The notes under the pieces were generated by a model, which saw only the letters and a program-made list of their open reading frames with translations, did no database searches and had not been told where the DNA came from. A stretch of 64,000 nt of DNA from Phorcus lineatus. Its lineage: Eukaryota > Mollusca > Gastropoda > Trochida > Trochidae. This document shows, one piece after another, positions 1 to 64,000 of the stretch. The position numbers and the translations under genes were made by a program. How positions within the stretch are numbered: the first letter of the stretch is position 1; each line of letters begins with the position of its first letter. Location of the stretch: assembly GCA_921293015.1 (NCBI GenBank), contig OV121088.1, forward strand, positions 31,037,645-31,101,644. Direction: 5' to 3'.

Positions 1-442
1 ACGGCTAGAATATTGCTCAAGCAGTAATAAACAATACCTCAAGGAGAAAGGAGCTTTATTACGCGCCCGTGTAAGATACTGCAGTGTAATATTTATACGG
101 CGATATTAAAATAGTGTAATACCGCTGCACATATGACGTCATAATATTGTGTGGCTGTGACGTAACAATGTTTGCACCGCTTCTCTCGTTTTATACTGAA
201 TCATTAAATTGTATCCTCTATTTGTTACGTAGTGGAGAGTTGCATGTCACTCGGCTTTCTCTGGTTACATTCAAGCAGTACTTGAGTTGTCTTCTCATCA
301 GCAGCTTTTTAACACTAAATGATTTGAATTTTTTGAATTGTTTAAAATTCTATTGAACAATGTAAGGAGAGACAACTCTCCTTATTCACAGATTATCTCC
401 CTTGGCAAGGTGGTTTTTATAACTTTCCTATATTTTTCTCAG
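1..442 (+). other. Intron upstream of first visible tankyrase exon
   Basis: No coding similarity to ankyrin repeats is visible here. The segment ends in a pyrimidine-rich tract and the AG acceptor at 441-442, so it is read as the 3' part of a tankyrase intron. Confidence 0.6.
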
Positions 443-3400
443 CTTGCACATGGAGCCGATCCCACAATGAAGAACCAGGAAGGACAGACTCCTCTAGATT
501 TGGCTACTGTAAGTTGAAACTTCCATCAAACCCTTCTTATCATGTACCATTGATAGCATACCTGTCCAAATTCACTCCAGGATTTTACTCTCTGTTAAGA
601 AGTTTTGATTGGTGTTAATTGATCATTCCGAATGGTTTCACACAAATCAAGCAGTTTCAAGCTTAACCTGACAAATTAAATGTAAGTAAAGATTTAACAG
701 ATTTTGTCACTTTATTTTTTTCCTCAAACTTATTTTCTATCCTTATTACGTAGCTTAAATCATAGTTGTGGCATTTATTATATATTCTCTATCTACTCAG
801 GCGGATGATGTACGTGCACTACTCCAAGACGCGATGCCACCAGTGGCGCTACCCCCGAGTGTTCCCAAAGCTCAGGTCGCCAGTAACCTCACCAGCAGTA
901 GCTCCTCATCCAGCAAGTAAGTAAACAGGCTAAGACAATTAATCATGATTGCATTCTATCTGTTAAAGACTGTTCATAACATGGCTAAATTCTCACACTA
1001 TTATACCTATAGGTTAGAATTGAGATGTTGTTTTGTTTTATCGAGGATCGTGATACATCGTCTGACACTTTATATAAAATCTTGTCTGTATCCTTAAATA
1101 TATTTTTTCATTTTAATTCTTTATTTTAACATAGGATGTTTGTGAAAACTTATTATTGTTATGAAATAACCAAAAAATATGGAAATGTAACATGAATCAT
1201 AATAGATCCTTGAGAGAGATCCTAAAATCGAAAGGGTTTGCATCGTCAAAGTTTTAACACCCCCGTTTATTTTACAGCAGCCTACTCAACAGCAGCTCTG
1301 ACGGGTTCCCGGGAGCGGTAGGCGGAAGTCCACAGGTTGGAGACGGCTGTAACATGGAGCGGTCTATCGGTGAGGGAGAGAGGAGCATCGAGGCAGTTAG
1401 TGTCATGGCCTTCCTCGGATCAATTGGACTCGAACAGCTTCGGGATATTTTCGAAAAGGAACAGATTTCGATGGACATTTTAGTGGAAATGGGACACGAA
1501 GAATTGAAGGACATTGGAATCAATGCATACGGTCACAGACACAAAATACTTAAAGGAGTGGAGAAACTTGTCGCAACAAAAGGTAAGGCTGAAATGTCGT
1601 TAGGTAGTAGTCATGGTTACAAGAATGCCATATATTACTGACCTCATGTTAGCCGAAACCTTGTTTGAGAATTATGTCCCAAGAAATTCACGTTTGTGTG
1701 TTCTGTTGAAATTGGAATTTTTTTTTTAAAATTGTGAAATTGTCCAAATGTACCAAAAAAATCCTCCCCTGTACCATTAATTTTGCTATCTAAGCTTTAT
1801 TTTCTATTTTGTGATTAAAACTTTTCATTGAACATCATGAGACTTTTCTTTTATCTTTTGTTTTTTTGTGTTAATAATCACATATGTACCTGTTTGAACA
1901 ACATCACCTGTACCCAAATTGGAAAGAATAGACCATCTTTACAGTCACCGTTCTGATCTGAAAAAAAACCCCTGAAATCTTTGAGTACTACTTTTGTAAA
2001 AGCAGTATCAAACAAAAACATCAAAGGTTACCACTTCGAGCAAAAGCTATCATGTTTTGGATTGTATGACAAGCCTTATATCACTTAAAAGCCTTATTTC
2101 ATACGTCCTGGTAGGTAAAAATTGCGGGATGTAACACCGTAGAAGAGAAGTTATACAATTTATCCTAAATCAGGAGACTAACCCTATTTCTTTCTCTGAT
2201 GTGCAGGAACAGCTGTTGTGTCGGGAGTGTCTAGTTCAGGAACTGTTCTGATTGACCTCGCACCGGATGATCCCGAGTACATCTCTGTGGAAGAACAGGT
2301 ACACCTATGATAGTCTCAAGACCCCTGTAATACAGAGAGGATATTACAACCTTCCATTTAATTCTATTTTTATTTAAAGAATTGATTGTTTAGTATAAAA
2401 CGAGTGAAAGCAAGTTTTATGCCAAATCAATTACATGTTTATTAGAAATAATATCAAATGAAAGGAAGTTTAGTATTCTGTTTATTACTTAACCACATAA
2501 ATTAAGCATGATTGCCGACAGAGTTTCGAAACCAAACTTTCTGCAATTCGTCACAGCTATGTCTAATGTCTCTTCTTTGGGGATCCGTAAATATTTTTGG
2601 CTTCAGAAAATCTACTATTCGCTATGCAACATTGATCTGAATAAGGCACATCCAAAGTTTTGTAAAAAAACAACAAAATGTGAACAAATGGCTAGATATT
2701 ATTTCAATAAGATTGCTACTGGTAGTTATTTTTCTTGTAGGTCTCGAAGCAGTTGTGCATACAGTGTTATGATGAATTCAAGAAAATCCTCTCCTTTGTT
2801 TTTATTGTAGTCAAAGAAATAAAGACAAAATGGCAACATCACCAAATGCTAAATCAGTTTTATGATGATTTATTTGTTGACAGATGCAGAGTACAATACG
2901 AGACCACAAGGACAGTGTCGGAGGAATCTTCAACAGATACACGATACACAAGGTGAGAGAGAGTTACTTCCCTTCTCACGATCCCCACATTGTAGCCCTA
3001 ATTTTATGTAACCGAAACAGTATACATATCAGAAAACATCATCAGGCAACATGTTAAAAGAATGAGAGATCTGTTGAAGTAACAGTTGTCACCCTGGGCA
3101 AGTGGAGAAAAAAACCTTTTTGCCTGACACTGATGTTTAGGGATGTCGTCACACTGTATCAATAAGGACACTGATTTGTTATTTTAGTAGTGATATTTTA
3201 TGGAATATTTACTTGCCTGTAACAAACCCATACTTGATTGTTCCCCAATTCTTCCAAAAACAGTTATCGTCACAGTATTGTTATTGCCTTTGTGTTTTCA
3301 GATCCAGAAAGTTAGGAACAAGAGGTTGTGGGAGCGTTACTGTCACCGCAGGAAGGAAGTCGGGGAGGAGAATCATGGTCACCCAAATGAGCGTCTCCTC

Positions 3401-5616
3401 TTCCACGGGTCTCCCTTCACCAACTCCATTGTACATAAGGGCTTTGATGAGAGGCACGCATATATAGGCGGCATGTTTGGGGCAGGTAGGTTATCAGCCA
3501 TGTTGATGAGCAAATCAATCTCTTTTTCTTGTAGGTTAGTTGCAAAGAGTACAAGGGTATAACCTGTAACTAGCCAAAAAAGGATAGGCTGCTGGAATAT
3601 TCAAGTCACCATATAAAATCAAATTTTGTGTTTTTTTTAGAAGTGTTTATTTCAAGGCTTTGATTTAACACTTATTGCTTGCAGGGAATAAAAACTTGTC
3701 AAATCATGCCAATAAGCATTGTCTCCTTTCTCCAGGTATTTATTTTGCTGAGAATTCCTCTAAAAGCAACCAGTACGTCTACGGGATCGGTGGAGGCACA
3801 GGGTGTCCAGTTCATAAAGACAGATCTTGTTATATATGTAATAGGTAAGTGAACCAAACATAATCTTTCTCCAACATCAAACTCACAATTCTTGATATCC
3901 CCAATTACAGTTTACAAGTGATTCTTATCATGTGTTATAGTAGTCTTTCTATTCACTTTATTCATCATTTCATACAACTACTTAAGAGTCAGGTTAGATT
4001 GCTAACAGTATAAGTAAAGTTGGACACTGTATGAACAGGTGACATCTGTGAGTGTGAGCTATTCCAGGCTCAGCCAATCCTCAGTAAATCATTAGTCAGC
4101 CAATCCTCAGTAAATCCTCAGTCAATCATCAGTCAATCAGTCAATAATCAGTCAATCATTAGTCAACCAATCCTCAGTCAATCCTCAGTCAATCAGTCAA
4201 TAATCAGTCAATCATTAGTCAGCCAATCCTCAGTAAATCCTCAGTAAATCCTCAGTCAATCATCAGTCAATCATCAGTCAATCATCAGTCAGTCAATCAT
4301 CAGTCAATCATCAGTCAATCATCAGTCAATCATCAGTCAGCCAATCCTCAGTAAATCCTCGGTAAATCCTCAGTCAATCATCAGTCAATCATTAGTCAGC
4401 CAATCCTCAGTCAATCAGTCAATAAAATCAGTCAATCATTAGTCAGTAAATCCTCAGTCAATCATTAGTCAATCAGTCAATCATCAGTCAATCATTAGTC
4501 AGCCAATCCTCAGTAAATCATCAGTCAATAATCAGTCAATCAGTCAATAATCAGTCAATCATTAGAAATTCATACATCTGACAGTCTGTCTGCAATATTT
4601 GTTTCCCAAATCAGCAAAGTTGCTTGCTTGCTGACTCCAGATATAAACATACTCGGATTTTCTTATCTGATTTGCTTCTTTTAAATGTCAAAGCCAGCAA
4701 TATATATATATGGGCTAATATGTATATCAGAGGAAACAATTGAGCCATCCAGAGTATGAATGTAGATTTATTTTAATTAACAGAACTGGGATATGTATTG
4801 CAAATATTCACTATTTGAGCTTTTGTAGCAGACAATATATTAAAAAAATCAGTTTTCATGTAAGTGTTATTACAGCCTTTGTATGTAGATTCAGAAGGTT
4901 GAGAACAAGAGGTTGTAGGTTGGCAGCGGTTACTGTCACCGCTGAAAGAAGTCTAGAGGAGTCTGAGAATCATCTCATACGTTCACTATAACATATTGTG
5001 TTGCAGACAACTACTGCTGTGCCGAGTGACGCTGGGTAAGTCTTTCCTCCAGTTCAGTGCAATGAAGATGGCGCATGCCCCGCCAGGACACCACTCTGTG
5101 ATAGGCAGACCCAGCTCAGGCGGCCTCTGCTTCTCTGAATACGTTGTGTATAGGGGAGAGCAGGTACGTTCACATAGGAGAGCAGAAAATAGGGTTAAAT
5201 GGAGCCATGGGGCTTCCTACTTTTATGTTTTTGATTATTTTGTACACATGACAGTCCTATAAGGATTGGACAACTATATTGCAAATTGTACACCTTAACT
5301 GTGTAGAAATAAATTTCATTTCATTAAATTCAACATCGAGAGCACAATTCTAGCTACTTATTATTGTTAGCCATTCATCAGATGATGTTTTTTTTATCAT
5401 TATGTATGGCATTTTAAAATTCTTTATGGCATTCAAAGACTTTATCTAGCCAGTGTTTAAAGATAGAATAAGATAGAGGATAGTAAAAAATTTATTTCTA
5501 GTTATTCTTGTACAAACAAATTGTTCATGAATCTTTTCTTGTCATTTCAGGCGTACCCCGAGTATCTCATCACATTTCAAATCATCAAACCGGAACCAGA
5601 CCCGAAGAAGTCGTGA
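443..5616 (+). CDS. TNKS: Tankyrase, 3' nine coding exons (SAM and PARP catalytic domains)
   Basis: Poly-ADP-ribose polymerase that PARylates axin, TRF1 and other ankyrin-bound partners in Wnt signalling and telomere control (family knowledge). Coding exons: 443-508, 801-916, 1278-1582, 2207-2298, 2884-2952, 3302-3485, 3736-3844, 5007-5163 and 5551-5616, ending in TGA. All introns are GT-AG and the frame is continuous, giving 387 residues of the C-terminus. Residues 1-35 are the end of the ankyrin region ([20 protein letters not shown]). A Ser-rich linker follows, then a SAM domain at about 98-157 ([17 protein letters not shown]). The PARP domain spans about 200-385, with catalytic His251 in LFHGSP, Tyr280 in GIYFAENSS and Glu370 in YPEYLI. 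The zinc ligands are C301, H304, C309 and C312. All key residues are intact, so the gene looks functional. Its 5' part lies before the window. Which of the two vertebrate paralogues it matches cannot be decided here. Confidence 0.97.
4071..4566. repeat. About 11-bp minisatellite in a tankyrase intron
   Basis: Roughly 45 variants of a TCAGTCAATCA-type unit fill about 500 bp, mixed with longer higher-order blocks such as 'agtcagccaatcctcagtaaatc'. It lies in the intron between the exons ending at 3844 and starting at 5007. No function is implied. Confidence 0.95.
4840..4975 (+). pseudogene. Decayed duplicate of the tankyrase exon at 3302-3485
   Basis: The stretch 'gagaacaagaggttgt' followed by 'ttactgtcaccgc' and 'gagaatcat' repeats, with gaps, the 5' third of the exon at 3302-3485 ([15 protein letters not shown]). 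The similarity extends upstream into that exon's intron ('gcctttgtgttttcag' there, 'gcctttgtatgtag' here). An extra 8-bp block and in-frame stops destroy the frame. It is a tandem intragenic duplication in which only part remains alignable. Inclusion in mRNA would truncate the PARP domain, so it is presumably skipped. Confidence 0.85.
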
Positions 5617-7255
5617 TGGCCGCGAGCCGTCCTCTCCTGTGTATAAATTGTACAAAGAGCATTGTTATTATTGTATATGTCAAGTTGATTGTGCAAGAGA
5701 ACTATACTGTTTGTGTGGTGGTATGCAACCCACTCTATGGATGGATTACTTCCCTTTACATATCACTTAGCTTTTATGTACACATCTATAGTTTCACTCA
5801 AAAAATTAAGAGAAAAAAATGAGTGAACCGACAATGTTGTCCTTTAAACCGTGTTGGGTAAGCATTTGTGAATAAAAAAATATCGCAACTAGCTTGTTGT
5901 CAAAAGTATTGTCACAAATCACTTATAAATTGTTTCAAAATGTTTCCAATCATGAATCAATTGACTTATTTAGATCCAAAACGTTTTAGGATCTTCATTT
6001 TCTACACTTTTTTCAGCCAAAAATATATTTTGAGTGAAGCTATGGATGCCAATCTACATAATGATGTTTTTAAATCTTGATTCGTTTTGACAATGTCTTC
6101 ATTGATAAAGTTAAGATATCATTTGGAAATTATTTTAAAAATAAACATTTTGTGATAGAAGTTATATATTTCATCTCATCCAAAAATTTGTTAGCTTTAA
6201 ATCTTTGTTTACATTTATCATGGTTTTTCAATATGGTGTATAAACAAATATATACAAAAAACATTTCACATGAAGAACCAAATAATTCATCAATTTTATT
6301 TAACACATCAATGGCAATATTTTGAAATGTGATGCTTGATTGGTAAATTTAATATGTTTAATATTTTAATTATTTTTAAGAGCAAAGTTTTTTTTTAAAA
6401 TGAAGATTTTGCATATATGTTTAAAATTGATGTCATAATTGAAAAGTAAGCTAAATGATCATGCAAATGTTTCATGAATAGTTGAGTGTGCAAAGTTAAC
6501 ATGTGTTATTTACTATATTAATTCCTGTTACAAACTTGAAACAAAATATTACATCAATCTTTGAGGTCAACATTTGACTTTGAAACTCATTTATAGAAGT
6601 ATCTGCAAAATGTTAAAGATGACATTTGTCTTCACAAATAAGAATAATAATAATACTACTTCATTACCCCGAAAGGAATTCAGTTTGTATCATTAGAGAG
6701 CTTGAATGCACAGGAACATACATGTGATACATAAACAAACACATTTTGTTAATTCAAAAATCATTTAACAGCGTCTAACCTGAAGTAGGATTCCTAACAT
6801 TTTGTTTAAAAATTGAAGTAAACAAAACTATGCAAATAGACCGTCTGAGTTAAATCAAATCATTAATTATCTCCCTTGTCTGTAACCTCAGAGATGCAAA
6901 TAGATAAATAGACTGTTAATTTTTCACACTTATAGCAAATGATAATGTATGATGTCACGTTTCAACTGTAATACTTAGCTTATTTGTGAACATTAAGATT
7001 ACCTGATAGCTTCGTCAGTGTCATGGGCAAGCTTTTGGTACTATATTGTAATTGTATACCAACTGTGTAGGAATCATGCTACCCGTGATTCATTCATTCG
7101 CTAATGTTTGCTATGTATTGGGTGGTTGTCAATCTATTTGTTATATCTTGAAGTCTTAGAATCACAATGGAACTAGGTCTCTGAGAAATGAAACAGGTTT
7201 GATATACAAAGCATAAGTGTGATCCTTGATTTAAAAATAATGCACAATGTGCAAA
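5617..7255 (+). other. Tankyrase 3' UTR and AT-rich spacer
   Basis: No gene is visible after the TGA. AATAAA polyadenylation-signal candidates occur at 5871 and 6140, so the transcript could end shortly after either. The rest is AT-rich sequence in which I see nothing else. Confidence 0.5.
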
Positions 7256-7375
7256 ATTTTCACGGCAATGCATAGCTAAAATGGCCTTACAGGATTTCTC
7301 CCTGTAATAATACTAGCAGCCGCGATATAAGTGAAATATTCTTGAAAGCGGCGTTAAACCCCATATCACCTTACC
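7256..7375 (+). mobile_element. 5'-truncated SINE copy
   Basis: This matches the 3' half of the SINE at 7545-7829: 'aatgcatagc', 'ataatactagcagc', 'gcgatataagtgaaa' and 'gcgttaaac' occur in the same order. The tRNA-like head is missing. It is a separate, older insertion about 290 bp upstream of the fuller copy. Confidence 0.75.
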
Positions 7376-7544
7376 TCAACTGAATGTGCAAAATTCCATT
7401 GGGAAAAATACATACCACTGTTGTAGCTGTAAACAAATCTGCTAAATTTTGGAGTATTATCTAAAAAAAGGTATTTATTTTACTTTAAAGAATTATGTAT
7501 GTTGATTTAGAATGTTTATTTAATAATATTTGTTTATTTATAAA

Positions 7545-7829
7545 TGTGCGCTCGGCTTCGGATCAAGAGGTCCGTGGTTCGAATCCCGCAAGAGGCTCGG
7601 CAACTTTGTCTGCAGTAGAGAACAGTTCTACACACAGTCAGGTTTGGGTGCAAAGCTGCACTCAGTTTCAGCGCAGTACCACCCATGGTTCGCTAGTTCC
7701 AGCCAATGCTCGCAGGTTTCACCATAATGCATAGCCACAATGGTGTTGCGGGCTTTCTCTCTGCAATAATACTAGCAGCAGCGATATAAGTGAAAGCGGT
7801 GTTAAACACCAACTCACTCACTCACTCAT
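7545..7829 (+). mobile_element. tRNA-derived SINE, plus orientation
   Basis: A polymerase III B-box-like GGTTCGAATCC at 7576-7586 sits in a degraded tRNA-like head. A non-tRNA body follows ('ataatactagcagcagcg', 'gtgaaagcggtgttaaac') and the copy ends in an (ACTC)n tail at about 7812-7829. No good A box is visible, so the head is truncated. The tail type is one I associate with abalone and related gastropods (memory, not checked). Confidence 0.8.
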
Positions 7830-10675
7830 TATTTATAAATGTGTAGTAAGAATCTGAATTGTAATTGATATGCACTTAAAAAAACCCTTTGCATTTGCAG
7901 TTACTGCATTGGGCATCTGAATAACTGTGCTTTCCAGCAAAGTACAATGATGATATTTAAAAGACAAATATTAAATAAACAATACTGCTAGCAAACAAGT
8001 TGATAAGTTTATCAGAGATCTAGTTCCGTTCCATTGCTTCAGCTGATTGGCCATTCTCTCTGGAATTTTATACATGTTGTATTTTCACATCTTTGCTTTC
8101 GAATCTCTTCATTCCTTTATTTGCTCCTTTCTTCCTTTCTTTCTTTCTCAAGGCTTTCACTCTGTCATTCCAAGTGGGTTATGGCCATAGTTTAATTCCT
8201 CATTGAATAAAAAGACTGTTTGTCTCTCCATCAATACACCCTTGTTTGTTCTGATTTGTAAATTAGAATAGGATTGATAACTTATATGATAGATATTGGT
8301 TAGTATAATACCATGGTTGATATGTTCCCATTTCAAACTAAGAGGTTTGTGTTTAAATTATGACATAAGTTTGAATAGTTGATCTCTCACAGTAGAGTCT
8401 GGTATCATTTATATAAACACAAGTTAACAGTTACTAATAGAGGAAACGATACCTTCACCAAGTATAAATAGCCATGAGTAACCAGCCGTAAGCGATATGA
8501 GCGTTTTAGGCCGAAGGATATCGGGGTATATGATGGAGCTGGGTGGAGACAAAAACGCTGATGTAGCAGGATGATGCATGAATGAAAAATGTTTTTAGCT
8601 CATGAGGCATGATGGGTTTATGTGTCAGCTTGAGGCATCCATAAGGCATCTGTCTCGTGTTTTCTGTGAACTTTTTACATTTCTTACTTCACGGGACTGT
8701 TGCAGCCCAAAATATGAAATTTTATGGGGAGGTACTAAGGGGATCTAAGCTTGTAAATATGACCCCCAACAAATATGGGCCTTAGTTTTTATTCATTTCT
8801 AAAAAAATGACTGATTTTTCCTATGATATCGGTTGGCATAGGGAATTTAAGATTACATGGAGACCAAGTTTGGTCTTGAGCAACCATGTTATATTACAGG
8901 ATGTCTACCCTGGATTCTGCTTTTGATTTTCACCAGAAACCCTTAATACTAAACCATCAAAATTTAAAAATATGTCGATGGAGACGATGATAAGGTAATT
9001 TCATTGTCCAAAATAGGGGCATGACGAAAACGACCTTTCGGTCGTTAATCAAAACCTTTAGGTATAGGAAGCTCAAATTATCAGAATAACATCCTTGTTA
9101 CTTGAAGAACTGGGCCTAGATTTTCGCAGCTTAAAATTATATGAAAAATAATCAATGGATTTATATCTGGCTGGTAAGCCAGCTTTAAGACATGCATTAT
9201 ATTCATATTGTAAGAAGTGAAATAGAATATATGTCATGTAAGTCAAGAAAAGGAATATTGCATTACACCGCCGGAATTGAATTATGAATTATCTATCTTA
9301 ATTGAGTGACCTGTGACCAGCACTGTGCCAAGGAGAGATCAGCTCGTTAGTTATTATAGGCTTGGTTTTAGTTGTGTTCATTTCCTTGATAATTAACAGC
9401 TTTTTTGCTAAATTTGAAACAAAGATGAAATATATTAGCGAGTAAATGACAAATTAATTGCAATCACTCCGAAAAAGTCACTCTTCTTTCGATTAACGAA
9501 AATGGCGAAATCTTGTCTATTTACCAGCAAACTGATTTTTGGACATATTATGAACTTTAAGTCACCCACATCGGAAGTAAAGCATGCAAAGACTGATGAG
9601 ATACAGAGACAATGACTCTTAGCTTGTGATCTGAGCTAAACATACAATATCATCTAAAAGTGACAGAGCGTTTATGTTGAGTTTCACGTGGCTTAAATAA
9701 GTTTTAAAATATCATATGTCCTGAGTCAAGTTCATATCGCAACTCGCAAACCTTTCTCTAAAATGCCCAAATTATAATTTTTTCCTTGTATTCAATGATA
9801 ACCGGAAAAGAACCACATCATTGTTAATACATCGAATATCTGCGCCCCCTTTACATTTACATTAGTTAAACGACATATTAAACACTCCAAATCCATGTCC
9901 GCTGTAGGCCTACAACAGTTTCAAAAATTACGTTTGAGACAACGGCGCGCGCCACTGTCCGGTTTTCGATCAAAATCACCACTTAAACCTGTAAATTGTT
10001 CTTGTATTGAAGTCATAAGCATTATGATACTGATTATCAAAAGAAAAAAAACACTGCCTCTCGATAAAAGTTTTGACATATCTCACTACAACAACATACT
10101 CTGTGGTCCTGAATAGTCACACCATTATCAGTATTCAATTTCCTCATCATCCACAATACATCTTAGTTATGAATCCTGTGACCTTCTGACACAGTTCTTG
10201 GACACGGAGGTCAGTTGCGAAATCACAACCGAGGTCTTGCCAGCAGACTGAGACGGACACGTACAGATTGACCACTCGGAATGACCAGTCATGGTGGACA
10301 CACGTTCGACTCGACTGTCCGGCCACTGACGCTGATTGAGTAGACAGACTTAGTAATTTGATTTGATAATTACATCTGTAAGGGAAATTTGTAGAACTAA
10401 TCGTTGAGAGTTCTTATACCCCTACTTACGTAGTATGGGTTATATCCTTGTCCGCCACGCTGTTTATCCTTCTGTCTATACCTACCTCTTTTGGTAGACA
10501 CTCTTTGGTTATTAGAGTTACAGCGCCCCAAACACATTCACTGGTCTCTTCGCTATCTTCAATAAAATACTTTTAGTAAGATAATACAAACGACATGAAT
10601 GCCAGGTCGTTGCTGATATAATGAAATGATCATGAAGTGTCAAAAACAAGTTATTTGGTACCACAATTTGGTTTC
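7830..10675. other. Intergenic, no gene seen
   Basis: AT-rich sequence without long open frames, splice-bounded exons or clear terminal repeats. A short TTCC-rich tract lies near 8110-8150. I see nothing else I can support. Confidence 0.5.
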
Positions 10676-10955
10676 ATAAATGTGTGTTATATTTTGTATC
10701 ACAAATGTGTGTTATATTTTGGATCTTAAATGTGTGTAATATTTTGGATCTCAAATGTGTATTAAATATAGGATCACAAATGTGTGTTATATTTGGTAGC
10801 ACAAATGTGTGTTATATTTGTGATCACAATTGTGTGTTATATTTGGAATCAGAAATGTGTTATATTTGGTAACAAATGTGTTATATTTGGTATCACAAAT
10901 GTGTGTCATATTTGATATTACAACTGTGTGTTACATTAATGTTCACAAATGTGCA
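10676..10955. repeat. About 25-27-bp tandem repeat
   Basis: About ten imperfect copies of a unit like 'cacaaatgtgtgttatatttgg' run head to tail. Some lack one or two bases. The 62-residue open frame through it is a by-product of the repeat. Confidence 0.92.
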
Positions 10956-13900
10956 AATACCAATATATGCTGGAAGTGAGAATGTTGTTAATTAATTCAA
11001 TGACAAGAATATCCCCAAATCGTTCATCTGGAGCATAATTCATATAATATATCGGTTTAACGATAATTACCTAGCAGTAAGCATACTGTGTCAGACACAT
11101 AAACCACAACCTGATATCAGCTCATAGATAAAACAGGGCGAGTTGATCCTAGATTATGGGTATCTGCAGCAAGTCTGGTACCACAATGTACACACAAACA
11201 TAATCTTTAATCAGTAGTCTGGCACGGTTGTGTGAAACATCCTTGCTTACCGTGTTTTGTAACAATCGTACGTTCGAAAAAAATGAGGGGATATTTCTGC
11301 CTGACTCGTGTCAACATTGACCGGTTGGTGCCAAATCAAAGCTAATGCCAGCTTGTTAACTATTACAATCCCTTATTGCGAGATTTAATATTATCTAGTG
11401 TAATATAACGCAATATAAAATCACTTTCATTATACGCTTTTATGATGAGTTTACACAGTCTGATTAAAATCGACCATGTTCCGAGGAATTAAAGTTTTCA
11501 TATATTGACTCTACCGGTATTCGAACGTACTCTATCAGGGGCTTTCCTCTCCACGAAGGTCCATTGTCTATGCTTAACACAGCAATTGATAATGGTTTAA
11601 TCAAACGAAGGAGACTTGAAAGTAGCTGATAGATATGTCAGGATTGTAAAACTTTCTATATGAACGGAGAAATATTGCCACCAAGAAACCCACGGGAATC
11701 TTTAGAAAACGCTAGGTTTTAACAACCAAACCAAAAGAAGTGTGTGTGATAATTTTAACAGTGCAAATGTATCACAGAGCGTTAAACTTTTGAACAATCA
11801 CATACTCATAAAAGAAGCTATATCATCTTTTTTTGTTGAATTTTCTGAGTAAATTTTGTGTTTGTGACGTCATGACAACAATCATGACTTTTTAAAAATC
11901 ACGTTTGATACGATAATCAAAATAATAATAATCTAATAAAATGATTTAGATAATTAGTCGTATATGCAGAGAAACGAATTTGGTTTATATGATTAAGAAT
12001 TTTAAAAAAAAAAAAAGATTGTCAATTTTTAAATAAGGGCACAGTGTACGGAATTCTTGACTTAATTTTAGTCTCCACTGTAAGTATGTGATAATCAATT
12101 GATTGTTATTTCTATGGTGCACTCACAAATTAACCCTTATTTGAAGAGACAGTTACAAATTTATCTCAATCAATACACAGACAAACCAATTAATCTTGTC
12201 TGCTCCAGTGGGATTCAAATAGTTACAGGTAGATTTCTTCCCTTTCATTTAATTTTGGACATCTTGAACTTTTGCAACTCCCCAGTTTAAGTAACATATG
12301 TTTGGCATTTGCACTGATGTTTGTTGTAAAGAGGCAGTAGCATGTTATTTTTGAAAGATTAGTGTCTTCAAATGTCCCCCAAACAAACAACATTTGTTGC
12401 ATTATATTCAGAGGGTCAAAACGTCTCCTTACTGAACCCTATCATGGAATAATCAAGTATAAAGCAAAAAATCACTAGCGGCCATTTTTAAGGGACCACC
12501 TTTTAATAATATGAGGTAGGGAAATGGCTTCGCATAGTTTAACCAATCATGGTACGTTCGTTTTAAAACTGCTTCTTTTGATCATTACATTATTATTACA
12601 TTATTTTGAAATTACAAATTTTTATTTTCGTTCTCATGAGGTCACTTTATTTATGTAAAAAACGTGCTACTGCCCCTTTTAAGTGTACTTTCGTGTCGAT
12701 TACCAAAACACTTCTGATACTCGAGTCTCCGTCTAATCTCTGTGTTCTTAGGAAATATGCTTGTGTACATAGTTTATTGGACTATTACATTTGGAACAAT
12801 TCATTTGTATCAATAGATCACTTTTGTTCTTATGAACGATTTATACCATTGCCGAACATTGAAAAAATTTATAATTGTTATATTTTTCTTGAAACTAATT
12901 GCTTACATGAATTTCGGTAAACCGGTTCATGAAATAGAATACCGACACTGTGAAAGATGGGATAAAACTTGACAGTTATTCAACATGGGAAACAATAAGA
13001 TAAAAGTGGATCTGACATCAAACAAATATATTTAGTTATATTTTTTACTCTTCATCACTCACAAATACTCCCCAAGGTATTGAAGGCGACTTCCTGGTGT
13101 GGAAAACTAGGCGTTTATGAAGGATGATGGAGGTCCACCAAACTACTTCTACTATCAGAATAACAGAAAAGTAAAAGTAAAGTAATTCATATTAAATTTT
13201 AGTCTAAGATTTGATTTTGTTTTGAATAAATTATTTTTGCCTACTACTTTAAAAGAATCGATTTCTATTTATTTGTCCATCCTGAAAAATATTTTTAATT
13301 TTTGTTTCTATATAATGGTGTGTATACAGGATTTGTTTACTTAAAACAAATTTAAAAACTGAAATATTTATTTGAATTGTTCATTTTAAAGTCAGTTATT
13401 ATGTTCTAGGAAACGAATCATATGGTCTGTTATGTCGTCAACATTACTCAGGAATATCAAAATTATGGTCTACATATTTCTTGCTACAACGTACTTCTAT
13501 CCGTAATACTTTTCGGGTACACAATCCAACGTATCCAAATTCTGGCAAACCTGAGTATGTTAGTGATCCTTTAAAGTCTACATAACCACAAACATATTTC
13601 ACTATTTTCTTTGAACAATATGAATGTCTGATTACTATATTGTATAGTGCGCCAAAGGCCGCTACTCAAATATGTTCAGTTTGGTAATGAAAGCCGTTTA
13701 TGAATGCCACTATTGATGCGCTTGGATCTGTCTGGCCACAAACCAGTGATTGCATGACTGGTCACACGCCCTTTTTGTGACGTCATAAACAGAATCATTG
13801 CCTCGTGATCTATACATCTATCGTAACAATATCACAGAAAACCCCAATTATCAACGATTTTCAGAGAAAGTTTTCCACTCAGTTAGATAAATCATTTGAC

Positions 13901-14021
13901 GATGTAACACTATTTTGCGTTTGGTGTAAAAAAGATATCCACATCAATGGTAATTAAACAAATATTTAAAGCGGTATTTCAGTTGAAATAATGATGCACC
14001 ACTCTGTACAGTCTGTTTATT
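10956..14021. other. Intergenic, mostly featureless
   Basis: Apart from the half-MITE at 11456-11570 I see no gene. The open frames at 12099-12290 and 12606-12920 have no recognisable domain, no splice context and AT-driven composition. Confidence 0.45.
11456..11570 (+). mobile_element. Half copy of the 59.8-kb palindromic MITE
   Basis: It begins 'cagtctgattaaaatcgacc' and continues through 'tgttccgaggaat', 'tattcgaacgtactctatca' and 'ctttcctctccac'. The same blocks occur in the element at 59798-60264, but no matching inverted half is found downstream. It serves as an uninterrupted reference for the SINE insertion in that copy. Confidence 0.8.
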
Positions 14022-14210
14022 ACAGACAGACAGACAGACAGACAGATATAGTTTATTAGAGTGTCACATGTATGTACACACATAAAAAAAGACATTGGTA
14101 TATTGGTAAAATTATACATACATCCAGCCTAAAAAGACTTATGAGACACTATAACGTTTAGGGCGGATAAAAGGGACAAAATGATAAAGTAAAAGTATAA
14201 AACATGATAT
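14022..14210 (-). mobile_element. 3' end of a LINE, minus strand
   Basis: Read on the minus strand, a short AT-rich 3' UTR ends in an AATAAA-like signal followed by a (CTGT)n tail (CAGA repeats at 14022-14046 on the plus strand). A simple-repeat tail after a poly-A-like signal is typical of CR1/RTE-type LINE copies. No coding part is left, so the clade is unknown. Confidence 0.5.
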
Positions 14211-14636
14211 AGAAAGTTAAAAAGTTGTAACCATTTAAGAAAATAAATTACATCCCACTCGCGCGAATTTTATGGCCCCTAACCAAGGTGGGTTTTTCAC
14301 AGCTGATAATTACGCTGTCTCAATGAAAGGCTAATTAAAGGACAAAATAAAAAAAATCAAGCCCTGTTCTTTTTTTGTTGAAAAATCTTTGAACGAAAAT
14401 CGAGAAGTGATAAAGTCGAGGTTAGCAGTTGTTTAATATTCCTCTCCTAACATTTTCTGTATGATATAACTGGTTACATCGAATACCTATTTATTCTAAA
14501 TGTTTAAAGTATATCATGAAAATACCAGTTAATGTAATTAACTGAACGATTATACCAGATATTTCAGTCTTGCAAAAAATCCCGAACCATCTCTATTTAA
14601 CACATGTCAAATGAACATGTATTGCTTTAGCATGTT

Positions 14637-15110
14637 CTAAAGGATCTTTATGAATATACTTTTTTTGCATTTGTGGTTTATGTTTTCTGATAATATGATT
14701 ATGAAATACATATTAGGTTTGCCTGGTAGAAAAATGCATTCTGAATAAACAAGTAAAAAGCTGAAAGCAAGTGTATTGAAACCACATATGCCTAGAACTC
14801 CCTTTTTTTGGTGTCCCCAAAGGTTTTGTCTCCCTTTAGAGCCTGAACAAATAAATTTCTCTAGCAATGTGATATTTCTGCATGTTTAGATTTGGCAACC
14901 AGGGAATATTGAACAACACATACTACTTTAAAGGATTACCGTTGATACAATACCTATTCTGTGGCATGGGTTGCCGGAATATTTGCCATCGATGGCCTAA
15001 TGCTTCGGCACTGAATACCTTTGTCTGTTTCCATGCACTTTAATAAACGCCACAAACGGATTGTCATTTTGAGTAATTATATGGTAGCCTTTAACAAAAC
15101 CCACTGTACT
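14637..15110. repeat. Diverged copy of the 23.45-24.15 kb module
   Basis: Shares 'gatatttctgcatgttt', 'ttaaaggattacc', 'ttgatacaat' and 'cgccacaaa' with 23450-24150 in the same order and orientation. This may be the lowest-coordinate trace of the recurrent array. It may be coding on the minus strand (14637-14867 is open) but no domain is recognisable. Confidence 0.6.
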
Positions 15111-16539
15111 AACTTCACGTAAACTTATGTGTTTTTATTGTCAAGCTTTATTGATTCAGTTTTCACTGTCTATATGGTTGTCTTCTTTCTAAGGATTATC
15201 TTCATGTCCAGACGTGTCTTCAAAACTTTCAATGAGCACCACAAACAGGTTCTGCAGTTTATACCGTATAAACGCCGTATTTTGGAGGTTACACACAATT
15301 TTGCCTTCTGATTTCCCGAAACAAGGTCATTTTGTAAGGGCAACTTTATCAATGTATCATCGCGCAGTGATAAACTTTTATTACATGCTTTTTTCATAAA
15401 TATATTTTTGGAGGTGCTTATAGAAGACTAAATATTCATAATGAAAAATATATAAAATACAATTTTGATTGAAGCAGTTTATCAGATAATTGATTAAATA
15501 CTTTTCATAATGATTTCTGTGAACTCCTTTGTTGAAGCGGCACTTTTGTGGGTGGAGGCGAACGTGTTACAAAGAATCTAAATCCGTTGTTTTGTTGCAA
15601 AAAGATTTTGCATAATTGAAATTTTAGTAAAATAAGAAACTAAAACTTACCTTAAATTTCAAAGTCTGAATTAATAAGAAATGGATTTCATAATGTGTTT
15701 GAATTTAACGTTCATTTTAAACTGTAGTATAAATGCCGTCGACCAGCTCCGGCATTTATACAAGTTTATATTGCAAATTGAACAAACGCATTTTGAAATC
15801 TATTTCTTTACTAGATCTTAAAGAAAATATCCTTGAAATAGAGTAAGGGACGATATCTTTAGGGATAAAGCTGAATTGTGACCTTTAATAAAGAAACATC
15901 CCCCTGTGGCTTTTAAGATAATGCGTCCTTCATGGACTAAAGGTCAAGGCTCATTCATTTCCTGCCAGCGACAAATAGAGAACGTCTATGTGTTTTTGCT
16001 GTCATTTGACATTTGACCTTAATTTAACATTAAGGGGAAATAGCTAGAGCAGACACTGAATATTAGACTATCTGATGATCTGTGTGATATTTAATATGGT
16101 AAGGGAATGAATGTCCATCGTACGTGTCCATTGTAAGAATTGGTTTTAGACATTTTTTCCTCAAAGCTTACAGCCATTACTCAACCGAAATGATCTTGTA
16201 TAACGAAAATTTCGGCGTGTCTCTCTGTACAAAGGTTCGTAAATGATCTATGAGATTTGTGATACTATCATGGTAAGATACGTTATTACAAAATTCCGGT
16301 AAACCAGCAATACACATGTTTCCGTGCTGAATGTGGTTGAAACAGTCTAGCGCAAAATATAGCAACTACTTTCGCTACCTCCTTAAACATATATTAGACT
16401 TTCTAGTGTGCAATAATATCTATAAAGTATTAATCGTGTTAGGGTCTTTTTCGATACCATACTATTGATTAAGTGTTAAAAAAAATTTGTCTAGGACATC
16501 GATCTTCTTATTTTCTCGTCTGATATTGTCAATATTATA

Positions 16540-16541
<2 letters not shown>
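15111..16541. other. Intergenic, no gene seen
   Basis: AT-rich sequence with only short open frames and no recognisable element. Confidence 0.45.

Positions 16542-16590
<49 letters not shown>
16542..16590. repeat. (AT)n microsatellite
   Basis: About 24 uninterrupted AT units on the left side of the long inverted repeat. Confidence 0.97.
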
Positions 16591-16594
<4 letters not shown>

Positions 16595-16627
16595 ATATTT
16601 GAAAAAGAGTTCACAAGTATACAGTAT

Positions 16628-16978
16628 TATATATTCAAAGACAAAAAATGACACATAGCCATCATTACTCCAACATGTTTCATTGATATCTTCAGGGAGT
16701 CTTACAAAAACAGTTATGACGTTATGATGTCACAATATAATTGACATAACAATGGTATGACGTCACAATATAGCAAGTGGTAGGATGGACACAATATGTT
16801 ATTATGGACACAATATAACATATTGTGTCCATCCTACCACTTGCTATATTGTGACGTCATACCATTGTTATGTCAATTATATTGTGACATCATAACGTCA
16901 TAACTGTTTTTGTAAGACTCCCTGAAGATATCAATGAAACATGTTGGAGTAATGATGGCTATGTGTCATTTTTTGTCT

Positions 16979-16989
<11 letters not shown>
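16628..16989. repeat. 174-bp perfect inverted repeat, 14-bp spacer
   Basis: The left arm (16628-16801) and right arm (16816-16989) are reverse complements. I found no mismatch over the arms by eye. The spacer 16802-16815 repeats part of the arm ('ggacacaata'). Both outer ends run into (AT)n tracts. The arm contains 'ccctgaagatatc' and 'gaaacatgttggagt', which resemble the 3'-flank style of Penelope-like elements, so it may be two such ends facing each other. Confidence 0.95.

Positions 16990-17028
<39 letters not shown>
16982..17028. repeat. (AT)n microsatellite
   Basis: About 23 AT units joining the right arm of the inverted repeat to the 3' end of the Penelope-like element. Confidence 0.97.
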
Positions 17029-17032
<4 letters not shown>

Positions 17033-17102
17033 AGTTGAATTGGTTCAAACGCAAGGTCACATATAGATTAAATATAACATACTTCACATAGTCGTTTGAA
17101 GA

Positions 17103-17168
17103 ATCATTCTAATCCGATACTAGTATTTCGTCAATAGTATTGACTCATCAGGGATGAAACGATATGAT
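17103..17168 (-). ncRNA. Hammerhead ribozyme of the Penelope-like element
   Basis: On the minus strand: CTGATGA core (17145-17151), stem II GTC/GAC closing a 9-nt loop (17130-17144), GAAA (17126-17129), a very short stem III from self-complementary ATACTAGTAT (17117-17126), and the AUC cleavage triplet ending at 17116. Stem I has an inner helix ATCC/GGAT (17152-17155 with 17112-17115), an internal loop, and an outer helix ATCAT/ATGAT (17164-17168 with 17103-17107). All conserved core positions are present. The tiny stem III is the style reported for ribozymes in Penelope-like elements, which often act as dimers (established knowledge). Predicted self-cleavage lies 3' of the C at 17116. Confidence 0.88.
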
Positions 17169-17414
17169 CGTTAACATCGCATTACAAGCGTTTTTATAAC
17201 AAAATATACGTACAATGTACAAGGATATATTGTAAATTATGCTAATCAGGTGACATCATGGTTCTTCCTTGTTGGTCTTCTGATTGACACAATCACTCTC
17301 TTATGAGTTTACCCCTTGAGCAATATGTTAATGTGACATAATCCCTTTTGTTTTTAAATAGCTCAATTGTAGTTGATAGTAGAGATATATGTCAGTGATT
17401 TAAGGGTAATCATC

Positions 17415-18746
17415 TCATTGTTTATTCAGTGAGGGTCTATAGGTGTCAATGAAGGACTCTTCAAGTCGTAAAAGTGCATTTGAGACACTGCCCATGTTAG
17501 ATTTATGAAATAATTTATAGAAAGGAAATATTTTGAAATCACCATTTGCACAAGTAGAAAGATGTTTATTTACAAATAAACAGCGGTATCTGCTATCGTT
17601 ATTGTGTTGTCTGTGTAAGGTTACCCTATTTCTTAGGCATTCAGTTTTACCAATATAGGATTTTTTACACTTAGGGCACATTATTGCATAAATGACATTT
17701 TTTGAATTGCAATCAAAGTTAGATTTTATTTCAAATGTTTTGCCATTGTCAAATGTGAAAGACGAGCCTTCTAATAAATGGGGACATGTGCCACATCTTT
17801 TATTTGAACATTTGGAAACTGAAGGTCTTTCTGTTGGGTTTTGAATACCATCATATTTAGCCCTTGTTAAGATGTGTTTAAGATTTTTGGGCTGTCTTTT
17901 GCTTTTAATGATTTTATTTCTTTTCAACATTTGGCCTAACCTCTTGTCTTGACTAAGCATAGGTAAGTTCCGATGTATAACAGGGAATAATTCCGCATTG
18001 TTTTTATTATGTGTTGTCACAAAAGCGATTGTGTTTTGGTCCTCATTTATTTTATCTTTAGGAGTACGTAACTCTTCAAGAGTGAGTGCCTGTGCTTTAT
18101 TTATCCCATCTTTGATAAGAGGTTTTGGATAGCCTCGCTGCAATAGTGAAGATTTTACTTCCTCTAATCTTAGAGACCTGAGGTTTTCATTGCTAATTAT
18201 GGCACAGACACGTCTAGCTAGACAATAGGGCAAGTTTGTTTTGACATGTCGTTCATGTGCGCTTTTGAAATGGAGATATTGTTTTGTGTCTGTTGTCTTA
18301 TGGAAAATATCAGTTATGATGTGAGTATTATCCTTCTTGATAAGTATGTCTAAGAAAGGTAATTCTGTCTCACTTGTTTCCATTGTGAATTTGATGTTGG
18401 GATGCATGTTTTGTAGAATGTCATATATTTGGTATATGTCCCCTTTAGATTTTTCCCAAAATGTGAAACAATCATCAAGGTATCTTTTCCATTTTAAGAT
18501 GAATTCATTTGCAAAATTCTTGTCGAATTTTTCCTCTATGGTAGTATAGAGATTTTCTTCTAGGTACGCTAGTACTAAATTGGCATAGACTGGCGCAAAT
18601 TTTGTCCCCATTGCCGTACCTAGAATTTGAAGATATGAATTTTGATTGAATTGAAATGTGTTGTTTTCTAGAATAAATTCAGCTGATGTAAGGATGAAAT
18701 CTTTGCTAATTAAAACGTGGATGGATTGACTCAGGATGTTTGTCAA
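17415..18746 (-). CDS. Penelope-like RT (part) plus GIY-YIG endonuclease
   Basis: 443-residue open frame. The RT part has GTAMGTKFAPVYANL at about 43-57 and the catalytic KRYLDD at 87-92. A cysteine cluster (C313, C318, C321) leads into the GIY-YIG nuclease with VIYAIMCP at 351-358, SYIGKT at 363-368 and LRNRV at 371-375. The first ~15 residues are out-of-frame translation: the true upstream RT, including motif A, lies in another frame at 18717-18934 and is separated by a frameshift. The frame ends with TRPSLNKQ-type sequence and a stop at 17415-17417. It probably descends from a longer protein. Confidence 0.92.
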   Translation of the reverse strand: MTNILSQSIHVLISKDFILTSAEFILENNTFQFNQNSYLQILGTAMGTKFAPVYANLVLAYLEENLYTTIEEKFDKNFANEFILKWKRYLDDCFTFWEKSKGDIYQIYDILQNMHPNIKFTMETSETELPFLDILIKKDNTHIITDIFHKTTDTKQYLHFKSAHERHVKTNLPYCLARRVCAIISNENLRSLRLEEVKSSLLQRGYPKPLIKDGINKAQALTLEELRTPKDKINEDQNTIAFVTTHNKNNAELFPVIHRNLPMLSQDKRLGQMLKRNKIIKSKRQPKNLKHILTRAKYDGIQNPTERPSVSKCSNKRCGTCPHLLEGSSFTFDNGKTFEIKSNFDCNSKNVIYAIMCPKCKKSYIGKTECLRNRVTLHRQHNNDSRYRCLFVNKHLSTCANGDFKIFPFYKLFHKSNMGSVSNALLRLEESFIDTYRPSLNKQ

Positions 18747-18932
18747 TCCAGAATTCTAGTGCAGTTTTGCCTAGCTCATGTGGGATATTACTGTATAGGG
18801 AAGTCACATCAAAGCTAACTAGGATTGTATCACTTGTGACTCTATCTGGAATATGCTTTAGAAAATCTAGATCGTCCCTAACATAACTATTTACATGTTC
18901 AAGGAGTGGTTGAAGAAGGATATGCTTAGGCG

Positions 18933-18936
<4 letters not shown>

Positions 18937-19007
<71 letters not shown>
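18937..19007. repeat. (TA)n microsatellite
   Basis: About 35 TA units marking the truncated 5' edge of the Penelope-like element. Confidence 0.97.
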
Positions 19008-19009
<2 letters not shown>

Positions 19010-19325
19010 GCGATTGTCGTTAATGAGATGCGTCATTTTGTAACGTGTATACACTTACATATTTTTTCCATGAAACAGGTTTCAATGATAAACAACAATG
19101 ATCACGTTTTACATGAAAGACATAAAATACATTGTATCAAAAAGTTAGGGCAGTTCCTATGTTGTTGATGACATTTATAAACGCTTATCAAAATAATATC
19201 CCGTACCAAATGTTCCTAGTATACCGTGTCTCTCATGAAACAAAACTTTCAAATTGATATTTGGATGCATTTATCGAATAGTATCCTTCTGTTATCATAG
19301 AAAAATGTCAGTAAGAGAAGAAGTT

Positions 19326-19650
19326 ATATAAGAAAAATGAAAAAAAAAATGAAAAATAACACCAACAAACAAAAAACACCAAAACTCTGTTAACTCCTTA
19401 TCAATTGTTTGTTCATCAAACTGCTTTCTTACTACAGCTTATTATTTGTCAGAATTATTTGTTTATGTCTGACGTTCATTGTGTTTTGTAAGAAAAAGGG
19501 AAAAACAAGAAAAACAACACCAACAAACAAACAAAAACACCAAAAACTTTATTAATTCCTTGTGAAATGTTTTGTTCATCAAACTGATATGTTACTACAG
19601 CTTATAATTTGTCAGAATTGTTTGTTTATGTCCGAAGTTTATTTTGTTAA
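19326..19650. repeat. About 155-bp tandem direct duplication
   Basis: Copies at about 19326-19488 and 19493-19650 share 'aacaccaacaaacaa', 'ttgttcatcaaactg', 'ttactacagctta' and 'tttgtcagaatt'. They differ by many substitutions, so the duplication is old. Confidence 0.85.
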
Positions 19651-20109
19651 CTGTTCTCTAAGTTAATTCAAAATGATATTTCATACATTCTTGTGATACT
19701 GTTTTCTATTTTATTGAGTTAAAAACCAAAATCCCATGTTCCCTAATTCTAAATCGTTGTCATCTCTGAAAAGTAATTTAACAAATGAGATAAAAGTAAA
19801 TCATTTAGAACTTCAGTATTGCATGTGTGAAGACAATAACATTGTAAATTTCTCCTCATATTGCATAAGAAAACTCTGTGATCTAATTATGATATACTTT
19901 ATATTATTGTATCATATCAATTCAATTTCATCTTAAGACCTTGATCAAGATTAGTGGAATCGTTCATCAAAAATCATTTCCACTCTTGTACGTCTATGTT
20001 CGTTTTTATTTATCATATTTTCGCCGGTAAAATACAATACTGAAAAGATTTTAACATCGAAAAAATCAATAGATTTTCCATTAGATGACGTCTTATACTA
20101 TGTTAAGTT

Positions 20110-20240
20110 AGATTAAAAGTTGATCATATTTCTCGAGGCAGTGCCCATTTCCCAATCAGCTGCAAACCTTCTGTGGAGTTGACATTTGGCTTCAGTTGAT
20201 CTGAGGACGGTTCAAGGCTGTAACCTCAGGGAATTGTGTT
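20110..20240 (-). pseudogene. Decayed copy of the array gene terminal exon
   Basis: On the minus strand this matches the exon at 24982-25082. The acceptor 'ggttacag' and the codons for SSDQLKPNVN are retained. A 1-nt loss before this and an indel after it break the frame, although the alternative frame still reads RRFAADWEMGTA. It is a frame-disrupted relative of an open exon. Confidence 0.55.
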
Positions 20241-21142
20241 GAAGCATTACGATGACTGAATATGTAAAATGCCATCCATTAAAGCATTCCAAATATCAGG
20301 AACTTGGTTTTCAACAAAGAGTTCATCAGAGTTATAGAGTATTCTTTTCATCATAGACAGACACAAGGAACTATATATGTGTCATGGCCGTCATGCATTA
20401 GTGCGGAAAATGACCACCAATTCTCTTTAGTTTCCACGATCAGGCCCGAAACTTTTGGGACACCCTTGTATGGGGAAACCAATTTCGCATTTTTTTCAAA
20501 TTGGGTTTCAATATAAACTCAACCTAACGATTTTAAGATTACGAGACATTATTGCAAAAGTTTAGAAAATTAAGATTTTCAAATGTCTTCCCATTTTTAT
20601 CATCCATACGATATTTTTTTTATTACCAGTGTAATCAAAATTTTGTTGAAATATTTTTGACATCTGATATGACATCATGTTCTGCTTATGATTTTGTATC
20701 CTAAAGGGGACGGTGGCATTTGACTGAAAGTAAATTTTTATTAATTTTCCTTTATGATATATTTTTTTTAACATTTCCAATTTGATTTAATCTGTTCATA
20801 ATTTGTAATAAGGAATTTTCTTAATCAATGCATGTAAATTTTGGTTCATATGATTTCATACATGATTGTCATGAACAATTACATGACGCATATTTTTTTC
20901 TCAAAGGTTGTAGTTAAATGCTCCGTTTGCCCTTCGATGAAAGGAGATTTGGGTTTGTGTTACATAACTTATGTTACTACTTGAATGTTACATTGAATAA
21001 ACTGTTAAAATCTTGCCCTTTTTCAAACAAAGTTTCAAGACATACTATAAGCTGATTTAAACGGTATATGATTTATTCTCACTTGGGTAATACCAATATT
21101 GAGGCACCAATGATAAACTGATATAGTTATGACATGGGCAAT

Positions 21143-21770
21143 TACAGCTGCATGTCAAAAGTTCGTGCACATACCTGAATATACTAGAGCAAATATCATG
21201 TAATTTGAGATGCCTTTGAGGTATCGTAGCGTTGCGAAAAAGAAACGTTAATATTGAATTTTCAATACAATATGCAGATCCTTCTTCTTTATGGCAAATG
21301 TTTATCGTACCCCCACAATTACCCGTAACAGTTTTGGCAGGCCATTGAAGTGACCAGATGTCAAAATTCCGAAAACACTAATATTTATTTTTCTCTATAA
21401 AATTCTTTATGAGTTATCTACTTCTTTACAAATTAGTCACGTTTGTTCCTTAGCACAAAGTCAATGTCATTTGGTTGGTTTTAATCTGAGAGAGTTGATA
21501 TGAAAAATTTCATTTGACATTTGTCGAAATTGAAATTTCGAAAATATTACCCCTTCTGTCTTTATCAATATGTCAAAATTCGATGTTTTGCACGAGAGAC
21601 CAGACGATCACAGAATCAGTTCAACAAAGGCTATTTCACACATGGACAGTAGGTGATCCATTGTCAGTTTTGCTGAAGTTATTCTATTGACGTTGAAACG
21701 AAACCCAAATTACATGATATTTGCATTACGATTCATTGGTAAGTGAACAAACTTTCGGTATGCAGCTGTA
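21143..21770. mobile_element. 628-bp Tc1/mariner-like MITE
   Basis: The termini are inverted repeats of about 60 bp starting CAGCTGCAT (left 21145, right ending 21768), both containing 'gcaaatatcatgtaattt', and flanked by TA on each side. TIRs starting with CAG and a TA target duplication fit the Tc1/mariner group. No transposase frame is present. Related sequence lies at 28640-28703 (one end) and 43344-46537 (opposite orientation, interrupted). Confidence 0.75.
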
Positions 21771-21959
21771 CATAATTTCCTCTCCTTTGAGAGTTATCAA
21801 AATACATCTGTCTATTTTCTAAACATAACTATGAACAATGTGTGTGAACGATATTAAGAGTTTCTTAACTTCTTATAATAGAAGTCTAAATATTTAAACC
21901 ATAATGTGATAAAATTTGACAATTTGATGTTAAAGGCGTCTTGCGTCACCTTTATCTAA

Positions 21960-22690
21960 TAGAGAATAATGTTGTTGATATCCTACATGGCTTTGTAATT
22001 CAGTTTATTAGAACCTTTGCTGTCAGTTTAAAGTGACTTCAAACAGAATACAGAATCAAGCCAGAATGCTACATTGTATAAAACAGTAACTTTAACCAAT
22101 CCAACCTGAACATTTTCAATTAACTTTGAAACTTTTATATATTTAACCCAATTCCCCATTGATAAAGGGGGTATTATGTGATGTTTGTATTAAATTGAAA
22201 CTACCATGATGTCTCAAGCTATAACGCTTGCGTCATACCAGACGTTGTTAAAGGTTGACGATAAATAACGTTCATAATTCACTTGACACTAATAATATCA
22301 ATATAATATCATAAGATTTATAATAGATAATCCGTTGTAAGAATAATGTTATCAGTTATTAATTATGATTATAACTACCAAAATTTTCTGAAAATGTTGC
22401 TTTCTTTGATGACATTTTATCCCTATTTTTACTTACTAAGTTAACCAATGAATGAAAATACAAGCGTATATAAGTTAAATTATCATTTCCTTTGTATGAT
22501 CCTTAACCCTAGATATTCGCATTGTACTCGAGTTCGATTTATGAGAAATCAGCTGATTTGAAATACTTATTTGAGAAACAATTGATCTTTTTGAGATGAG
22601 ACACTGGCACATTATCATTGACTTGGAATGTCATTTTCACAATAGGAAGCATACTTTGTTCCCTCTCTTGTTTCTGTATATACTTTTTTA
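21960..22690 (-). pseudogene. Array unit fragment with decayed basic exon
   Basis: Aligns with 48850-49735 in the same order and orientation ('cagtttaaagtgacttcaaa', 'atacagaatcaagccagaat', 'cttgcgtcatacca', 'atcagctgat', 'cactggcacattatc'). The region matching the basic exon at 49000-49050 (about 22085-22135) keeps its donor side ('gttcag' then gt) but has frame changes. The cysteine exon seen at 31222-31310 is largely deleted here. Confidence 0.6.
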
Positions 22691-23449
22691 TTTATAGTTA
22701 TAATAGATAAAGCTTATGGTCCAATATCAAAGCATCTGATGTGCAGGCCAGAATCTGAATATCAATACGTGATATTCAGACTTTACTTACTATCCACCCA
22801 CCTTTGAATACTACTTGTATTTAAATTGTCCCTTCCAAGTTTCTTTTCAGTATACCCGAGAAAGTGCATCATATGACTTTTACGAAACGAGTCTGATTTT
22901 TTCGTATTACCCGACTCTAATTAGTCGTGTAACAATGGAGATAAATACATATTTGTTTTATTTTAGGTGTGTATGTAGTGCATTTTAAAAAAAAGTAAAA
23001 ACCTAAAAGAATCCAAACGAGGATATACGTAAAAAGATTATGTAATTCTAATATAAGTTTGTGTATTTTTCATACTGAACTCAGAAATTTATCATTAATT
23101 GAAAGCTGAGGACAGATTTAGCTCAATCAATGTGTAGAGCAACCATTAAATGCTCTCTGCCGATGTAGGCTTCAAACAGTTACATGTAATTATTTACGTA
23201 AAGACCCTGACCTTTTGATGTATATAGGAAAATAAGGAATTGTTAATCGTTGCATTATGGCATGTGTAAACTTTGTTTGACATTGATTATAATTTGATAG
23301 TTTATTTAAAAATGAAGCCTCTGCCAGACATTTTAAAAACATTTTAATCCACGAGTATTTGTGAAAAAATCACTGGATTCATTTCGAACAAATATTAATC
23401 ACAAACATTGCCATTAACAACAAACAAAACACCCATTTATTATTGGTAT

Positions 23450-24150
23450 GTTGCCCCCTAAGGCTTTTTCTCTTTAGAATTAGAAATCTCCATATCTGTG
23501 AAAAGTGTTATTTCTGCATGTTTGGAATTTGCAGCAAGGGAGTTATTACACGGAAAATTTAAAGGATTACCATTGATACATTGTTTGTTTGGTGAAAAGC
23601 AATACTTGAATCTTTGATATCGATCTCTTTTGATGTTTCGAAACAGAAAAAAAATGTTTATCTCATAAAATTTCTACGTGCTTAAAGGCGTAGGGCTTAA
23701 TTTAGTGTATGTTTTAGGGTTCAAATATGTCTAACCTCATGGATGGTGTTATTTGATCGTGAAATAATGGTTGTTTCTGAAATATAGCATTTTAACCCTT
23801 ATGAGTTCAATATAGCGACAATAAACAGGCTAAATCTTGATAAGTCTAAAAATCCGGACCATGGCGTCAATGAATCAAATATTATTTCGGAAACGTATTT
23901 ACAGCAGACACGTCAAATATATGTTGGTGAAGCTTAGTTGTTCATTTAACAAATATACCTGTAAATGGAACCAAATATTTCGACTACTTAACATTAAATC
24001 GCCGTTTACAATTGTAAACAAGAAAATATCACGATTTTGATATTGTTGAGGCGAAAATATAACTCTAGAGGAGAAATAAAAACAAAATTTATGAAACTCT
24101 TTGTCAATCTAAACAAGCGCCACAAAAGAATGTCATGTTCACATGAGATA
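23450..24150. repeat. Array module also seen at 14.64-15.11 kb
   Basis: Shared blocks include 'tttctgcatgtttg', 'aaaggattacc' and 'gccacaaa'. On the minus strand it lies 3' of the terminal exon at 24982-25082, so part may derive from 3' UTR or intergenic spacer of the array unit. Confidence 0.55.
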
Positions 24151-24981
24151 CAGTAACTTATTTAGGAATTATATTCTCAGTTGTTCAGGTACAACCATTT
24201 TGTCCCCCCAATGCGAGATTTATTATTTTGTTCTCCTTGACACTGTTACTCATTATTTAGTAGCCTCCATGTTTTATTTATTTTTTTTAAATGGTAATAA
24301 TACGTTTTCTCTGGTTAAATTTGGATTGAACAATTTACTTACAACCATAATAAATAGGAAGGGAAACGTCATTTGAATCGAGCTCTCCTTAACACATTAA
24401 CACATTAGCATCTTGTACCAATTTTTGGACTAAACAAATACACCTTGAGGTCATTTAAACATTTTAGTTTATAGAGTCAAATGCTTTCTTACAATGCACG
24501 CTCCTGTGTCTTAAATGATCTTTTGAAAATTTGCATTATTGAATGTTTTTGTATAATGTGTATTGTATCTATTTTTGTGTTAATCAAAGATATCAGAATT
24601 AATTTATGGTGAGGGTTTAACATCCTTAAGAAATCAAATTGTTCTTTTTGCATGTTATTGGACAGTTTCATGTCAAATTATGGATAATATCTTTGTGACT
24701 GAACCATGACATGCTTCGTATTCTTTCATAAATACACCCTATTCCTCTTGTAGAAAGATTATTGATATCTAATATTTGATGTTAATTTGTAATTTGTGTT
24801 TCAATAACGTTAATGTATTATCTTTTAGATTAACACCTACGCTTTATTGCTCCTAGAAGCATTTAGCAAACGTTTAGATACAATATTCAATTGCTGAAAC
24901 TTGAAGACTTTGACACTGAAAAATGAATTGCTAGATTATCTGTCAAATGCTGTCTATTAGTATGTCTCGTGGGATTAAAAC

Positions 24982-25082
24982 TTAATTATTTTGTCTCCTG
25001 GCTGTGCCCATCTCCCCATCAGCTGTGAAACTTCTTGTGAATTTGACATTTGGCTTCCATCGATCTGAAGAACGCTTCTTGA
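24982..25082 (-). CDS. Candidate terminal exon of the array gene
   Basis: On the minus strand a pyrimidine-rich stretch and acceptor 'gtgttgacag' precede two bases and 32 codons beginning KKRSSDRWKPNVKFTRS and ending ADGEMGTARRQNN, then TAA. Two further copies (51649-51765 and 20110-20240) keep matching residues and the acceptor, and changes between copies often spare the amino acid pattern (KRLSDQLKPN in the 51.7-kb copy). The product is Lys/Arg-rich. I do not recognise the family. No transcript evidence is available, so this may be a relic with an intact frame. Confidence 0.42.
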
Positions 25083-27640
25083 CTGTCAACACAGTGCAGG
25101 AAGGTGAAGAGTGGTGAAAGTTGATATTAGAAACATTTCCTCCATTAACAGAAAAGCTGTCAAGGTACCAAGAAAAAGGTTGGTAAGATTATCTGAAATG
25201 TTGGAATTAAAGCATAAATCAAAACATGGATAGACCAAATCCTTTAATTCACTTGGAAAATATTGCTGAAAGCATTTAAGAAATCTATCTCATATTATAA
25301 AGTGGACACACTATTTTAGGGTAATATGAATACTTACGATAGATTTTTCATCAGTTTCATAATTTGAAAAAGTTAACCTTGTTGGTGAATATTATAAAAA
25401 TGTATCATATATCTGTAACTATTTCGTTATATATTTATTCGAGCCATGAACAAAGTCAAACCGAGATAAACCTGAATCTTAAATTAAAAAAAACAACATT
25501 TCCAAAATAATTTCTCTCATGTGTTGATAAGAAAAATGAACCACATAATTGTAACATAGATCAATAAATATGTCTTTGAATCTTGAAAATATCTAACTTT
25601 TCTTTACATAGACTACAATATTAAGATTTATTAACACTACAACCATATTCTTGATAGAAGGTTTGAATATGATGTTTAGATGCTGATCTTCGCTGAAAAT
25701 AGATTTTGATGTTTCTCCCCAATCTCACTAATCCGTTGCTAGATGACAATTATATAAATATCCCTTTTAAAGACATTGGTAAAATGATAACGATATATAT
25801 ATGTATATTCTTATATCACTTTAGCATTACAGTCATTAAGCGTAAAGATACATGGGAGGGGGGGGGGGGGGGGGTAGTAGTTGAGTCATTAAAAACCAAT
25901 TTCAGCATGGTAGATTTTAATTAATATTACCAATCGAGGTCTAAATATTCACAATGATGTGGTTTCTACCTCACATCCTGTATTTTACTGGCATGATTAA
26001 TTATGTATATCTCAGGTTCCCTACTTTTTACCTAACAGCACTGTATTCAGATTCTTAAGCTGTGAACACAGTAGCAAATAAACATCTATATAACCTTTAT
26101 AAAAATATCATTCATTCAAATAAACTTAATAAAACTTATTGACATTAGATAATCGGAATCTTTTTCAGCAGATCTGGAATGTATCATTATCTGATGAAGT
26201 AGACATGATCAATTACCATACTTTATGTACCATATTTTTACTCCTTTCTTATTGAAAATGATATTTTCGATATCATCATGATGTGTTTTCATCTTTATTC
26301 AATAAGGACAAGCTTCCTTTCTGTCATTGTTATATCCGTGTTGTATCAGAATAGGATATAATGGTGTTTCTTCTCAATTAGAATAATGTTGAAACTTGCG
26401 TCTCCATAGCTTTAGATAATGAAATTAATTAGATCAATATTTACTATTATCTTCAAAACTTTATCATATTATAGCCACTACATTACAGTTTTCTATGCAA
26501 AATATTACATTGGACAAATAATAGATTTTGTGTCAGATAAAGCTCATATAGCTTTTTATGAGGTGAAAAGTTAATCATCAGTGGTAATGTGAAGTTCTTT
26601 CAAACCATGCATGTGGTATGATTTGGAGGGCAATTTTAGGTTGAAGCATGATAGCTTATTATATGAATGTCAACAATTCATTGAGTAATTTGAATCAAGA
26701 AATCATTCGCGCTACAATGGTTTTCAACACGGAATGTTTGTCAGAGTTTCGTAGAATTTTTTGTAATGCTGACACGAGTGCAAAAGCCACTGATTGTTGT
26801 ATTTGGAATGCTATTTATGAATCTTCCTTTCTTCAAAGTTTTCAATGAAGATTAAAAAAACTCTAAATATTTGTCTTCCTGAAAATTTGTTTAATGACCA
26901 AACAATTAAATGAATGAATGAAAATATTTTTGAGGCTTGAAAAATTTCCATTCGTATCTTTACTTACTTTATTTACTACAATATTTTCTGATTTAATACA
27001 ATGTTAAGTTTATTGATATGACGTCATCTTTTTCTATGACGTTGAACTTTAACTTTTATGACCATCTATGCTAGTTGTGTTTTCCTAAACTTCTTTACTG
27101 CTCAGATAAGATAGTATATTTGGCCCCTTAACATTTATTTTAAGAAGCTCTTCTCACTCTCTTGAGATACAATTATTCTGGCACTAATGTCGCAATCACT
27201 TCAGTAATATGAGTAACAACACAATATGTTTCTTGTCAGGATTTAAATTTGAATACATAAGTATGTGAATACATTTTACAATTTTGTTATCATTGATATG
27301 TGAGTTGTGTTTCTATTTGTAATTTGATATAAATTGTTCATTAACTTTTCCTGATAAAACTTTAACTAAGACCAATAGAATGCCTTCAATTACCAATTTA
27401 TACCCCGATTATTTATCTGCAAATCCATGCAGAAAAATACCATTTCATGTTTTGTATTGAATTGGAAAAGGGAAGTGTCCACTTGAAAACATAAAAGCAA
27501 TACAAAATATCCTTAAGGAATCAAATATATCATGTCATTTTTCTATGGACAAAGTGTTTAAGGTACGTTAACCTTGGTAATTATGGGCTTGAATTCTGGT
27601 GTTTTGAACATGCCCGTTTCATACAACATTCCTTTTTATA
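25083..27640. other. Spacer, no gene seen
   Basis: AT-rich; contains an 18-base G run ending at 25874. The frame at 26648-26848 has no recognisable domain. Internal exons of the array unit between 28.0 and 25.1 kb could not be found. Confidence 0.4.
25854..25874 (+). repeat. Poly-G tract
   Basis: GGGAGGG followed by an uninterrupted G run in AT-rich surroundings. Possible quadruplex former or sequencing-length artefact. Confidence 0.9.
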
Positions 27641-27983
27641 AGAATACAGCTGGTGTACGAGTATGGTTTGATACAGCTGATCTGGCAGCCACCATGACGA
27701 GAGTCTGGACCCTTCAGTTTCTGTATTCACCCAGATGCTTGTTAATGGTAAGATCATCTCAAATGCTGTATGACAAATATGCAGTGATGTGAAGGACGAG
27801 GGTTAAAAGCATCTACTTGACAAATTGCTATTATATGTCTCCACTTATAGAGCACTTCCATAGAGTAGATTGATATATCTGCTTTCACAAAAATACCATA
27901 GCCGTTGAACATCAAGTATATTACTTGCACTGGTACACCAACTTAATGTATCTATCAAAATTTCATAAAGTGTTGTCAGTTAC

Positions 27984-28039
27984 AGAAGAGCAGATACACT
28001 TGAAAAACATATCACAATAAGCAAAGACATTTGAAGCAT
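27984..28039 (-). CDS. Candidate signal-peptide exon of the array gene
   Basis: On the minus strand ATG at 28037-28039 opens MLQMSLLIVICFSSVSALL, a good secretory signal shape (short n-region, hydrophobic core, small residues at the end), directly followed by a possible donor GTAACT. The homologous site at 46744-46802 reads MHHTSFLFVIFF before a 1-nt deletion; the 32.2-kb copy has lost the start. The flanking homology extends over 27640-28420. The exit phase does not match the cysteine exon's entry phase, so either an exon is missing or this reading is wrong. Confidence 0.3.
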
Positions 28040-28238
28040 GTTATTACATATTTTGACCAGACCCAAAACCAATTTATCGGAGGAAACAAGCCAGACAGTT
28101 TTTCCAAACCAGAGCTTTACAAAAGACCTCTAGGAAATGTAATCGAAACGCACCAGAAAGTGATTTTTTTACAAAGTTTATAACATCTTGTCATCGGTTA
28201 GAGATCATTTGATATAGAAAGGTATTGTGGGTATTATT

Positions 28239-28273
28239 GGGGGGAAGGGGGGGGGGGAGGGGGGGGGGGGAGG
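28239..28273 (+). repeat. G-rich tract
   Basis: Three G runs separated by AA or A in about 35 bp; a strong quadruplex-type pattern within AT-rich DNA. Confidence 0.9.
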
Positions 28274-28639
28274 CCTTTAAAGTTTTCATGATCACAAAAC
28301 AGCTTGGAGTTTGAATGATGTAGACAACTTTACAATGATTGCTATTCCAAAGTTGCAGACGTGTTTTCTGACATTTCTTTCCAGATATACGCTATATATT
28401 GATAGAAAGTTATAACAATATAAGATATATTGTTATGTGATGTTAGTTTAAAACTGATCATAAGTTAAAACAGTAATTTCCAAAAATATGAAAAACAACG
28501 TTACGCATGTCTATGTGGCATTATGTGTTGTTTTTCAAAGTTGTAAATGGTTATAACTGATGATTTTTGAAAAAATATAGAAATATTAGCGTATGTAATA
28601 TCCAGGAGGGTTTATAAGTTAAAATATTTATCATTTACA

Positions 28640-28703
28640 AATTATGATATTTGCACTAGGATAGGCAGGTATGTGAACAAACTTTTTGTATGTAGGTGTA
28701 GTT
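28640..28703. mobile_element. One end of the Tc1/mariner-like MITE
   Basis: 'gatatttgcactagga', 'aggtatgtgaacaaact' and 'gtatgtaggtgtag' match the right terminus of the MITE at 21143-21770 and the right end at about 46490-46537. No partner terminus is found nearby. Confidence 0.6.
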
Positions 28704-28851
28704 GAAGTAAGAATAATTGAAGGGTTGATATTTTTCATATCAGCAGACCTCTAGTAAGGGTTTATCTGTTTATCCAACATTGAATTATTAAGCAAATGTT
28801 TGTGAATAGTAAACTGCATATACATTTCGTAATTGACGTATACATCACATC

Positions 28852-29076
28852 TCATAGATTTTAATCACTGTTTTGATGTAAGAGCGTTTATCATTTTGCT
28901 ATTTTTTCAATTTTCATGTATTATCAGAGAAATTCCTGTTACATAAATAAGTTCCTTTTTACATCTCATAGATTTTAATCATTGTTTGGATGTAAAAGCG
29001 TTTATGATTTTGCTATTTTTTTCAATTTTCATGTATTATCAGAGAAATTCCTGTTACATAAAGAAGTTTCTTTTCG
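28852..29076. repeat. About 114-bp tandem duplication
   Basis: Two copies of 'tcatagattttaatca' through 'attatcagagaaattcctg' lie head to tail with a few substitutions, younger than the duplication at 19.3 kb. Confidence 0.92.
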
Positions 29077-29409
29077 TGTTTTGTTAATACAAAAGTGAAA
29101 CAGATGTAATAGATGTGAAATTGGAAGGATGATATCATTAATAACAAAAAATGATAAAATGTTTGAGCTTATCAAGAATAACAAATTCCTCAAATGGACC
29201 TAATTATTGTTATACAAAGATATACACAATGGGTATCTATGCTAGTATTTGGTAATGCTATCGGCAGCCAGTCATCAATCAGACAAATATCATTGTTACT
29301 CTTAATTAGGGCTATATGAATATAAACAGACAAATTATTAAGCTAATACTTCTGTTTTCGTGTTGACAAACTCTTTGAAATTTCATAATAATCAAATAAG
29401 CACTTAACT

Positions 29410-30375
29410 GAAGTGAACTGAACTTTATTACACTCAGGCTGCAAACTGCAGCATAAGAGGTACATGGATATATATACAATGATACATGATACATTACAAT
29501 ACAATACAATAAAAGGCTGACATGCCATTCTGAGGTTAAATATGTTATCTCTTAAAATGCGACATGATTATTTTACAAAATAGTGACAATTTTCTTAGAG
29601 TTCCTAGTTTTTTGGTATTAAACAGAATGTTCATGTTGTGCATATTTGGTCCGATATAAAAATATTTGTGAATATACTTTTTTCTTTCTAGTTCTAATTT
29701 CGGACATAAAAATAAAAAATGAAATTCATCACCAATATCGTCTAAATCACAAAGAGTACATAGCCTGTCAGTTACAGGGATTCGACGCCATCTACCTGTT
29801 TCAATTGGGAGATAATGATTAGAAGTTCGGAATTTCAACAAGTTATTGTAGTGCAAGGAGTTTAGGTATTGTTCAAAATTGAGAGATGGATTTTTAAAAA
29901 CACTATAAGTTGTTGCTTTTGAAGAGGTTTCATTTGTTGATATCCATGTTTGCTGAAAGGTATCTTTTAATTTACTTTTAACAATTGATTTTAGTCAGAA
30001 GATGTTTTTAAAATTTTGAAATTTCCAAATAAAACTCAATCCAAGATCATCGAAAATTGTCTGAAGATACTTCGTCCATTTATATACATATTTGCTAAAT
30101 AAGCAATCGTTGAATATCAATTTATAGACCAAGGTGCACAATTTGGAAAATTTTCCAGATATAAGTTTAGCCCAAAAACATACCATCCTGCTTTTGATAA
30201 CGTTTATAAGAGGGAATCTCCCAAATTCCCCATATACCATATAATTAGGTGTACATTTCCGCAGTGAGGTTAAATATTTAAGAAAACGAAGATGGACATT
30301 TTCAAAACATAAAGTGTTTTCAAAACCCCAAATTTCACAACCATATAAATGAATTGGGGTAAATACAATCAAACA
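29410..30375 (-). mobile_element. 5'-truncated non-LTR retrotransposon (LINE)
   Basis: C-terminal part of a LINE ORF2 followed on the minus strand by about 130 bp of 3' UTR containing AATAAA near the end and a short GTTCA-like tail at about 29415. The insertion interrupts array sequence: modules matching 47.66 kb and 48.0 kb flank it on either side. Confidence 0.85.
29545..30372 (-). pseudogene. LINE ORF2 C-terminal region with one in-frame stop
   Basis: Two open stretches lie in the same frame, separated only by TGA at 29995-29997. The upstream part carries YGCEIWGFEN and PNYMVYGEFGRFPL, the post-RT region of Jockey/CR1/L2-type ORF2. The downstream part has the typical CTLCDLDDIGDEFHFLFLCP cysteine-histidine motif close to the C-terminus. 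RT and endonuclease domains are missing through 5' truncation. One stop and few other defects suggest moderate age. The exact clade is not determinable by eye. Confidence 0.85.
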
Positions 30376-30434
30376 TTTTTAAGTGACAATTTTTAAGTAA
30401 CCCAAGCCAAGAAAATAATTTACTCTCAGTCTGC

Positions 30435-30506
30435 CTTGACCCTTATGTTATCTATTCAGCACGACATAATCCTATTATCAGGTCACACGAGCCAGACAAG
30501 TCTCCA
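30435..30506 (-). pseudogene. Array gene 'SDPCDLI' exon, decayed copy
   Basis: Acceptor 'ccttttag' then codons giving GDLSGSCDLIIG. A stop appears 17 codons in and the donor is GC rather than GT. Compare 60833-60901, where borders are intact, and 63390-63446. Confidence 0.5.
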
Positions 30507-31221
30507 CTAAAAGGGATAATTACACATCCAATTATGAGATAAGAAATCAATAGCCTAAATGTTTACGTGAGATAACATATTCATCAAGTGTGTCTTTTAT
30601 GGTGATTGATGATGTATCAAGCTGTTTAAAGATAATATCATCTTAGCTACGGTAATGTGTGCCGTTATTATATCATATTTGATATAATTTCCATACACTT
30701 ATTATTTTAGTGTTGATTAAATCATTTTCATGAGATGACTTCTGCTTGAAAAAAAAAATGCAAATTTGAAGGGATTTATCATAGCTTCGATTAAATAATT
30801 TCTGTTGTTCATGTCTATTAATTATTACTTTAAATGTTATATTAAAATTTTTGTATAAATACTTTACAAGTCGACTTAACGTAGATAAATGTGATGTCAA
30901 TAGTTTTAATAGACATTTAATAATTTGATTGAAATTGTGTACTTCATGTGTAATAACACTTGTCCAATTTATACACAAATTTTAACAAAGATGTAAATAA
31001 AAAATCTGATCGTAAAATTTACACCAAAATCAATGAAATATAACGAAGTTTTGGTGATTTAATAAAATATGACAAACTTATGGCACATAACTTAATTGAC
31101 CTTTATCTTTAAATTTATCAAAACAACTATGAAATATCACTGCACAATTTCCTATTAAATTACAACAGCTCATAAAGACACTTAAGTATAACTTATATTA
31201 GATATTTAGTCGTCATCTTAC

Positions 31222-31310
31222 ACTGGGACAATGTGATTGCACTCCTTCGTCCTGAATAACATTAAGGATGTTAAAATGAGAGACATTCGCCTCTTCACGT
31301 CCCTGACAGT
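31222..31310 (-). CDS. Candidate cysteine-bearing exon of the array gene
   Basis: On the minus strand acceptor 'agtaatttag', two bases, then 29 open codons beginning CQGREEANVSHF and ending GVQSHCPS, then a strong donor GTAAGA. Copies at 43153-43240 (HLKCNLCQLM, GVQ, SPS before GTAATA) and 49555-49645 (CQRRDRTYVSHLK, LCQLM) remain open in the corresponding frame, although the latter has lost the donor. Entry needs one base from the previous exon; exit is phase 0, matching the basic exon at 49000-49050. The family is not recognised. Confidence 0.42.
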
Positions 31311-31889
31311 CTAAATTACTGGAAGGCCTTGTGTTTCGCTTTTGGAGTGGAGTGGAACAGTGGCACATTATCAATGACTTTCATGTGAAAAGTCATTTCA
31401 CAATGGAAAGGCAGTGGGAAGCATTTTTCCCTTTCTCTTGTTTCTGCTTCATTTGCAATAAGCTAATTATCAAATAGCATTCAAGGTACGAACGGAAGTT
31501 AAAAAGTTCACACTTGCGTGGTACAAGCTTTTGCGATAATGAGGCAGCTACTGAGGGACAGTCAGAAGACGTCTACAGCAATGACAATCTAAAAGACAAA
31601 TGGGCAAACTGAATATATGGGGGTCCAGGGATTTTATATTGAAAAATAAAATCCCTATCACAATCATTGGCTTCTGTTTAATATACACTTCCATGAACTT
31701 ATTGACTTACCCTCGTATCTAGGGCGACCAGGTGCAACAAGGCCTTATCCAATCTACTTTATTGCGATAAAGCTTCGTTAAAGTATCTTTCAAAGAAATA
31801 CATTTCCTATAGATTTTTATCTAAAAAGTAAATCTATCATGATTATACTCTATGATAACACCCATCTGTCCAAATATCGGTTATGGATC

Positions 31890-32420
31890 AACTACAGCTG
31901 AGAGAGCAGTGTTAGATTTACAGTATGATGTCAGAGGATTCTACGGAAGCTGTTCAGTTTCTTTTCTTAGGCAGAAGCTGATAAATGATAAAGTCAATTC
32001 AGATGCTGCAACCATGTATAGAATGACAAGTAAGAGCATCTACTTGTCAAACAGCTGGTATGTTTTCTGCTCCTAAAGTACTTACAGTAAGTAGATTATT
32101 TGTCTGCTTCTATAGATAAGTTCGTTTGTGAACATCAGAAGGTATAAACTCGGACTGGTTCACAAATATCATTGTGTCTATCAAAAGTTGATAAAATGAT
32201 GCCGGCTACAGCAGCATTTGAAAGACATCACAATACTCAAAGATGTTAGAAGCCTGTGATAACATGTCTGTACCAGATTCAAAGCCAATTTTTCAGAGCA
32301 AACAGTCCAGAGAGTTCTTAACAGAGATTTACAAAAATCTTTTTAAAATTGCTTCACATAAAAGAAGCTGATTGATTGTCCTTATCAATCCGACTTCACT
32401 GTCATGAAATATGTCCTAAT
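31890..32420 (-). pseudogene. Array unit 5' module, decayed
   Basis: Aligns with 27640-28180 and 46540-46930 ('gagcatctacttg', 'gaacatca', 'gaaagacatcacaat'), but the start codon and signal-like frame are lost. The plus-strand open frame at 31852-32076 across it is not conserved in the other copies. Confidence 0.5.
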
Positions 32421-33280
32421 GGTAGGCCAGACTACCACTTTAGGTTGTTTATAAAATCAGTTCAGAGGGCATTACCATAAATAAGTTCACGAGACATTTT
32501 ATCACTATACAGAAAAACTAAAATTCGAAGGACAGAAATGAGTTATGTACAGAGTTTTCGATTTTATCGGTTGTAGTTAGTGTTATAAGCTCATATCAAC
32601 TGAGTGAAACAGTAATTCCATGTATTTACTGAGCTTGGTTTATACACTGATTTACTATTACGTATATAGGATATTTTAAAATATTAGAGATGGAAGATGG
32701 TAGCTTTACTCTCAAGTGAAACTGAGACCATACGGAAATAATTCTATCAAAACAACAAAAAGAGAAGAAAAAAATCTTAATATATCTTATAAATAATTTT
32801 CATAAAATAAGGAAGCACTTGAAATTCATCTGTGAGAAATTGTTGTTAGAAACTTACTCTTTATGAATGGTATAGGGGAAAGATTCAACCAGACTGGAAG
32901 AGTGAGAATAATAATTGAAGTGATAGTTGCGCAGACATATTTGTCTGTAATCCACTGAGCAACTTTCAGGAAGAAGTGTATTTCCCTAGGGACTTTCAGG
33001 CTAACTACAACCTTACATGTATGTTTGTTTTCCCTTAATGATAATAAATCAAGGCTTTTTAATGCCTTATCAGACATAAATCAATTTAACTAAACCGCCG
33101 GGCCAGACAGTTTCCGATTTAATATAGAGTTATAAAACACTTTCTTGGCATACAACGTAAATATGAAACCTAATAAAGAAGAAAAAAGTTGCGAACATAA
33201 CAAACAAATACTTGACAAAAACCCCCAACATTTTTGGCATTTCGAAACTGTAGAGTAAGGTTTTGAATTAAATGAATTAT
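32421..33280. other. Array unit spacer up to the DIRS insertion
   Basis: Part (32640-32850) aligns with 49940-50130 ('tggtagct', 'aattcatc'). No gene is seen. Confidence 0.45.
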
Positions 33281-33307
33281 TAAAATCTAAATATTTTAGA
33301 TATTTAA

Positions 33308-33498
33308 AAATACTTACCCCACTTCTTATATTGCATATTACCTATACTTCCGATAAACGATTGGAAAACGTGTTGGAAAATGTCATCCTGTCTTCATACT
33401 GTAAGTCGGGGAATATGACGATGACAACACGGCCTCGTAACCGGAAGGTAACGATCCAATCCGTCACGTGACCACGTCGACAAAATCACATTCCATAT
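33308..33498. repeat. DIRS-A inverted terminal repeat (3' side of element)
   Basis: Reverse complement of 39470-39659 with about one visible difference ('gaagacaggatg' against 'gaagataggatg'). Beyond it, 33281-33307 is unique to this end and is repeated inverted in the internal complementary region. Confidence 0.95.
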
Positions 33499-33552
33499 GC
33501 AGGTCCAACGACGGCCGCCTGAGGGGAGGAAGTGAGACATCGCTGGGCGGGC

Positions 33553-33650
33553 TTAATCCCAGAAGTGGGGTAAGTATTTTTAAATATCTAAAATATTTAG
33601 ATTTTAATAAATTTTTAATACTTACCGCACTTCTTATATTGCATGTTAAT
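33553..33650. repeat. DIRS-A internal complementary region
   Basis: The first half ('agaagtggggtaagtattt' and onward) is complementary to the outer left end, and the second half ('aatacttaccgcacttctta') to the outer right end. Together they give the end-to-end junction used as template for closing the circle in DIRS elements. It lies between the recombinase gene and the 3' ITR, as expected. Confidence 0.9.
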
Positions 33651-33833
33651 CCGACAGACAAGGATGGCGGGCAGGCAGGCGAATGGACCACCCGTCAGGG
33701 AAAAACACACAGAACTAACGTCAGAAGCCCCCTGCAAGGGAGAAACATAACGTAAGCCCAAAAGAACCCTAGGGGAACGCCACGACAGACCGTGGGAAAG
33801 CCCTAAGGTTAAAGAGCACTAAGGTGCAATTAC

Positions 33834-34910
33834 CTAGTGTCTGGTCGGTCGGGTCAGCTGTTGAGCGACCACCAACGGACCGAAAGACTGGAGTCCCTCC
33901 ACGTCCTCCACTGCCAAGTCCCTGAGATAGTGGCTAGCGAAGACTGAAGTCGACCTCCAAAAACATCCTTCCATTATGGCCGGCACAGAGATGTTGCGGT
34001 GCAGCGCCATGGTAGATGCCAAAGCCCGAATCTCATGAGGGTTGTTGGCCGTTGGGTGAGGTTCGCCTGCTGCATCGTATGCCGCCAGAATCGTCTGCCT
34101 TAACCATAAGGCAATGGTATTCCTGCTAAACTCACCCTTCCCCGAAGCTGAGAATGGGATGAACAGCCTCTTCCGGGTCTTCCTCCTGGAGGTGGAACGG
34201 TTGAGATATTCCCTGAGCGCCCTGACTGGACACATGGACAACTCTTCCACCTCAGAGGGATGTACGACCGACGACAACGGCGGAACAACGAACTTCCTAT
34301 CCGGCTGCCCTGGGAGCTGGTTCTTGGCGACAAAGTTCCACAGCAGTCCCAAATGAACCGCCCCATGACGCACTTGCTCAAAGCGGACCCTTGTCACGTC
34401 CAGTGCGTGTACCTCACTAACCCTGGCTGCAGTAGCCAAGGACAGGAGAAAGGCCGTCTTGAGGGTGACATCCTCAAAAGATGCTTCCGCCAGTGGCTCG
34501 TACGGAGGGCCTCTCAAATGCCGTAAAACCAGGTTGAGGTCCCAAGCCGGAGGACGAAACTTCAACTTCTGATCCTCCAGCTTAGAGGACTTGAGCATGG
34601 CGATCAGTTCCGGCGTCTTAGAAAACCGAACCTCCTGCTTAACAGCCAGAACCGAGTTCAGCGCCGAAAGATAAGTGGAGATGGTACCTCCCTTCAGATG
34701 CTTCTTCCTGCGAAGGTAAAGCAAGAATTCTGCCACAAACTGTGGGGGAGCCCGCACCGGATCCTGTGACCTCTCCTCACAGAACCGCACAAACAACAAC
34801 CACTTATCATCATACAAGGATCTTGTTGACACCCTATGGGCCCGGGAGATGGCACTTGCGACCCGGGACGAATAGCCTTTCGCCTTTAGCGTCTTCTGCA
34901 AATGGTCCAT
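33834..34910 (-). CDS. DIRS-A tyrosine recombinase
   Basis: The frame is open from 35495, but recombinase similarity begins at about 34910, where an ATG (MDHLQKTLKAKGYSS) overlaps the end of the RNase H frame (stop at 34886) by about 25 nt; I take that as the start, giving 358 residues. An N-terminal SAM-like core-binding region (STRSLYDDKWLLFVRFC) is followed by the catalytic domain with Arg in AARVSEVHAL, His and Arg in HEIRALAS, Trp in CFWRS and the nucleophile Tyr in ASHYLRD. All catalytic residues are present. Its job is to insert the circular element DNA. The 195 residues upstream are out-of-frame reading of pol. Confidence 0.93.
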   Translation of the reverse strand: MDHLQKTLKAKGYSSRVASAISRAHRVSTRSLYDDKWLLFVRFCEERSQDPVRAPPQFVAEFLLYLRRKKHLKGGTISTYLSALNSVLAVKQEVRFSKTPELIAMLKSSKLEDQKLKFRPPAWDLNLVLRHLRGPPYEPLAEASFEDVTLKTAFLLSLATAARVSEVHALDVTRVRFEQVRHGAVHLGLLWNFVAKNQLPGQPDRKFVVPPLSSVVHPSEVEELSMCPVRALREYLNRSTSRRKTRKRLFIPFSASGKGEFSRNTIALWLRQTILAAYDAAGEPHPTANNPHEIRALASTMALHRNISVPAIMEGCFWRSTSVFASHYLRDLAVEDVEGLQSFGPLVVAQQLTRPTRH

Positions 34911-36673
34911 ACGGACAGATGAAATCGTCCTGGGTCGGGATGAGGCGACCGACTGTGTGGATGGACCAGCAGATGAGGCCACAGAGGGAGCGGACTTGGT
35001 GCCCTTATGACGAGGCCGCGTAACTCTGGGTACCACGACCTCGTTGGCCAATAAGGCGCGACCAAAAGCAGATCCATTTCCTTCGAGGCGTCCACGAAAA
35101 GTTGCCGATCCGGGGTCCAGTCTGTCAAACAAACGCCTTCGCAGACATTCGATGGGACTGTCCACTAGCGGAGGAACCCATGAAGGGCCTCTGGCAAACG
35201 AATCCCTGATTTCAGATCGTCCTCCTGAATGAAGGGCGTCAGTAACCTCTGCAACGGTCGAAGCATTAACCGACCTCTGTCGGTGAGGTACTGAGCTGAT
35301 GATAGCAGACCTAGCAGGGACTGCCACTCCCTGAGGGACAATGCACTGGCCAAAGCTCGGTGCACAGACGTCACGATTTTGGTCCACCTGTCCGGCGGCA
35401 CCCTGACAAGGTCTAGGTCTGTGAGAAACAATCCCCCGATGAAAGTCAACTGCTGCGAAGGGACTAGTTGCGACTTCTCGTAGTTGACGACCCATCCTAA
35501 CTGGCGAAGCAGGTCGAGGGCCAACTGCGACTGTCTGACAAGCGACCGTCTCACACTATGGTTCATCAGACAGTCGTCGATATAGGGGTCGAACTCGATC
35601 CCTCTCAGATGAAGAAAGCGCACTATCGGTGCCGTGATACGTGTGAAGAGCCACGGGGCCGTAGAAATTCCAAACGGCAGCACTTTCCACTGGTAATGCG
35701 TTCCCCTGAAGACGAACCTCAGGAACTTCCGGTGAGGTCCGTAGATGGGCACGTGGAGGTATGCGTCCTGAAGGTCCATGCTGACCAGCCAATCGTTGTG
35801 CGATAGCTTGGAACGCAGCAGATCCAGGGTGATCATACGAAAGTGTGGCGGCTCTGCCATGTAGAGTTCGTTGAACACCGCCATGTTGTGGATCATCCTC
35901 AACTTGTCCGAGTTCTTCTTGGGGACAAGGAAGATGGGAGAGTAGAACCCTGGGGCGTCTTCGGGAACTAGCACTCTTTCTAAAGCCTTCTTGTCCAGCA
36001 GTGTCTTGATGTTCGAAGCCAACTGCTCTTCCTGGGCTAACGGATACACGCGTGACCGGGGCAGGTGGGTCAGAGGCGGAGACCTGACTATTGGCAACTT
36101 GTAGCCGGTCTTTAGCACTTCGGTAACGAAAGGGTCTTCCAGGATTGTCCAATTGGGCCAGAAGACTCCTAATCTCCCGCCTACGGGGATATCTGATATT
36201 GGGACGACTGGAGGCGGGAGTGTCCAATCGTGATTGTCCACCTCTTCAACGTCGCTTATACAGAGGCTTCTGCTTCTGTTTCCCAGGAGTGCGGGGGAAC
36301 TTCTGCGACTTCCGCTGGAATCCAGAAGCGTTTGCGGTAGAAGAAGCTCCTCCTCGGGAACTCCAATTCGAGCCCCCCCTGCCACGGAGGGCTCCGCGGA
36401 CAGACTTGCGGCGCCCAGAGTACACACGGCCCGACGATGACGTAGACGGGAGGTTTGCCACGACCATCTTGGTGGCCTGAAATGTGAAGTCCGCCTGAGA
36501 TACCGCCGACTGTTCACGATGGACCTCCGGGATCCTGTTGGCAAAGAGGGAGGAAGACGAGAGAGGGGCTCGGATGAGGGTCTTCTTGAATTCCTCGTTC
36601 CATTTGCAGGGGGTGAGCAACCCATTCCTCCTGATAAGCATAGTATGGGCCAACGCAGCTCTAACGTGTGCAA
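34886..36673 (-). pseudogene. DIRS-A pol: reverse transcriptase and remnant RNase H
   Basis: Open from 36673 to the TAG at 35165-35167, then continuing in the same frame to 34886. True pol similarity starts at about residue 140 (PISDIPVGGRLGVFWPNW), just after the gag stop; earlier residues overlap gag. The RT has SMDLQDAYLHVPI (catalytic D300), LPFGISTAPW and the active-site YIDD at 364-367, then LGWVVNYEKSQLVP. After the TAG the RNase H begins (LFVDASKEMD) but jumps at once to LLLVAPYWPTRSWYPEL. The middle of RNase H, with its other acidic residues, is missing, indicating an in-frame deletion. Confidence 0.9.
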
Positions 36674-38523
36674 CCACTGGAGACAGGCTGTTGGCCTGCC
36701 ATCTGAACATAGTCGCCAGGTGGTCTAGACGAGACGGGTTCACTTCCGTGAGGTCCTGCAAAAGAGCTTCTGTTGATGACGCTAGTGCCGAGATAGGCTT
36801 CAAGGCGCGGCGCAGCTCCGTGTCTATGCCGAGGAGCTTGGCATCCTGCACCTTGAAGAGGGCAGGCGAGGCATCTGAGAGCCGGTGCACTGAGTCGTCC
36901 TGAACGGCGCCGGTGTCAAAAGCGTCCATGGAGTGAACTTTGAACCCCGCAGTCGTATTCCGGGCCAATCTGAAGGACGGGTTGAGCGACAAGCGGGCGA
37001 AGTCCTCATCCAAGTTGTCAAGGGCATCCTTAACCAGTGGATGTGGTGGAATCAGAAGCTCCGGTTCATCCCAGATAGCCGAGGACTTGTCCACCCCTGG
37101 TCCCGGAGAAGGACATGTAACAAGGCGGTCCGCTATCCAGGCGTAGACCCCGGATAACTCCAGGTGAGTTTCCTCATCTTCGGACACGTCCTCAAAGTAC
37201 TCCTCGTAGTCCGGAACAAAGTCATGCTCCTCCCGGAAGACCGGAGAAGCCGTCCTCACTCGGGAAGATCCAATAGTTGACGACACACGCCTGAGGGGCG
37301 ACCTAGAACGAGGAGGCGAGCGCCGAGGAGAGCGCCGACGCAATGGAGATCGTCTAGGAGAGCGATCAGAGGACACTACCGGAACGAGAGGCGTCCGACG
37401 AGGCGGGGAGCGCCGAGGAGAGCGCCTGGGAGAGCGCCTAGGAGAGCGTCGAGGGGACACCACCGGGACGAGAGGCGTCCGACGAGGCAGGGAGCGCCTA
37501 GGTGAGCGCCGGGGAGAGACTCTCGAAGCAAGAGGCGTCCTGCGCGGCGAAGGGCGTCGAGGCGAGGGGCGCCGAGGTGACCGAGGACCTAGGAAATCTT
37601 GGGGAAGTCCGACGAGGCGAGGGGCGCCTGGGGGACTTCACCGGTGATCGACGCGGAGGCGTCCGACGAGGGGAGGAGCGCCGAAGTGGAGAGCGTCGCG
37701 TCGGAGACCGTCGAGGCTAGCGTCGAGGTGACGAACGCCGAGGCGAGAGGCGCCTAGGAGGGGGACTCCGGCTCCGGGGTGGGGTCCGACGGGTAGGTGA
37801 CCGACGAGGTGACTTCCGGCGGACAGGAGAACGTCGAGAACGACCGGAGACCTCCTGTACTGGAGAGCGCTGGTGCTCCGCACGGGGACCAGTCACCGTA
37901 CTGGCCGGCGACGGGTAACGACGGGCGTCGGGAGGCGGTGGGGGCGTCCGTGAACGCTCTGTGGACGTCCGAGGAAGGGTCCGACGACGATCGTCCTCAG
38001 GTCCGGATGTAGTCGCTGACCTCCGCGGACGCTGATCCGACGTCGGGGTGGTCTGGTCTACCCTGGCCTTCTCCCGAGCTAGCTCGTGGGCTAGCAGAGC
38101 CCTGGAGACCAACGACTGTATCAACTCGATGCTGGGGGCGCCCGGGTTGACAGCCCTCTCAAAGTCGTCCCTCGAGAGTGACGGCTGTCTGGGGGGAGGA
38201 GGAGGCGGCAGAAGAGGCGTCGAGTCCTCTGGAAGCGGCGGCTGGATCACTTCCGGTAGTGGAACCTGTGCTTCCACATCCTCGGGAGGAGAGGTCGGAG
38301 GGACAGCGGACTCCATCGTCAACCGCACTGTCTTCCTTGCCCTCTGGGTAAACCTCTTCCTTCGAGCGGTGGCAAACCGCTTGAACTCCTGTGGGGACAG
38401 AGGTCTGCAGTAAACGCAGCGAGAGTCAAGCCCGCAAACTGTCGCCACACAGTCAGGACACAGTGGGTGCGGGTCCTTTGAAGACTTCAAGAGCTTGCAC
38501 TCGCAACAAAACACTCGCAGCAT
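36246..38523 (-). pseudogene. DIRS-A gag with RS-repeat region, two disruptions
   Basis: Starts with MLRVFCCECKLLKSSKD; cysteines 6, 7, 9, 22, 25, 30, 36 and 39 form a zinc-binding-like N-terminus. A Pro-rich acidic stretch follows, then a long SPRRSPRRSP-type arginine-serine region. After that comes a central part (YEEYFEDVSEDEETHLE, about 37140-37200) and a basic Gly/Arg tail ending KQKQKPLYKRR. The frame is broken by a TAG at 37717-37719 (TCG-type serine codon changed) and a frameshift at about 37580; the C-terminal frame is open again from 37463 to 36246. Function is inferred from position: capsid or nucleic-acid-binding protein. Confidence 0.85.
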
Positions 38524-39469
38524 TCACCTGTGAGTCAGACAAAAGCCATATAATAAGCATAAGGAGCAACTGGCAAAGGCCAGTAAACCACATAGCTTAA
38601 AACGAGAAAATAAGAATAAAATTTATGTGAAAGAAGCAATGTTACACATAAAAATATTTGCGCAAAAAATCATATTCAAACATGCCAAAGCATGAGAAGA
38701 TAAAGCGCAAAAGCAATACAAACTAAAAACATGAAAAATATTTTTTTTTTTTTTTTTAAAAATATTTATTTACTTTATGAGAAACATCACTCTAATAACT
38801 AGAGTAATGCCACACATTACCAAACTCGCAAAAAACGAGCAAACATATGCGAAAATATGAAATATAAAGCATACATAAAATAGCCCCTACGGGCCACCGT
38901 AATGTGAATAAACAAGAGCAGTACCGCACTCAGTCTCGCACAAACTCACGTTGCCGAGAAAAGTGGTATCACAATAAGAAAAAATTAAATAACAAGAATA
39001 TGGAAAATGAAAAATCATTTCCAGTGCTAGAAAGTTACGAAAACTTTGAACACAATTTTTTTAAGATAAACTTGCTTGAAAAAAAACACGCGCACGTGCG
39101 AAACTGACACCAAACAAACCGCCATTTTGTTAGGTGACACGTAGTACAGAGAGAAGACATTTCGTGGTGAAAAGTGAATTCTAATGGATATAGCATGCGT
39201 GAAAAGGTTCAAAAACGGATAATGGATACCATTAAACAGCCACAACCGATTCAAGCAGTGAAACAACATGCGAGACGTGACGAGCACGGCCCAAAGAGAA
39301 TTACAAGCGAAGCAAAGCGAGGTAGGTAACCCCTGCATTATTCACATCAGGCACCAAGATAAGGATAACAAAGCGAACATACCGTGCAGCAAAAGATAGA
39401 CTTTTAAATCAAAAACAAAATCAACACAGTTAGTTCAACTACGAAACACGTCCATTCGCATAGCGATAA
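38524..39469 (-). other. DIRS-A 5' leader
   Basis: About 950 bp of AT-rich sequence between gag and the 5' ITR. The open frames at 38904-39107 (plus) and 39027-39338 (minus) have no recognisable product. Presumably it holds the promoter and leader RNA. Confidence 0.6.
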
Positions 39470-39659
39470 ATATGGAATGTGATTTTGTCGACGTGGTCAC
39501 GTGACGGATTGGATCGTTACCTTCCGGTTACGAGGCCGTGTTGTCATCGTCATATTCCCCGACTTACAGTATGAAGATAGGATGACATTTTCCAACACGT
39601 TTTCCAATCGTTTATCGGAAGTATAGGTAATATGCAATATAAGAAGTGGGGTAAGTATT
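39470..39659. repeat. DIRS-A inverted terminal repeat (5' side of element)
   Basis: Partner of 33308-33498. Its outer end (to about 39664) directly touches the first base of DIRS-B. Confidence 0.95.
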
Positions 39660-39690
39660 AAAAATACTATTATTTAGTTACTAACCTCCG

Positions 39691-39845
39691 ACAAGTGACC
39701 TTAGCCTGTTAGCCATATAACATGTAATTGACTCATTCCCAATGATGTAATGAAAACATCATTACCCAGAACAAACAGAGTTATCCGCCCGTCACTAGTC
39801 CCCCAGGTGGCGTGACCTGTCATCCAATTAGATTCATTCACATTA
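39691..39845. repeat. DIRS-B left inverted terminal repeat
   Basis: 'acaagtgaccttagcctgtt' to 'gattcattcacatta'; reverse complement of 42087-42242 with a handful of differences, so older than the DIRS-A pair. Confidence 0.93.
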
Positions 39846-40299
39846 AAGAGTCGGTGGTGTTCAGACGTGGTTTTGTCTCACTCCCCGATTGTGATAGCTA
39901 CATAGCATAATAAAGGAATTCTTGACTTTTTCTCTCTTAAAGCCTCTCTTTCTCTTTCGTCTGTCTACCTCTCCTACGTGGTATTCAATCCTAAGGGTTG
40001 AATACTGTGTATTCGGAAGGTATTCTGTTTGAAACAGTCGGCTGTTTCAACCAAACCCAGAACCGGTTCTGCACGGGCTTGTCGATTTCGTTCGTGCATT
40101 TGCTGCACGTGCAGGGCGAGGGACGGCCTTCGATCGCTCTCGCTTTGGTTGTCTGCAGGCGCCTCACGCTTTGAGTTGGGTGTCGGCGCTTCCACGGGCG
40201 CCTACTATCGAGTAGGCGCTTGGTTAGGTCGTGCGACAGTGCGCTTGAGCGCCCCTTGCGCCCGTGTCTCTCTGTCTTAAATCAGGGGAGCTTCCCTCT

Positions 40300-40620
40300 A
40301 TGCCTGGGTATAGGGGAAACTCTCCTCATGCCTGGGTTGGAACTTGCGCCTGACGCCTCAGGCGCTGATTGGTTGGTGGTCGAGGCGCTCCAGGCGCTCT
40401 CCCCACTTGCCTGGATTGGAACTTGCGCCTGACACTTCAGGCGCTGGTTGGCTAGTGGTCGAGGCGCTCCAGGCGCTCTCCCCGCTTAACTGGCTGGGTA
40501 CTTGCACCTGACGCTTCAGGCGCTGGTTGGTGGATGGTTGAGGCGCACCAGGCGCTCTCCCCTTACCTAACCTCAGACTTTTTTGACTTGTGGTCGAGGC
40601 GCTCCAGGCGCTCTCCCCTT
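40300..40620 (+). repeat. About 85-bp tandem repeats in DIRS-B gag region
   Basis: Four imperfect copies of a unit containing 'cttcaggcgctggttgg' and 'gaggcgctccaggcgctctc'. They are GC-rich and probably expand a low-complexity part of gag. Confidence 0.9.
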
Positions 40621-40904
40621 GTCTTAGGGGACACCGCCAGGAAACCCAACAAGAGGAGCTTACCAACCCCCTGGCAGCGGGAGGTAGCAGAGTTTCCTCC
40701 GTTGTAACCACCCCGAAGAAACGGAAGGGTGGCAAGACACAGTCTCCGGCCGGCCCTAAGACCCGCGGCATTTCCTTTCGGGATGGGGGTCGGCCAGCCA
40801 AGGGTCGCAACAACTACAATGCCGGCCCCTCTCCCAAGAGGACGCCAAAGAAGTCACAACATGGGGGAGGGCGCAAATACGGAGACACTCCAAAGAAGCG
40901 CTGA
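40590..40904 (+). pseudogene. DIRS-B gag C-terminal remnant
   Basis: Frame ending in a very basic tail (TPKKRKGGKTQ, GRPAKGRNNYN, SPKRTPKKS, then KKR and stop). It parallels the basic tail of DIRS-A gag, and pol follows in the +1 frame as in DIRS-A. The N-terminal part of gag is not recognisable upstream. Confidence 0.6.
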
Positions 40905-41723
40905 CTTCTGGGAGCTGCCACGCCTACCTGTGGCAGCAGTGTCGGACTTGGACGGGCCAGTGGGAGGCCGTCTTTCAAAATTCGTAGCCAACTGGAGACA
41001 GTTGGTCTTGGACGAGTATGTCTGTCAGATCCTGTATTGCGGCTTTCGTATACCCGTGCACACCCACCCCCCTTTAACCTGTTCGCCAGTGGAGCGGCCA
41101 ATAGAGCCGAACAGCTTGCGCTCATGCTGGAACAGGTGGAGACTCTAATCTCCAAGGAGGCAGTGAGAGAACTCCCGCTTCTGGATCTGACACCAGGGTT
41201 CTACTCACCCGTGTTCGTGAGACCGAAGAAAGACCCCAAAAAATGGCGACTGATTCATGACATGAAACAGTTCAACCGCTCCTACCTCAAGCGGCCGCCA
41301 TATTTTCGGCTCTTGACCGTGTAGTCTGTCATGCGGTTACTTCAACCATATGACCGCATGGTGTTGTTGGACCTCCAGGACGGTACTTGCATGTCCCAAT
41401 CTGTCCCGGGGATTGCAAGTACCTCCGATTCGTTCTGGCGGGGCGTCACTTCCAATGAAATGTCCTACCGTTCAGGATCTCAACGGCACCATGGCTGTTC
41501 ACCCGGGTGACCCAGCCCATCGTCCAGTTTTGGGTTGTTTCTGGACGACGGGTTTGGGAACCATCGCTCCCCATCTGTTCTTTCCAGACAAAGAGACTTT
41601 GTGATCGTTCTGTTCAGACGCCTGGGTTGGCTTGTCAACCTAGACGAGTCGGACCTAGTACCGACGACTTCGCTCGTCTTCGAGTGGGTAGGGGACGCAA
41701 CCATCCACGATGATGGCACCTGA
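40890..41723 (+). pseudogene. DIRS-B reverse transcriptase, decayed
   Basis: Similarity to DIRS-A pol runs across several frames. VSDLDGPVGGRLSKFVANW is in one frame and LTPGFYSPVFVRPKKDPKKW with IHDMKQFNRSYLKRPPYF in a second, ending at a TAG at 41322. LLDLQDGT (motif A relic), FLDDGFGNH (YIDD equivalent at about 41537) and RLGWLVNLDESDLVP follow. At least two frameshifts and several deletions are needed to align it. Nothing of RNase H or recombinase follows before the internal complementary region. Confidence 0.88.
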
Positions 41724-41936
41724 CACGTCGAGGTCATCATCTCTGCACTTGTAAATAAATTACTCTGGTTGTAACGTTTTACGTGTTTTGTGGTGTTTTA
41801 GTTAGAGGTCGTCGACTTTGAGAGGTCAGACAATTCTCCCGATTAAAACGGTCGCTCGCTAGGTCGCCGATCCTCAGAACAATCTTGAGAGTTACCGCTG
41901 AACGCGACGAATCCTGCCCACCACCTACAGTGGTAT

Positions 41937-42028
41937 CAGGCTAAGGTCACTTGTCGGAGGTTAGTAACCAAATAATAGTACGTTTTTGATTAAAAGTCAT
42001 TATTTTTACTTACCGTAGACAAGTGACC
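41937..42028. repeat. DIRS-B internal complementary region
   Basis: The first part ('ggctaaggtcacttgtcgga') is complementary to the left terminus and the second part ('cttaccgtagacaagtgacc') to the right terminus, joined at 'agtacgtttttg'. Its presence confirms DIRS architecture despite loss of the recombinase. Confidence 0.9.
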
Positions 42029-42086
42029 GTCGCCATTCCCGCTCGCCTCCCCTCTTACGTATCCGTCGTTAGTTGGGACTCCTAGG

Positions 42087-42242
42087 TAATGTGAATGAAT
42101 CTAATTGGATGACAGGTCACGCCACCTGGGGGACTAGTGACGGGCGGATAACTCTGTTTGTTCTGGGTAATGATGTTTTCGTTACATCAGTGGGAATGAG
42201 TCAATTACAATGTTATATGGCTAACAGGCTAAGGTCACTTGT
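42087..42242. repeat. DIRS-B right inverted terminal repeat
   Basis: Partner of 39691-39845. The outer extension runs to about 42284. Confidence 0.93.
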
Positions 42243-42284
42243 CTACGGTAAGTAAAAATAATGACGTTTAATCAAAAACGTACT

Positions 42285-43152
42285 ATTATTTCAATATTTG
42301 ATTCACTTACTGAAGAAATTATAATGTACATAGAATTCAAATATGAGATCAACAATCTCGGATAATCATGCACTTTAACTATCTGCCATTTTCACTGTGC
42401 GTCGATAATTCTTTTATATCTTTAACATTATTATGAATGAATTATCTTTAATACTCATTTTTACTCATTACTATAAATTATCAAAGTAAGCTAACCAAAA
42501 GAGTTATTAAAGCAGGCAACAAGTCATCAGTGTCTAACTAAGTAAACTGCGGACATAAAATTGTGTTTCTTATGTTTGATTTTTTAAAATAAAAGTAAGT
42601 TAATCTATTATAATCATGTTTATTTATAAGATATAATTTTGCCATAATGACAACTATGTGTATTAGGTATCCTTCACTTAGTTTATTTTATATCTTCTTA
42701 AGGACTTTTTGAACGGGAGAACAGTAATTTGTAGGTACAGTTTATGTTTTCTGGTAAAGTCGACCTTTGGGTTGAATTGATTTCGAGGACACTTTTAGGT
42801 TGTAGGTGAAAATCACGATAGCCCATAATGAAAAAAAGTAACAGAAAGTAAGAAAACATTCAAAGACTTAAATAGGAATAATTGTCACAGTATCGAGATG
42901 TTATTTAAGCTGAATGTCATTAATATTAACATCAAGGTCTGACTCTTAAAATTTTCAACTTCTAAAATGAATGGGAATAAAAATAATAAGATTATAATTC
43001 TGATTTGTATGTGTACATATGATGTTGGAGATGGCATATGGATGTCAGGATTCGATTTAGGTATGTTTTGCGCAATAGCACATTGTTTTATTTAACAGCA
43101 AATAAAGCCAATAATCCATTTTATAAAATATACATAACATATTTTTTATTAC
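42285..43152. other. Array spacer right of the DIRS pair
   Basis: The first ~120 bp match 50385-50465 ('cactta', 'gaag', 'ttataatgtac', 'catatgagat'), showing the DIRS elements sit inside an array unit. No gene is seen. Confidence 0.5.
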
Positions 43153-43240
43153 ACTTGGCGAATTTAATTGCACTCCTATGTCCTGATCGTTAAGCATCAG
43201 CTGACATAGGTTACATTTTAGATGAGAAATCTTTTCTCGT
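43153..43240 (-). pseudogene. Array gene cysteine exon, second copy
   Basis: Minus-strand reading REKISHLKCNLCQLMLNDQD, then GVQLN and SPS followed by donor GTAATA. The acceptor 'atattacag' gives a start one base out of phase compared with 31222-31310, so this copy may be dead or use another phase. Confidence 0.4.
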
Positions 43241-43343
43241 CTGTAATATATGATAATCATAAAACAGTCTCAGAAGATGGGTCATTTATATTTTAACAGC
43301 CAAGGAATCTAACAGTCTGCAATTTTCAGTTTCTGTATTCATA

Positions 43344-46300
43344 TACAACTGCATATCAAAAGTTTCTTACTGGTGTATCTCAGTGCAAATATCATGTACT
43401 TTAGGCTTTGTTTGAACGTCAATAAAAAAAGCTTCAGCAGAACTGAGAAAGGATTTCCCATTACCAATTTGTAAAATAGCCATTCTTTAACTTATTGTTG
43501 GATTGTCCAGTCTGTGGAGCAAAAATAAGAATTTTGGCATACTTAAATAGACAGAAGAGGTCACATTTTCGAAATTCCGATTTGCTTAAATTTTGATTAA
43601 AATATTCCATTTCGACTCTCTGAGAAAAAAATCAACAAAATCATATTGACTTAATGCAAAAGAACAAACATGAGTTGTGTTTAAAGCTGTTGGTCACTCC
43701 TAAAGGATTTTGTAAATAAAAATAAAAATTACTGTTTTCGGAATTTTGACCCCTGGTCACTTCATTGACCTGCCAAAAACTGTTTATGTTAAAGGGGGTC
43801 TGCAACCTTAATTTTTAACTTCCAGTGTTTAATTAGCGAGGCCCCGTGAGAGTCGTAAATCTCAATCAGCGCGCCCTCTACTCAGCGGTGTTTCGTCTGC
43901 GCTGCACCCTACTCGCGCGAATTACCCAACCGGATACGTGTGGGAGAATGTCGTTGTAAACAAATCGTTCTACAACTGAACTGCCATATGAGATATGAGA
44001 AAAAAAATTATAAATCTTTGTCAAGTGAAATCTTTTTTAGTTTTTTTAGATTTCCCTCACCTTTTACAAAATTAGATAAAAAATTCTGGTACTCTGGTAT
44101 TATGCAGTTGTTTACATTTTACTTGTAAGCTTGGACACTACAAACTTCACAATATTTCTTTCGATATTTTTTAAAGTTAGGTTTTGACTTGTGAGGATAT
44201 TTTTTGGATTTTCGTCACTATTACTCAATTCCTAACTATTTGAAATTTCTTTTCTATGGCAGATAGGGGTTTGAGGTTGTTTTTTTTATATTTGGCAGTA
44301 AATTTAACCTTGATTAAACAACTGTAAAATAAACGCACTTTTAATATTGATACAATTCTGATATAATTATCCAACTTTTTACAAGCATAATTGAACACCA
44401 AGGTGACATTTAACAAAGACACAATCATTTTTCAGAAATTTAAGACACGTTTGCCATAATTTGAAAATATCACTGATGATTATAAAAAAATGAATATATG
44501 AAGCATATACTAGTCACTAGTTATAAAGTTTAACTAAAAGGGTTACCTTGATGATAGGGTGTTTTAAACTGTTATTTTGGGTCCGGTTTAGTATGTCTTA
44601 CAACACTGTAAAAATCGCATTTGAGTTGACTATTCATCAGTAAAATTTTAAGGTATAATCTCATGATGATACAATCGAAAATTGATTTAATATTTTCATT
44701 ATTTCATAGTCATCGACAAGGGGTTCACCTCGCACATCATGCGTCCCGATAGTTCCGATAAGGGATTTCTGATTACGAATGGATAAGAATAAGAATGACT
44801 TGAAAAATGATGTATACAAACCTGGCAGTAATTGTTAACGTACATGTATTTACCAGTCTTACAGAGAAAAGGGCACCAACAATCTGAGCCATTACAAATG
44901 ATAGATTCACTTTAGTAAATGACAATAAAAATTATCTCGTCCTAATCCCGGATTGACAAATAGTTACTTTGTTTTGATTTTTTTCGCCAATTCACAGTAA
45001 ATGAACACATGCTTTTGACATTTAAAAGATAGTGAAAAATATGAAATATAAATGGATTCATCTTGAACATAAAGAAAACCGCATAATTTACATTTTGTTA
45101 TAGATATATCTTATTCCACGTAGTCTCTCAGACATTATACAATGCATGAACGGTAAAGCTTAAATCAACAATGATGTTATCTAATTTATCAACCAGCCAG
45201 GCATAGAGCAATAAAGCACAGTGGTCCTCGGAACAGGAAATGATAATAAGGATATTATGTAAGAGATCAATCACATACGTTGTTTATAACACTTCAAGGA
45301 AGTTATATGGTACTTTGAAAGTCTGGTCTAAACAGTCACTGTAATCTCGCTCTACTCCCATGTTTTTAGTTGACGAGCTGGAATAAACACTGTCAATTCA
45401 CTTCCTCCCTAATTCAGTTTTATTTGTATATGATTGTATGTGGGCGTAATTAGGCACCTTACTGAAATAAAAGAATTGAAATATTTATTCATAACTAGTG
45501 AGACAATTTTAAAGTGACGCAGAGTATGCTTCATAAGTTTTGTAAGAATAATTGCTAATAATATATTTCCAACAATATATTTTATATCTTAATCGTTATA
45601 TATACATATTCTTAATGTTGTGTATTACATGTTTTATGGAAATAAAATACTGTTTAAATCATATACCATGTGTCCTGCATAAAGTTCAAGTCATGTCGAA
45701 ATAATTGCATTTTCATTACTTAAATACCAAAATTATGATCTTTACTTATTTTCAATAATTATCGACAAAAGGCAATATACGGTTGTACGGAAAGGACATG
45801 CTCCCCTTTTAGTCTACCGATTGCAGGTGTTCTTTTTTTATAACTTTATTCATTTTTGTTCATGCATATTGCAGGTGTTCTTACAGCGACATGTGATAGT
45901 AGAAAAGCTAGCCATTTTGGACTGCAGGTATCGTGTTGTTGTTGGGTTGAAGTTTAACGTCTGCTTCCACCATAGGGCGATGTCGTCGACGTGGGGCCTA
46001 TGCCATAGTTGTTTGCAATGAATGGGGGAATAAGATTTAGAATAGGTCATAGACACCCAAATAAAGTTAATAAAAGTTTTAAAGTGGTAAAAAATAAAAT
46101 CAATTTGGAATTTGGAATTCAGGCATCATGTCACACGACATCAACGATCGCATGTCATAAAGGGGATTCCCCTGTCACAATGACCGCACCTCGCTTGGCC
46201 ATTCGAAACTACGAGAGCCACGCGTGAGTGTAACGGAGAGTAACGGGGTGTTTCGATTGCTCGCTTGGCCGGCGCCCAGTCCGTGTCATGTGACCTCTTT

Positions 46301-46537
46301 CCCAGCTATGGCAATTACGTAACTGCTGGTCAATTAGGTCTGAAAGGCCAGGGTTGTTGTTCCCCTTTAACTGTCGGGTATCGGACATAATTGCGTTTAG
46401 GTGCAATGGACCTTCACTTCCGTATTGAAAATGAAATAATTATCCGTTTCTTTTTCGCAATGCTACGTTACCTCAAAGACATGCCAAATTACATGATATT
46501 TGCACTAGGATACACAGGTATGTGAACAAACTTTTGG
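43344..46537. mobile_element. Tc1/mariner-like MITE copy interrupted by a 2.6-kb insert
   Basis: Same family as 21143-21770 but inverted: 43344-43783 matches the reverse complement of its right two-thirds, and 46375-46537 matches the rest ('cgtttctttttcgcaa', 'acctcaaagacatgcc', 'tacatgatatttgcacta'). The last bases of the right TIR are lost. Outside it, array sequence resumes on both sides ('cagtttctgtattca' at 43328 and 'caaatatgcaatgaag' at 46549). Confidence 0.78.
43784..46374. mobile_element. 2.6-kb non-coding element inside the MITE
   Basis: The short inverted ends match the pattern gttaaagggg-NNNN-caacc (left at 43788, right complement at 46351-46371). AACTGT flanks both sides (43778-43783 and 46369-46374) and may be the target duplication. 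No transposase frame is seen. GC-rich patches lie near both ends (43840-43930 and 46180-46300) around an AT-rich core. Probably a non-autonomous DNA transposon; the superfamily is unknown. Confidence 0.55.
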
Positions 46538-46539
46538 TT

Positions 46540-47140
46540 GATGTATAACAAATATGCAATGAAGTAAAGGATGAGGGTTAAAGCATCTACTTGACAAACA
46601 ACTAGTATGTTTCTCTACTCATAATCTACTTACTTTGAGGAGATTGATAGGTCTGCTTTCAGAGAAATAACCTAGCCGTTGAACATCAAGTATCACTTCA
46701 CTCATTTATATCCATCACATTTTTATTAAGTGTTGTCAGGTACATATGAACAGAAGTATTTGAAAAAATATCACAAAAAGAAAAGACGTATGATGCATGT
46801 TATAACATTATTTTGACCAGACTCAAAGCAAATCAACAAGCGGAAACATGCCAGCAGGTTATTACCAAGATGAGATTTACAAAGCAGTTCCTGAAAAAGG
46901 CTTGTATAAGACATGTCATGAAAGAATGATTGAATAACATCCTGTCATCTGTGATATATATTACATATTTAGGTATTATAAACTGGCACATTTTATCAAT
47001 CTGTGGAAGTCTTCACAAAACAGCTTGGTGTTTGATTAAAGCAAACAACTTTAAACTGATAGCTGTTCACAATTTATGGACATTTTGTGACATTTCCTTA
47101 CAAATATAATATATGCTATGTATTTAAAGAAAATTATAAC
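46540..47140 (-). pseudogene. Array unit 5' module, second copy
   Basis: About 600 bp aligned with 27780-28420 in order ('ggttaaagcatctacttgac', 'agccgttgaacatcaagtat', 'aagtgttgtcag', 'acaaaacagcttggtgttt'). The signal-like exon at 46744-46802 begins MHHTSFLFVIFF and then shifts frame. Confidence 0.5.
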
Positions 47141-47984
47141 AAGTTGTGAACAATTAACCTCTACGGGTGCACTGACAATCATAGAATATGTATAGGTGTA
47201 CTTTACATGTTAATTTGTCATTATCATTTCATTTCAAGCAAGAGGGAATTCATTTATCCACTCTGGCGAGACCTTTCTCCATTTAAAAGTTATTTCAATA
47301 AATATTTTAAACAAAATATAATTAAGAAATAACACCTTAATCGCTGCCTGATACCATATAATATCTTGATAGATCATTTGACATGTTAATAAATTTGACT
47401 CGATGAGAAATGATTTGAATTGAAAGCATTTTTAGTTGAGCAAACCGTAAATGTACCACGAATGCGCTGAAAAACTTAGAATATGGACTGAGAGTCGATT
47501 CAACATTTCCTGCCATTTCCTCGGGAAAGTAAGTAAACACATGGTAAGTGAGTGGATCATTGTTAACCAAATCATTTATAGATATATTGTATTGAATTAT
47601 TATATAAAGATTTCTAGTATGTCAGATAAGTATTGATCAAGTATTAAGAATGGCGTTTTATAGACATAAACAGACAATTGCTAGACATAATACTATTATT
47701 TTTGCAGTTCTAAACATTAAACAGTGTAATGATTTAAGAATGTAAAACTGTTATTTCAATACATAACAAATATTTGCAATATGCTTGAACTTCATAGTCA
47801 ATTTCAGCAGAGAAACCATTACAAAAGATGATTTATCGTCACGCATTAAGAATGACAATTCATGAATATTGATTTCAACCAATTTTGAAATTCTAAACTT
47901 TAAATCTTATTTAGGATCAACAGATCTATGAATTTCATTTTATCAATTAAGAATTGAAACTAAACCCAGACAATAAACTATGCT

Positions 47985-48063
47985 CTGTCTTCTTTGATCT
48001 TGTCAGCACAGATCAGCACCAGATCATCTTTTTATCAGGTCACACAGGCCAGACAAGCCTCCA
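47985..48063 (-). pseudogene. Array gene 'SDPCDLI' exon, decayed copy
   Basis: Minus-strand reading GGLSGLCDLIKR then a stop. The acceptor is weakened to 'gtttaag'. Confidence 0.45.
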
Positions 48064-48217
48064 CTTAAACGCATATTAACTAGAATAGTCGCACACAACA
48101 TGGTGATAAAAAGTCAGTAACCTCAAGAGTTAAAAAAGTTCATCTATTGTGACTATTATGTTGATTGATGATATATTTACCTCTTCCAAATGAATACTTT
48201 TTTCCTGTTTTCTTTGA

Positions 48218-48855
48218 ATTTATCAATTTATACTCATATATTATTCAAATTTATACAGCTGCATTCCGAATGATTGTTCACTTAATGAAATATTTTAGTA
48301 CAAAGTTCACATAATTTAAATTCAGTTTAGATGTCAGTATAATAATTTAGGATATATACAATTATTAAATGTGTGAAATTTATAACTTGACCAATATCAA
48401 TGAATAACCATCAATCTGCAATAATGACCCTTGGTTGTAGGTTGTTCCTCTTCATTTTCATTACTTCTCTGATATACTAAGTGTTATGTTCTCGTCATTT
48501 CAAACTACTTTAACGACTCTCGTGCATTCATAACGATATCATTTTCCTTCATTCAGACTAATTCATTTTTTACTTAAATTAAGTATCATATCAGCATATA
48601 TATATCTTCTATGAAATGATCTATAAAGGCATCTTACTAACATTATACATTTTGATCATCAGAATCGGTTTTTCTTTGAATTTATCAATTTATACTCATA
48701 TATTATTCAAATTTATACAGCTGCATTCCGAATGTTTGTTCACTTAATGAAATATTTTAGTACATAATTTAAATTCAGTTTAGATGTCAGTATGATAATT
48801 TAGGATATATACAATTATTAAATGTGTGAAATTTATAACTTGACCAATATCTAAA
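48218..48855. repeat. 185-bp direct repeats bracketing a 264-bp segment
   Basis: Copies at about 48218-48400 and 48671-48855 are nearly identical apart from small indels ('tttctttgaatttatcaatt', 'ttaaatgtgtgaaatttat'). The intervening 48405-48668 recurs at 52089-52352. Confidence 0.9.
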
Positions 48856-48999
48856 AGCCTTATGATACCATATATAGCTTTGTAATTCGGTTCATTAGAA
48901 CCTTAGCCGTTGGCTGTCAGTTTAAAGTGACTTCAAAGAGAATACAGAATCAAGCCAGAATCCCATTGTGTATCAAACAGTAACTTTAACCAACCCCAC

Positions 49000-49050
49000 C
49001 TGAACATCTTTTGTCAACTTTCTAACTCTTTGATATTTTACGACAAGTCC
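49000..49050 (-). CDS. Candidate basic 17-codon exon of the array gene
   Basis: Minus strand: acceptor 'tttttcctacag', 51 bases encoding GLVVKYQRVRKLTKDVQ, donor GTGGGG. Phase 0 at both borders fits the phase-0 exit of the cysteine exon, which lies about 0.6 kb upstream in the same unit (49555-49645). The homologue near 22.1 kb is frame-shifted. Function unknown; small and highly basic. Confidence 0.38.
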
Positions 49051-49554
49051 CTGTAGGAAAAATATAGATTATTTAATGTTTTATTAAATTGCAACTGTTA
49101 TGATATATCAAATGATATTGCTTGCGTCATACCATACACCATATTACTTTAGCGTTTGTTTTAATCCCAAGAATTTCACCGTTGATTTTTATTGATAATG
49201 CTGTATAAGCTTAATGGTTTTAAGTTGAAAAGGATTTCATGACATCACAAACTTGATATTCATGAAATATTGTTTTATTTGATAAAAGGTTTCCGGTTTC
49301 ATTTACTAATGTTTGAAAATATAAGCGTTTATAAGTTAATAAATTATAACCTTTGTGTTATCCTCAATCTTAGATATTTTAATTGTATACACAGTACGAT
49401 TTATGAAATATCAGCTGATGTAAAAACATTATTTGAGAAACGTTTGATGTCGCAGGAAACAATGTAACACTAGAGCCTCGTTCGTGTAAAAATGGTCCTT
49501 TTGATTTAGAAGAGCACATGCATAAAGCAACGTTTGGGACAAGCTCACAACACT

Positions 49555-49645
49555 CTTGGGTTCTCATGTGACACATCAGCTGACATAAAGGATGTTTAAG
49601 GTGAGAGACATACGTTCTATCACGTCTCTGACACTCTTGGGTCAC
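49555..49645 (-). pseudogene. Array gene cysteine exon, third copy without donor
   Basis: Open frame CQRRDRTYVSHLKHPLCQLM continuing to ECCELVPN, but the GTAAGA donor seen at 31222 is replaced, so splicing would fail. Confidence 0.45.
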
Positions 49646-49734
49646 TGGGGAGTCTTGTGTTTCTCTTTTTTTAGCTGCGAGTTATAGGTGATGGGACACT
49701 GGCACATTATCGTTGACTTTCTTGTGAAAGAAAG

Positions 49735-49860
49735 AATTTCGGAGTTCGAATCCCGCCCGGGGTTTGGTAACTTCATCTGCAGAAGAGAATGATTGCATGC
49801 TACACTAAATTTCATACTTTCGTGTGGCATACATATATTTGTGCAAAAGTGAATTAATGA
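49735..49860 (+). mobile_element. SINE fragment with tRNA-like B box
   Basis: GTTCGAATCCCG at about 49744 and 'cttcatctgcagaagagaat' parallel the SINE at 7545. It cuts into the array module right after 'ttgactttcttgtgaaa'. Confidence 0.6.
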
Positions 49861-51309
49861 ATTGGGTCAGACAATCACAAAAAGTTTTTAAAAGAACATT
49901 ACAGCTTAATGAAAGTCTTAGTAAATACATGCGTTTCACAGATTTACTATAACGCATATGGGATATAGTTTACATAACACAGATGAAAAATGGTAGCTAA
50001 ACTCAGGAGTAAATAAAATTGACACAATATTGAAAAAATACCATTAAAGCATTGACAACATAAAGGAACTTGAGTATCCCTTATAAATCACTAGTGGTTC
50101 AAATACTACAACAGTTGTAATTCATCAGTGAAAAGATGTCGTTGGACTCTTACACGTTTTAATGAAGGGTCTGAAGTATTCATCAATCGGTATAAACCAA
50201 ACGATTTTAACAACCACTGTTAAGCTTTTATAAGTATAAATCAACTTGGCTGCAATTTTGTTTTTCTTGGAAATATGTTAATTTCATTTGAAATTTGCCA
50301 TTTACCATTTACCTATTTTTTATTAATAAAAACTATAAACTAATTAAAATGTATCCAATTACTTTTTCCATATCAGCCACTTATAGAAGCAGTTATAATG
50401 TACAATGCACATATGAGATGTAAAAAAAAAGCATTGCTAATCTTGCACTTTTGGCCTGACAATCATCTACCTTCACTTGAGGACTTCATTTATTCAAGTT
50501 TTAATGCAGTCGAGTACTGGAATTAGATGACCCTATAACTTTAATCTTTTCTAACTATATCAACCGCTGACATTAAACAGTTAATACCTTTGTCATGGGT
50601 AAATGTCTTCATGAAAAGAATGGCACCCTAATGTCATTGTGATTTTGAATCATTTCTACAGCCATAATGAAAACCATGTGCATTTAGAAACCGAATTATT
50701 ATATTTTGGTATCTTTTGCATTTTTTTTTGCATTACATTTTTCTTTCTATTGGTGGACAAATAAATTGTGTTAATTGTATAAGGTTTAGGTTTTCTGATA
50801 CTATGATATCGAAAAACAAAAAAGGCTAAGGAAGAGTGAAGAAGTATTTCTTTAAAATTTGGGGGATGTTGAAGACGAAGAAGAATCGTTGTCATTTCAA
50901 ACAATTATAAATCACTAATAAACAGATACCTCTCAAAAATATATCGTGAACAAATGCTTCAAGTTTGCTGTGTCATACATTAATAGCTTATATGCACAAA
51001 GAGCAATCTTACAAAAATGTTTGGAATCCACAAATTTACCTTGCGGTCATCAGGATAAAAAAAAGTCCTAAAAAAACTAAAAACTAAAAAGTCCAAATAT
51101 ATGATATGCAAAGCACGTTTCTGTTTCTGAAAGTAATAACTTACCAATCGATAGACACCCACATAATTGCTTTGAATCTTAATAGTCACTATCGTGCGGA
51201 CTTAACATCTTTTTCAAGTGAAATCGAAAATATCAGTTGTTATCTTATTCGACATGTCTGAACATTTCACTTAAGAGGTGAGATATCAACAGCTATATCA
51301 TATCTATAA
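49861..51309. other. Array spacer, no gene seen
   Basis: 49940-50130 aligns with 32640-32850, and 50385-50465 with 42305-42400. About 50330-50385 corresponds to the uninterrupted DIRS target site. The frames at 50656-50904 and 50980-51189 (minus) have no recognisable domain. Confidence 0.45.
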
Positions 51310-51790
51310 GTATTTTATTACATGTTATTGAACAGTTTCTTACCCCTTTATGAAAGATATTTCTGTGATTTAACTATGATATGCTTATATTCTTTTATTA
51401 GGCTTAATTTATTAAATTTGTACATATACGAACGATTATCATGTGTTACATTTGAAATTAGTTTGTCTCTCTTTATCTTTAATGTGTGTAAGAATTGAAT
51501 TGACGCCTATGATATGAAATTGCAAAATATCCAACGAAGATTATCTTATCATTGCTGGTGAAGAACCATATTCTGTTAGTGAAGCTTCAAGACATCAAAA
51601 TTGAACACGCTATCTGTCAGATGATGTCAATTACTTATCCTCGTGGGATTTAAAGTTAATCATTTTGTCTATTTGCTGTGCCGATCTCCCCAACAGCTGT
51701 GAATCTTCTTGTGAGGTTGAAATTTGGCTTCAGTTGATCTGAAAGACGCTTCTACACTATCACCAAAATGCAAAAGGTGAAAAGTTTTAG
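51310..51790 (-). pseudogene. Array gene terminal exon, second copy
   Basis: Aligns with 24640-25150. The coding remnant reads KRLSDQLKPNFNLTRR and AVGEIGTANRQND then TAA, but a TAG replaces the first full codon after the acceptor. Many amino-acid-sparing differences from 24982-25082 suggest the two diverged while coding. Confidence 0.5.
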
Positions 51791-52088
51791 TCTAAATCAA
51801 GGAAAAACTAAAGGAATGGTATCGAAAATCGAGAGGTATATTATTCATATTAATAAAGACAGATCTTAGAAATCAAAAAGGTGTTTCAAAATAACTGTTA
51901 ATAATGGGTTAATTAGACTAATTAACTTCAATTTAACAAAGATCAAAAGAACATTTTGATCTAAAAACCTTTATATATTGTGTATATCAGCTACATTATT
52001 CTGATTTGGTACCAGAGGCCATGGGTCATTTTGTTATATATATATATATGAAAGATGTTATGAATAACCATTTATATTATTAGAATAA

Positions 52089-52352
52089 CCATCATTCTGC
52101 AATAATGACCCTCGGTTGTAGGTTGTTCCTCTTCATTTTCATTACTTCTCTGATATACTAAGTGTTATGTTCTTGTCATTTCAAACTACTTTAACGACTC
52201 TCGTGCATTCATAACGATATCATTTTCCTTCATTCAGACTAATTCATTTTTTACTTAAATTTAGTTTCATATCAGCATATATATATCTTCTATCAAAGGA
52301 TCTATAAAGGCATCTTACTAATATTATACATTTTGATCATCAGAATCGGTTT
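52089..52352. repeat. 264-bp repeat, partner of 48405-48668
   Basis: Near-identical over its length ('gtaggttgttcctcttcatt', 'cattacttctctgatatact', 'cataacgatatcattttcct'); no terminal repeats are visible. Confidence 0.92.
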
Positions 52353-52588
52353 CACCAGATACTGAATGTTTGATTATCTGGTAGACTATCGATTACAAAA
52401 TTCCGTGTTTATGAACAATGTATTGGAAATAATATCTTAGATATGTTATGATGTGGTGTATAATCAAATAAAGTCCAGCCCCTTTCTCTAAATCTAAATC
52501 GTCATTTCAGAATATTTTGTTTGATGGGCGATGTTATTCCATCTTATCTGAAATAATTGTCCATGTTATGTCACAACAACTTAAGTCA

Positions 52589-53974
52589 CATCTTCCTACG
52601 CAAAGCTTAACTATTGCCAGTCTCGAACTGTCCAAGTTAACCCTTGCTGCCGAGATAAGACTTTTCTGGCTTGATACCAGCGCCCTCACTGGCGAGTTTT
52701 AGTTATCTCCAGTTACCTCCCTTACTATGGCCAATCGTCGACGCCGTGTCATTTGCGATGTAATCAAAACCTGTTTGATCAGGTTACAAAGAAGTTGGCA
52801 TTGCAAACCTTTCAAACAAGAAGATTCAGTTTATAAATGTATTGATGGACGGAAAAGATGTTTTTGTTGTTATTAGGACCGGTTTTGGTAAATAAATAAC
52901 ATATCATATGACTGCACCCCTTATATTTTTCAAAGGGAAGTATGTAGGCCCATTTATCGTGGTCGTTACCATTATATAATTGTATTTTTTCATCAAATAA
53001 GTACAGTTTACACATTGTTTATTTTTAAATAGCTGGAAAATATGTGAAAATCAAATTTATAGGGGAGAAAATATTTTTAGACATACAATGAATAGTCTAT
53101 ATTGTCTATGCAATGTATATTAACAGAGGTGCCCTATTTTCAGGGCAATATTTCATGGAGAGAGAATAATTTTTATATCAAAGCACATACGAAGGAACCA
53201 AAGTAATATTTTCAAAAATGAAAATGACCCAGTGAAATCAGTGAAAATGGAAGTAAATATAACAATTGTTTTACTTTTTATATTTTTTTGTATTGACGAC
53301 ATGATATTTAAATGGTACACGCCAACATACCTGGTTTTTGACTGCAAGAAGTAAAGTTTGTTGAGAGTAACGTTTACTACCGCGATACAACGAGGTCGCA
53401 GGCTACTACATTTCGAGTGTTATGACATCGCGAAGTGTTCTAATTTTATCGGTTAATTTATGTAAAATTTAATCAATGTTCCGGTTCAACGGGTATTCAA
53501 TAAAGTTTTTGCAAGCACGAAAGATAAAACAATTGTACGATGACAGGAAATAAAGTCTTGCCGGGCGTAGTGCATCGAGTCGGTGCTTCAAATCATGGTC
53601 AATTTTATCGAGCTTGATTAGTTTACCGAAGCAAATTAAGAATAAATTCTTTGATAGGCCGCTGACCGCTATAGGGTTGTAGAAAAATAATAACGCAAAT
53701 CGGCTATAAACATCAATGAACTTGAATATATTGTTCATCGCTTTGGAGGCGGCACTTTCTCTTTACAAATCTTTCAGTCGACGGACTGCGACATGGGCGC
53801 ATCCATGTTTGTTCGAGTCCCCCGGATTTAGATTTTGCTAGGAGCTTTCTGATTGGACTATCTAATTCCTTTGCAGTAAGTTAGAGAGCTAGCACAGGAA
53901 AGTCTCGTGTCGGCAGCAAGGGTTAACTTGGACAGTTCGAGACTGGCAATAGTTAAGCTTTGCGTAGGAAGATG
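52589..53974. mobile_element. 1386-bp TIR transposon with 9-bp target duplication
   Basis: Termini CATCTTCCTACGC and its complement open 65-bp perfect inverted repeats, with weaker similarity to about 80 bp. CTTAAGTCA flanks both sides (52580-52588 and 53975-53983). A 9-bp duplication with long TIRs fits Mutator-like or Merlin-like elements. The only sizeable frame (53469-53738, minus) has no recognisable transposase motif, so it is probably non-autonomous. Perfect TIRs and target duplication imply a fairly recent insertion. Confidence 0.9.
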
Positions 53975-53983
53975 CTTAAGTCA

Positions 53984-58200
<4,217 letters not shown>

Positions 58201-58249
58201 CAGACAGAAAGTCAATTTAACAGGGCAACACGGGTCAGACATTTCTCCA
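58201..58249 (-). pseudogene. Array gene 'SDPCDLI' exon, decayed copy
   Basis: Acceptor 'ctgtttag' then GEMSDPC, after which the conserved pattern is lost (CPVKL). Confidence 0.4.
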
Positions 58250-59797
58250 CTAAACAGATATTTATAAAACACATCATGTAACAAGATTGTAAAAGTCAGA
58301 GTAAGTAATTGCATCATTGATTAACAAATTATTTACCGATGTACATATCAGGACTTTTTCAGAGGTAAGAGATTTGGATATAAAGATTTTTTTTTGATGA
58401 AATAAACAGTGAGGCATTTGTTTTGGTTGTGAACATTATCTTTTACTAACAAATAAACTATAAATGTGAATACTGACTGACAGTACAAAACAATTTAAAA
58501 GATTTTAATCATAACATTTTCAATTCTGTTTATTTACAGATAAGGTCAGAAAAGTTGATATCAAGAAGTATAAATTCATGAAGATGACGTCACCCTTTTA
58601 AGATAACAGTTCAAAGCAAACCTTGTCCCTGCCAAATTGAATAATAGAAATATCATGTGATATGTGTGAAGAGGGATGTATTTTTCATTTTATATATGAA
58701 TATCTGAATATATAAATTTTAATTTCTGCTCTGCAGACTTTTCTGAAAGAATTTCTCAATACCTTTGTCAAGACACAAGGCCTAGGGTCAGATAAAAATA
58801 TATAAGAAAACGTTGTCATGGAAAAAAGTGCACGTAAACATGAACGTGCACAAGCATTCCATTTTAAGCTTCGAAAACATCTCTTAATCATCAAATATAT
58901 ATATTATATATTACAGAGTTCAAATTAAAGGAGCACACAGTAAACTTATAAATGGTGTTATTCAGTCGCGAAGTATGGTTTGTATCTTAAAAGGTGTTCT
59001 CAGAAACATTATTGCTGAAGCTTCATAAATCGTAGTTTCATTTTCAATATGTCAAAAGTGTTATGCCTGTAAAATTCAATGTTATTAAATAGTTTTTCCG
59101 AATTATCACAAAACTCTAGTTTATCTTATTTATAAATCAGCTTCTCATAAATAATTTTGAGCCTTTTGCAGTCTTAAAAAAGTTTCGGTAAACATTGAAA
59201 TATAACTTATAAAAAGTAAGGATTCTTTTCGGTTTACCGTGTTATTAACTGAAATTTGATTTAGATTTGCCGCACTATTACCTTATGATAAAAATGTGAT
59301 TCAAATCTTAATGAAAAATCTTTATAATTTGTCGATATTAACTTTCATATTTCTTTTTAATGATAATTGATAAACCAACATGTTGTTTGATCAAATTCAA
59401 ATAGAAAATTATTACAGTGACTTTGATGAAGTGACAAGTTTTGACGAATATATTTAACCTAATTCTTTTGTATGTTATAAGTTAGATAATAAGATAATTA
59501 ATTTACCTCTAATCGAAAAACACTAGACGCCAATTGCTTACAGTTTTAATCGTGCACTTGTATTCAAATTATTAGTATGATTCTTAAATTTTTAATCATG
59601 GATTGAGTACTTCATACAGTGGCAGATGCTTGTAGGTCACATGACTGTCATATGATTAAAAAGCAAGACTTTTAAGACTAGAAATTTTCAATTATAATAG
59701 AAATAAAATGATTTTCCCTTGTAACGACACTTAAGAATTGAAACATAGCTAAATGTCAGCCTTTTAATGTTTATAAAAGAAACCATGGTGGTATGCT
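58250..59797. other. Intergenic, no gene seen
   Basis: AT-rich sequence with only short frames. Confidence 0.4.
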
Positions 59798-60264
59798 CAG
59801 TCTGATTAGATTCGACCGTGTTCCGAGGAATGCAAGTTTTTAAATATTAACTCTATAATAATAATAATAATAATATACATTTTAACGCCTAATATCCAGT
59901 GCGGGGCACTGCTCACTGGCGGTACATTATTACCCTGAAGGAATTGTACTACAGCAGCTACTTAGCGCTTCCGTACTTCCCTTATTCAGGTACCCATTTA
60001 TACAGCTGGGTTGACTGAGTGCAATGTGGATTAAGTGCCTTGCCCAAGGACACAACGCGGTATGAGACCCAGGTCACAAATGTTTGGTGTCTCGCGGCGG
60101 CGATAGGCCAGCATGCTAACCACTACACCACCGCGCTCGAACGTACTCTATCATGTACTGTCCATGTGGAGAGGAAAGTACCTGGTAAAAGACGTTTGAA
60201 TCCCGCTATCGTCAATATATAAAAACTTTTATTCCTCGGAACACGGTCGATTTTAATCAGACTG
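59798..60264. mobile_element. Palindromic MITE (long TIRs) interrupted by a SINE
   Basis: Ends CAGTCTGATT and its complement; the two halves are inverted copies over more than 60 bp ('ttccgaggaat', 'tatattgac', 'ctttcctctccac'). The internal tRNA-derived SINE is absent from the half copy at 11456-11570. No transposase. No clear target duplication seen. Confidence 0.8.
59856..60132 (-). mobile_element. SINE with tRNA-like head, minus strand
   Basis: Minus strand: the head 'tggtgtagtggttagcatg' is a good polymerase III A box. A degenerate B box lies near 60060. A central block containing 'tgtccttgggcaaggcactt' follows, then a (ATT)n tail (59856-59873). The central block resembles a highly conserved SINE domain shared among many marine invertebrates (memory; exact name not assigned). 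Confidence 0.82.
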
Positions 60265-60832
60265 GGTACAAGCTGGGACTAGGGACTATAAGAATTTTTC
60301 TCAGAAAATCATAAGAATCTTTAGCAATACGACTCCTGAAAAGTAGCAGCACGATTCGCTTCTCTCAAAAACTGGAAAATTTTCTGCTGCAATAATGGCG
60401 ACAAATCATGCCCAACGTCAACTGTCATCTCACGTTATCAATTCATTATCTTGTTTTGGCCTGTACTGATGCCTATAGTTGTCGCACACACCATCACTTT
60501 AACCTTTTATATCGTTCTCCAAGAAACTTCATGATTTTTTGGTCAACTTCAGATTATTAGACCACATATATTTGACTGTATGTGAAATACTTGTCAAGTA
60601 ATAGTCAAGCATTAAAAATTACATTTTATGTACATAAACAGACAAATTATTGACCGAATAGTACAATTTTTGAATTTCCATAAATACATAAGTAAATTTT
60701 CTTGAATGATATCAAGTATTTTTTCATTTTGTGATTGAATAAAGATACATTTTTAATATGCATAAGCACGATCAATACTCTATGAAAATTTATTTTGATC
60801 AAGGACTTAACAATCATGAATCATCAGTTTAC

Positions 60833-60901
60833 CTTGACCCGTGTCCGTTCATTTAAAGCAAGAAATCCTGTTATCAGCTCACTAGGGTCAGACCAGTCCC
60901 A
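60833..60901 (-). CDS. Candidate 'SDP' exon of the array gene with intact borders
   Basis: Minus strand: acceptor 'tatccgtttcag', 23 codons starting WDWSDPSELITGF and ending NERTRVK, donor GTAAAC. Related copies lie at 30435-30506, 47985-48063, 58201-58249 and 63390-63446. This copy is one base shorter near its 5' end than the others, so its true phase is uncertain. Confidence 0.35.
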
Positions 60902-61293
60902 CTGAAACGGATATCAACAAAACTTGCAAGACATAAATTGGAGATAAAAAGTCAATAACCTTATTGTTAAATTGAGATGATGTATTCATTACGTGTGACA
61001 ATTACTAGTCGTCATTATTTACATTGTTCTTTCAAACAAATGTTCTTTGTTGCATTTTCCTATTATTTTCAAAACCTAAAAACAGAGTTTAAAATAGAAT
61101 CAATAAATCGTCAAATGAGAAAATGAAACAAGTCAACAATTTATATGGATTATTCAAAGTGTAGTTGTTTTGATCATCCGGCAACATACAATATATCTAA
61201 ATAAATAATCAATATTTTACATGAGGAGAAAAGTTCTTAAATGTACACTTGTAAATGAAAACAGAGTCAAGGTGCAATCATAGAAGACTTCCA

Positions 61294-61411
61294 GGGCCTC
61301 CTTTCACAAAGCCCTAAGGTGATCGTAAGTCCTTAAGGTAACCTCAGTGCAACGTTAAAGTATGGGAGTTAAGGTTAACCTTAGTTAATGTTACTTTGTG
61401 AAAGCAGGCCC
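61294..61411. mobile_element. 118-bp MITE, copy 1
   Basis: Imperfect inverted ends 'gggcctcctttcacaaagc' and 'gctttgtgaaagcaggcc'-type. About 90% similar to 62272-62388. Confidence 0.8.
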
Positions 61412-62271
61412 AGTTGTTGTTATTATTGTATTCTCATTCTCCTTCTTGTTTAGCTACGTTAATGATGAACAATATTTCTTACAAAACTGTTCATTATCAT
61501 TAAACTGTCAAATGCAAACTTTGCTGTTTTAGTTGCCACGTGTACAACTTATGAAATACAATCCTTAATTGATATATATCCTTGTAATTGATATTTTATG
61601 TGTGTTCATAAGACACCTTGTTACGACACGTGTGTCTACATATCAGTATTTTCGAGCGGGAGCGAGTGTCGTGAACATAGTAAGTCATGGGCAGGAATTT
61701 GATATTCTGTTTATTACCGAAGTTGCGAAATCAAAGTAAATCAGATCAACCTCAAAGGCGGATAACTCGCCCTCATTGTATTTGGAATGCATCGTCATAG
61801 TCTGTGACAACTGTGGCGTCAAAGCATTGTTTATTATGTGACAATGAAAAAAGTGATTTTTTGCCCTAGAGCATCGTCTGAAAAATATAAACCTCAATAT
61901 GTTTGCCTCGTAGGCAACATACGTCCAAAAAGCTACCCTTCATCAGTCATCACTTATCATAGCTGCATTTAGTTATAACCAATGTATTCTTAACAAATTG
62001 TCGAATGTGTGATTTGCTTACCCTTATCTGTTGAACATATTGTTAAGCTTTCATTATTCATCTTTTGCCATAAATTATAGTTATCCATTTATGACTTTAT
62101 CTAATACATATTGCCAACATATGACCCTTTCAATTACATTCATATTATTTCAGTATAATATTTCATTACTTTTGTATTCGTGTAATTACAATATTGCATT
62201 TTTATGATCCCATTCATCTACCTAGGATATTACCTATGTTCATTATCAGATAAGATGTTATCCAGTGAGCA
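61412..62271. other. Intergenic, no gene seen
   Basis: Nothing supportable beyond AT-rich DNA. Confidence 0.4.
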
Positions 62272-62388
62272 GGGCCTCCTTTCACAAAGCCTTAAGGTGA
62301 TCGTAAGTCCTGAAGGTAACCTTAGTGCAATGTTAAAGTATGGAAGTTGAGCTTAACCTTAGTTAAGGTTGCTTTGTGAAAGCAGGCC
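62272..62388. mobile_element. 117-bp MITE, copy 2
   Basis: Same orientation as copy 1 about 1 kb away, with the ends GGCCT...AAAGC and complement better preserved. Confidence 0.82.
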
Positions 62389-62921
62389 AAGGACGTAAAA
62401 ACACACACTGATATAGGCGATACAATCTAGGTTGTCATGTTATGTGTTCCTCAAATCTCTGGGGTTTTTTTTAGCGTGTTTAAAGTTTGAAAGCTACATA
62501 ATGTTATAAATACTTTTGACTATTTATTTTAGCTTGTAGTTTACATACGGTCAATAGTTGTATCTGTTACAAAGAAAAAACGTTTTCTATTGAAAGTATA
62601 TTGTAAAAATCTTAAACTGCAAAGTCGTGAAATCAATTCAAATTTCTAAAAGATTTTATATGTAGAGGATCACATATCAGTGATAAAAGAACAATATACC
62701 TTAATACTGGAACAATTGTTAACAAAACTGCAAGTTCATATAAGTACAATGTACTATAGCAACAGAGAGTGTTTGGTCTAGGGTAATTCTTTCTACAAGG
62801 ATCAAAGAACCAGACTCATTTCCTAGCTGGACCATTCATTTCCCTGTCTTGTGTACTTACTGGCGTTTAATATAAGACATTGAATTACATGCCCTGATTA
62901 CTATATATAAATTCAACATCA

Positions 62922-63035
62922 ATGGATACACAACATATGGGACAAGTTGATATTACTGAACTTATATCGGCATTCACATCGACGCTGTCTTCAAGCAACA
63001 GAAAGGCCAAATATGTATTAAGAAGATCAAATCAG
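62922..63035 (+). CDS. Candidate first coding exon of an unknown gene
   Basis: ATG opens 38 codons (MDTQHMGQVDITELISAF, then SSSNRKAKYVLRRSNQ) ending exactly at a consensus donor CAG|GTGAGT, phase 0. It is the only plus-strand frame in this part with codon-like composition and a perfect donor. No homologue was recognised and no second exon is found before the window ends, so it may be chance. Confidence 0.3.
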
Positions 63036-64000
63036 GTGAGTAATTGTTTGCTGGTCAGTTGTTTAGACGTGTATCAGCTATTCATAGATTTAATGATGTA
63101 TAAATAAGACTGTCTTGAGGTGTATTGACAATGTTTAATGTATTATTATATACTTATATTAGAAATTGAGGCATATTTTAAAACATTTTCTGGAATTGAA
63201 AATTATAAAAAAGACATTTGTCACTTCTTTTAATTTTCAAACTATGACTCTCCACTTAATGATTTCGTCTTGAATAGTATATTCAAATTTTCTTCAATTA
63301 CAAGAAAACAAATAACAAATCCATATGACCAAGAATTGAAAACAAGAACAGGAAATGGGCTGTCTAATTTAGTATTGATCCACCACTGTTAATTTGCAGC
63401 AAGAGAGAATCCTTTTATCAGGTCACACGGGTCAGACGTCTCTCTACTGAAACAGATATTAGCTAAATTGTCACACACACATGGGAGTAAAAATACAGAA
63501 TCAAAATAGATCCTTGATTGAATAAATTGATCCAATGTGATGAAAAATTCTTTTTCCAGTAAAACAGTTGATATCACAAAAACTCTTCTGGTATTTGCAT
63601 TCCTTTCATATCAATTCACGTAATTATTCAACACGGTTAAAAAATATGAAAAAGGTTAAACATGGTATCATGGGAGACAGGGCAATGTATTTAAGTGGTT
63701 TAAATTATGAACGTAATATCAAGTTTGTAATATTATAAATAACTTTTGTATATATGATTTTTCAGATATTCAAGACTATAGTGTCAAATTGACTCAGAAA
63801 ATATGTCCCCTTGGAATTGCAAGGAAATCAGGTTTCAGATAAATCTTCCTTTAAGGATTAAAAAAAGAACCAGACCCATTAACTTCTGGCTGGACCTAAC
63901 ACAGAACCTCAGAACTGGAGATTGACATAAGTTTTGAATAACAATCTGGGACATATCAACACATTTTAGATACATCTTCAAAATATGACATCAAAAGTCT
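63036..64000. other. Window end: array remnants
   Basis: Contains a decayed 'SDPCDLI' exon (63390-63446). A block at 63835-63900 matches 62785-62850 ('agaaccagac', 'agctggacc'). Confidence 0.4.
63390..63446 (-). pseudogene. Array gene 'SDPCDLI' exon, best-conserved core
   Basis: Acceptor 'tctgtttcag' then ETSDPCDLIKGFSLAAN and a stop; the donor is missing. It supplies the clearest form of the shared motif. Confidence 0.48.

Follow-up and report, generated by a model that had tools for sequence, protein, structure and literature searches.

Repeated modules at one locus of Phorcus lineatus: probably an ancient duplication of non-coding DNA rather than a gene family

This study examined a window of 64,000 nucleotides from the gastropod Phorcus lineatus (contig OV121088.1, positions 31,037,645 to 31,101,644), in which a tandem array of a multi-exon, possibly secreted gene family had been predicted. 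The repeated modules are genuine, since pairwise comparison and profile search demonstrated direct, colinear copies on the minus strand of the window. The tests applied to the sequence suggested no sign that the modules encode protein, and the array probably arose when non-coding DNA was duplicated long ago, both in tandem and in inverted orientation; most of it would now be decaying, and a few cores within it are probably constrained at the DNA or RNA level.

Results

After masking of the retroelement and simple repeats, the window contained 45 direct and 14 inverted pairs at E ≤ 0.01, compared with 4 pairs at E ≤ 0.01 and none at E ≤ 1e-4 in the reversed-sequence control. An inverted-repeat element at 21139-21773, with another copy at 43341-43784, and its relatives account for 8 of the 14 inverted pairs. 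Module types K2, K, G, D, P, Q, X, M, N, S, E, and Y were placed by nhmmer profiles, and each unit has its shared modules in the same order and on the same strand, except for an extra M copy at 31952-32340. This placement supports the original prediction of a tandem array with a single orientation and a compatible cyclic order, and the pairs named there exist and are all direct: 21976-22586 with 48863-49448 (68.5%), 27764-28418 with 46539-47142 and 27713-28124 with 31953-32336 (~67%), and 24566-25112 with 51231-51785 (66%). The identity between array copies is mostly 61-76%.

All modules listed here lie on the minus strand. Unit 1 comprises P (12104-12233) and Q (14808-15019), found by nhmmer as copies of 23057-23188 and 23448-23650, and K2 + K (19704-20282, profile search). 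In unit 2, profile search placed G (21971-22598), a D fragment (22583-22676), P + Q (23057-23650), and X (26067-26357), and pairwise and profile comparison placed K2 + K (24565-25148), originally read as a terminal exon, KKRSSDRWKPNV. Unit 3 begins with M (27712-28418, pairwise and profile), which contains an SM core at 28060-28123 and the supposed signal-like MLQMSLL, followed by an N fragment (29307-29371, profile), S (30331-30637, with an SM core at 30464-30524; pairwise and SM core search), D (31257-31447, one of the D-core copies described below; profile and genome search), the extra M, which also has an SM core (profile and SM core search), and, by profile search, E (32643-32878) and, across the retroelement, Y (42303-42710). 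Unit 4 comprises M (46532-47142, SM core 46820-46883; pairwise and profile), N (47621-47764, profile), S (47888-48196, SM core 48021-48081; pairwise and SM core search), G (48863-49458, profile), where GLVVKYQRV had been noted, D (49538-49734, profile and genome search), E (49930-50177, profile), Y (50372-50731, profile), K2 + K (51203-51791, pairwise and profile), and X (52263-52518, profile). The low end of the last overlaps a 97% copy of 48402-48671. In unit 5, N + S (60591-61222) are 69% identical to 111860-111208 of the right arm, inverted, and a second S (63209-63671), carrying the literal SDPCDLI, is 74% identical to 110026-109573, also inverted. The SM core search added copies at 33078-33136, 47241-47295, and 58203-58268 (unit 5) on the minus strand; the sole turned-round copy in the window, at 56675-56735 on the plus strand, belongs to an inverted pair at 56.6/58.3 kb.

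In window-based coordinates, the array starts at ~12 kb and extends to 144 kb or more, past the window end, as two divergent arms, ~12-76 kb on the minus strand and then the plus strand to at least 144 kb. When known mobile-element places were excluded, pairs at E ≤ 1e-10 were 18 direct and 3 inverted within arm A, 41 and 4 within arm B, and 5 and 44 between the arms. None of the 11 module profiles matched the left 100 kb flank. The range first proposed, 20110..63446, does hold array, but the true start is near 12 kb and the array continues beyond the window; mobile elements unrelated to the array also lie within that range, the most notable being a retroelement of 9 kb at ~33.25-42.30 kb. This retroelement separates E (32.64 kb) from Y (42.30 kb) in unit 3, whereas the two modules are ~0.2 kb apart in unit 4.

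Five module queries searched against the 958-Mb genome matched at least 2 (G), 3 (M), 2 (K), 4 (N/S), and 10 (D) places, these counts being lower bounds as the search scores the best candidates only, and all matches fell on C13 at 31.058-31.181 Mb. Within this scope, confinement to one or few loci, as expected of a low-copy segmental duplication, was found, as was an order and orientation common to several modules, apart from the extra M; copies across the genome, as expected of a dispersed transposon, were not found for the five queries in this lower-bound search. Matches to a transposon at thousands of sites, which had been named beforehand as an outcome that would speak against a gene family, did not appear, as the five queries led to one locus.

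The coding tests gave no support to a protein-coding family. Only 24 of 140 indels had lengths divisible by three (16 pair comparisons, not independent), and dN/dS scattered from 0.23 to 3.6 across frames in 10 array pairs, the G pair being disregarded owing to poor alignment with 54- and 55-base end gaps. No synonymous excess was found in 108 tests (best p 0.024, with 2.6 tests expected that low). When 234 duplicated blocks of the extended locus were tested, array modules again showed none: every one of the 18 blocks with p ≤ 0.005 falls in a mobile-element stretch, and the test does flag nearby mobile-element coding sequence. Its power on simulated pairs was 37-62% at w=0.3 and 20-23% at w=0.5. 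In a BLOSUM-based test of 27 blocks in six frames, z reached 3.1 for an S pair, in a plus-strand frame interrupted by stops, and 2.6 for two further blocks. When array frames were scanned against Pfam with stops written as X, no family rose above its cut-off. The claim that the copies have diverged in DNA but retained their residues is not supported by the synonymous-excess tests or the dN/dS scatter, and a dN/dS near 1, set beforehand as one half of a refuting outcome whose other half concerned transcripts, was largely observed.

MLQMSLL occurs in one of three M copies; the second lacks an ATG at that position, and in the third the ATG is present but one base is deleted some ten codons further on. 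For one and the same frame, two M pairs gave dN/dS of 0.30 and 0.23, with values below 0.5 in other frames too. The low dN/dS of M frame 0 was rejected as a coding signal, as that frame carries stops in all three copies and also frame breaks, and the best M block (p 0.024-0.030) does not exceed what so many tests would give by chance. The AG ahead of GLVVKYQRV, said to be splice-bounded, is missing from the other G copy. The K core is preceded by AG in all three copies; the 'KKRSSDRW' stretch of K unit 1 contains three 1-base gaps relative to the other K copies, and K unit 2 showed no synonymous excess. In a phmmer search against PDB, the 24.9-kb K frame matched four capsid/VP1 chains (E 0.13-0.81), which we take to be parvovirus capsids, and one fimbrial chain (E 2.1), while the M frame yielded nothing at E ≤ 1. 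The capsid likeness was dismissed as chance, the matching RW being private to one copy where the other two have CAACTG (QL).

Preservation was clearest in the D core, ~140 bp with 12 copies in the 264-kb extended locus. Its mismatches are 0.07-0.14 compared with 0.23-0.37 in homologous flanks longer than 50 bp (6 pairs, sharing copies), with no gap columns in 5 of the 6 pairs and Fisher p 0.0012 to 1e-7 for core versus flanks. The D core is thus conserved above its homologous flanks; the same holds more weakly for K, G, M, and S. Seven copies beyond the window are 76-82% identical to the unit 4 copy across 160-213 bp. The best-50-bp p over 12 window-module alignments was 0.002 for G (~22020-22069, 94%), 0.014-0.022 for one M, K, and S, and 0.098-0.93 for the other eight. 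The SDPCDLI module is indeed repeated, as one type of ~60-bp core, but in 11 copies in the window (10 on the minus strand, with a twelfth match at E 0.15) rather than five, and the 264-kb extended locus has 19; DPCDL as a protein string appears a single time. No common fold was found for the SM core.

Folding of the D alignment is better than that of column-shuffled controls on either strand (z -2.9, 1/200; z -2.1, 6/200), and the module-strand consensus fold has two-sided change in 3 of 28 pairs. A hairpin on the opposite strand retains 20-22 of its 22 pairs in 7 of 9 copies; its stability z ranges from -0.16 to -2.62, below -2 in one of nine, with no two-sided change. On that strand, a hairpin or miRNA was set aside for its weak single-copy stability and absent two-sided change, but the folding of the alignment and the module-strand consensus point the other way and keep it a candidate. 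A tRNA-derived SINE, prompted by the GGATTCGAACTCC stretch in the 49.5-kb copy, was rejected as D matches one locus only in the genome search. Rfam gave nothing at gathering score; at E ≤ 0.5, the single match within 20-64 kb was a sub-threshold IRES_APC at 43747-43801 (27.1 of 50 bits).

Discussion

The reading that we consider probable is that a non-coding segment next to a tankyrase gene underwent tandem duplication long ago and that at least one inversion created the two divergent arms. The retroelement and other mobile elements would have arrived later, and most of the sequence would have drifted via point mutation and indels, while selection at the DNA or RNA level has probably preserved short cores (D and, less clearly, SM, K, and G), whose likeliest roles would be as cis-regulatory elements or as parts of a non-coding transcript. 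This constraint is read from copies within this one genome, where the conservation peaks of the window modules are modest, and gene conversion could alternatively explain the preservation of the cores. A further step, that the locus is a family of non-coding elements (the D and SM cores), so far of this genome only, under selection on DNA or RNA in its two divergent arms, is a tentative one that we hold to be possible; if true, the locus might, for example, be a hub for regulation or a set of clustered non-coding RNA units.

The coding reading is unsupported, given the indel lengths, the lack of synonymous excess, and the broken or startless frames; neither codon phase nor preservation of start codon and frame between copies, both expected of a protein-coding multi-exon family, was found. 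A secreted family of the kind first proposed, active and under positive selection, is very improbable: some frames are open, and in 4 of 6 copies compared D remains open in frame 0 from NVPS onward (dN/dS 1.11), but other copies have frame breaks and stops, 28 pairs of 8 D copies show no synonymous excess (p 0.54-0.89), and the M and G start and splice positions are not preserved. A graveyard of such a cluster, with modules as former exons and copies as pseudogenes, would suit the exon-like module sizes, the AG ahead of the K core, and the one M frame with low dN/dS in two pairs. We nevertheless regard it as unlikely in view of the indel lengths, the absence of a Pfam family above cut-off in the scanned array frames, and the right 100 kb, where 149 of 230 open frames were scanned and gave mobile-element types, one THAP domain, Atrophin-1 (1.5e-5), and weak matches only; D core preservation after coding loss would also require a separate cause.

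A non-coding RNA reading, in which the modules serve in many copies as exons transcribed outwards from the centre of the locus or D yields a small hairpin RNA, seems quite unlikely. The single orientation of each arm, the divergence of the arms, the folding of the D alignment with its two-sided changes, and the retained pairs of the opposite-strand hairpin are consistent with it, but this hairpin is weakly stable in most copies and lacks two-sided change, Rfam was silent at gathering score, and the SM core has no common fold. Several true mobile elements lie in the array's stretch, as a dispersed repeat family dense here by chance would lead one to expect; such a family is barely credible, as the five queries match C13 alone among the candidates that the search scored and the units have order and strand in common. 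Duplication of non-coding DNA remains the reading that we prefer.

This result removes a false gene-family call of the sort that might lead to spurious multi-exon gene models. Should the constraint on the cores be real, a single genome would contain a dozen paralogous copies of the same non-coding element, so that constraint would be readable within one species and function testable by deletion. No description of such a locus was apparent in the titles and abstract openings of the papers listed by the literature searches.

Dispersed SINEs and MITEs consist of short repeated units, as does the array, and the inverted-repeat element of the window is of that kind; the array modules differ in matching one locus only and in keeping their order. 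Clusters of paralogous conserved non-coding elements, i.e., duplicated enhancers, have short cores in diverged non-coding surroundings, which the array resembles, although its constraint is inferred from copies inside one genome alone. Low-copy segmental duplications comprise kilobase modules that are colinear, tandem, and inverted. The array is like them in its kilobase colinear modules, its single locus, its two opposed arms, and its mobile-element insertions, and is unlike them in being old and in having short cores preserved above the rest.

Results

The self-comparison of the window placed the recurring modules where the original prediction had located them, as direct repeats. Once simple repeats and the retroelement at 33.25–42.30 kb had been masked, 45 pairs in direct and 14 in inverted orientation were obtained at E ≤ 0.01, and the reversed-sequence control gave 4 pairs at this threshold and none at ≤1e-4. 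The inverted-repeat element at 21139–21773 and its relatives take part in eight of the 14 inverted pairs.

Profile searches arranged the modules in five units (kb): unit 1, P 12.10, Q 14.81, K2 19.70 and K 20.02; unit 2, G 21.97, D 22.58, P 23.06, Q 23.45, K2 24.57, K 24.88 and X 26.07; unit 3, M 27.71, N 29.31, S 30.43, D 31.26, a second M 31.95, E 32.64 and, on the far side of the retroelement from the rest of the unit, Y 42.30; unit 4, M 46.53, N 47.62, S 47.99, G 48.86, D 49.58, E 49.93, Y 50.37, K2 51.20, K 51.57 and X 52.26; and unit 5, SM core 58.2, N 60.59, S 60.83 and S 63.38. As had been proposed, the modules common to several units keep the same strand and order, with the exception of one extra M. 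The core of about 60 bp common to M and S (the "SDPCDLI" module; SM core) occurs 11 times in the window, with 10 copies on the minus strand. At 48208–48851, two direct copies of a 191-bp repeat (94%) enclose a 270-bp segment, a second copy of which lies at 52083–52352 (97%; region 52036–52352); this is a recent event within the old array.

A partial tankyrase gene was observed on the plus strand (1354–3562), with a SAM domain matching tankyrase-1 in PDB (E 1e-24) and part of a PARP domain. A PARP-domain stretch occurs in two copies, 3256–3376 and 4845–4973 (74% identical; dN/dS of these partial exon copies 0.31 in one frame), representing either a duplicated exon or a copy that is broken.

The window corresponds to C13:31037645–31101644 in the 958-Mb genome of 74 contigs. 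In genome searches, 2 matching places were obtained for G, 3 for M, 2 for K, 4 for the N/S block (one copy being matched in two pieces) and 10 for D, and every match falls on C13, 31.058–31.181 Mb. These counts are lower bounds, since the 51.7-kb K copy and the 32-kb M copy escaped their respective searches. When the locus was extended by 100 kb on either side to 264 kb, profiles at E < 0.01 identified 12 D, 19 SM core, 4 M, 5 N, 4 K and 3 X copies, and 2 each of G, E, Y, P and Q, and none of these profiles had a match in the left 100 kb. Eight of the 19 SM copies lie within the window and several right-hand ones are weak; three of the 11 copies listed above for the window are not recovered by this profile.

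The D copies fall on the minus strand to the left of 76 kb (three of three) and on the plus strand beyond it (nine of nine). At E ≤ 1e-10, excluding listed mobile-element places but still counting some unlisted elements, 18 direct and 3 inverted pairs were found within 12–76 kb, 41 and 4 within 76–158 kb, and 5 and 44 between the two, indicating two divergent arms. Such unlisted elements show in the 50 pairs of mixed orientation that the left flank forms with the two arms (27 direct, 23 inverted). On the right, the array reaches at least the last D copy at 143.3 kb, and duplicated pieces continue to about 150 kb; matches near 157 kb recur in the left flank and thus look dispersed. Among 149 open frames scanned in the right flank (64–164 kb, window-based coordinates), one carries a THAP domain (E 3e-14).

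The proposal that the modules belong to a protein-coding family gained no support, since the best of 108 synonymous-excess tests reached p 0.024, with 2.6 expected that low. In simulations of 60 pairs per setting, this threshold was passed by 93–100% of pairs at dN/dS 0.1, 37–62% at 0.3, 20–23% at 0.5 and 0–2% at 1. Of the 140 indels counted between copies in 16 pairwise comparisons with sequences in common, 24 had lengths divisible by three. In a BLOSUM-based test of 27 ungapped blocks in six frames, z reached 2.6–3.1 in one G and two S blocks, both S blocks on the plus strand, and was lower elsewhere. Across frames, dN/dS ranged from 0.23 to 3.6 in 10 array pairs; both M pairs were low in one frame (0.30 and 0.23), which carries stops and breaks.

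The coding test was also applied to every duplicated ungapped block of ≥60 bp with ≥8 mismatches at 1–164 kb (234 blocks). Eighteen blocks reached p ≤ 0.005, about 7 being expected; all lie in mobile-element stretches (29.5–30.4, 33.9–42.1, 64.7–65.2 and 77.7–78.3 kb) and none in array modules. As a positive control, these 18 blocks show that the test works at 57–67% identity. Pfam searches with stops read as X gave no match above cut-off on the minus strand at 19.8–33.3, 42.3–52.2, 52.0–54.2 and 54.1–64.0 kb (below cut-off, Atrophin-1 0.0056 and Type_ISP_C 0.039) or on the plus strand at 20.0–29.9, 42.3–52.2 and 54.0–63.9 kb.

Discussion

The core of module D, about 140 bp long, stands out from its surroundings. 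Six copies are 84–93% identical in 50-nt windows (gaps scored as mismatches) around 143250–143400 (window-based coordinates), and identity outside is mostly 0.2–0.5, rising again to 0.70 near 143525. These flanks are homologous, since local alignments of up to 2.27 kb run through the core. In six pairs that share copies, the core mismatch fraction was 0.07–0.14, against 0.23–0.37 in flanks longer than 50 bp and 0.09–0.27 in short flank ends of 17–34 bp. Five of the core alignments have no gap column in 137–139 and one has 13, and gap columns make up 2–17% of the longer flanks (Fisher p 0.0012 to 1e-7). Variable columns by phase number 19/48, 14/48 and 19/47, and no synonymous excess was detected in six frames (p 0.54–0.89; 28 pairs among 8 copies, excluding the one at 31 kb). 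The D core has thus been preserved, although not as protein.

Concerning a possible RNA structure, the D alignment gives a better fold than its column-shuffled versions, whichever strand is used. The module-strand fold shows two-sided change in 3 of 28 pairs; the opposite-strand hairpin gave z from −0.16 to −2.62 and no two-sided change. Rfam gave nothing at the gathering score in the window and the 106-, 108-, 126-, 136- and 143-kb D copies.

Based on these sequence comparisons, an ancient tandem duplication together with an inversion probably produced the order, strand and confinement of the modules, and subsequent decay would have left the frame breaks and islands of alignment. Selection on short cores would make the D core stand out in different pairs; local gene conversion might also make it stand out across pairs and is considered less likely. 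Selection acting on DNA or RNA is the favoured cause of core preservation.

Mobile elements also lie within the array. In unit 3 the 33250–42300 retroelement separates E from Y, which are 0.2 kb apart in unit 4; therefore, this element most likely inserted after the duplication. It contains a reverse transcriptase (RVT_1, 1e-18); a tyrosine-recombinase match is weak and does not reach the cut-off (Phage_integrase, 5e-5). The element has G+C up to 0.61 and is perhaps nested with a second retroelement on the plus strand. We take it to be DIRS/Ngaro-like. An open frame with a GIY-YIG domain (17418–18746) is presumably Penelope-like, and a frame fragment at 29400–30380, which shares 64% DNA identity with 145.2–146.0 kb and shows 53–56% protein identity, is assumed to be LINE-like.
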